This document shows, in pieces, positions 1 to 64,000 of a stretch of DNA of 64,000 nt. The position numbers were made by a program, and so were the translations under genes. The stretch's first letter is position 1. The number at the start of each line of letters is the position of its first letter. This DNA is from Petrosia ficiformis (lineage: Eukaryota; Porifera; Demospongiae; Haplosclerida; Petrosiidae), in contig OX345647.1 in NCBI GenBank assembly GCA_947044365.1, positions 4,218,501-4,282,500 on the forward strand, given 5' to 3'. Below the pieces are notes generated by a model, which saw nothing but the letters and a program-made list of their open reading frames with translations, searched no databases and was not told the DNA's origin.

Positions 1-847
1 GATCTAAAGCAACACCACATAGAAATCTCTTTTCTTCAGTAAGGCAGTGAATAATAGATGCACCACCAAATGAGTGACCCATTATAGCAGTTCTGTCCAT
101 TTGCAACCTACCTTTAAACTGCAATAAATCAAATTTGGCATCTATTACACTAACTACTTCAATTCCAGCATTCAAATTTTCAAGAACATCTATTGTGGAT
201 ATAAGTTCTGAAGATCTCTGCTGGACCTGTTTATTTCTAAAAACCAACTCTGGCTCTTCGAATTTCCAACAATAAGGTATCCACACATCTTCATACACTT
301 GATGTTTGTCGATAGTAGTTCTTTGTAGTGCTATGCAAGCAGACTGATCCAAGTGTTCTGGAACAGCAACTAAATACCCATGAGATGCCAAATCACTGCA
401 TATACCAGAATATTGGGTTCTCATTCCTCCTCGACCATGTGAAAACACAATAATAGGTAATACAGCATAATCTCTATTAGAAATGCTAGGATCTGTATAG
501 TCAACCACAGTTGGGTCTGTGGCTTGAGTTGGCAATCGTGCAGAACCAACAAGAGGGGACCCATACACAGCTGGTATTTTTATATCAGCTTTCATTGCAA
601 AATCTGCCAAAGATTGTGCGTTTGGGAGACCTGAAAACTTAAAATAAGCAAAAGTATAATTTGTATGTGGGAACCAATTAGCAGTCTCCCATTTCTCAAG
701 GATACTATCAATTACTGTTGGGTAGAAAATACGAATCATTGGACAGTTTGGATTCAAATTTCTTTTAGGAACAAGGTCCAGACATCCTACTGGAAATGGC
801 CCAGTGGGTGAAGGTATAGCTTGAAAAAATACCTCTGGTTCATCCAT
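1..847 (-). CDS. PAFAH2: Platelet-activating factor acetylhydrolase, PAFAH2-like (3' end outside window)
   Basis: An open frame of 282 codons runs from ATG at 847 down to the window edge without a stop. The N-terminus holds PSPTGPFPVGCLDLVP, the start of the PAF-AH/PLA2G7 family, followed by IIVFSHGRGGMRTQYS (oxyanion region) and VAVPEHLDQSA. The nucleophile elbow GHSFGG places the catalytic Ser near residue 259. The Asp and His of the triad would lie beyond the window. The family hydrolyses the sn-2 acetyl or oxidised short acyl chain of phospholipids. There is no signal peptide at this start, so it resembles the cytosolic PAFAH2 form rather than plasma PLA2G7. It lies 67 bp downstream of the elongase gene on the same strand. 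The family call is firm; the PAFAH2 versus PLA2G7 choice is weaker. Confidence 0.9.
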   Translation of the reverse strand, partial: MDEPEVFFQAIPSPTGPFPVGCLDLVPKRNLNPNCPMIRIFYPTVIDSILEKWETANWFPHTNYTFAYFKFSGLPNAQSLADFAMKADIKIPAVYGSPLVGSARLPTQATDPTVVDYTDPSISNRDYAVLPIIVFSHGRGGMRTQYSGICSDLASHGYLVAVPEHLDQSACIALQRTTIDKHQVYEDVWIPYCWKFEEPELVFRNKQVQQRSSELISTIDVLENLNAGIEVVSVIDAKFDLLQFKGRLQMDRTAIMGHSFGGASIIHCLTEEKRFLCGVALD

Positions 848-914
848 TAATCAAAGAGGAGTGTTCAGTTATTAAAAAAATTAATATAGACTATAAAACA
901 CTAATATACAAAAA

Positions 915-1634
915 CTACTGCTTTTTCTTTCCTTCCTTTTTAAAAAGAAATGCATGGTAATAATAGTTTGAAAACAAAGCAATCAATGCCATGGGGTATA
1001 AAAAAGAATAAACACAATATCCTTCATTAAAATATCCATAAACACAAATAACCACTCCCAACACAAACTGAGCCAATTGCATCTGAGTAATGTGTTTCTT
1101 CCAGGTGAATTCGTGTAAGGGAAAGAAAGCAGTCAGAATGTAATAGCTGTACATCACAATATGAACCCCTGCATTGAGACACATTCCAAAGGCTATAGGT
1201 GGCCAAGGGGCATAATTATATGAATAGTCTGATAGAAAAGCCATGGATGCATGATGAAATACATGCAAAAATGACATTTGACGAAATCTATGTCGAAGAA
1301 GCATAAAAACAGTATCTAGCAATTCATAGTATTTACTAATCCAGTATATCCATAATCCATGTCGAAGATATCCTTCTGAATATGTAAGTTTGACTATACT
1401 CTTTTCTTCCCATAGTCCTAGTAGCAATGTCACCATTGAGACTATACTCAATAACACACAAACTGAATTATGTATTATCAATATCCATCTCAGATCAAAT
1501 GGTAGGAAAAGTTTCTTTACTCTCCTAGCCAATAACACCATTAACAAATAGCAGAACACTACTGCTGTGGTATAACTAGTTACAAAACGCCATATTACCC
1601 TGCTGTATACATCCCAACGGTTCTCCATCTTCAT
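915..1634 (-). CDS. Very-long-chain fatty acid elongase (ELO/ELOVL family)
   Basis: A single-exon 239-residue frame, the usual ELOVL length being 260-330. It has the full family signature: KYYELLDTVF near residue 101, the HVFHH histidine box near 124-128, NAGVHIVMYSYY near 154-165 and TQMQLAQF near 183. Several hydrophobic membrane segments are present and the C-terminus is lysine-rich (KKEGKKKQ), like an ER-retrieval tail. It would catalyse the condensing step (malonyl-CoA plus acyl-CoA) of fatty acid elongation in the ER. I chose ATG at 1634; a second ATG follows at 1628. A 3' splice-like TTTCAG lies just upstream, so a short 5' exon cannot be excluded. TQMQ replaces the more common TxxQ spacing residues. 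The ELOVL subtype is not assigned. Confidence 0.93.
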   Translation of the reverse strand: MKMENRWDVYSRVIWRFVTSYTTAVVFCYLLMVLLARRVKKLFLPFDLRWILIIHNSVCVLLSIVSMVTLLLGLWEEKSIVKLTYSEGYLRHGLWIYWISKYYELLDTVFMLLRHRFRQMSFLHVFHHASMAFLSDYSYNYAPWPPIAFGMCLNAGVHIVMYSYYILTAFFPLHEFTWKKHITQMQLAQFVLGVVICVYGYFNEGYCVYSFLYPMALIALFSNYYYHAFLFKKEGKKKQ

Positions 1635-1736
1635 AAGTGAAAGCACTGAAAGGTCACTGTAGTTAATTTTTTCAAATTAATAATCTAATTACATAAAATA
1701 ATAATTATTTTTAAAAGTTAATTAAAAATTTTAATT

Positions 1737-1798
1737 TTATCTAGGTTTGAAGGGTGATGTAGAGAAACCAGTCTGTGGAGGAGGTGCTAACTGAGGTG
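1737..1798 (-). other. MED8: Possible alternative terminal exon of MED8
   Basis: A short proline-rich open stretch ends FSTSPFKPR and a stop. It resembles the short basic end of vertebrate MED8 (roughly SASMHPYQR). Splicing from GTAAAC inside the last assigned MED8 exon (after ATG G) to the AG before 1798 would keep frame: 2 + 60 nt including the stop. A second possible acceptor would start the exon at 1803. The exon assigned at 2362-2480 has its own stop, so this would be an alternative 3' end. This is inference from phase and weak similarity. Confidence 0.4.
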
Positions 1799-1899
1799 CT
1801 GGTCTAATGGATGTTGGAGGGGCAACTCGGGACAATACTACATTAATGAAAAGAACAGTTAATAATAATGATCCGAACTATACTTATGGCCTTCAAAAT

Positions 1900-2340
1900 T
1901 CAAATACTGTTTGGCTATTTTACAGACAAAAACAACTAAATGGTGCTTCTTCATGTAACAGTCATTACATGACATCATACATTCTAGACAGTCAATGTTG
2001 TATGATGTTGTGTTACTATAAATAGTGGATGGGTTGTGGTTTTGTTAATATTATAGTATTATGAACGTTATATTCAAAAACCACCAACTAAATTTGTTTC
2101 CTAGAAGGGACACTAAAAGTACATCCTTGACACATAATTAGGCCCGCTTAGAATGAGAAATAGTAAGTATTTGCATTTGTTCAAAACATTATTATTTTGT
2201 GACACAAGAGCAGTTTCACAAAATTGAGTAATAACTTTTAACGATCATTTATGTATGGAGTGCTGATGAAAGTGACAATGGTGGTCAATATGAGAAGGAA
2301 TGTGAATGAATTATAAGATGATATTTCTTTTAATGTCTGT
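1900..2340. other. Intergenic/3' flank with a dispersed repeat
   Basis: No gene seen. About 1955-2060 is similar to 5325-5420 (shared strings such as CATACATTCTAGACAGT versus TATACATTCTAGGCAGT, and AGTGGATGGGTTGT), so both are copies of one short dispersed repeat. Confidence 0.5.
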
Positions 2341-2361
2341 GATGACAATATTCACAATTCT

Positions 2362-5300
2362 TTACAACTGACTTGTTCTTTGTTGTTGAGGCAGCTGCTG
2401 CTGTGGATGCATTGTTTGTTGAAGTCCTGGTTGTTTACCCATGAGAGCAAGACGACGAATACCAGATATATGTTGTAGACCTACAGTAATCATGTAAATC
2501 ACTTGATAATTGTAGTATTTAAAAACATTCCTGCACAGTACCTGTAGAATTGAGGTAAGCTGCAACTAGTTTTTTCGTTTCTTCAGAAGATGTTGACTGA
2601 ATGGTATCTTCAGGAAAAACAAAATAATTATTACTTATTTACAAAGTCCAGAGGTCATAAATCTTTATAGTCTAGACACTTCAGAAAATATTTCATTGTG
2701 TGAATAACTATGACTAAAATATAGGGCTGGGAATTGGCTAAGATTCTTAAATCGATTATCACTAACTTCAAATCAACGATTAAAATCAGTGGAAGTAATT
2801 AACTAAGCCAATTGTCAATTAATGCAGGAAACTCCTCCTTATTTGCTGTTGCATGCTTGAAAAGCATGTCTTTTGAATAATTAGCATAATCGATATCACA
2901 GACTTATAATCGATGAGTTTTCAATATCAATTGATTAATCGATTAACCATCCTAGCTCTAATAAAATAGTCTACATTGAAATTCAAGCAATGATTCACTT
3001 ACCAACTCTGTTGCTTTGCCTTTCCCAATCTTCACGAGCTTCTTCTACCAACCCAATAGCAGTATCCAGCAAGCTGTTATATCTTTTCAATTCATCCTGT
3101 ACAATACATGATCATATTTATTGTTAACTAATTACCAAAAGCTTAATAGTATTGAAGCCATGAAGAAAACTTAGCATATTAGAAAGTTACATGAGCATGT
3201 ACTAGTCACATCCCCTACTGTAGTGTGGGGACGTATTATCAACACATTATGAGTGTCCAACTACTCCAATTGTAAATGAATAGACCTAATATTTTTGCTA
3301 TTATAAGCATGTATAATGTGTATGCCTAGTCTTGTCCCCAGACTGTCTGTTGCCTATTAGATGGTGTGACGTTCAGTATATATATACATAATGCAAATAC
3401 AAGACCGCAAGTATTAGTCCTGTACAGTACAATACAGTATAGCACAGAAGAGTACTGTGTTGATACTACTGTCTCACAGCACAGTACAGTACAGTATAGC
3501 ATAGCACAGTACTGTGTTGATACTACTGTCTCACAGCACAGTACAGTACAATACAGTATAGCACAGAAGAGTACTGTGTTGATACTACTGTCTCACAGCA
3601 CAGTACAGTACAGTACAGTATAGCATAGCACAGTACTGTGTTGATACTACTGTCTCACAGCACAGTACAGTACAGTACAGTATAGCATAGCACAGTACTG
3701 TGTTGATACTACTGTCTCACAGCACAGTACAGTACAGTACAGTATAGCATAGCACAGTACTGTGTTGATACTACTGTCTCACAGCACAGTACAGTACAGT
3801 ACAGTATAGCATACCACAGTACTGTGTTGATACTACTGTCTCACAGTACAGTACAGTACAGTATAGCATAGCACAGTACTGTGTTGATACTACTGTCTCA
3901 CAGTTACGTGACAGTACTGTATACCATACAGTACAGTATAGCACAGTACTGTGTTGATACACAGTTACATCACAGTACAGTACAGCACAGCACTATTTCA
4001 ACAGTAAAAATGATCATATCTCACTCTAAATCCAGTAGGTTGGGTTGATGCTTCAGCATACATTTCTGTCTGTCTTGCTTCCAAATCAAGATCTAATTTA
4101 GTCCTAAGATAATCTGGTACTAGCAAAAAAAGATTTTAAAATTCATATTTATGTTTCATGATATAATATCTATAAACATGTAGAGGTTGCAGTACTGTAA
4201 CTGGAGAGTGGAAAAGGGTGACCTTGTCTTCTTTAACCAATTCTATAGTGTTTATGACCCACACGGCCATCCTATGATTGATTTCCACATGGTTTAATGT
4301 ATATTTATATGTTTATGTCACATACGCATTGCACTCTATACATTGTTAAGGAAGTTGCATCAGTCCATGGCTGGGCCGCCATATTGAATAGTATTTTCAC
4401 AAGTGTTGTTTTAGTTTGAAAATAATGACCACTTTTACTTGTAGTTATAATATGCAAACTATCAGTTTAGTTATAATTTAATTAACTAAAAGGGTTTTAG
4501 TCAACTAAACTAAATCCCTTTTCTTAAACCTTATATTACCTAAGTTAATGACACTATAACTAAACTAAAGGTTTGAGAAACTAGGCTTATTATAACTATA
4601 ACTAAAGTGGCCATTACTGTCAAACTAAAACAATGGTAATATGTATACCTATTTCGTGATGGAGTACAGGAACACGACCTTCAGTTGTTTTCTATAGATA
4701 GATACAGAGGAAAACACAAAAACAAAAAGATAAAACATTTCCTCACCTCAAGTTCTAAATCTTTCTCACTTGAAACTTGTTGAGGTAACACTACTTGACG
4801 ATATAACGGAGGAATTTTATCATTATTCATTTGTTTCATTAATGTACTGAATTGACCTGGAAAAGTATTACGCAATTATTAGCTGAGTAGTTGTATAATA
4901 AATATGTTTCTAATGGGCTATATTCAATAACTTCCTATACATTATATACCTCAAATTTCAGAGGAATAATTATTTTGGTGCGTACAGTGTGAAAGAGAGA
5001 CAGAGACAGAAAGACTGAGAGACAAAGAGACAGATAGAGACAGGACAGAGAGAGAGACAGGACAGAGAGAGACGAGAGACAATAACAAAATTATTAATAC
5101 TGAAGAGATGGAACAAAAAACGTAAAGTCATCCAATGTTTTCAAGAAGGGGAATAAATAAATAAATAAAAATTATTATAGAAATTGGAACAGTCACAGGC
5201 TAAATGATTGTGTACCATAAATTTTTTTTTTACCTGAAAGTGCAGAAAAACTGTCAAGTACACTTGGCCTATAGTAGAGAAACAGAATCAATTGAAGCAG

Positions 5301-6296
5301 ATGCTTCTTAGTGTAGCAGGCATTGCACTACATTATACATTCTAGGCAGTTAACTTGTTAAGGGTTGTATGCTGTTTGTGTACTGTAAATAGTGGATGGG
5401 TTGTAGTATTGTAATTGTAATTTATTAATAAAAGACCATAATTTATTATACTGTACAAAACTGTGATGTTTGTTTACTCTAAGATAGAGTAATAATTAGG
5501 GCTGGGAATCGGCTGAGATTCTGAAATTGATTATAGCTATAACTTCAAAACAATTACTGACAATTGATTAAAGTCAGTTGAAGTAATTAGGCCAATTAAG
5601 TCAATTAATTCCTCCCATTTGATGATCAAAAATACTTCCTGTCACTTCCATATTGGTACATTATTTCCTGTCACATGCTTGAAAAGTATATATTTTGGAA
5701 TAATTAGCGTAATCACAGACTAACATCGATTGTCAGAAAAAATATCAATATCAATTGATGAATTGATTAATCATCCTAGTCCTACACTAGTAATAGTTAT
5801 TTTAGCCATTGGATATTTCTTGCAGTGACAAACTCTATAATGATGCAATAGTTAACAAGCTATTAACACTTTAGATAGTAGTGGGTCTCTTATCATTAGG
5901 GTTTTAGGATCAACTGGAATATACGGCACCTCATTAAAATTTATAAGACACACCCCTCGATCCTAGGGTCTCTTGTCATTAGGGGTTTAAATCTGTATAA
6001 TTACCATGCCTACTCAAAGTGCCATTCTCGTTACGTGATCTAGATTTTCATAAATATGGGGAGTTTGTCTGTTTAACACACTCACTTACCAAGTCAATGT
6101 TTCAGCATATTCCATTTTTCCAACGAAGGCTGAAAGTGACCCTTTGACATCATCAACCCTGTTAATAATGGCTCCTACAGCCATCTCCACTGCCTTGTCT
6201 TGTGTAGGACCACCTCCAGGCTAGTATAAATTGGATTTATAAACTAGCTATATAGTATATGAAGTTTTCTTTTACCTTGACTTGTTCAATATTCAT
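2362..6296 (-). CDS. MED8: Mediator complex subunit 8, nine coding exons
   Basis: Coding exons, complement of 2362-2480, 2542-2607, 3003-3096, 4025-4119, 4649-4691, 4747-4856, 5234-5268, 6090-6220, 6276-6296. They join in consistent phase to give 237 residues (human about 268). Recognisable MED8 blocks in order: VDDVKGSLSAFVGKME, LTWPSVLDSFSALSGQ, IPPLYRQVVLP, TEGRVPVLHHEI, VPDYLRTKLD, then RYNSLLDTAIGLVEEARE and a Gln-rich tail. MED8 is a head-module subunit of Mediator, which bridges activators and RNA polymerase II in the nucleus. The intron between 3096 and 4025 contains a minisatellite, and two other introns hold hAT-like and foldback elements. The first exon codes only seven residues. 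An alternative 3' exon may lie at 1737-1798. The weakest link is the last exon. Confidence 0.9.
2722..2960. mobile_element. hAT-like MITE (TAGGGCTGGGA family), copy 1
   Basis: Non-coding element in a MED8 intron. The ends read TAGGGCTGGGAATTGG and, from the other side, TAGAGCTAGGATGG; both fit the hAT terminal pattern YARNG. It is flanked by near-identical 8 bp repeats (CTAAAATA at 2714-2721, ATAAAATA at 2961-2968). A second copy is at 5497-5789. Confidence 0.75.
3423..3995. repeat. ~60 bp minisatellite in a MED8 intron
   Basis: About nine head-to-tail copies of a unit built from short ACAGT repeats followed by TGTTGATACTACTGTCTCAC. Unit length varies with the number of ACAGT steps. Open frames across it are artefacts of the repeat. 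Confidence 0.9.
4237..4385. mobile_element. Diverged fragment of the element also at 10.84 kb and 57.4 kb
   Basis: Shares GGCCATCC..ATTG.TTTCCAC and TTAAGGAAGTTGC.TCA with the copies at 10842-11660 (same orientation) and 57395-57905 (opposite). The middle is mostly missing here. It lies in a MED8 intron directly beside the foldback element at 4403. Confidence 0.5.
4403..4636. mobile_element. Foldback MITE with TTGTTTTAGTTTGA ends
   Basis: The left end reads TTGTTTTAGTTTGAAAATAA and the right end, reverse-complemented, TTGTTTTAGTTTGACAGTAA. The two halves are inverted copies across most of the ~234 bp. Related partial copies lie at about 14663-14820 (and its duplicates near 19881 and 25107) and 33600-33732. 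Confidence 0.75.
4975..5090. repeat. Purine-rich GAGACAGA low-complexity tract
   Basis: Imperfect GAGACAGA/GACAGAGA repeats in a MED8 intron, purine-rich on the plus strand. No gene. Confidence 0.8.
5497..5789. mobile_element. hAT-like MITE (TAGGGCTGGGA family), copy 2
   Basis: Starts TAGGGCTGGGAATCGG and ends, reverse-complemented, TAGTGTAGGACTAGG; both ends fit YARNG. Near-identical 8 bp flanks GTAATAAT (5489-5496) and GTAATAGT (5790-5797) look like a target-site duplication. Internally similar to 2722-2960. Lies in a MED8 intron. Confidence 0.75.
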
Positions 6297-8200
6297 GATT
6301 TTATGCTGAATATGCTCCTCCTCCACGTGGTTTGCTCACACCCATTAGATGTAATTTTCAAATGTTGTTGAACTATGTTACCTAGAGTACACAACTCTAT
6401 ACAGCCTTTATAGTCATTCATTTATAATACATATAATTATACATGGATGGTAAATTCCATAACACAAATAACAGTTTGTAATTTTAGTTCTAATAATGAA
6501 ATGGGGATTGGAACAATGTGTAGTATGTATTTATATATGTGTATATTGAAGTACTATGTATATTGTGTAAACACTATGTATATATGTGTATACTGTGTAA
6601 GTACTATGTATAAAAAACATTTTCAGTACAGCTCTTTGTATTTTGCTTTATAGCGGTGTAAGTACTTATGTAGGGTTATATGGGAGTGGTTTGTTTAATT
6701 TTGGGTCCTATAGTGTATGTTAGCTTCCCAACCTTGTTCACATGCCTTTTGGGTTTTGACGTCCCTACATCTTCTTTCATTTTTATTGAAAATGCCTTTA
6801 TAATGTAGATTCTATTGATTGTATATCTATATATATAATTATATATATATAATTATATATATTATATGTATATGTATATATATTATATATATTATATGTA
6901 ATAAATTATAACATACATAATTATATATTATTATTTAGCTATTTTATTACAGGTTAACATTGTATATAATTTGGTTACTTACTGTTATTTGACAGATCAT
7001 GCAGTATCAATCTGCACAATTTGAGCCAGTATTATTGATAGTAGGTGAGTTACAACAATTAAGAATAACTAACATGTACAATATTTAGCTGCACATTTAA
7101 TGTATACAATAAAAATTATGTTACAAGCTGATTATAAACCAACGTCCTGCTAATAAACCAGTCGGACAGATTATGAACCAGATTATAAGCTGGTCAGCCT
7201 TCAAGCAATCACAAATTATTCAAGCCGGTTAAAAAGCAGTTCCACCCAGTTGGAATCAGGACCTCACTACAGTTAATGGACTCTTTTAATTGGTTCGTAA
7301 CAATTATAATAATTATTATAACGTTTCCACAGAGCAACAATAAATATATGACTCTAAACATATTCATTAACAGTGTTTTAAACAGGGTTTTACAATTCAA
7401 CCACAATAATCGTTACCATTATTATCATTATCATAACTATTGTTGTACAAGTAATAATTTAGTTGCTAGAGTACCATCCTGACCTTATTTCTGTGCTTCT
7501 TCGGTTTTGATATCCCTACATGTTCTTCTGTATGTTAAAATGTATTTTATTGTGTTTGTATGGAGATATGGTCAATTGCATCGAAACAAAGACGTACACT
7601 GTGATTTGTTATTACAGTGCAAAGTTACATGTATGATCATGTTGGTGATGCCATAACATTTACTGAAATCCTATTTTGCTAACTTCCTCATATATTATTT
7701 CATGTTTCATGTCACTCATAAAACTCCAAGTAACTGTCAACAAAATTGTTGAAATTTCTTAAAAACCTGCGCACTTGTAATATGTCATATAATATGTAAT
7801 ATAAACTTTCAGTGTCATCAAACATGAAATATTATATGAGGAAGTTAGTAAAATAAGATTTCAGTAATTGTTATGGCATCAACAACACAATCATACATGC
7901 AACTTTACAACTGTAATAACCAATCAATCATCAATCAGTTAAATTTTGTTTTTGCAGTGTAAATACAATAACAACTATACATTTTATGAACCATTATTGG
8001 TAAATATGAATGAAGGAAGTGAAAGTTTGAATATATTATAACCTGACTGTTCTATTCATGACAATTCATGATTAACACAAATAAAAGTATGTACCTTTCC
8101 TATTGTTATTATTCAAGACTACAAATAATTAGCCTCATTATAAATGTAATAATTATGCAATGTCCTTGTTTCTTTTTCAGCGTTACTAATAATGCTAGAG
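6297..8200. other. MED8 upstream region and intergenic spacer
   Basis: No gene supported. It holds the presumed MED8 promoter (before 6296 on the minus strand), AT-rich TATATAATTATA repeats at about 6826-6945, and a large foldback element at 7600-7935. An exon-like stretch with ATG, open frame and GTGAGT donor at about 7000-7035 on the plus strand has no partner exon that I could find. Confidence 0.6.
7600..7935. mobile_element. ~335 bp foldback element
   Basis: The left arm (about 7600-7715) and right arm (about 7812-7935) are inverted copies over more than 100 bp: both read TTATTACAGT.CAAAGTT.CATGTATGAT.. and ..ACTTCCTCATAT. in opposite orientations. This is the shape of a palindromic MITE. 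No coding capacity. Confidence 0.8.
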
Positions 8201-9757
8201 TCAGTTGCCCTCTTCATTGTTGCTAGACTCAGCTTCTGGTATTAGTCCAATGTTATCTACTTCCTCTTCATTGTTATTAATACTGCTAGAATCAGTTTGC
8301 TGTATTTGTCCAGTGCCCTCTTCATTGTTGCTAGACTCCACTTCTGGTATTAGCCCAATGTTATCTACTTCCTCTTCATTGTTATTAACAACGCTAGAAT
8401 CAGTTCGCTGTATTTGTTCAGTATTGCTTGCTTCATTAGTACTCCTTTCAATAATTAATTCGACATTTTCTATTTGTTCAGTGTTATTTGCTGCTTCTTC
8501 ATTGTTAGTACTAATGTATTCATTTGTTAGGTCAGTGCTGCTCGATTTCTCTTCAAAATAATTCCTTGAAGTAATCAATTCAACTTCATTTTCTTCCTGC
8601 AATGGGTTTTGATTGAGATTTTGATTACATTGAGTTTCATGTTCTGTTTGATTAAGCTTGGGTTTGCGTAACCAATAGTCTACAAGAACAATGAAGACAC
8701 CTCCAAAGTAAAACATACACAAGCCCAGTATCGCAATTCTAGTTCCATGATAAGCCTCAGGTTTACATGATGTACTTGTGCTGTTATCGGTACTGATATC
8801 ACATTGAAACAAACAACCCAATGGTTGTGTATTCTCTCCAACAAGTAAAAGAGCTGTAAAACTCCACATCATTATTATGACAACTGATGGTAGAGCTACC
8901 GATGTAAGCTTTTTTTTATTAGTTTTCAAAGCATAACTGATTGATGGGCTCAAAATAACTGCCAGTAACAAAGCAAATATAATAAGACTTGCAGAGTAGA
9001 GTAACCATGTTATTGCTAGTTCATGCATTGGACAAAAAAAATCTGATTGTAAAGGCAAATTTGCCACTGTGGAAAACCAAGCATCAAGCTCTACTATGAT
9101 TGAAAAGGAAAATGCAATGTTGCTCCAGCTTGATAAAGATTGTTTTCTAAGTTTCTCAGCTGATAATTCATTTCCCAGAAGTTGAATCTTAGTAGTAAAT
9201 GAAGGCGTCAATCTAAATAGCAATATAGCTATTATCAGTAGGACTGTACCAGCATCTTCAACTGTTTCTAAACATTGTTCATCACATTTGAGCTGCTCAT
9301 CAAGATTTCTAATGAGAGGAGTTATATCATCTCCTATCAAAAAGGCTGCACCAGCTATCAAGCTAATGACATGTGTTAACAAAGCCACAGTAATATCTAA
9401 TTTAGTTTTGGTTCTTGAAAATTCTCTACGATAGTAAATAACAGCCAAAATGATAATGAAAGAACACACAATGTACAGCCCTGTTGTGACAGCAAATGCA
9501 CTAACACTGATTTTTGATCGTAAAACAGAGTCAATTGGAATAAGGGATAGTACCTGTTCTATTATTGTGTTGGCAAGATTTAGTAACAAAAGTATAATCT
9601 TCAAAATAGTGTCGTTCACAAGTACATACACCTGAATAATTATAATGAATGTGGAATTAAGGTAATGTTAGGGGTCATACAATAATAACTTCATCCATCC
9701 ATGTATTCATGCATTTAGCAGGTTAATAACAGTATTTTTATCAATTTATCAAGCACT

Positions 9758-9805
<48 letters not shown>

Positions 9806-10287
9806 TATATATATACAGGTATATATATATATATATATGTAATATATATAGTATGCTAATAGGTCCTATACAAAATATAGGACCTGAGTTTGTGTCTGAC
9901 GATGTGATATAGCCCGAGCCTGCGAAAGCTATATCACATCCAAGGACATAAAACAAGGGTCCTATATTTTGTATATAGCATACTATATACAATATATTGT
10001 ATGATGGTGACATCTCCTGCATAGTGTGCACCTGGAAGGTCTATATAGAACTCACCACATCAAAGGGATGATGTCACCATCATACTATATATATATATAT
10101 ATATATCAGCATCCATTCAGTCATCCTTTATCTGCAGTATCCATACCTTCACTTTATTCATTCCTGCATATATCCTTCATTCATCCATAACAGTCTTTCC
10201 ATCCATATTCTATCATCAGTATTCATTCATCCATCCATCAATTTCATCTGACATGCCAACTATATATGCAAATCAACTTACAGCCAT
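8201..10287 (-). CDS. Array gene A: eight-pass membrane protein with long repeat-bearing tail
   Basis: Exon 1 at 10282-10287 (ATG GCT, then GTAAGT); exon 2 at 8201-9631 after TTCAG. The product is 478 residues. Not a family I recognise. Eight hydrophobic segments; lysine/arginine-rich loops after segments 2 and 6 and after segment 8 point to a cytosolic N- and C-terminus. The three extracellular loops carry Cys at about 118, 122, 202, 275, 279 and 291, matching the other array genes, plus an NST sequon near 285. Shared motifs: IGDDI, VELDAWFS, QPLGCLFQCD, HGTRI. Unlike B-G it has a ~145-residue acidic, Asn/Ser-rich cytosolic tail with a 36-residue unit present almost twice (about 412-478) and three [DE]xxxL[LI] motifs (ENVELI, DNIGLI twice). 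Most diverged member and last in the array. Confidence 0.85.
9755..10110. repeat. AT microsatellite plus ~150 bp hairpin element, copy 1
   Basis: (TA)n at about 9757-9840, then a near-perfect palindrome around GATGTGATATAGCCCGAGC (about 9845-9990) whose arms include ATAGTATGCTAATAGGTCCTA and its complement, then a second short inverted pair (GATGGTGACATC / GATGTCACCATC) and more (TA)n. All of this lies in the intron of gene A. A second copy is at 10890-11160. Confidence 0.75.
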
Positions 10288-10678
10288 CTTAGTTTGTTCT
10301 CTCATGAGCAAATGTATTTGTCTTTTCAATAGTATCTATGCAAATCTGTCAAGCCATATAGTAAGTGCCATTTCTTTTACTACCTAACATACACTGGTAT
10401 TACATCCTCAAAGTTAATAACTAAATGTATGACAGTATGTTGGTTTATAACAGTTGTGGTAAAATTCATTTGATTTGCTATTCCATTACAGTCATGCACC
10501 AGAAGACCACATCCTTGAAGCTAATGATTAATGTACAATAGTTAATGACAGTGAAACTTTAACACTATAAGAGTATTCTTTATTATTAGAATAGCTGCTG
10601 TCATTTTTAATGTATATTTGGCATGTATGTATGTCAAGTTGGTATGTGTATGTACTTCTGTTATTCATAAGTTGGTAT

Positions 10679-10806
10679 GTGTATGTATGTATGTATGTAT
10701 GTATGTATGTATGTATGTATGTATGTATGTAGTATGTATGTATGTATGTATGTGTATGTATGTATGTATGTATGTATGTATGTATGTATGCATATATATG
10801 TATGTA
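10679..10806. repeat. (TATG)n microsatellite
   Basis: About 30 TATG steps with few interruptions, ending at ACTGCAAAAATTAAAT. Open frames here translate to MYVCMYVC repeats and are not genes. Confidence 0.95.
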
Positions 10807-10808
10807 TG

Positions 10809-11152
10809 ACTGCAAAAATTAAATTGTTAAAAATACCTAGTTATGGCCCGTAGGGCCATCCCTATAATTGCTTTCCACGGGGTTTAATGTATATGTAATA
10901 TATATAGTACACTTAGAGGTCTTATATACAAAAATATAGACCCGAGGTTTAGTGTCCAAGGATGTGATATAGCCCGAGCCTGCGAGGGCTATATCACATC
11001 CGAGGACACTAAACCAAGGTTTTATATTGTTTTATATAAGAACTGTAAGTGTACTATATACAATATATTGTATGCTGATAGATTAAAGATTCACAGGTCT
11101 ATATACAAAAATATAAGACCTAACCACATCAAACGGTTGCCATGGTAGCATG

Positions 11153-11202
<50 letters not shown>

Positions 11203-11988
11203 ATTATATATATATATATATATATTCTTGTGTCACTTGCGCGACTCGACTATGCGTTGTATATGTAGTTAAGGAAGTTGCGTCATTCCCGGGGGGCCGG
11301 CTCGGTCAATTAATGGATGTAAAACTGCTAATAACTGTTGTATATAGCAGAGAAATAGTATAGATATTATGCAAGAATCTTTAACAAGTAAGTATGATAA
11401 GTTGTTGAGTTTCAGACACGAGGAAGTCATCATTTAGAACCTTGAAGGAGTACCTCAGTCAGTTCATCAGACATCTGTGTATTTAGACTGCAATTAGGCT
11501 TACACTTACGTCTTCAGGCCCCAGGAGTACATCTGGCAGAAAGGTAGAGACACTAGTGCCATCTGCAATGCTTAATACATAGTCATCACAAAGCAAATAT
11601 AGGGATGTTTTTTTTCTCTATATACACTTGTTAGTACTGTTGCAAAGAATAGCATACATTTCAAATTTTCAATGTAGTTTGTCATACACATAAACATGTG
11701 CACTGGAAAAAATTAAATTATATTTTTGCAGGTTTCCAACCCTTTTGTTAGCCAAAACTGCCTGATACAATCACTTTAAGTGGTGCATTAAGTAAATTAT
11801 TGGTATGAAATATGAGTAGACAGTACGCGTACTACTTCAGCTAATTGATTTATAATTAGTACAAAGTATGTAGCTGTGGCATCAGCATGTGTGAATTCAT
11901 AACAATCTGAATAACTGACTAATTGTTAAATCCTTGAAACTGTACTAACCAATAAAATAGTTATTTTAACTATTTTGTTTTTGCAGTG
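10809..11988. mobile_element. CTGCAAAAA-ended element interrupted by other elements
   Basis: The left end CTGCAAAAATTAAATTGTTA and right end (reverse complement CACTGCAAAAACAAAATAG) are inverted. The interior from about 11630 to 11980 is similar to 16870-17220, which is an uninterrupted copy. The section 10842-11660 belongs to a different element, so this is a nested insertion. Both outer ends abut (TATG)n tracts. Confidence 0.6.
10842..11660. mobile_element. Dispersed element, inverted copy of 57395-57905, with hairpin inside
   Basis: Begins TTATGGCCCGTAGGGCCATC, continues to AAGGAAGTTGCGTCATTCC, GCAAGAATCTTTAACAAGTAA and AATATAGGGATGTTTTTTTT. All of these occur in the same order, reverse-complemented, at 57395-57905. 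The copy here is longer because a GATGTGATATAGCCCGAGC hairpin (about 10890-11160) and (TA)n sit inside it. No open frame encodes a recognisable transposase. Confidence 0.75.
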
Positions 11989-12007
11989 TATGTATGTACG
12001 TATGTAC

Positions 12008-12038
<31 letters not shown>

Positions 12039-12055
12039 TGTATGTACGTATGTAC

Positions 12056-12086
<31 letters not shown>

Positions 12087-12111
12087 TGTATGTATGTATG
12101 TACGTATGTAC

Positions 12112-12142
<31 letters not shown>

Positions 12143-12233
12143 TATGTATGTATGTATGTATGTATGCATGCATGTATTTATGTATGCATGTATGTATGTA
12201 TGTATGCATATGTATGTATGTATGTGTTATAGT
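11986..12233. repeat. (TATG)n microsatellite with ACGTATGTACATATG interruptions
   Basis: Long TATG tract directly following TTTTTGCAGTG. It contains three regularly spaced TACGTATGTACATATG variants, so part of it expanded as a longer unit. Confidence 0.95.
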
Positions 12234-13527
12234 TGTATCTAGGTAGTAGGTATGTATATATGTATGCTCCTTTTTTTGTATATGTGTAAATTAGTAAATT
12301 CGTTGTATACTGTTAAAATAACTAATCTTGATGATTTTTTTATTTCCAATATTTGGTAAAATAATATACATGTACTTCTCCTGTCTATAGATGTACAAAG
12401 AAGCAGTATAAATATTTTAGTTAAGTGATTATAGGTTTTCGAACCTTCTTTGTACATCTGATATGAGATAATAGATATGATAATTGATTATAATTAGTAA
12501 AAGTATGGTATTAATATATTATAATTGGTACAAGTATGGAAATCACATTAAACTAAACATGTAAACATGACTGTTCTTATTATGTAATATTATTTCGATT
12601 ACCTAACTACACTTTGCATAAGTGTGTTATAATTAAGAATGTAAACATTTTGTTACTATAGTACAGTTTACAAAACAATTACCTACTAAGGCAATGTACT
12701 ACAATAATGAAAATTACCATATCCTTTCTGCTAGATGTATGTAAATATAATATATAACATGCATACAAACTATGCACATATGTGTGTATATATAAGGGTG
12801 TATGTATGTAGATATTGATACACTATGTACATGTTATGCACATATTAAACCTGTAATAAAACATGATATTACCATGCAGGAGATTATGAAACTCCTAATT
12901 TACATCATGAACCCATTATCATAAATCAAACTAGCTATTGCTAATGCTTAGCTCAAAGATTATTGCTGTTCAAACACTGAACAAATGTTTGAAGTCTGAA
13001 ACTATTTGGAAAGAATTTGGATTCACCACTACTTTAAAAAAGCTAGAGTGGTCTGCTAGTTCAATGCTGGGAGTACAGCCCTGGCATTGCTTTCTTCAAA
13101 AAAATGCTGTTTGGGTGTGAACTGCAATATAATAACTAGTCTATCTGAAAAAAACTGCTGCTGCATTAACTAACTAAATATTCAATGTTCTTTTTTGCAT
13201 ATGATTATAGTTGTAATTCGATTATTTAGAACTGATATAATGTGCTTTATGTATTAGTTATAGGACCCTTTACATGCATTGATAATAACTAAACATTTAT
13301 TAATTTTGTTTTTCTTATTGCTAAAATAATAAAATTGATTGATATACCTATATAAACAAACAAGTTTGTAGGATTTATATCATATTAAGTCATAGATAGT
13401 ATTGACTATACTATATATGATTAAGTACAGCTGACATATCAATTGTAGGATATTATTTCCAGTCTAGTAACAATCACAATTTAAATTATTATGTATATTA
13501 TTGAACAAAACCATTAGTTATTATTTG

Positions 13528-14902
13528 TTAAGGATCAGCATCTTCCTTCTCCTGTACTTCACTAATACTGTTCAATTCCACACTTTTTATATCAGGCTGT
13601 TCATTTTCTTGTGAAGTTGTTGAATACAGCTGTCGCATTTTTTTAATCCAGTGGATAAAGATAGAAATAGACATTACAGCAAGTGGAATTAATGCAATAA
13701 ACAGAAGACCAATTCTTGTTCCATGTTGTGCTCCCTCATTGCAAACATTTGTGCGATTCTCAGTAGTGAAATCACACTCAAACAAACAACCTATTGGTTG
13801 ATCATTATCAGCTATTATTGCAACTCCTGAGCAAAACCAAATTACTACTGCAATTAAAGTTATTTTGAATATTTTACGACGTATCTGCTGTTTGCTCATT
13901 ATTGCTTCAATAACTCCTGGTGCAAAAATTACAGCCAGTACTATAGCCCATATAAGTATAGTAACACCATATAACACCCATAATATGTCTAGTTCGTTTG
14001 AGGGACAAAACGAATCTGAACTTGTTTGCAGACCAGATATAATACTGAACCAGGCATCCAATTGCACAATAAGAGCAATAGAGTGTCCAGCAGCTCTCCA
14101 AGGAGACCAAAAATAACCAAGGTTTACTCTAACATCGTATATTAAATTTGATACTGTCGTTGCCCCATGGATGAATGTTGGAACTATTCCAAAAAGCACC
14201 AAAGATATAACCAAAAGGGTTGATCCAGCATTTCCCACAGACTCAAGACATTTTGTACTACAACCGAGATCTGATTGGTAGTTTGTAACAAATTGAGCAA
14301 TATTGTCACCAATTAAATATGCCAGACCAGCAACTGTTGTGATTATATGACCAAGGATAACGATTAATAATCTCTTCTGCTCTTTCAATTTTGAAAATCT
14401 TTGTTTATTGATAATTGTACTCGAAACCGCGCCGATTGATATGACAATGTACAGGAGCAATGAAATTGCAAAAATGGATGTTACTGCCTTTGCATTTTGT
14501 GAATCTGAGAGTGGACTTACAAAGATTGCTTGATTAACGATTTGAGTCACAAGGTTCAATAGAATCAGAACAATCTTTTGTATATACTCATTCACAAATC
14601 CAACGAGCTAAAGATATATATAAATACTAATTGTGTGAATTTCATTGTACAAATTATTATATATTGTTGTTTTAGTTTGACAATAATGACCACTTTTAGT
14701 TATAGTTATAGTATGCCTAGTTTCTCAAACTTGTAGTTTAATTATCTAAAATAGTACTGGGCTTTCTAAAGGGTTTTAGTTTTAATTAACTACATATGTA
14801 TTAAAGTGTCCATTATACCATGAACATTTGTTATAACATGCAATCTACCTGTACATAATTATATTGATGTATACAAACTATGTATTGCAAACTCACCCCC
14901 AT
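13528..14902 (-). CDS. Array gene B: eight-pass membrane protein
   Basis: Exon 1 at 14897-14902 holds only ATG GGG before GTGAGT. Exon 2 at 13528-14607 starts after TTTAG with CTC GTT GGA TTT GTG. The product is 361 residues; the long exon has no in-frame ATG near its start, so the mini-exon is needed. Not a recognised family. Predicted segments near 13-31, 43-64, 81-101, 126-148, 177-195, 210-231, 249-268, 299-321. Basic loops NKQRFSKLKEQKR and SKQQIRRK and the tail fit a cytosolic N- and C-terminus. Extracellular loops carry Cys 118, 122, 203, 276, 280, 291 and an NRT sequon at 286. His in segment 3 (ILGHII) and Asp in segment 5 (QLDAWFS) are buried polar residues kept in all seven genes. 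Differs from gene D at one residue seen. Confidence 0.9.
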
Positions 14903-14980
14903 TGTTTAGCCTAAGACAGCTACACAGTATCTGATCACAGGTTTTGTTAATCCAGTTAGATAACTATGCACTATCCAAAT

Positions 14981-15010
14981 TTTCACTCTTATTCTAGAGA
15001 AAGGATACCA
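14981..15010 (-). promoter_or_regulatory. Conserved upstream block of gene B
   Basis: TTTCACTCTTATTCTAGAGA lies about 80-110 bp upstream of the mini-exon ATG. Similar strings stand at matching positions before genes E, F and G (30460-30490, 33251-33282, 36223-36254). Identical copies precede C (about 20199) and D (about 25425). Role not known; a promoter or 5' UTR element is the simplest idea. Confidence 0.45.
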
Positions 15011-15365
15011 TATATACACAAAACTGACAGTTGTAGTTCTTCTAATATGCATGTTTGGAATGATTGTAATTAAGTATCTCTAACTACTAGATTTAGTTAC
15101 AATATAGGACGTATGTTATTACCATTGTATTTGTTGAATCTGAGATTGGACTTACAAATGTACTTGATCATCAGATGTATGTATGTATATATGTATGTAT
15201 GAATGTAAGTATGTATGTATGTATGTATATAATATGTACATATATGTATGTATGCATGTATGTATGTATGAATGTCGAAGAATAACTTCATCAAATTATC
15301 ATCATCAATTTGTCCATGGATTCATGCATTAATAACGGTATTTCTATCAATTTATCCAGTACCTG

Positions 15366-15366
15366 C

Positions 15367-15428
<62 letters not shown>
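15366..15428. repeat. (TA)n microsatellite beside hAT-like element
   Basis: Pure TA run, shorter in the other two tandem units (about 20586-20625, 25812-25850). Confidence 0.95.
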
Positions 15429-15431
<3 letters not shown>

Positions 15432-15432
15432 T

Positions 15433-15662
15433 CAGAGTTTTTGATGCGTTTTGGACCATGGGTCAAATTGGCTCAACAATGGTTAGTGTGTGTGCCATTG
15501 GGAATACATCTTGAGCCAATTAACAAAGAGTTAATGCTGTTATATATAGTGACAATGTAATTGTAATTAACTGTGTCACTGGCCCAAAGAAAGAACTTTG
15601 CAGTGCTAAATAAGAAACTCTTTGGGCCAATGGTGTGCCATATGAGCTTATCAAAAACTCTG
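15433..15662. mobile_element. hAT-like MITE (CAGAGTTTTTGAT ends), unit 1 copy
   Basis: The left end CAGAGTTTTTGATGCG and right end (reverse complement CAGAGTTTTTGATAAGC) are terminal inverted repeats fitting YARNG. Copies in the other units are at 20629-20858 and 25855-26084. A fourth copy at 39320-39543 keeps a target-site duplication. Confidence 0.75.
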
Positions 15663-16844
15663 TTTCATACGCGTTGCTATTGTAAGTTTATGGGGAATTT
15701 TTGAGATGATAGGAAGTTAAAGAGGAATTTAATATTGTGGGAAGTTAAACTAAGTAATATGGATTGAACAAGTGGAATGTGAAATTTGATGTTTGTGTCA
15801 ATGGTGAGCTTATCCAAAACACTGATAATTATATATATAGGTGTGTAGGTATGTTTTCTGTTTTTAAATTAGTAAATTAGTTGTAGGTAATGACAAAGGA
15901 ACTGATTCTATTTATAGAAATACAGAAAAAGGAAATGGAATTCCTTGTTTGTGCACTTAGTATGTATGTTATATGCATAATATGTATTAATATTATCAAA
16001 TCTGTTTTAGTGATATTACATCATCCAATGTAAACAATGAAGAAGAAAATATATATTGTATGTATATGTGTATGCATGTATTGCATGTATGTATGTAGCA
16101 TGTTATTTGTAATTTGGTATATGTATACACATATGTATATACTATGTATGTATGTATGTATGTATGTATATACTATGTATGCATGTATGTATGTATGTAT
16201 GTATGTATGTATGTATGTTTACATGTATGTATGTATATATACTATGTATGTATGTGTATGTATGTATGTATGTGTTATGGTTGTATCTAGATATGTATAT
16301 ATGTAAGTATGTATGTATGTACTATATACTGTTTTAAGTTAGTAAATTAGTATATTAGTTGTATACTGCAAAAATTAATTATTGATTTGTTATATAGTAC
16401 AGTTGGAATTTGTAATATAATTGGTCATGTAAGTTGTTATAACTATGTGATAATCCAGTTTCAATTTACTTGTCCTGGTTAATAGATGTACAAATAAGTG
16501 GAATAAATATTTCAATTAAGTGATTGAAGGTTTCCAAACCTTCTTTGTGCATCTAATACGAGGTATCAGACATGATGATTGATTATGATTGGTATAAGTA
16601 TGTTATGATTGACCAATTACTACATTCTTGTAAATGTACTAACCATACATTAGTTATTATATTTACGTTTTGTACTGTAGGTAACTCTGTCTCAACTATA
16701 TATAGAAATAATGAAAAACGAAATGGAATTCTTGGTTTGTGTGCACTTCAAACTATAATATGTATATATTTATGTATATATTTATGTATGTAGGTATATA
16801 TGTATTATGTATCTATGTATGTATGTATGTATGTCTGCATGTAA

Positions 16845-17221
16845 ACTGCAAAAATGAAATAACCATTTTATTGGTTAGTAGTACTGTTGCATGGAATAGC
16901 ATGAGTTTCAATTTGTCATAGACGATGTTGTGGCTACATGCATGATGCATAATGTGCACCAAGTATTAAATTAAATTATCTGTTTTTGAGTTTACAAACC
17001 CCTTTGATGGCCAGATACAATTACATGTACTTTAGCCAGACACAATTACATGTACAATTGACATGAAATATGAGTAGACAGCACCCTCAAATTATAGTGC
17101 TTCAATTGTAATTAGGACAATGGTACAAGATGTATGCACTCTTGTACCAACTAATATTTAAATCCTTGCAACCACTAAATTAGTTATTTTTACTACATAC
17201 CTGTATTTTATTTTTGCAGTG
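16845..17221. mobile_element. CTGCAAAAA-ended MITE flanked by TATG tracts
   Basis: The left end CTGCAAAAATGAAATAACC and right end (reverse complement CACTGCAAAAATAAAATACA) are inverted. (TATG)n tracts abut both ends. Copies in the other tandem units start near 22046 and 27284. Confidence 0.7.
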
Positions 17222-17945
17222 TATATATGTAGGTAAGTATGTATGTATGTATGTATGTATGTAGGTATGTATGTATGTACATATGTACATATGTACTTAT
17301 GTGCTTATGTACATATGTATGTATGAAAGTAACAGGCTTTAATTTAATAGTATAAACCATGTTTATAGTTACCTAGTTACCATATCCATAGTTACTTAGA
17401 CGATGACTTCAAGTAATTGATTATAAATATTTTATAATGTATGATGTTTGAAATACACTTTAATTATCACTTCTTTCAATAATTTTTATAATGAGTAATT
17501 ATTCTAATGTGTGAAATTCACACAATGTAAAGTGATAATTATAACAGCTTATATAGTCACATGATTTAAATTGGTTAAACCCCTCTTTGTGGGTTACCAC
17601 ACCATTTGTAATATTCAATTAGTACACAATTTAATATATATCATATTTCAAAACAATTGCCATATACATTTGACTGCAATGTATGTAAATATGTTTGTAC
17701 ATAAGTATGTATATGTGTAGGTATGTATTTTGTATATAATTATATATATATGCATGCTTAAGTATTGCCATATCTGTGTATGTATTATGTAAGAGTGTAT
17801 ACATGTACATATTGATACACTGCCACTAATTGGTCTTTCATGTAGTCAGTCAGTCCTACTATTGGTCATTTTATTAAGGAACAGTGGTGGTCTTGGGGTT
17901 AGGTGCTGAGGGTTCCACCCTGCCATCATCATTACTTTCTCCAAA

Positions 17946-20584
17946 ACAATAATGAAAATTACCATATCCTTTCTGCTAGATGTATGTAAATATAATATAT
18001 AACATGCATACAAACTATGCACATATGTGTGTATATATAAGGGTGTATGCATGTAGATATTGATACACTATGTACATGTTATGCACATATTAAACCTGTA
18101 ATAAAACATGATATTACCATGCAGGAGATTATGAAACTCCTAATTTACATCATGAACCCATTATCATAAATCAAACTAGCTATTGCTAATGCTTAGCTCA
18201 AAGATTATTGCTGTTCAAACACTGAACAAATGTTTGAAGTCTGAAACTATTTGGAAAGAATTTGGATTCACCACTACTTTAAAAAAGCTAGAGTGGTCTG
18301 CTAGTTCAATGCTGGGAGTACAGCCCTGGCATTGCTTTCTTCAAAAAAATGCTGTTTGGGTGTGAACTGCAATATAATAACTAGTCTATCTGAAAAAAAC
18401 TGCTGCTGCATTAACTAACTAAATATTCAATGTTCTTTTTTGCATATGATTATAGTTGTAATTCGATTATTTAGAACTGATATAATGTGCTTTATGTATT
18501 AGTTATAGGACCCTTTACATGCATTGATAATAACTAAACATTTATTAATTTTGTTTTTCTTATACCTATATAAACAAACAAGTTTGTAGGATTTATATCA
18601 TATTAAGTCATAGATAGTATTGACTATACTATATATGATTAAGTACAGCTGACATATCAATTGTAGGATATTATTTCCAGTCTAGTAACAATCACAAAAT
18701 AGATTATTATGTATATTATTGAACAAAACCATTAGTTATTATTTGTTAAGGATCAGCATCTTCCTTCTCCTGTACTTCACTAATACTGTTCAATTCCACA
18801 CTTTTTATATCAGGCTGTTCATTTTCTTGTGAAGTTGTTGAATACAGCTGTCGCATTTTTTTAATCCAGTGGATAAAGATAGAAATAGACATTACAGCAA
18901 GTGGAATTAATGCAATAAACAGAAGACCAATTCTTGTTCCATGTTGTGCTCCCTCATTGCAAACATTTGTGCGATTCTCAGTAGTGAAATCACACTCAAA
19001 CAAACAACCTATTGGTTGATCATTATCAGCTATTATTGCAACTCCTGAGGAAAACCAAATTACTACTGCAATTAAAGTTATTATGAATATTTTACGACGT
19101 ATCTGCTGTTTGCTCATTATTGCTTCAATAACTCCTGGTGCAAAAATTACAGCCAGTACTATAGCCCATATAAGTATAGTAACACCATATAACACCCATA
19201 ATATGTCTAGTTCGTTTGAGGGACAAAACGAATCTGAACTTGTTTGCAGACCAGATATAATACTGAACCAGGCATCTAATTGCACAATAAGAGCAATAGA
19301 GTGTCCAGCAGCTCTCCAAGGAGACCAAAAATAACCAAGGTTTACTCTAACATCGTATATTAAATTTGATACTGTCGTTGCCCCATGGATGAATGTTGGA
19401 ACTATTCCAAAAAGCACCAAAGATATAACCAAAAGGGTTGATCCAGCATTTCCCACAGACTCAAGACATTTTGTACTACAACCGAGATCTGATTGGTAGT
19501 TTGTAACAAATTGAGCAATATTGTCACCAATTAAATATGCCAGACCAGCAACTGTTGTGATTATATGACCAAGGATAACGATTAATAATCTCTTCTGCTC
19601 TTTCAATTTTGAAAATCTTTGTTTATTGATAATTGTACTCGAAACCGCACCGATTGATATGACAATGTACAGGAGCAATGAAATTGCAAAAATGGATGTT
19701 ACTGCCTTTGCATTTTGTGAATCTGAGAGTGGACTTACAAAGATTGCTTGATTAACGATTTGAGTCACAAGGTTCAATAGAATCAGAACAATCTTTTGTA
19801 TATACTCATTCACAAATCCAACGAGCTAAAGATATATATAAATACTAATTGTGTGAATTTCATTGTACAAATTATTATATATTGTTGTTTTAGTTTGACA
19901 ATAATGACCACTTTTAGTTATAGTTATAGTATGCCTAGTTTCTCAAACTTGTAGTTTAATTATCTAAAATAGTATTGGGCTTTCTAAAGGGTTTTAGTTT
20001 TAATTAACTACATATGTATTAAAGTGTCCATTATACCATGAACATTTGTTATAACATGCAATCTACCTGTACATAATTATATTGATGTATACAAACTATG
20101 TATTGCAAACTCACCCCCATTGTTTAGCCTAAGACAGCTACACAGTATCTGATCACAGGTTTTGTTAATCCAGTTAGATAACTATGCACTATCCAAATTT
20201 TCACTCTTATTCTAGAGAAAGGATACCATATATACACAAAACTGACAGTTGTAGTTCTTCTAATATGCATGTTTGGAATGATTGTAATTAGGTATCTCTA
20301 ACTACTAGATTTAGTTACAATATAGGACGTATGTTATTACCATTGTATTTGTTGAATCTGAGATTGGACTTACAAATGTACTTGATCATCAGATGTATGT
20401 ATGTATATATGTATGTATGAATGTAAGTATGTATGTATGTATGTATATAATATGTACATATATGTATGTATGCATGTATGTATGTATGAATGTCGAAGAA
20501 TAACTTCATCAAATTATCATCATCAATTTGTCCATGGATTCATGCATTAATAACGGTATTTCTATCAATTTATCCAGCACCTGC

Positions 20585-20627
<43 letters not shown>

Positions 20628-23144
20628 TCAAAGTTTTTGATGCGTTTTGGACCATGGGTCAAATTGGCTCAACAATGGTTAGTGTGTGTGCCATTGGGAA
20701 TACATCTTGAGCCAATTAACAAAGAGTTAATGCTGTTATATATAGTGACAATGTAATTGTAATTAACTGTGTCACTGGCCCAAAGAAAGAACTTTGCAGT
20801 GCTAAATAAGAAACTCTTTGGGCCAATGGTGTGCCATATGAGCTTATCAAAAACTCTGTTTCATATGCAGTTGCTATTGTAAGTTTATGGGGAATTTTTG
20901 AGATGATAGGAAGTTAAAGAGGAATTTAATATTGTGGGAAGTTAAACTAAGTAATATGGATTGAACAAGTGGAATGTGAAATTTGATGTTTGTGTCAATG
21001 GTGAGCTTATCCAAAACACGGTGTGTAGGTATGTTTTCTGTTTTTAAATTAGTAAATTAGTTGTAGGTAATGACAAAGGAACTGATTCTATTTATAGAAA
21101 TACAGAAAAAGGAAATGGAATTCCTTGTTTGTGCACTTAGTATGTATGTTATACGCATAATATGTATTAATATTATCAAATCTGTTTTAGTGATATTACA
21201 TCATCCAATGTAAACAATGAAGAAGGAAATATATATTGGGTTACTGTTATTTGTGTACATACTATATATTATGTATATGTGTATGCATGTATTGCATGTA
21301 TGTATGTAGCATGTTATTTGTAATTTGGTATATGTATACACGTATGTATATACTATGTATGTATGTATGTATGTATGTATATACTATGTATGCATGTATG
21401 TATGTATGTATGTATGTATGTATGTATGTTTACATGTATGTATGTATATATACTATGTATGTATGTGTATGTATGTATGTATGTGTTATGGTTGTATCTA
21501 GATATGTATATATGTAAGTATGTATGTATGTACTATATACTGTTTTAAGTTAGTAAATTAGTATATTAGTTGTATACTGCAAAAATTAATTATTGATTTG
21601 TTATATAGTACAGTTGGAATTTGTAATATAATTGGTCATGTAAGTTGTTATAACTATATGATAATCCAGTTTCAATTTACTTGTCCTGGTTAATAGATGT
21701 ACAAATAAGTGGAATAAATATTTCAATTAAGTGATTGAAGGTTTCCAAACCTTCTTTGTGCATCTAATACGAGGTATCAGACATGATGATTGATTATGAT
21801 TGGTATAAGTATGTTATGATTGACCAATTACTACATTCTTGTAAATGTACTAACCATACATTAGTTATTATATTTACGTTTTGTACTGTAGGTAACTCTG
21901 TCTCAACTATATATAGAAATAATGAAAAACGAAATGGAATTCTTGGTTTGTGTGCACTTCAAACTATAATATGTATATATTTATGTATGTAGGTATATAT
22001 GTATTATGTATCTATGTATGTATGTATGTATGTCTGCATGTAAACTGCAAAAATGAAATAACCATTTTATTGGTTAGTAGTACTGTTGCATGGAATAGCA
22101 TGAGTTTCAATTTGTCATAGACGATGTTGTGGCTACATGCATGATGCATAATGTGCACCAAGTATTAAATTAAATTATCTGTTTTTGAGTTTACAAACCC
22201 CTTTGATGGCCAGATACAATTACATGTACTTTAGCCAGACACAATTACATGTACAATTGACATGAAATATGAGTAGACAGCACCCTCAAATTATAGTGCT
22301 TCAATTGTAATTAGGACAATGGTACAAGATGTATGCACTCTTGTACCAACTAATATTTAAATCCTTGCAACCACTAAATTAGTTATTTTTACTACATCCC
22401 TGTATTTTATTTTTGCAGTGTATATATGTAGGTAAGTATGTATGTATGTATGTATGTATGTAGGTATGTATGTATGTACATATGTACATATGTACTTATG
22501 TGCTTATGTACATATGTATGTATGAAAGTAACAGGCTTTAATTTAATAGTATAAACCATGTTTATAGTTACCTAGTTACCATATCCATAGTTACTTAGAC
22601 GATGACTTCAAGTAATTGATTATAAATATTTTATAATGTATGATGTTTGAAATACACTTTAATTATCATTTCTTTCAATAATTTTTATAATGAGTAATTA
22701 TTCTAATGTGTGAAATTCACACAATGTAAACTGATAATTATAACAGCTTATATAGTCACATGAATTAAATTGGTTAAACCCCTCTTTGTGGGTTACCACA
22801 CCATTTGTAATATTCAATTAGTACACAATTTAATATATATCATATTTCAAAACAATTGCCATATACATTTGACTGCAATGTATGTAAATATGTTTGTACA
22901 TAAGTATGTATATGTGTAGGTATGTATTTTGTATATAATTATATATATATGCATGCTTAAGTATTGCCATATCTGTGTATGTATTATGTAAGAGTGTATA
23001 CATGTACATATTGATACACTGCCACTAATTGGTCTTTCATGTAGTCAGTCAGTCCTACTATTGGTCATTTTATTAAGGAACAGTGGTGGTCTTGGGGTTA
23101 GGTGCTGAGGGTTCCACCCTGCCATCATCATTACTTTCTCCAAA
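17946..23144. repeat. Segmental tandem duplication, unit 2 (5199 bp)
   Basis: Near-identical to unit 1, with gene C. Diagnostic differences include loss of 27 bp of ATTGCTAAAATAATAAAATT-type sequence near 18560, a shorter (TA)n run, and an insertion near 21234 relative to unit 1. No other gene seen. Confidence 0.95.
18746..20120 (-). CDS. Array gene C: eight-pass membrane protein
   Basis: Exon 1 at 20115-20120 (ATG GGG), exon 2 at 18746-19825; 361 residues with the architecture of gene B. Compared with B and D it differs at two residues in segment 7: IFIITL instead of IFKITL, and WFSSG instead of WFCSG. Ser is also present at the second position in E, F and G, so the Cys of B and D is probably the derived state. 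Intact frame, same splice sites and same upstream block. Confidence 0.9.
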
Positions 23145-25810
23145 ACAATAATGAAAATTACCATATCCTTTCTGCTAGATGTATGTAAATATAATATATA
23201 ACATGCATACAAACTATGCACATATGTGTGTATATATAAGGGTGTATGTATGTAGATATTGATACACTATGTACATGTTATGCACATATTAAACCTGTAA
23301 TAAAACATGATATTACCATGCAGGAGATTATGAAACTCCTAATTTACATCATGAACCCATTATCATAAATCAAACTAGCTATTGCTAATGCTTAGCTCAA
23401 AGATTATTGCTGTTCAAACACTGAACAAATGTTTGAAGTCTGAAACTATTTGGAAAGAATTTGGATTCACCACTACTTTAAAAAAGCTAGAGTGGTCTGC
23501 TAGTTCAATGCTGGGAGTACAGCCCTGGCATTGCTTTCTTCAAAAAAATGCTGTTTGGGTGTGAACTGCAATATAATAACTAGTCTATCTGAAAAAAACT
23601 GCTGCTGCATTAACTAACTAAATATTCAATGTTCTTTTTTGCATATGATTATAGTTGTAATTCGATTATTTAGAACTGATATAATGTGCTTTATGTATTA
23701 GTTATAGGACCCTTTACATGCATTGATAATAACTAAACATTTATTAATTTTGTTTTTCTTATTGCTAAAATAATAAAATTGATTGATATACCTATATAAA
23801 CAAACAAGTTTGTAGGATTTATATCATATTAAGTCATAGATAGTATTGACTATACTATATATGATTAAGTACAGCTGACATATCAATTGTAGGATATTAT
23901 TTCCAGTCTAGTAACAATCACAATTTAAATTATTATGTATATTATTGAACAAAACCATTAGTTATTATTTGTTAAGGATCAGCATCTTCCTTCTCCTCTA
24001 CTTCACTAATACTGTTCAATTCCACACTTTTTATATCAGGCTGTTCATTTTCTTGTGAAGTTGTTGAATACAGCTGTCGCATTTTTTTAATCCAGTGGAT
24101 AAAGATAGAAATAGACATTACAGCAAGTGGAATTAATGCAATAAACAGAAGACCAATTCTTGTTCCATGTTGTGCTCCCTCATTGCAAACATTTGTGCGA
24201 TTCTCAGTAGTGAAATCACACTCAAACAAACAACCTATTGGTTGATCATTATCAGCTATTATTGCAACTCCTGAGCAAAACCAAATTACTACTGCAATTA
24301 AAGTTATTTTGAATATTTTACGACGTATCTGCTGTTTGCTCATTATTGCTTCAATAACTCCTGGTGCAAAAATTACAGCCAGTACTATAGCCCATATAAG
24401 TATAGTAACACCATATAACACCCATAATATGTCTAGTTCGTTTGAGGGACAAAACGAATCTGAACTTGTTTGCAGACCAGATATAATACTGAACCAGGCA
24501 TCCAATTGCACAATAAGAGCAATAGAGTGTCCAGCAGCTCTCCAAGGAGACCAAAAATAACCAAGGTTTACTCTAACATCGTATATTAAATTTGATACTG
24601 TCGTTGCCCCATGGATGAATGTTGGAACTATTCCAAAAAGCACCAAAGATATAACCAAAAGGGTTGATCCAGCATTTCCCACAGACTCAAGACATTTTGT
24701 ACTACAACCGAGATCTGATTGGTAGTTTGTAACAAATTGAGCAATATTGTCACCAATTAAATATGCCAGACCAGCAACTGTTGTGATTATATGACCAAGG
24801 ATAACGATTAATAATCTCTTCTGCTCTTTCAATTTTGAAAATCTTTGTTTATTGATAATTGTACTCGAAACCGCGCCGATTGATATGACAATGTACAGGA
24901 GCAATGAAATTGCAAAAATGGATGTTACTGCCTTTGCATTTTGTGAATCTGAGAGTGGACTTACAAAGATTGCTTGATTAACGATTTGAGTCACAAGGTT
25001 CAATAGAATCAGAACAATCTTTTGTATATACTCATTCACAAATCCAACGAGCTAAAGATATATATAAATACTAATTGTGTGAATTTCATTGTACAAATTA
25101 TTATATATTGTTGTTTTAGTTTGACAATAATGACCACTTTTAGTTATAGTTATAGTATGCCTAGTTTCTCAAACTTGTAGTTTAATTATCTAAAATAGTA
25201 TTGGGCTTTCTAAAGGGTTTTAGTTTTAATTAACTACATATGTATTAAAGTGTCCATTATACCATGAACATTTGTTATAACATGCAATCTACCTGTACAT
25301 AATTATATTGATGTATACAAACTATGTATTGCAAACTCACCCCCATTGTTTAGCCTAAGACAGCTACACAGTATCTGATCACAGGTTTTGTTAATCCAGT
25401 TAGATAACTATGCACTATCCAAATTTTCACTCTTATTCTAGAGAAAGGATACCATATATACACAAAACTGACAGTTGTAGTTCTTCTAATATGCATGTTT
25501 GGAATGATTGTAATTAGGTATCTCTAACTACTAGATTTAGTTACAATATAGGACGTATGTTATTACCATTGTATTTGTTGAATCTGAGATTGGACTTACA
25601 AATGTACTTGATCATCAGATGTATGTATGTATATATGTATGTATGAATGTAAGTATGTATGTATGTATGTATATAATATGTACATATATGTATGTATGCA
25701 TGTATGTATGTATGAATGTCGAAGAATAACTTCATCAAATTATCATCATCAATTTGTCCATGGATTCATGCATTAATAACGGTATTTCTATCAATTTATC
25801 CAGCACCTGC

Positions 25811-25853
<43 letters not shown>

Positions 25854-28091
25854 TCAAAGTTTTTGATGCGTTTTGGACCATGGGTCAAATTGGCTCAACA
25901 ATGGTTAGTGTGTGTGCCATTGGGAATACATCTTGAGCCAATTAACAAAGAGTTAATGCTGTTATATATAGTGACAATGTAATTGTAATTAACTGTGTCA
26001 CTGGCCCAAAGAAAGAACTTTGCAGTGCTAAATAAGAAACTCTTTGGGCCAATGGTGTGCCATATGAGCTTATCAAAAACTCTGTTTCATATGCAGTTGC
26101 TATTGTAAGTTTATGGGGAATTTTTGAGATGATAGGAAGTTAAAGAGGAATTTAATATTGTGGGAAGTTAAACTAAGTAATATGGATTGAACAAGTGGAA
26201 TGTGAAATTTGATGTTTGTGTCAATGGTGAGCTTATCCAAAACACGGTGTGTAGGTATGTTTTCTGTTTTTAAATTAGTAAATTAGTTGTAGGTAATGAC
26301 AAAGGAACTGATTCTATTTATAGAAATACAGAAAAAGGAAATGGAATTCCTTGTTTGTGCACTTAGTATGTATGTTATACGCATAATATGTATTAATATT
26401 ATCAAATCTGTTTTAGTGATATTACATCATCCAATGTAAACAATGAAGAAGGAAATATATATTGGGTTACTGTTATTTGTGTACATACTATATATTATGT
26501 ATATGTGTATGCATGTATTGCATGTATGTATGTAGCATGTTATTTGTAATTTGGTATATGTATACACGTATGTATATACTATGTATGTATGTATGTATGT
26601 ATGTATATACTATGTATGCATGTATGTATGTATGTATGTATGTATGTATGTATGTTTACATGTATGTATGTATATATACTATGTATGTATGTGTATGTAT
26701 GTATGTATGTGTTATGGTTGTATCTAGATATGTATATATGTAAGTATGTATGTATGTACTATATACTGTTTTAAGTTAGTAAATTAGTATATTAGTTGTA
26801 TACTGCAAAAATTAATTATTGATTTGTTATATAGTACAGTTGGAATTTGTAATATAATTGGTCATGTAAGTTGTTATAACTATGTGATAATCCAGTTTCA
26901 ATTTACTTGTCCTGGTTAATAGATGTACAAATAAGTGGAATAAATATTTCAATTAAGTGATTGAAGGTTTCCAAACCTTCTTTGTGCATCTAATACGAGG
27001 TATCAGACATGATGATTGATTATGATTGGTATAAGTATGTTATGATTGACCAATTACTACATTCTTGTAAATGTACTAACCATACATTAGTTATTATATT
27101 TACGTTTTGTACTGTAGGTAACTCTGTCTCAACTATATATAGAAATAATGAAAAACGAAATGGAATTCTTGGTTTGTGTGCACTTCAAACTATAATATGT
27201 ATATATTTATGTATATATTTATGTATGTAGGTATATATGTATTATGTATCTATGTATGTATGTATGTATGTCTGCATGTAAACTGCAAAAATGAAATAAC
27301 CATTTTATTGGTTAGTAGTACTGTTGCATGGAATAGCATGAGTTTCAATTTGTCATAGACGATGTTGTGGCTACATGCATGATGCATAATGTGCACCAAG
27401 TATTAAATTAAATTATCTGTTTTTGAGTTTACAAACCCCTTTGATGGCCAGATACAATTACATGTACTTTAGCCAGACACAATTACATGTACAATTGACA
27501 TGAAATATGAGTAGACAGCACCCTCAAATTATAGTGCTTCAATTGTAATTAGGACAATGGTACAAGATGTATGCACTCTTGTACCAACTAATATTTAAAT
27601 CCTTGCAACCACTAAATTAGTTATTTTTACTACATACCTGTATTTTATTTTTGCAGTGTATATATGTAGGTAAGTATGTATGTATGTATGTATGTATGTA
27701 GGTATGTATGTATGTACATATGTACATATGTACTTATGTGCTTATGTACATATGTATGTATGAAAGTAACAGGCTTTAATTTAATAGTATAAACCATGTT
27801 TATAGTTACCTAGTTACCATATCCATAGTTACTTAGACGATGACTTCAAGTAATTGATTATAAATATTTTATAATGTATGATGTTTGAAATACACTTTAA
27901 TTATCATTTCTTTCAATAATTTTTATAATGATCTAATGTGTGAAATTCACACAATGTAAAGTGATAATTATAACAGCTTATATAGTCACATGATTTAAAT
28001 TGGTTAAACCCCTCTTTGTGGGTTACCACACCATTTGTAATATTCAATTAGTACACAATTTAATATATATCATATTTCAAAACAATTGCCA
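23145..28091. repeat. Segmental tandem duplication, unit 3 (truncated)
   Basis: Matches units 1 and 2 until ACAATTGCCA at 28091; the last ~284 bp of the unit are missing. The sequence that follows (28092-28135) instead resembles the region just upstream of gene B's mini-exon (GTTCTTCTAATATGCATG near 15030). Contains gene D. No other gene seen. Confidence 0.93.
23972..25346 (-). CDS. Array gene D: eight-pass membrane protein
   Basis: Exon 1 at 25341-25346 (ATG GGG), exon 2 at 23972-25051; 361 residues. The protein matches gene B except for SEVEEK instead of SEVQEK in the cytosolic tail. All six loop cysteines, the NRT sequon and the buried His and Asp are present. Confidence 0.9.
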
Positions 28092-29224
28092 GAGATACAA
28101 CTCTGGTAGTTATAGTTCTTCTAATATGCATGTGTGGAATGTTAATAGCCCTAGTTTTCCTAGGGTGAAAGCCATTCCAATGCTGTTTACATTGAAATGG
28201 TATATAGTAAAGCATGTATGCATGCATATATGTATATACATGTATGCATATGCATGTATGTATGTATGTATGTATGTATGTGTATGTGTGTATGTACACT
28301 GTAAAAACGAATGGGTTATTTTATCCCTCATTTCACTTCCTCCTGAGACTATATAAATCAATACTGCTTTCTTGTCTAGCTAGATAATGTTTACAAGATA
28401 GCTATATATTTATTTCTTTTGATTTTGACCTATGTATAAAGTACATACCATAATAAAGAATGGCAAAAAAAAAAACAATATAATGTACATGCACTTTAAA
28501 CATGTAAATCTCATAATAATTACAAATGAGCTTGTTGTTTTCGCAGATGTTGGAATTGGGAATACTAATAATACACCACAGGTTGTACCTATATAATACT
28601 ATGCTACGTATATAGCTAGCTATAGGGGTATATAGCTACATTTTATTAGTATATATGTTTGTAACCATATGCCTTGACATGACATGTACTTTATACTAGT
28701 CAAGATCAAATGAACTGTGACTTGTAAATATTACCTAATGTATACAATATTATATACCGGTATTATTATAGTTATTAATCAATTTATAATCATAAATAGT
28801 ATGTAATTACATACATGTGATCCAGCTATGATTAACAAAGCAGCAAAACTGATTGTTATGAGTTAAAAGGTCAAGTGAATCCTATACGTTAACCTCCTGT
28901 GTTAGTACCATCCCAACCTTGTTGATTTATTTTGTGGCTTTTTGAAATCCTTACATCTTCAATTATTTTTGTTTTTTCTTATTCTTTATGTACTAGAGAT
29001 GATGTGTTTTATTAATAATCATTAATAATCAAACATTTTTTGACTCATTGCATAATTATTTATATAACTATATATATAGACAAACCAGTTTATAGAATTA
29101 TATCCTATTAAGCACAGCTGTTTGTTCTAGATTATTATTTTTCAGTCTAGAAATAATCACAAACTAATATTAACTATCATTACTTATTTATTGAACCAAA
29201 CAATTAGTTATTATTTGTTAAGGA
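28092..29224. other. Spacer between duplication unit 3 and gene E
   Basis: No gene supported. Holds a TATG/CATG-rich tract at about 28205-28295 ending ACTGTAAAAACG, and AT-rich unique sequence. Open frames over the tract are repeat artefacts. Confidence 0.6.
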
Positions 29225-30366
29225 TCAGCATTTTCCCTTCTCCTCTACTTCACTAATACTGTTTAATTCCACATTTTTTATATCAGGCTGTTTATTTTCT
29301 TGTGAAGTTGTTGAATACAGCTGTCGCATTTTTTTAATCCAGTGGACAAAGATAGAAAAAGACATTACAGCAAGTGGAATTAATGCAATAAACAGAAGAC
29401 CAATTCTTGTTCCATGTTGTGCTACCTCCTTGCAAACATTTGTGCGATTCTCAGTAGTGAAATCACACTCAAACAAACAACCTATTGGTTGATCATTATC
29501 AGCTATTATTGCAACTCCTGAGGAAAACCAAATTACTACTGCAATTAAAGTTATTTTGAATATTTTACGATATATCTGCTGTTTGCTCATTATTGCTTCA
29601 ATAATTCCTGGTGCAAAAATTACAGCCAGTACTATACCCCATATAACAATAGTAACACCATATAACACCCATAATATGTCTAGTTCATTTGAAGGACAGA
29701 ACGAATCTGAATTTGTTTGCAGACCGGATATAATACTGAACCAGGCATCCAATTGCACAATAAGAGCAATAGAGTGTCCAGCAGCTCTCCAAGGAGACCA
29801 CAAATAACCAAGGTTTACTTTAACATCGTATACTAAATTTGATACTGTCGTTGCCCCATGGATGAATGTTGGAACTATTCCAAAAAGCACCAAAGATATA
29901 ACCAAAAGGGTTGATCCAGCATTCCTCACAGACTCAAGACATCTTGTACTACAACCGAGATCCGATTGGTAGTTTGTAACAAATTGAGCAATATTGTCAC
30001 CAATTAAATATGCCAGACCAGCAACTGTAATGATAATATGACCAAGGATCACAATTAATAATCTCTTCTGCTCTTTCAATCTTGCAAATCTTTGTTTATT
30101 GATAATTGTACTCGAAATTGCACCGATTGATATGACAATGTACAGGAGCAATGAAATTGCAAAAATGGCTGTTACTGCCTTTGTATTTTGTGAATCTGAG
30201 AGTGGACTTACAAAGATTGCTTGATTAATGAGTTGAGTCACAAGGTTCAATAGAATCAGAACGATCTTTTGTATATATTCATTCACAAATCCGATGAGCT
30301 AAAGACAAATAATGATTGTGTGAATTCAATTATACAATGAACATATATACTGCAACTCACCCCCAT
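29225..30366 (-). CDS. Array gene E: eight-pass membrane protein
   Basis: Exon 1 at 30361-30366 (ATG GGG), exon 2 at 29225-30298 starting CTC ATC GGA TTT GTG; 359 residues. Roughly 30 substitutions from B-D by eye, mostly conservative and in membrane segments. All six loop cysteines, the NRT sequon and the LDAWFS and QPIGCLFECD motifs are kept. The C-terminus is changed by a small indel: it ends EEKGKC and stops, where B-D end EKEDADP, although the downstream DNA still matches. Confidence 0.9.
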
Positions 30367-30459
30367 TTTTTGTCTGAATAACCTAAGCTAGTTATATATG
30401 CAGCTCTTAGTTTCAGATATCTCAGGTTTAGTCTTTAACTACATGCAACCTAGCTAGGC

Positions 30460-30490
30460 TTTCACTCTTGTTCCAGAGATATCTAACAGT
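30460..30490 (-). promoter_or_regulatory. Conserved upstream block of gene E
   Basis: TTTCACTCTTGTTCCAGAGA followed by TATCTAACAGT, about 95-125 bp upstream of the mini-exon. Shared with F (33251-33282) and G (36223-36254), and in part with B-D. Confidence 0.5.
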
Positions 30491-31971
30491 AGAGGATAGC
30501 TTATGTAATAAGAGTAATGCAGGTGTAAGTCACGCTATATGGACAACAAACATACATATGTAGAGTATTATTTTAATCTTTGTATAAACTGTCTGATTGC
30601 ATAATTGTCTGCACTGATGTGTTAGTTGTAGTGATAAATTGGATAGCTCAACTATATATAGTAATAATGAAAAAGGAAAGAGATTTCCTGGTCTGTGTGT
30701 ATAGTAATTAAGTAAGTATGAATATTACTTATATTAGTCATGTATGTATATGCTTGCATGCATGCATGTATATATTATGTATGTATGTATGTAATATATT
30801 ATGTATGTATGTATGTATGTGTATGCATGTATGTATGTACATACAAAGGTATGTATGTATATATGTATGCAGGTACAATGTATGTACATACATACATATG
30901 TACATATATATGTACGTCGTACATATGTATGTACATATGTATGTAAGTGTGTATAGTTATGTATAATTATAATATTATATAATAACATACATTATGTATG
31001 AACCATTATCCTAAATCAAAAAGAACAATCACTTTCTTAGTCTATTAATACAATGATTATTGCAGTTGAAACTGAACCAGGGTTCATAGCCTGTCATTAG
31101 TCTTCCATGTGGACGGTCAGTCAGTCCTACTTTTGGCCAGGTTTTTTTTGTTTAAAAAGGGCATGCCTAGTGGTTAGTTATTGATCAAAAGGTTAAGATT
31201 TACAACCCTGCCATGAGCATTCATTCTGCAAAAAAAACAAGCACTGGTTGGATGTGAACAGCAATAATTATATTAATCCATGTTATTATTATATATATTA
31301 CATTTTAGCACAGTGCTATATTTCCCATTTGGTATTCTTCCATTTGATCCATTATATCCAACCACATTGGTAAAGACACTACATTATATGTTCTGTTATT
31401 ATAACTCATGTCTGCTTATAATTATTATTGGTGGCTCAAACAAGCTACTGGCAGACTTCAAATTATAAAGAATAATAAAAATATATTTTGAAAATGAAAA
31501 GGCATATAGGGATGTCAAAACTGAAAAAGCACAGGAAGAGGATTGGGATGGTGCATTATCAACCTAACCACTTCCAGACTAGCTCGTTCTTTATACTAAC
31601 ATAGTGTGCTTTAAATCACTAAACATTTGCTTTGTTTATGAAAGCATTTCATATATGTATAATAATTTAGTATTTTCATTAGGTTAAAAGTCGCCACTTC
31701 AATGCCCTGCCTACAGTAAATGTATTCAATAGTAATAATGTGATCATTTATAGAAGGATCTTCCATTAGTGTTATTGGTTACTCTGCTAGTGCTACAACT
31801 ACATGTATACACTCTTCATGAAAAATATTTACAACAATTGCAAGTTAATTTCTGCTAACCACTGTAATGACAGCCTATTTAAGTTATAACTTGTGTAGGA
31901 TATCATTTTTCAGTCTAGTAATAATCCCAAACTAGCTATAATTATAACTTTATTGAATCAAACAAAGGTTT
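30491..31971. other. Spacer between genes E and F
   Basis: No gene supported. Holds a TATG/TACATA tract with strong dyad symmetry (about 30720-30960). Around 31003 it has ATGAACCATTATCCTAAATC, shared with the 3' flanks of genes B-D (about 12907, 18152, 23351) and G (about 34320). This flank therefore belongs to the ancestral duplicated unit. Confidence 0.6.
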
Positions 31972-33151
31972 TTAATAATTAATATCTTCCTTCGATGATT
32001 TCTCCTCTACCTCGCTAAAACTCTTTAATTCTGCTTCTTTGATATCAGAATGTTCGTTTTCTTGTGGAGTTGATGAATACAACTGTTGGATCTTTTTAAT
32101 CCAATGAATAAGGAGAGAAGAAGAGATTACAGCAAGTGGAATTAAGGCAAGAAACAGAAGACCAATTCTTGTTCCATGTTGAGCTCCCTCATTACAAACA
32201 TTTGTACGATTCCCAGTATTGAAATCACACTCAAATAAACAACCTATTGGTTGACTGTTGTCAGCTATTATTGCAAATGCCGAAGAAAACCAAATTGATA
32301 TTGCAATAAAAGCTAAGAAGAAGATTTTACGAAATTTCTTATCATTGTCCTTTATTGCTTTGATAGTTCCTGGTGCAAAGAGTACAGCCAGTACTACAGC
32401 CCATAAGAATATAGTAATACAATATAACACCCACAGTATTGTTAGGTCATGTTGAGGACAAAACGAACTTGATTTAGCTGGTAGGTCAGCTACAGCACTG
32501 AACCAAGCATCCAATTCCACTATAAGAGCAATAGAGTGTGCAGTAGTCATCCGACGAGACCACGAATGATCAGATTCCTCAGAAACATTGTATATTAAAT
32601 CTGATACTGTTATAGCCCCACTAAGAAATGTCGGAGCTATTCCAAAAAGCAGCAAAGATATAATCAAAAGGGATGTTCCAACATTTCCTACAGCCTCCAG
32701 GCATGCCGTATCACAATTGAGCTCTGATCGGTAGGTTGCAAACAATGCACTAATATTGTCACCAATTAAATATGCCAGACCAGCAACTGTTGTAACAATA
32801 TGGCCAAGTATAACAATTAATAATCTCTTCTGACTTCTTAACTCTTTAAATCTTCTTTTATTGATAATTTTACTCAAAATTACACCAACTGATAAGGCAA
32901 GGTACAGGAATAAAGTAATTCCAAAAATGGATGTTATTGCATTTGTGTTTGTTGAATCCGAGAGTGGACTTACAAAGATTGCCTGACCAGTAATTTCAGT
33001 TACAATGTTTAAAAGAACCAGAAAAATCTTTTGTGCATGCTCCTAAAGTTATATAAATAATAATAGCTTTATTAAACAATCAGTATTTTGTAATGTACAG
33101 CCTCTACATGCAATATTGATTTGCAACAAACTGTATCATACTCACCTCCAT
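31972..33151 (-). CDS. Array gene F: eight-pass membrane protein
   Basis: Exon 1 at 33146-33151 (ATG GAG, GTGAGT), exon 2 at 31972-33042 starting GAG CAT GCA CAA AAG; 358 residues. An ATG-based scan of the long exon alone would miss about the first 55 residues of exon 2. Closest to G. Loop motifs ELNCDTACLEAVGN, SSFCPQ and QPIGCLFECDFNTGN are present with all six cysteines. The NRT sequon is kept. The tail ends KSSKEDINY, longer and more acidic than in B-D. Confidence 0.9.
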
Positions 33152-34665
33152 TGCTTGCCAATAAAGCTAATATCTCAAGTGTTTTACTGAGTCAGGCTAG
33201 TTAGTCCTTGGCAACTGTACTGAGACACTATAACACACTAGCTAGCCTTCCAGTCACTCTTGTTCTTGTGATATCTAACAGTAGTAGCTGTAATGATCAT
33301 CTCACGCTATATTCGAGCTTTAATTAACCACAAATATTACAATTAGAGTGGAGGTGTACCAGATTTTGTCACACCACAAGAACTTTTTGCTTCCATGTTT
33401 GTAAGCAATTTGAGCAGGCAAGTATATAGATGCAAAATTACAAAAGATTATCAACAAAGGGATTGACAGATGCATTTTTGGAAATATGACAACTTGTGTG
33501 ATTTTGAACTGACCATTTTAGCTCCAAAATGCACCATAATGACCGACCATAAAATTTCAGAACAAGAAGACTGCTACACCTAAAATTTAGTAACCCTGAA
33601 ATTATTAAAGTTAATTAAAGTATAATTTAATTAACTAATAGCTTGAGAAACTAGTCATACTATAACTATTGTGATAGTTTTGACGACAAAAGACCAGTTA
33701 TAGTTATAGTTAACTAAAACAACACTACTATATGAATCAATTTTCTTTATTACAAAGTAAAGAAATAATTAAAATATTCAAACTATGTGTTACATTTATA
33801 AATTTGATATCCCATAATCTTAAGCAAATACATATGTAGTTAACAAAATTTTCAGGTGGGTGTAGTAATTTCTAACCAATCACATTGGAGTCGTCATGTA
33901 AGCTACGTATGTAGGTTTCAGAGCAGTGATGTGATGTAACTGTACAGGCCACAGTAAAATTTGTTCCTGTGTACATAGTAGTTAGCCCTGTCAGGGCTTT
34001 GTTCTTCAACTTCTCAAAAACTGTTTTAATGAAAATGATAATATATCCTCAGGCTCTATGAAGAACACAATAGTATACACTTTACATCTGTGAACTCAAT
34101 ACCCTCAATCCCATTGTATGTATGTATATATGCATGTAGATACGTACATATGTATGTATGTGCACGTATTATATTTTTCAATGTATGTATGTATTTATGT
34201 ATGTATGTATATATGTATGTGCATGTTTTGTTAAGCAGGAACTTGTGAGCTGATGTATACACACTATATGAATATGCACATGCAGTGAAATCCTTAATAT
34301 TACATTATGTATGTATATCATGACTCATTATCCTAAATCAAAAAGAACTATATAATTATATCACTTTATTTAATGCAATGGTTGAAACTGAACCACTTAG
34401 ACTGAGTAGCTTGGAACTGAAACATCCCCACTTCAATGCCCTGCCTACAGTCAATGATGATTAGTTATGGTATTGATATTTTATAGAAGAATATTCCACT
34501 CATGTTTTTGTTTATTTTTGACCCCACCATTCATGACAAATATTTACAACAAAAACTTCTAGGCAATAATATAGTAATTATTTAACAGGCTATATAACAC
34601 ACATTACATAGGATATTTTTTTTCAGTATAATTATTTAAATAATCCCAAAATAGCAACAATTCTT
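33152..34665. other. Spacer between genes F and G
   Basis: Holds the gene F upstream block (33251-33282), a partial TTGTTTTAGTT foldback element (about 33600-33732) and short TATG tracts (about 34115-34230). No gene supported. Confidence 0.6.
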
Positions 34666-36159
34666 TTAATAATTAATATCTTGCTTTGATGATTTCTCCT
34701 CAACTTCACTAAAACTCTTCAACTTTGTTTCATTGATATCAGAATGTTTGTTTTCTTGTGGAGTTGATGAATACAGCTTTCGAATCTTTTTAATCCAATG
34801 AATAAGGAGAGAAGAAGAGATTACAGCAAGTGGAATTAACGCTAGAAGCAGAAGACCAATTCTTGTTCCATGTTGAGCTCCCTCATTACAAACATTTGTA
34901 CGATTCCCAGTATTGAAATCACATTCAAATAAACAACCTATTGGTTGACTGTTGTCAGCTATTATTGCAAATGCTGAGGAAATCCAAATTGATATTGCCA
35001 AAAAAACTACTAAGAAGATTTTACGAAGTTTCTTATCGTTGTCTGTTATTGCTTTAATAATTCCTGGTGTAAAGAGTACAACCAGTACTACAGCCCATAA
35101 GAATATAGTAATACAATATAACACCCACAGTATTGTTAGGTCATGTTGAGGACAAAACGAACTTGATTTAGCTGGTAGGTCAGCTACGGCACTGAACCAA
35201 GCATCCAATTCCACTATAAGAGCAATAGAGTGTGCAGTAGTCATCCGACGAGACCACAAATGATCAGATTCCTCAGAAACATTGTATATTAAATCTGATA
35301 CTGTTATAGCCCCACTAAGAAATGTCGGAGCTATTCCAAAAAGCAGCAAAGATATAATCAGAAGGGCTGTTCCAACATTTCCTACAGCCTCCAGGCATGC
35401 CGTATCACAATTGAGCTCTGATCGGTAGGTTGCAAACAATGCATTAATATTGTCACCAATTAAATATGCCAGACCAGCAACTGTTGTGATAATATGGCCA
35501 AATATGACAATTAATAATCTCTTCTGACTTCTTAACTTTTTAAATCTTCTTTTATTGATAATTTTACTCAAAATTACACCAACTGATAAGGCAAGGTACA
35601 GGAATAAAAAAATTCCAAAAATGGTTGATATTGCATTTGTGTTTGTTGAATCCGAGAGTGGACTTGCAAAGATTGCCTGACCAATGATTGCATTTACAAT
35701 GTTCAACAGAATCAGAAAAATCTTTTGTGCATGCTCCTAAAGTTGTACAAGTAATAATAGACTTCAAGTATCCTAAATCAAGTCACTAGTACAAGAAGTA
35801 CATGTACAATCGACATTTTGTACTATAAGGTCTCTACAGTTAGGGTTGGGCAATGTTGACAGTTTTGTGACTCACAAATATTGCAATTACTGATTGATAC
35901 TGTTTAGCAAAAATAGGCTCATTTTTAAAAAAGAGTACAAGTCTGATTCTTGTTTTGAGAGTGTATAGCTCAAGATTAAGTGTTCCTGTATTTTTCAGCT
36001 GCATATTTTATCCCTTTTTTGATATGATTACCTATTAGCAGTAAGACAACATTTTGTCATTGCAATAATATTGCCAGACCAATCATGTGTGCAATGTTTA
36101 TGATTATTGCCCAACCCTACTCTAAAGCAACAAACTATATATCATATATTCACCCCCAT
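34666..36159 (-). CDS. Array gene G: eight-pass membrane protein
   Basis: Exon 1 at 36154-36159 (ATG GGG, donor GTGAAT), exon 2 at 34666-35736; 358 residues. Very similar to gene F through the whole length, with the same six loop cysteines, the LDAWFSAVADLP and HGTRI motifs and an acidic tail ending KSSKQDINY. The intron holds a hAT-like MITE at 35841-36119. It is the first gene of the array in transcription order and lies head-to-head with DMAP1, with about 880 bp between the starts. Confidence 0.9.
35841..36119. mobile_element. hAT-like MITE (TAGGGTTGGGCAAT ends) in gene G intron
   Basis: Left end TAGGGTTGGGCAATGTT; the right end, reverse-complemented, is TAGGGTTGGGCAATAATC: perfect inverted repeats for 14 bases fitting YARNG. 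The flanks CTCTACAG (plus one base) and CTCTAAAG are a near 8 bp duplication. Confidence 0.75.
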
Positions 36160-37040
36160 TGTTTGCCTACAAAGCCAATATTCACTGACTCAGGTGGTTA
36201 GTCCTTGGAAACTGTACTGAGATAGTCTTGTTTGTGGGATCGATATCTGACAGTTGAATAAGACAGCCAACAGTTGGTTACAGCAATGATCAATGTAAAT
36301 TAGTCACGATTCAGTTTACTGTGTTTACATAATCACTGACATTCTATCTGTCGTCCTCCACTATTAATTTACTAAGTCATTGTGAACACAACATTTCAAT
36401 ACTAAAATTAAAATTACAAATTTGCCAACAGCTTAATACTGCAGTATGGTGTGAAAAGGCATATTATTAAATTGGCATGCAATTGAGGTGATTGGTTGAA
36501 ATAGCCAAAGTAAATAGCAGGTTTACAAGAAATTCAAACACATGTTGAGGCCAGATACAGTTATTTTGAAGTTTTATAATCAATATGAAACATTATGTGA
36601 CTGGTGAGAGGGATAACTAAATAGGACTTCAAAGTAAATGTTATCTTTAACTGAGTTATTTATGTCTCTACAGTGTAGGCATCATGTACTATATGTATGT
36701 GCTTGTAATATGCAATTATCATGTGTGCACAACTAAACAGTAAACGTTCATAAATTTGGTATAAGAATTTACATGGGTTAAATAATATTTATGCACAGTA
36801 GTTGTATTAGAGCTCACTACAGAGACTGACAGAACAGGATACAATCAATACATCATGCAGTCCTTCATGTACATGAGGCGAGTGAGTGACTACTGCCAGA
36901 ATGGGTGTACTTATGAGACTAAGACAGCATACATTACATGATTGCAGACTTTGTTTTTATAGATAGTGTACAGACAATCACAAGAGTGCAACTCATAGCT
37001 CATAGGCTGTCCTGCTAGTTATTAATTAATTAATTAATTA
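36160..37040. promoter_or_regulatory. Head-to-head region between gene G and DMAP1
   Basis: Contains the conserved upstream block of gene G at 36223-36254 (GTCTTGTTTGTGGGATCGAT followed by ATCTGACAG). Near DMAP1 there is an (ATTA)n run at 37020-37040. No TATA box is assigned. Otherwise unique AT-rich sequence without a gene. Confidence 0.4.
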
Positions 37041-40000
37041 ATGGGGCGTGTCGTGCCAACTATAATACAGATGGATAGTGATATTAAAGATATTCTTGAA
37101 ATAGAAAAGGGATCTCAATCTCCTCAACTTTCAAAGGAAATAATAATGGGTACAGTAAAGGTGAACAAAAGTATACACTATATTATAATTATATACTTGT
37201 GTATACTCATAAGATTTGTGAAAGTTTCTTAATTGGGGATCAACTAAGATAACCACCTTGAACATACTCCTTGAACGAGCCCATTGATCCAAGGGTCTAT
37301 TGTTATTAGGGTTTAAATCTGAACAAGCCACACCCACATGCATAATTAATGAAATGGCAAATATCCCTTAATTCTAATATTTTTAAAGGTGCGAAAGTTT
37401 TAAAGTTGGGTCGAGATGAAAAGTCAAACTAAATGGATAACATGTATGTAGAGGGGAGGGGCTGGCTATACTATAAGCAACATTGTGGGCTAGCCTGAGC
37501 TAGTGACAATAGTCAGCAGCATGGTGGCCACTACTAGGATGTGTTCAATGAGGGTTCAATAGTATTTATATACTAGATGAATACTGCAACATTGTGGGCT
37601 AGCCTGAACTAGTGACAATAGTCAGCAGCATGGTGGCCACTACTAGGATGTAGGGTTCAATAGTATTTATATACTAGATGAATACTGCAACATCGTGGGC
37701 TAGCCTGAGCTAGTGACAATAGTCAGCAGCATGGTGGCCACTACTAGGATGTGTTCAGTGAGGGTTCAATAGTATTTATACTAGATGAATACTGCAACAT
37801 TGTGGGCTAGCCTGAGCTAGTGACAATAGTCAGCAGCATGGTGGCCACTACTAGGATGTGTTCAGTGAGGGTTCAATAGTATTTATACTAGATGAATACT
37901 GCAACATTGTGGGCTAGCCTGAACTAGTGACAATAGTCAGCAGCATGGTGGCCACTACTAGGATGTAGGGTTCAATAGTATTTATATACTAGATGAATAC
38001 TGCAACATCGTGGGCTAGCCTGAGCTAGTGACAATAGTCAGCAGCATGGTGGCCACTACTAGGATGTGTTCAGTGAGGGTTCAATAGTATTTATATACTA
38101 AATGAATACTGCAACATCGTGGGCTAGCCTGAGCTAGTGACAATAGTCAGCAGCATGGTGGCCACTACTAGGATGTAGGGTTCAATAGTATTTATATACT
38201 AGATGAATACTGCAACATTGTGGGCTAGCCTGAACTAGTGACAATAGTCAGCAGCATGGTGGCCACTACTAGGATGTAGGGTTCAATAGTATTTATATAC
38301 TAGATGAATACTGCAACATTGTGGGCTAGCCTGAGCTAGTGACAATAGTCAGCAGCATGGTGGCCACTACTAGGATGTGTTCAGTGAGGGTTCAATAGTA
38401 TTTATACTAGATGAATACTGCAACATTGTGGGCTAGCCTGAGCTAGTGACAATAGTCAGCAGCATGGTGGCCACTACTAGGATGTGTTCAGTGAGGGTTC
38501 AATAGTATTTATACTAGATGAATACTGCAACATTGTGGGCTAGCCTGAGCTAGTGACAATAGTCAGCAGCATGGTGGCCACTACTAGGATGTGTTCAGTG
38601 AGGGTTCAATAGTATTTATACTAGATGAATACTGCAACATTGTGGGCTAGCCTGAGCTAGTGACAATAGTCAGCAGCATGGTAGCCACTACTAGGATGTG
38701 TTCAGTGAGGGTTCAATTGTATTTATATACTAAATGAATACTGCAACATCGTGGGCTAGCCTGAGCTAGTGACAATAGTCAGCAGCATGGTGGCCACTAC
38801 TAGGATGTGTTCAGTGAGGGTTCAATTGTATTTATATACTAGACGAATGCTACAACATTATTGGAGCAATAGTATTCAAATAATTTTTGATATGCGTTAA
38901 ATAGAACATGTGGTATTACATTCATGTACATATTTACACACAGCATTTCAGTACCAACTCTCTAGTGTGGGGCTTGCTCAGGCTCGTCCCATTAATTATA
39001 ATGTGGCTATAATTATATATGTATATATATATATAATATTAAAAATTAGGATTCTCAAAGGAAACTGAAGACTGTAATTAAGAGACCATCGGGAATGAAC
39101 AGAGAGGTTTATGCTTTACTGTATGCTGACAACAATAAAAGGTAATAAAGCACCTCGTTTGAGAGTTACCATAGCAACAGTTTCTATGGTACATGTTATA
39201 CATATACACAAACAAGTCGAATAACTGTGATGGAAATCATTTAATAAATTATTATGGCCTGCAGGGCTAATGCCCATCCTTTTGATGTATGATCCCTACT
39301 TTATTATATAATTTCATATTGGAGTTTTTGATATGTTTTGAAGCATGGGCCAAATTGCCTCAACAATGGTTAGTGTGTGAGCCCTTGGGAATACATCTTG
39401 AACCGATTAACAAAGAGTTAATGCTGTTAGTGACAATGTAATCATAATTAACTGCGCCACTGGCCCAAAGAAAGAACTTTGCAGTGCTAAATATGAAGCT
39501 CTTTGGGCCAATGGTGTGCCATATGAGATTATAAAAAACTCTGTTTCATACGCAGTTGCTATTGTAAGTTTATGGGGAATTTTTGAGATGATAGGAAGTT
39601 AAAGAGGAATTTAAATTGTGGGAAGTTAAACTAATTGTTGATCTATGTGAAATTTGATGTTTGGGTCAATGGTGTGCCAAATGAGCTTCAAAACTCTGTT
39701 TCACTATTGTAAGTTTATGGGGAATGTTTGAAGTTAAAGAGGAATTTAATATTGTGGGAAGTTAAACTAAGTGTTGATCTTTAATATGGATTGAACAAGT
39801 GGAATGTGAAATTTGTTAACTTATTTATGTATAATATGATTCTGTATAAAAATATGTGGAAGTTATCGTAGGGGTAACTTCACAGAGTTTAGTGATATAC
39901 ATGTACATGTATATCTACATGTTTATGTCACATATGTGTGTGTAAAGTGAAATTGTAGACAATATGCGGAAGTTATCGTAGAGGGTAACTTCATTATTCA

Positions 40001-43000
40001 ATTAGAGTTTAGTGATATTGCTTACAATTTCACTTTATACACGTGCATATATACATATTATGTATATGAGTGTGTAAAGTGAAATTGTAGACAATATGCG
40101 GAAGTTATCGTAGGGGGTAACTCCATTATTTAATTACAGTGATACATGTATACATGTATATGTATAATTGTATACATGTACATGTACATTACATTTCTAT
40201 AGTTCTTGTCTTATCCCAACTGATACTGGTTCTGGATACAGACAGCCTAAGGCTAGATTAGGAAGAAAACATGTTCGTCCATGGAAATGGATGCCTTTTA
40301 CTAATTTAGCAAGAAAGGTTGGTGTAATTTATAATTTATATACATGTATATTATAGTTAGTTTTATACCTCTAATACATGTAGGTTTGCAGATACAAGAT
40401 ATTATAGGCAACTAAAATTACCAATACCTATACCTACCTGTACCTATACCTATACCTGTACCTTTACCTATACCTATACCTAATTACCTATACCTATACC
40501 TATACCTGTACCTATACCTATACCTATACCTAATTACCTATACCTATACCTATACCTATACCTGTACCTATACCTATACCTATACCTATACCTATACCTA
40601 ATTACCTATACCTATACCTATACCTGTACCTATACCTATACCTATACCTACATGTATACCTGTACCTATACCTATATCTATACCTATACCTATACCTGTA
40701 CATATACCTGTACCTATACCGATACCTATACCTGTACCTATACCGATACCTATACCTGTAACCTATACCTATATCTATACCTATACCAATACCTATACCT
40801 GTACCTATACCTGTACCTATACCGATACCTATACCTGTACCTATACTTATACCTGTACTTGTTCCTATACCTATACCTGTACCTATACTTATACCTGTAC
40901 CTGTTCCTATACCTGTACCTATACCGATACCTATACCTATACCGATACCTATACCTGTACCTATACTTATACCTGTACTTGTTCCTATACTTATACCTGT
41001 ACCTATATGTATGCCTGTACCTGTTCCTATACCTATACCTGTACCTGTACCTGTACCTATACCTATACCAATACCAATACCTATACTGATACCTATACCT
41101 GTACCTATATCTAAAGAATAATAAAAAACATTTAAAAAAAAAATGAAAGAGTATGTAGGGAACTAGGGATATATATCAAAAGCGAAAAAGCACAGGAACA
41201 AGATGGCTTTGGCAATAAAATGAAATACAACTTCCACATAACAACCGTACATAAGTATCACTTCTTTGTGTTTTGCCTTTACTCTAGCTATATATACTAA
41301 TGTAGGGTTGTTATGTGTAAGTGGTATTTCATTTTATTGCCAAAGCATAAAGTTTAAACATTTAGAGAGTGTGCCAAAACTAGCTCTTGTATTTAGTTAG
41401 CTATAATGTATAGAAAGTGTAAATACTGTATTAACAATAATGTAACCGTTTGTGTTAAGCCATAAAGAGATAGTGGTGCAGGTTGAACTCCAGAGCCTGA
41501 TTAGTGGTGCAAAGTGTGTAAATGGTAGTGCAGCACCACCACCACAAAGCCTAGTGAGAACCGTGACTACGTGTTATTCTCTAGGCCCCTTGGAATGAAT
41601 ATTAGACACTTTGTTTGTGATATTCACTATTTACTATGTATATTCTTAGGATGGTCTGCTATTAAATCATTGGAGACGTACCACAGAAGAGGGTAAAGAT
41701 TACCCTTTTGCACAATTCAATAAAACACTTGACATTACAACATATTCACAAGAAGAGTACACAGTCAGTTAATATACACATCTCTGATCAATGAGCCATT
41801 TCTATCATCTCCAGTCTTAACAACTAAAAGATTTATTCTGAAGATCATTTTGTAATAAATTCCATCTCCATTTTAAAAATAATTTCTCATCCTCTCTCTC
41901 TGTCTCTCTGTTTCTTTGTCGCTTTGACTGTCTGTCTGTCTGTCTGTCTCTCTCTGATAATAGTACGTTCTTAAAATAATATGTAATTATATAAAATAGA
42001 ATCACCTTCAAGAATCAAACTGGACAAAAGAAGAGACAGATCACTTATTTGAGCTCTGTAGGTATGTGTCTAGTGCCCTATGAATAACATATACTTACAT
42101 GTGTATATGTTATTGAAATAGTGTATAAAGCATGTCTGTCAGTGTATGGAGATACAGTATAATGAATATAATTATATCAATAAGTACTCACCATACAGTA
42201 ATAGTAGTTCTAATTTCAGTATAGTATACATGTACATGTAGTAATACTGTGTCAATACTGTGGTGTTCAATTTACAGTAATTACTGTTAAAACCACTGTT
42301 GAACTAGTGTAGTTTGAATATGAAACTACCGAGTAATTACTGTACTATAATACTGTGATATAAATACATGTATATGCAATAAAAGGTCACCATACAGTAA
42401 CAGTAATTACCTTAGTTCTATTGTCAGTATAGTAATTAGTAATTACTGTCTCACTACTGTGGTGTTCAATTGACATGTACAGTAACTACTGTTAAAACTA
42501 CTACATTGAACTACTAATAGTATGCAGTGTATTTCCCATTCCAAGTTTGCTCCATAGTCAATTAATGTTCACTAATTTGTATATAATAATTATAATCATG
42601 TGTGTGTGTTTGTGTTGATAACTAAACTTCATTAATCTACAGAATGTTTGATTTGAGATTTGTTGTAATTCAAGATAGATACGATACCCAGAAATATCCA
42701 GTAAGCACTGACACACACACACATACATGTACATACTGTACATGTGCACACATATGCATGTACACATACATGTACATGTACATACGTACATGTACACATG
42801 TTTACATGTAGACATACGTGTACATACACATGTACACATACATGTACATACACACAAACAGATGTACACATACAATGTACATACACATAATCATGTACAC
42901 ATACATGTACATAAACACATGTACACATACATGTACATACACATATGCATGTACACATACATGTACATGTACTTACATACACACATATGTAAACAGTTTT

Positions 43001-46000
43001 GAATGTGTGTGTACTACTGCACAAAGGATGTACATGTACCTACACATATACACAGTTATGAATGTGTGTGTACTACACAAGGGATGTACATGTACATGTA
43101 CCTACACATGTACACAGTTTTGAATGTATGTGTACTACACAAGGGATGTACATGTACCTACACATGTACACAGTTTTGAATGTGTGTGTACTACACAAGG
43201 TATGTACATGTACATGTATCTACACATGTACACAGTTTTGAATGTGTGTGTACTACACAAGGGATGTACATGTACATGTACCTACACATGTACACAGTTA
43301 TGAATGTGTGTGTACTACACAAGGGATGTACATGTACCTACACATGTACACAATTTGAATGTGTGTGTACTACACAAGGGATGTACATGTACATGTACAT
43401 GTACCTACACATGTATACAGTTTTGAATGTGTGTGTACTGCACAAGGGATGTACATGTACTCGTACCTACACATGTACACAGTTTTGTATGTGTGTGTAC
43501 TACACAAGGGATGTACATGTACATGTACCTACACATGTACAATGCACATTTATAGGGTGTATAAATAGTTTATATAATCTTCTCTTGTATTAGAAGCGTT
43601 CAATGGAGGAATTAAAGGAGAGATATTATGGTGTGTGTAATAGACTCACGAGATTACGTAACTCATCTATAGAGGACACTCAATTGATACCATTTGATGG
43701 TCCACATGAAACCAAACGAAAGATTCAACTTGAAAGACTTCTCAACAGAACTAAAGATCAGGTGTGTCTGACTACATACAATAGAATCTCATTGAGTTGA
43801 AATTGAGCTCATTATAAATTCATAGTTTTAGATATTAGTTTAGATGTGTGTATCAGGGCATAAAAAAGGTGGTAACATTCGAAGGTTCGTTATAATTCCT
43901 TACCTTCGAAGGTAAAATCCATTCCACAAAGGTTCGCAATTAACACGTGGTTAATTATTTGCTGCAATAATTATTTATAACTCTTAATTAATCATTACAT
44001 TTGTCATGTGGAGATTGATAATGGCTGAAAGTGAATAGATCATGGACGAGAGTGTGGACTTTCAAAACCAGAATGTACTGAATCTCATCTGCCATCTTCT
44101 GAATTAAGAGGTCTCCCATTAGATAAACACTTGTATAGGTACAAAGTTACCACATTCATAGTGTTACACCTTCATGAACCTTCTCGTTCTATATAGTTGA
44201 AACAAACCTTCGAAGATGTAAAAATCACCTTCGTTTATGCCCTGGTGTGTATATTAATGATGTGTGATATTATCGATATAGTGATATTTTCATCACTGAA
44301 GTAATTATCGTGATAAGCGATATCAAAAATCTATATCGCGATATAATTATAATATTTATTATTATTAATATCAATAATTATTATTGCTTGACACGTGTTC
44401 ATGCATGCGCAGTTCAATTTGTACACAGATGGCTAGGCTAGCAAGGAAGTTGAAGCATAGCATGCTTGTAGGAGCCAAAGCAAGATCTGGCAGTTATTCA
44501 GATTCAAGGTCGATGCTCCAACTAAACAGCAAAGAGGTATTTGTCATTTGTGTAAGGGGCATTTGCCTTACAGTGGCAACATGACTAATCTCCTTTATCA
44601 TTTGTGGATTTGCTACATGGAGGAACACAACGCATTTAAAGTATCACGATTATCGTGATAAACTTCATATGATAATTGGGACAGAAAATTTTGATGATAC
44701 ACATCCTTAGTGTATATATGTTCTTTTAAGTGGCATATGCATTAGTAGACTGATATTTTCCATGTATAGTGTATGTTTTACATTCAGGTTGAAGAGGAAG
44801 AAATATTGATTTCAGAGCTGAAGAAAATAGAATTAAGAAAAAAAGAAAGAGAAAAGAAACAACAAGACTTGCAAAAACTGATATCAGCTGCTGAACAAAA
44901 TGCAGATGGGTAATAATGATGTGTGATAATATCACTCTAGGGACACCAGTAGTTTATAGCATATGTATACAATTGTACATGTACATGTAGCCTGATGAAG
45001 GGGTATAGATGTCATTTAGTTTCAAGATCGTAAATCAGCTCTCTGCCCATAGTTCATGTAGTTTGCGGTGTCAGAGTTCTGCCTATTGTAGCTAGCTTGC
45101 TATTGTAGTACTTTACAGTATCAGGGTTCTGTCTATTGTAGCTAGCTTGCTATTGTAGTACTTTACAGTATCAGGGTTCTGGCTATTGTAGCTAGCTTGC
45201 TATTGTAGTACTTTACAGTATCAGAGTTCTGTCTATTGTAGCTTAGAATGTATATATAATACCAATTGCAGCATTAGAGCTTTGCCTAGTGTACCACATA
45301 GTTGCACATGCAGTAGTTTTCAGTGTCAGGACTCTACCTATTTTAGCTAGCATTTTCTAGTATTGGGGGCTGGGGCCCTGTCTATTGTACACATGTAGCT
45401 TATAGTATCATTTCTAGTATCAGGACTCATTCAATATTCAGTAATTGGTTTATAACAATCATTTTTTCAGTCGTAAATCACACAAAAAAATGAATCCAAA
45501 GAAGTTGAAGAATCAAGGTGGAATAGCAACTCCTAAACTTCCCTCTGAATCTTCCATGGTGTTCAAAACATACGACAAATCAAGTGGAGTTACTCTTCGT
45601 AGCAGTAAGACAAAGTTTCCTCTCACACTGGGACAAAAGAAAACCAAGACCATAGAACAAGTACTAGAGGAATTAGGAATTGGTAAGAAAAGAAACAATT
45701 ATATTATTTTTGGTATATTGATTTAATAGTGTTGTATAGTAATGTATACATGTACCTGTGATTAGTAATGTATACATGTACCTGTGATTAGTAATGTATA
45801 CATGTACTTGTGTTTAGTAATGTATACATGTACCTGTGATTAGTAATGTATACATGTACTTGTGATTAGTAATGTATACATGTACTTGTGATTAGTAATG
45901 TATACATGTACCTGTGATTAGTAATGTATACATGTACTTGTGATTAGTAATGTATACATGTACTTGTGTTTAGTAATGTATACATGTACCTGTGATTAGT

Positions 46001-47597
46001 AATGTATACATGTACTTGTGATTAGTAATGTATACATGTACTTGTGTTTAGTAATGTATACATGTACTTGTGATTAGTAATGTATACATGTACTTGTGTT
46101 TAGTAGTGTATACATGTACTTGTGTTTAGTAGTGTATACATGTACTTGTGTTTAGTAATGTATACATGTACTTGTGTTTAGTAGTGTATACATGTACTTG
46201 TGTTTAGTAATGTATACATGTACTTGTGTTTAGTAATGTATACATGTACTTGTGTTTAGTAGTGTATACATGTACTTGTGTTTAGTAATGTATACATGTA
46301 CTTGTGTTTAGTAATGTATACATGTACATGTACTTGTGTTTAGTAATGTATACATGTACATGTACTTGTGTAATGTATACATGTACTTGTGATTAGTAAT
46401 GTATACATGTACTTGTGTTTAGTAATGTATACATGTACCTGTGATTAGTAATGTATACATGTACTTGTGATTAGTAATGTATACATGTACTTGTGATTAG
46501 TAATGTATACATGTACCTGTGTTTAGTAATGTATACATGTACTTGTGTTTATTAATGTATACATGTACCTGTGATTAGTAATGTATACATGTACTTGTGA
46601 TTAGTAATGTATACATGTACTTGTGTTTAGTAATGTATACATGTACTTGTGATTAGTAATGTATACATGTACTTGTGTTTAGTAATATATACATATACTT
46701 GTATTTATTATCAGATATTCGTCCAATATCTACTGAACAAGTTTGTGTACAGTTTAATGAACTCAGGTTAGTAGATATCTTATTATAGTGTACTGGTATA
46801 CACAGCTTGTTTTGTGTGAGTATTAAGATGAGTTGCGTACATGTACATGTACATACATGTGTATATGTCTGTAGGAATGATATATTGCTGTTATTGGATC
46901 TCAAATCTGCTTGTGATGCATGTGAATTTGAACTCCAATCGCTCAAGTAAGTTGTAAAGACAATAGATAGAGAAGAGGCTACCTTCATTCTTTATCTATT
47001 CAGACATCGTTATCAAGCTTTACCATATCACAAACAAGTAAAAGTTCATTTACCAGGTATGTCTTACTCAGGGGGTGTGACAATATTGAGCCTACTTGTC
47101 GGACAATTCCATGTCTCTTGTCCTGTTCCTCATATACTTTGTATACAGTCCAGTTTCTCTTTACCAGACATTATTCATTAGATTAGACAATGTCCTACAT
47201 AATTGGCTGTTTCCATACCCATGATCTCATAAGTTATTGTGTTTGATTATTATATATGTCTTTCTTCTTTAGCTGAAATATCACCATCAACTCCAAAAAA
47301 GGTAATTATGAATCTATAGATGAGAGCATGTGTGTGTGTGTGTGTGTGTGCTGTCATGAGATAGAGATATAGATAGAGGGAGGGAGGGAGTGGTGTACAG
47401 ATGAGATCTATCATAATATATACTTCATTTCTTCATCATTCATAGTCCAGCATACATATCATGGAAGTTGTGAATCAAGCTACACAAGGAGTAAGTGTAG
47501 AACTTGTGTTTATTCTTTATAAAGCTTCTATTTATATTTTTAGCGCAAAAGACGGACTGTTACTTTGGAATCAACTCTAAAGAAACGAAAACTATGA
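37041..47597 (+). CDS. DMAP1: DNA methyltransferase 1-associated protein 1, 15 coding exons
   Basis: Exons 37041-37154, 39050-39141, 40203-40317, 41650-41763, 42000-42061, 42643-42700, 43594-43761, 44788-44909, 45471-45682, 46715-46766, 46875-46946, 47004-47056, 47273-47301, 47446-47490, 47544-47597. The phases agree and give 453 residues (human 467). Blocks in order: DIKDILEIE, KRPSGMNREVYALLYAD, KHVRPWKWMPFTNLARK, the SANT/Myb-like domain (WTKEETDHLFELC, FDLRFVVIQDRYD, MEELKERYY), a basic coiled coil, SSGVTLRSSKTKFP, and a KRK-rich end. DMAP1 is a nuclear subunit of the NuA4/TIP60 and SWR1/SRCAP chromatin complexes. An in-frame ATG at 37071 aligns better with known N-termini, so the start may be ten residues later. 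The exon 1 donor (ACA|GTAAAG) is the least certain junction. Many introns hold tandem repeats. Confidence 0.92.
37480..38870. repeat. ~100-110 bp minisatellite in DMAP1 intron 1
   Basis: Thirteen head-to-tail copies by count of GGGCTAGCCTGA. The unit includes GACAATAGTCAGCAGCATGG, TGGCCACTACTAGGATGT and TTCAATAGTATTTATA. Two length classes exist, with and without GTTCAGTGAGG, arranged in runs rather than at random. Confidence 0.95.
38881..39049. other. Rest of DMAP1 intron 1
   Basis: AT-rich unique sequence with a short TATA tract before the exon 2 acceptor. Nothing else seen. Confidence 0.5.
39320..39543. mobile_element. hAT-like MITE (AGAGTTTTTGAT family) with target-site duplication
   Basis: Fourth copy of the element in the array units. 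Flanked by TTTCATAT (39312-39319) and TTTCATAC (39544-39551), a 7 of 8 target-site duplication. The downstream flank (TGCTATTGTAAGTTTATGGG onward) also matches the flank at 15663 onward, so the insertion lies inside a larger dispersed repeat. In DMAP1 intron 2. Confidence 0.75.
39540..40140. repeat. Tandem and dispersed repeats in DMAP1 intron 2
   Basis: TTTATGGGGAAT..AAGTTAAAGAGGAATTTAA occurs twice. A ~115 bp unit with ATATGCGGAAGTTATCGTAG and GTGTGTAAAGTGAAATTGTAG then occurs about three times (39855-40135). Confidence 0.7.
40424..41112. repeat. (TACCTA/TACCTG)n hexamer tract in DMAP1 intron 3
   Basis: About 690 bp of six-base repeats with CCTATA, CCTGTA, CCGATA and CTTATA variants forming higher-order patterns. 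A long open frame across it (YLYLYLY) is an artefact. Not the animal telomere repeat TTAGGG. Confidence 0.93.
42160..42535. mobile_element. CAGTAATTACTGT-type dispersed repeat, two copies
   Basis: Two related stretches (about 42185-42340 and 42385-42530) with CACCATACAGTAA.AGTA, TAATTACTGTCTCACTACTG and GTGGTGTTCAATTGACATGT. The same family recurs at about 54278-54420, 56415-56790 and 62925-63225. In DMAP1 intron 5. Confidence 0.6.
42710..43550. repeat. TGTACATG tract and ~60-65 bp minisatellite in DMAP1 intron 6
   Basis: First a TACACATACATGTACA-rich tract (about 42710-42985). Then about nine copies of a unit with GAATGTGTGTGTACTACACA, AGGGATGTACATGTAC and CTACACATGTACACAGTTT (about 43000-43545). 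Copies differ mainly in the number of ATGTAC steps. Open frames here are artefacts. Confidence 0.93.
43854..44244. mobile_element. hAT-type MITE with perfect 8 bp target-site duplication
   Basis: The left end CAGGGCATAAAAAAGGTG and right end (reverse complement CAGGGCATAAACGAAGGTG) are inverted repeats fitting the hAT pattern YARNG. GTGTGTAT flanks both sides exactly (43846-43853 and 44245-44252). The interior repeats CCTTCGAAGGT. No coding capacity. In DMAP1 intron 7. Confidence 0.88.
44255..44709 (+). mobile_element. Non-autonomous hAT element carrying a BED zinc-finger fragment
   Basis: The ends TAATGATGTGTGAT and (reverse complement) TAAGGATGTGTATC fit YARNG. GTGTATAT flanks both sides exactly (44247-44254, 44710-44717). 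The interior 44503-44640 reads FKVDAPTKQQRGICHLCKGH then NMTNLLYHL and a His, a BED-type finger as found at the N-terminus of hAT transposases. No DDE/RNase H core is present, so the element is a deletion derivative. The CACGATTATCGTGATA-type subterminal repeats are typical of transposase binding regions. In DMAP1 intron 7. Confidence 0.83.
45050..45245. repeat. ~56 bp tandem repeat in DMAP1 intron 8
   Basis: About three and a half copies of GTAGCTAGCTTGCTATTGTA plus GTACTTTACAGTATCAG. Decayed copies continue to about 45430. Confidence 0.85.
45730..46700. repeat. ~27 bp minisatellite in DMAP1 intron 9
   Basis: Some 35 copies of a unit reading TAGTAATGTATACATGTAC then CTGTGAT, TTGTGAT or TTGTGTTT. 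The variant units are interspersed. It fills almost the entire intron between 45682 and 46715. Confidence 0.95.
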
Positions 47598-48130
47598 TGA
47601 CGTTTTTAAGTTACAGCACAAAGACCTTTATTTCAATAATAACAAGTTTTAAAATCGATCATCAAATCCATGAACACATGAATGTTATGATTTATGAGTT
47701 GACTAATAGTGGTCTCTGAACATAATTATTCTTTGTTGGGGAGATTACCTGCTGTAGTTAGAATGAGACTGTCCCACTTGATGTCTGTTAATATTTAAGT
47801 GGAGTTATGTAAAATGGGACTGTGGTATTTCAATGGGAAATTGATAACAGTTTTGCTGTCATTGAACACAGGAATGGGAACATGGGTTTCAGATCCTGAT
47901 CTCTTGCATTACCATTGCTGCTCTAGTTTATTTTCTAAAGAAGAATGTAGTATACATAATAGTGCTATATACTGTACAATACAAGATATAGGAAAAAGCA
48001 GAATTTCTGTATTTAATGTACTCATGAAATTCATGTACTGAATAAAACAAAGTTTCCTATTAACTTAATGGGTTTCAGTGGTGATTTCATAAATTTAATG
48101 ATAGCTAAAGAAATTACACAAAAATTGTAA
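47598..48130. other. Convergent 3' region of DMAP1 and the CCDC51-like gene
   Basis: DMAP1 3' UTR on the plus strand with an AATAAA signal at 48041. For the minus-strand gene a TTTATT (AATAAA on its strand) lies at about 47927, so the two transcripts probably overlap tail-to-tail. No further gene seen. Confidence 0.6.
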
Positions 48131-49027
48131 TCATCTAGTTTGCATTAAAACAGCAATAATAGAACATCCCACTATTCCCGCCAATAAAATAGTCTTAAAC
48201 TCAAATGAAGATAACGAGTCACTACCAGTTAGTAGTAAAGAGTCTCTATCAATTGACTCAGAATGTGTTCCAGATTTAATCTCCTGCAGTATGGTTCTAA
48301 ATCCATCTGTGGTAGTCTTTTCTAAACTATCAGTGAAGTCCTTTCCTTGTTCTTGGATGAGTTTGAGAGTCGCTAAAGACTCTTCGATTTTCTCTAAAGT
48401 CGTTTCTTGTGACGATGCTATGTTATTTAATGCAGTACTATCAGCTTGGGTCAAATTGTAAGAAATTCCACTATTCAATAATTTATTGTTTGTGCCTATG
48501 TCCACTCCTTGGGTTTTGATATGTTGGTAACTACGCCATGTTAAAAACACAGTTCCAATTGAAATTCCTAAAATAATAAACTTGTTAGCATAAGCTTGGG
48601 ATGTTTGATACAAAGCTTCATTCGAAGAACGAAAACTAGAAAACAACTTCTCTTCTTTCGTTTTACAAATAGTTACATATTCAAGTGCTTCTTTTTCTAA
48701 TTCATTAAGTCTATTCTCTTCTTCGTTAATTCCTTTAATATTTTGTTCGTTTCGTGGTTTTAAATACTCATTTGCTCTAAGTGTGTAAAGATTCTGCAAG
48801 TCGTTCTTTATCAATTGAAGTTTTGTTTCCGATTCTTTCAATTCGTCTCTAGCTTTTTCAAAGTCTCTTTCAATTCTTGCCGAGCTCATTTTTAAGATTT
48901 CTACTTTGGATCGTGATGTGAGCAATGCTTCTTGGACTCTTGGCAGGACAGTTTGATACTTTTGTTTAACTCTAATCATCACATCTTTTGTTCTCTGAGA
49001 AAGAGTAACGTAACTTCTGTATGTCAT
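48131..49027 (-). CDS. CCDC51: CCDC51-like mitochondrial potassium channel (MITOK)
   Basis: 298-residue frame in one exon from ATG at 49027. A long charged coiled coil (about 31-136) leads into a membrane segment (KFIILGISIGTVFLTW, about 149-164). A second helical region (about 195-250) follows, and a C-terminal membrane segment (about 278-295) ends the protein. This order, and stretches such as ARDELKESETKL and KLFSSFRSSNEA before the first segment, match vertebrate CCDC51, the pore subunit of the mitochondrial ATP-sensitive potassium channel in the inner membrane. The vertebrate protein is longer (about 411 residues) and has a targeting N-terminus, which I do not see here. The frame stays open upstream to a TTATTTAG acceptor near 49060, so a 5' exon is possible. 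It is divergent from vasa, with starts 397 bp apart. Confidence 0.72.
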   Translation of the reverse strand: MTYRSYVTLSQRTKDVMIRVKQKYQTVLPRVQEALLTSRSKVEILKMSSARIERDFEKARDELKESETKLQLIKNDLQNLYTLRANEYLKPRNEQNIKGINEEENRLNELEKEALEYVTICKTKEEKLFSSFRSSNEALYQTSQAYANKFIILGISIGTVFLTWRSYQHIKTQGVDIGTNNKLLNSGISYNLTQADSTALNNIASSQETTLEKIEESLATLKLIQEQGKDFTDSLEKTTTDGFRTILQEIKSGTHSESIDRDSLLLTGSDSLSSFEFKTILLAGIVGCSIIAVLMQTR

Positions 49028-49424
49028 TAGATCTGGGATTCCATGTACACATGTAATTCTGCTAAATAATTAAAATTAATTAATTGTTTAACTTTAATAA
49101 TTTATAACTTGATTTGCACGTGCTACGGTGCTACCCAAATCCTAGCTTACTACCCTATTGGTCGGCAAATTGCTTGGTAAGCCAATAAAGCCATTCTGGA
49201 TTTCTGGTTGTGATATACTTACTGTGACTATATCTATTATTCAACAAGCGTTGTCCTCCTACAAGGACGCTAAAGATCAAAGAGAGACTAACAAAGGTTA
49301 AGTGTAGAAAGCATCTTAATCTTAAAAGCAATCCATTTAAGTTGACCAATGATGTGTGTTTATAATAACTATATAAAATGATGTATATATACATGTCTCC
49401 TATTCTTACAGTTCACCTTTCAAT
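49028..49424. promoter_or_regulatory. Divergent promoter region, CCDC51-like gene and vasa
   Basis: 397 bp between the two start codons. It must hold both 5' UTRs and promoters unless further 5' exons exist. A minus-strand open frame (49155-49394) could be an upstream exon of the CCDC51-like gene, but no clear donor in phase was found. No TATA box assigned. Confidence 0.45.
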
Positions 49425-61388
<11,964 letters not shown>

Positions 61389-62606
61389 GGACATTTGGAA
61401 TGGGATTCTGGATGTATTGAGTCACTTTTCAAGAACTTGTGATGTCCTTGATTTACATCATCATTAGTAAAATAATAATCATCATATTATATATTCAACT
61501 TTATAATATACTAGCTCTTATTCCAGGATCTAATTATTGTTTCTCTTGGATGTACTTTTCTTGTTCCAGTTGTTAGTATTGTATTATATTATAATATTCC
61601 ATTTTCTGTTCACAAAACGATAATATTATTATTATTAACCAGAAAGTCTCAGAATATTATATTATATACTCATGGGTGTCGAAATGTTGAGCTGACTGAC
61701 TACTGGACATTTTGATGTATTTTCACCACTCTTGTCCTCCATATACTTTGTGTACAGTTTAGTTTCAATTTACTGGACATTCATCAGACAATGCCCTGTA
61801 TGACTGCCTGATTCCACACCACTGTATATACTATGTGAGTAGTCTTGTGGGCCAGACTTGTTTTCAGCCCCTTTCACAAACAGGTGTATTTGAAGCTACT
61901 GCTGTCTATGTGTGTATATAATAATAGTATCATTTGAAAAATAAATCCAGCTAAAGTGCTCAAATAAAAAATTATATTAAAAAATGTACTTTTTTTCTTG
62001 TAGGTGAAGGCACACGCCTTCAGATCTTGAAACTAATCTTGCATATGTAACCAGACCCATCTCACTGTGAGCATGGGAAGAGGTGTAGGAAAAGCCACTT
62101 GACAAAATAGAATAATCACATCATTGTGATTATTTGTTGGTTACTGAACATATACAGTAGCTATGTTGACTTGAAGAGGTAGTACACTGTGATGTACATG
62201 TACCCCACCTGGCTTCTTTGCACGATTGGCTTTTACCCGACCCTTCCCATGGGATGGTCTTGTGTATGTGTATGTCCAACCAGACTATTAATTACCTATT
62301 AATTGCATCCAGCGATTTTTAAACACTCAGATATAGCATGCCTTAATTTTAGCGAATTTTTGAGCCACACCTAATATGCATGATCGCGAAATATATTTTC
62401 AGTGTCTACTACTTTTAGCGATTATTACATCTAAAATCTTGCAATTAAAGGTATTATGGAATTATTTTGTTATGTACTTCTGTGTACCTTTCTAAACTGA
62501 AATTGTTTAATTAAATAAATACATGTACATGTACATAACTAGATGCTATATTAAAACATTTCTATACAAAATCAGCAAATAGTTACGTATTTCATAATCT
62601 TGTTAA
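61389..62606. other. Vasa 3' UTR and convergent spacer
   Basis: AATAAA signals at about 61940 and 61963 fit the vasa 3' end. The rest, to the stop of the next minus-strand gene at 62607, shows no gene. Confidence 0.55.
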
Positions 62607-63644
62607 TTAACATGGAGCTTCTACAGGTAAGAGGAACAATCGATGTTGTTCAGCTAAGTGTTTAGGATGTACTCTCTCATTAAGAAGTCTCTCATGAGGT
62701 GAGTCGACATCAGGAGGGAGACGAGGGGTAGCAGATTGGAACACACTCTTGTTGCCGTTCCTATGTTGATATTCTTCCCATCTATTGATGTTGTACTGAC
62801 CAGCTCCTACATGATTCTATAAAATTAAATAAGTGAATCAAATACCCTCCCCTCCTTTGGGTGCAATATCAGTTGCATGGATTAACTGTCAAGAATGTCA
62901 CCTCATTAATATTCATAACTACAGTATATAGTCATCATACAGTTACAGTAATTACTCAGTAGTTTCATATTCAAACTACAGTAGTTCAATCAGTAATTAC
63001 TGTACATGTCAATTCAACACCACAGTAGTGATGGACATAATTATTATATGTGACATAATTTTCGAAAAGGGACACTTTCCTGCAAAAATCTTCCTTTGTA
63101 CATTATGGTCCGTACAATACATGGGTTGAAGGTGTGGTATAAAGTATATGTCAGTAAACAAAACCACATACTAACAACCTTAGTTCTACTGTCAGTATAG
63201 TATAGTAATTACTGTCTAACTATAAGCCAGTATTACTGTTATAGGAGACAACATAATACATATAAAACTGCAATAATAAAATAAAAGATATCCATTCTTT
63301 ATAAGAAACTCAATTGCTAATAAAACAAACGTTCATAAGGAAAGGAAGTAGTGCTGCCATGATAAATTATAATGATATATGCTATGCTACCATGGCAACC
63401 GTCTGATGTACTATTTGAGCATCATTAAAATGCTCATACTCACTGTTCTGTAAAAGGAGCTTAACATGTTCCAGAAGACATCTTTTATTAGTATCAATAT
63501 TATTAAATTTAGTTCACTCACAATATTCCTCTTTGACATTTTATTAAATCTTCCTGTTGATGAGTTAAAAGCATATCTTCCAGGAGCTGAAGACAACTGT
63601 GATCTGATCATAATGTATTTATAATATCCTGGACCAGGATCCTC
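62607..63644 (-). CDS. Sperm-tail PG-rich repeat (SHIPPO/CIMAP-like) protein, 3' exons only
   Basis: Two exons, 63522-63644 and 62607-62816, join in phase 0 and end with a stop. The upstream exon holds EDPGPGYYKY and SSAPGRYAFNSSTGRF; the last exon starts NHVGAGQYNINRWEE and continues KSVFQSATPRLP. The repeated PGxGxY plus FxSxTxRF/LP pattern is that of sperm-tail PG-rich (STPG/SHIPPO) proteins, which bind ciliary and flagellar microtubules, often in the doublet lumen. The 111 residues seen are the C-terminus; the N-terminus lies beyond the window. A frame reading MVELFGLGRAPI at 63965-64000 followed by GTATAAT may be another exon. The exact family member cannot be named; CIMAP2/LEXM is one candidate. 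Confidence 0.65.
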
Positions 63645-64000
63645 CTGTTTAATGAAACAAGAATCAGTTATCAGTAATGTATTATTAAAACATGCATTTA
63701 TATATGAGACCGTGGATATGAAAATTAGTCATTTGACAAATAATAATTTTGTCAATCAAACGCTTAAATTTAAATGTATCCATTTTGTACAGGCAGTCAA
63801 CTAAATCTGTTATCCACGAATAGCAACTATTGCTCCTCTTAGATGTCTACTGTAGTTAGTTCCCTGTGTAAAATAGTGATATCATGAGTGTTTAAAGATA
63901 TATGTTTGACAAAATTATTATTTGCAAAATTACTGACTTTTGCATCTATGGTCATATATTATACTATCGGAGCCCTTCCCAAACCAAATAGTTCAACCAT

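Follow-up and report, generated by a model that had tools for sequence, protein, structure and literature searches.

A tandem array of seven intact paralogous genes occupies positions 8201..36159 on the minus strand of the window, that is, the whole 64,000-nucleotide stretch analyzed here, and lies on chromosome 12 of Petrosia ficiformis. The count, strand, and extent agree with the original prediction, whose end coordinate, 36159, is the start of the predicted exon 1 of copy 1, and the second-exon frame of each copy runs open to a stop codon. Every copy follows the same gene plan, namely, a predicted exon 1 of two codons (ATG Gnn) followed by a single large exon 2, with a predicted GT donor and a predicted phase-0 AG acceptor in all seven. 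The two-codon exon 1 was found at all 11 loci examined, one of which is a broken copy, and the phase-0 acceptor at all 10 loci checked, including those of the two most divergent subfamilies. The features of the array are as follows.

34666..35736, minus strand: copy 1 exon 2, 356 codons plus stop, encoding the eight hydrophobic segments as well as the cytosolic tail
36154..36159, minus strand: copy 1 predicted exon 1 (ATG GGG), donor GTGAAT, weaker than GTGAGT and the donors of the other copies
31972..33042, minus strand: copy 2 exon 2, open frame
33146..33151, minus strand: copy 2 predicted exon 1 (ATG GAG)
29225..30298, minus strand: copy 3 exon 2, open frame
30361..30366, minus strand: copy 3 predicted exon 1 (ATG GGG)
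23972..25051, minus strand: copy 4 exon 2, open frame
25341..25346, minus strand: copy 4 predicted exon 1 (ATG GGG)
18746..19825, minus strand: copy 5 exon 2, open frame
20115..20120, minus strand: copy 5 predicted exon 1 (ATG GGG)
13528..14607, minus strand: copy 6 exon 2, open frame
14897..14902, minus strand: copy 6 predicted exon 1 (ATG GGG)
8201..9631, minus strand: copy 7 exon 2, from a divergent subfamily whose cytosolic tail is long, acidic, and repeated
10282..10287, minus strand: copy 7 predicted exon 1 (ATG GCT), donor GTAAGT
12701..28360, unstranded: three head-to-tail 5.2-kb units with copies 6, 5, and 4, 98.4 to 99.6% mutually identical over aligned bases (111–224 gap columns excluded)

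Copies 4, 5, and 6 are thus nearly one gene, which brings the number of distinct sequences in the array to five (1, 2, 3, 4/5/6, and 7). Copy 2 is 91% identical to copy 1, copy 3 is 92 to 93% identical to copies 4 to 6, and copy 7 shares 34% identity with copy 2. Unequal crossing-over is likely to have enlarged the array, the last rounds of which would have recently duplicated a 5.2-kb unit. The P. ficiformis genome contains at least 12 copies of the family, 10 of them intact, and broken copies are present on chromosomes 1 and 6.

The predicted architecture is that of an eight-span membrane protein. A 19-residue Kyte-Doolittle scan gave eight hydrophobic peaks in six of the seven copies and nine in copy 7, where the additional peak likely arose because the scanned stretch took in 36 bases ahead of the acceptor. 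Loop charges agree with the placement of both ends in the cytosol by the positive-inside rule, which is a prediction. The six loop cysteines that had been described (CxxxC; C; CxxxC...C) proved invariant in a 20-row alignment that includes all seven array copies, and the motifs LDAWFS, QP(I/L)GCLF(E/Q)CD, and HGTRI are each present in 7/7 copies. The N-glycosylation sequon of the last outer loop likewise occurs in all seven copies and in 20 of the 24 rows of a larger alignment (A4). These proteins are accordingly predicted to have disulfides that brace an outer cap, as well as an N-glycan in the last outer loop.

Conservation was counted over 23 of the 24 rows of A4, one fragment being dropped, with residues numbered as in copy 5. 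Asp184 of segment 5 is found in 23/23 rows, and position 267, at the outer end of segment 7, is Asp or Glu in all 23. Asp101 of segment 3 is kept in 19 of the 21 rows with data and is Gly in the other two. Cysteines 201, 274, 278, and 289 are present in 23/23 rows, and cysteines 116 and 120 in 22/22 rows with data. Mean identity across six subfamily representatives is highest in segment 5 (58%) and the last outer loop (55%) and lowest in the three cytosolic loops (23–35%). Segment 1 with its flanks has 51% mean identity, and its Asn18 is present in 19/19 rows with data.

The proposal that this family is unrecognized was borne out at the level of Pfam, PDB sequences, and a protein database. No Pfam entry matched above its cut-off in scans of 5, 16, and 10 members (19 distinct members, E ≤ 10), scans in which the HMMER filters discard most weak matches; the matches below the cut-off disagree from member to member. 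PDB sequences gave no match at E ≤ 10. A mycoplasma 12-span protein of NCBIfam matched 7 of 24 members at an E-value of 2e-5, but it scored 23 bits against a cut-off of 70, and we took the match as composition bias. This match also illustrates the degree to which E-values can mislead for this family. Two AlphaFold models, the second of which was computed from the first 323 codons of copy 5 exon 2, reached pLDDT values of 52 and 56, and Foldseek searches with these low-pLDDT models returned mixed helical proteins (polycystin, TRP, BAR domains, GPCRs, and others), which we do not read as relatives. In a database of 5.8 billion proteins, at least 16 proteins matched, all of them family members among the matches listed, and open relatives with 88 to 91% identity were present for three of the family's own subfamilies. 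Pattern matches in viral contigs (34) and prokaryote genomes (97) yielded no confirmed relative, and a viral or bacterial origin was therefore set aside. Among the matches listed, the titles, abstract openings, and passages of the sponge gene-family and eight-transmembrane literature, including PMC12716839, held no description of the family. We conclude with high confidence that the family is real and is unnamed in the searches run.

The copies had been proposed to be probably used. This claim stands as far as the open frames and the uniform predicted splice sites support it; pairwise dN/dS estimates lie below 1, although for three of the five bootstrapped pairs the 95% range extends to include 1. 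In a neutral simulation of 5000 genes, 1.1% remained stop-free at 118 substitutions, half of the difference between copies 1 and 5, and 0.04% at 237 substitutions, the whole of that difference. Stop-free frames being so rare, the open frames exceed what chance would give, and they point to selection on the array genes. It is highly improbable, in view of these numbers for the deep subfamilies, that the array consists of silent pseudogenes left open through recent duplication only: although copies 4 to 6 are recent, broken copies exist elsewhere in the genome, and the dN/dS range takes in 1 in three of the five bootstrapped pairs, the predicted splice sites are kept in 7/7 copies, and the close database relatives of three subfamilies are open as well.

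The original prediction had also raised a chemosensory, immune, or self-recognition role, which the places where the copies differ do not support. Outer loops do not look hypervariable; in three of five comparisons their omega is the lowest of all parts (0.36–0.41, 95% ranges below 1), and in the other two it is 0.66 and 0.77, with ranges including 1. The cytosolic parts diverge most between copies. The argument is weak, since the ranges overlap and outer loops differ from membrane parts more in dS than in dN. That outer-loop dN is close to membrane-part dN is itself a reason to treat the argument against self-recognition as weak. We consider it very unlikely that these genes serve self/non-self recognition, with diversifying selection acting on the outer surface of their products: tandem, recent duplicates encoding predicted surface proteins are what such genes would look like, but the outer loops are small, and their omega pattern weakens this reading.

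A rather doubtful, though more serious, candidate is that the array encodes surface chemoreceptors, which would detect small molecules of waterborne or symbiont origin, the expansion being a detector set. The recent local expansion is in keeping with this, as are the elevated omega estimates obtained when copies 1-2 are compared with copies 3-6 (0.68–0.83) and the variable cytosolic loops and tails, which could couple to different partners. On the other hand, amino-acid changes are not enriched in the outer loops, although a ligand pocket could lie between helices; the near identity of copies 4 to 6 suggests dosage rather than diversity; and no receptor family was matched by Pfam in the 19 distinct members.

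We tentatively favor another possibility, with low confidence in the functional assignment, namely, that this tandem array of seven intact genes from an unnamed eight-span family encodes a surface cation channel or carrier, so that its proteins may move or sense ions at the cell surface. The invariant Asp of segment 5, together with the near-invariant acidic residues in segment 3 and at the outer end of segment 7, would line a single cation site; this site would sit under the disulfide-braced outer cap, and regulation would depend on the variable loops and tails of the cytosolic side. A protein that spans the membrane an even number of times, keeps both ends inside, and lacks a large outer domain is more in keeping with a channel or carrier than with a G-protein-coupled receptor. 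Several results count against this assignment. No channel or carrier family was among the Pfam matches of the 19 distinct members, and no internal repeat between helix pairs, of a kind common among carriers, was detected (hhalign probability below 1% in 6/6 comparisons). Conservation showed no helix-face bias, apart from a weak one in segment 6 (P 0.03, from eight tests in all). The two rows with Gly for Asp101, the copy at 48 Mb on chromosome 1 and P0006, have an adjoining Lys. Both structure models stay below pLDDT 57. A bolder version, which we hold to be quite unlikely, is a new eight-helix fold of the sponge lineage, that is, a disulfide-capped cation channel or carrier that would be unrelated to described transporters and receptors and amplified with a fixed two-codon leader exon.

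The cysteines could also serve a protein without transport. In such a membrane organizer or junction protein, the disulfide-braced outer loops would bind partners within their own membrane or across to the adjacent one, much as tetraspanins or gap-junction proteins do. Connexins have both ends in the cytosol and six conserved outer-loop cysteines, features that the array proteins have in common with them; few parts are as well conserved as the last outer loop, and Pfam gave weak Connexin matches (E 0.07–0.13). However, the array proteins have eight predicted spans instead of four, these Connexin matches are far below the cut-off (12.4 bits against 31.3), CCG and the claudin motif are absent from 24/24 rows, and the invariant Asp of segment 5 would be unexpected in a pure scaffold. 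We judge this role unlikely.

Similarly unlikely, in our view, is that the family is a highly diverged member of a known one (a GPCR-type 7TM protein with an extra helix, TMEM26, an XK-related protein, or another) beyond the reach of sequence searches. The small number of relatives (effective number about 7; about 2 by the hhalign count) limits the power of profiles, which leaves room for this reading. If segment 1 were a cleaved signal peptide, cysteines 120 and 201 would match the position of the GPCR disulfide, but the conserved segment 1 is unlike a signal peptide. Class A GPCRs have seven spans and an outside N-terminus, whereas the array proteins have eight segments with positive-inside loops. 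DRY and NPxxY are absent from 24/24 rows, as is the insect-type gustatory receptor motif TYhxxxxxQF of the last span, and 7tm_1 matched far under its cut-off (E 0.09–0.34). A WxP string occurs in 12 of 24 rows, in the second cytosolic loop and outside the helices, and P0009 carries a second one. XK-related proteins (PF09815) gave no Pfam match at E ≤ 10 in the scans of the 19 distinct members.

Microbial rhodopsin provided a sub-threshold lead, PF01036 (type-1 rhodopsin) reaching 20 bits, where the cut-off is 24.6, in a single subfamily and recurring in none of six segment-preserving shuffles, out of eight made. With a rhodopsin profile built from 81 ORFs and two further sequences, however, none of the 24 real members exceeded 5.2 bits and none of 29 unrelated multipass ORFs exceeded 5.1, and the 24 reversed members reached as much as 16.7. 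The hhalign score against type-1 rhodopsin was 14.6, compared with 18.4 reversed and, over 30 shuffles, an average of 15.4 and a maximum of 20.4, and the probability against bacteriorhodopsin was 0.1%. We rejected a microbial rhodopsin with one extra helix, since reversed members outscore real ones and hhalign does no better than with shuffles. Several residues can be aligned by eye to microbial rhodopsin. Type-1 rhodopsins bind retinal through a Lys of the last helix, whereas the array proteins have no conserved Lys within segment 8, the conserved Lys residues being at its cytosolic end. A search of the sponge genome for PF01036, run without a positive control, found nothing.

Sponges sit close to the root of the animal tree, and many sponge genes have no described counterpart. 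The eight-pass family is a clean case of this kind, being a well-defined, multi-copy membrane set with a fixed gene plan and invariant residues to mutate, and related subfamilies exist among other database proteins. If the proteins are channels or carriers, as we tentatively prefer, they would exemplify an animal lineage adding a new membrane protein; if they are receptors, sponges would have a surface sensor of a new kind.

Among named families, TMEM26 (PF09772) resembles the array proteins in its eight predicted spans, its length of about 350 residues, its positive loop between spans 2 and 3, its long outer loop between spans 3 and 4, and its acidic residues toward the outer ends of spans 3, 5, and 7. 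The likeness was read by eye from a sequence that we take to be human TMEM26 and that scores 410 bits against PF09772; the cysteine pattern and motifs of the array family are absent from it. TMEM26 did not appear in the Pfam scans of the 19 distinct members at E ≤ 10, with the same library that scores this TMEM26 sequence at 410 bits, and hhalign gave a probability of 0.1% against that single sequence, a comparison of low power with one sequence on one side. A search of the sponge genome for TMEM26, also run without a positive control, found nothing, and identity with TMEM26 was dropped as unsupported by Pfam or hhalign. Nematode and insect chemoreceptors, which form tandem arrays of lineage-restricted multipass receptors, differ from the present genes in that the latter lack the gustatory-receptor motif and an excess of outer-loop change; the two nevertheless share the local head-to-tail expansion of multipass membrane genes.

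All seven paralogues of the array lie on the minus strand and have open frames 356 to 488 codons long, in line with the original observation of intact genes on a single strand. Copies 1 and 2 share 91% identity, copy 3 is 92–93% identical to copies 4–6, and identity among copies 4–6 is 99% or more; copy 7 is only distantly related (34% identity to copy 2). The 5.2-kb units carrying copies 4–6 are 98.4–99.6% identical when aligned bases are counted, and each contains one TGTA/TATG tetranucleotide tract of about 260 bases, with similar tracts elsewhere in the window:

16057-16321, TGTA/TATG tract of a 5.2-kb unit
21270-21532, TGTA/TATG tract of a 5.2-kb unit
26496-26758, TGTA/TATG tract of a 5.2-kb unit
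10680-10808, similar tract elsewhere
11987-12266, similar tract elsewhere

The predicted gene plan is common to all copies: exon 1 comprises two codons (ATG Gnn) followed by a GT donor, the intron spans roughly 60 to 650 bases, and one large exon 2 begins at a phase-0 AG acceptor. A single occurrence of ATGGnnGT[AG]A lies within 1.5 kb upstream at 11 of 11 loci examined (chance expectation, by our own arithmetic, about 0.05 per locus). A phase-0 acceptor was present at all 10 of these loci that were checked for one, a set without the broken member of the 41.7-Mb group on chromosome 1; neither set included the copy on chromosome 6. Because the pattern was designed after sight of copies 2 and 3, the fair test comes from the loci on chromosome 1 and from copy 7, in which it was present. 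The TAG or TAA flagged in copies 1 and 2 by genome searches reflects a match overrunning the acceptor; the frames proper are open.

The window occupies 4,218,501-4,282,500 of contig C12 of the searched genome (191,215,263 bases, 29 contigs), that of a haplosclerid sponge. The published description of the Petrosia ficiformis assembly odPetFici3.1 gives 191,273,811 bases in 35 scaffolds, the longest of 63,279,122 bases, and C1, C6, and C12 correspond to its chromosomes 1, 6, and 12 (PMC12648040). The genome was searched with four family members, each of which returned an identical locus set, and at least 12 copies were found, 10 of the 12 intact. Outside the array, chromosome 1 has a group of three copies near 41.7 Mb, two of them intact and the third broken, as well as one intact copy with an adjoining decayed fragment at 48.0 Mb, and chromosome 6 has a single broken copy; a match on C18 (25% identity, E 0.37) was left out of the count. 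The third copy of the 41.7-Mb group consists of two overlapping frames adjoining an intact copy (L011:3298-4580). About 1.2 kb from the broken chromosome 6 copy is a transposase frame (L012:1821-3125; DDE_Tnp_1_7, E 4e-67), which we take to be of piggyBac type.

The array is flanked by ordinary genes: on one side Pfam names a PAF acetylhydrolase together with an ELO elongase, and on the other a DEAD-box helicase. Since the Pfam library names these neighbors, they serve as a control for the absence of names in the eight-span family. A 312-codon minus-strand open frame (48131-49069), which by eye has hydrophobic segments and a middle part that is charged and resembles a coiled coil, matched no Pfam family at E ≤ 0.001. 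Dense tandem repeat arrays lie beyond copy 1:

37477-38859, 107-base unit
40419-41113, 6-base unit
42983-43541, 62-base unit
45733-46707, 26-base unit

Hydropathy bore out the eight hydrophobic segments, and counts of Lys+Arg versus Asp+Glu agreed with the proposed cytosolic location of both ends: they place the C-terminus inside, along with the loops that follow segments 2 and 6, the loop after segment 4 being of mixed charge. In the 24-row alignment minus one fragment row, the six conserved Cys, all in outer loops as first described, were present in 22/22 or 23/23 rows with data. Asp184 in segment 5, Trp186, Gln270-Pro271, and Gly273 (copy 5 numbering) are also kept, either Asp or Glu occupies position 267 in 23/23 rows, and Asp101 of segment 3 is found in 19/21. 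About ten residues are missing ahead of segment 3 in the 48-Mb subfamily, so the segment 3 Asp may lie within the membrane. Long acidic tails with repeats mark the 41.7-Mb group and copy 7. In the tail of copy 7 (8206-8422) a 108-base repeat occurs twice (92% match), and in P0015, a database protein 91% identical to copy 7, the matching peptide occurs four times; tail length thus differs between relatives.

A tentative reading of this anatomy is a channel or carrier for cations: the predicted product is small, keeps both termini in the cytosol, and has no large domain outside, its outer cap would be braced by cysteines, and three odd-numbered helices have acidic residues in their outer half or close to it, all of which would suit such a function. 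A chemoreceptor or a membrane organizer is nearly as likely as a channel or carrier.

Nei–Gojobori counts gave an omega of 0.43 for copies 1–2, 0.52–0.53 for copy 3 versus copies 4–6, 0.68–0.83 between copies 1–2 and copies 3–6, and 0.75–0.85 for the 48-Mb copy versus copies 1–6; values for copy 7 or the 41.7-Mb group versus the rest were 0.31–0.43 with synonymous sites near saturation, and copies 4–6 differ too little among themselves for an estimate. The bootstrapped range of overall omega was below 1 in two of five pairs (0.49–0.96 and 0.49–0.98) and spanned 1 in three. By region, three pairs of copies 1/2 versus 3/5 gave 0.36–0.41 for outer loops (ranges within 0.16–0.88), 0.72–0.90 for membrane parts, and 0.83–1.20 for cytosolic parts, with overlapping ranges. 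Since dN was alike in outer loops (0.20–0.21) and membrane parts (0.19–0.22; cytosolic, 0.33–0.37), the omega gap between these two comes mainly from dS. Slightly different region limits left the order unchanged for copies 1/5 (outer 0.51, membrane 0.81, cytosolic 1.20); for copies 1/2 they gave 0.29, 0.68, and 0.20, respectively, the cytosolic value being lowest. Versus the 48-Mb copy, outer-loop omega was 0.66 and 0.77, and cytosolic values were unreliable. In a neutral simulation, 1.1% of genes were stop-free after 118 substitutions (half of the copy 1–copy 5 difference) and 0.04% after 237 (all of it). From these omega values and the simulation, the open frames appear to be maintained, under constraint that is relaxed or shifting, and the outer surface appears not to be hypervariable, which makes the self-recognition role suggested at first somewhat less likely.

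Three queries against 5.8 billion proteins (E ≤ 10; candidates scored: best 7999, best 7996, and all 154) gave at least 16 distinct matches (13, 15, and 11 per query). All 16 listed are family members, each with E below 1e-20, with no weak-match tail among those listed; two were flagged as the window's own proteins. Own and database members pair at 88–91% identity (copy 7 with P0015, the 41.7-Mb copies with P0009 or P0016, and copies 1/2 with P0001), which suggests that the family is present in at least one further related sponge. In most subfamilies of a 24-row tree, which omits four fragments or near-copies and in which two long branches meet, database members adjoin own members; the pair P0010 and P0011 is without a close own member. 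The database proteins resemble single-exon predictions and the database may cover animal proteomes only in part, so the family may be spread more widely among animals.

The family was proposed to be an unrecognized one, and it matched none of the known families tested. That it is an unrecognized relative of a known family is nearly as likely as the channel or carrier reading. Structure models from 16-row and 24-row alignments were both poor, and fold matches thus carry no weight either way. The most heavily tested assignment, microbial rhodopsin, did not hold up when reversed sequences, unrelated multipass proteins, and shuffles served as controls. Of the known families compared, TMEM26 comes nearest in plan but not in sequence.
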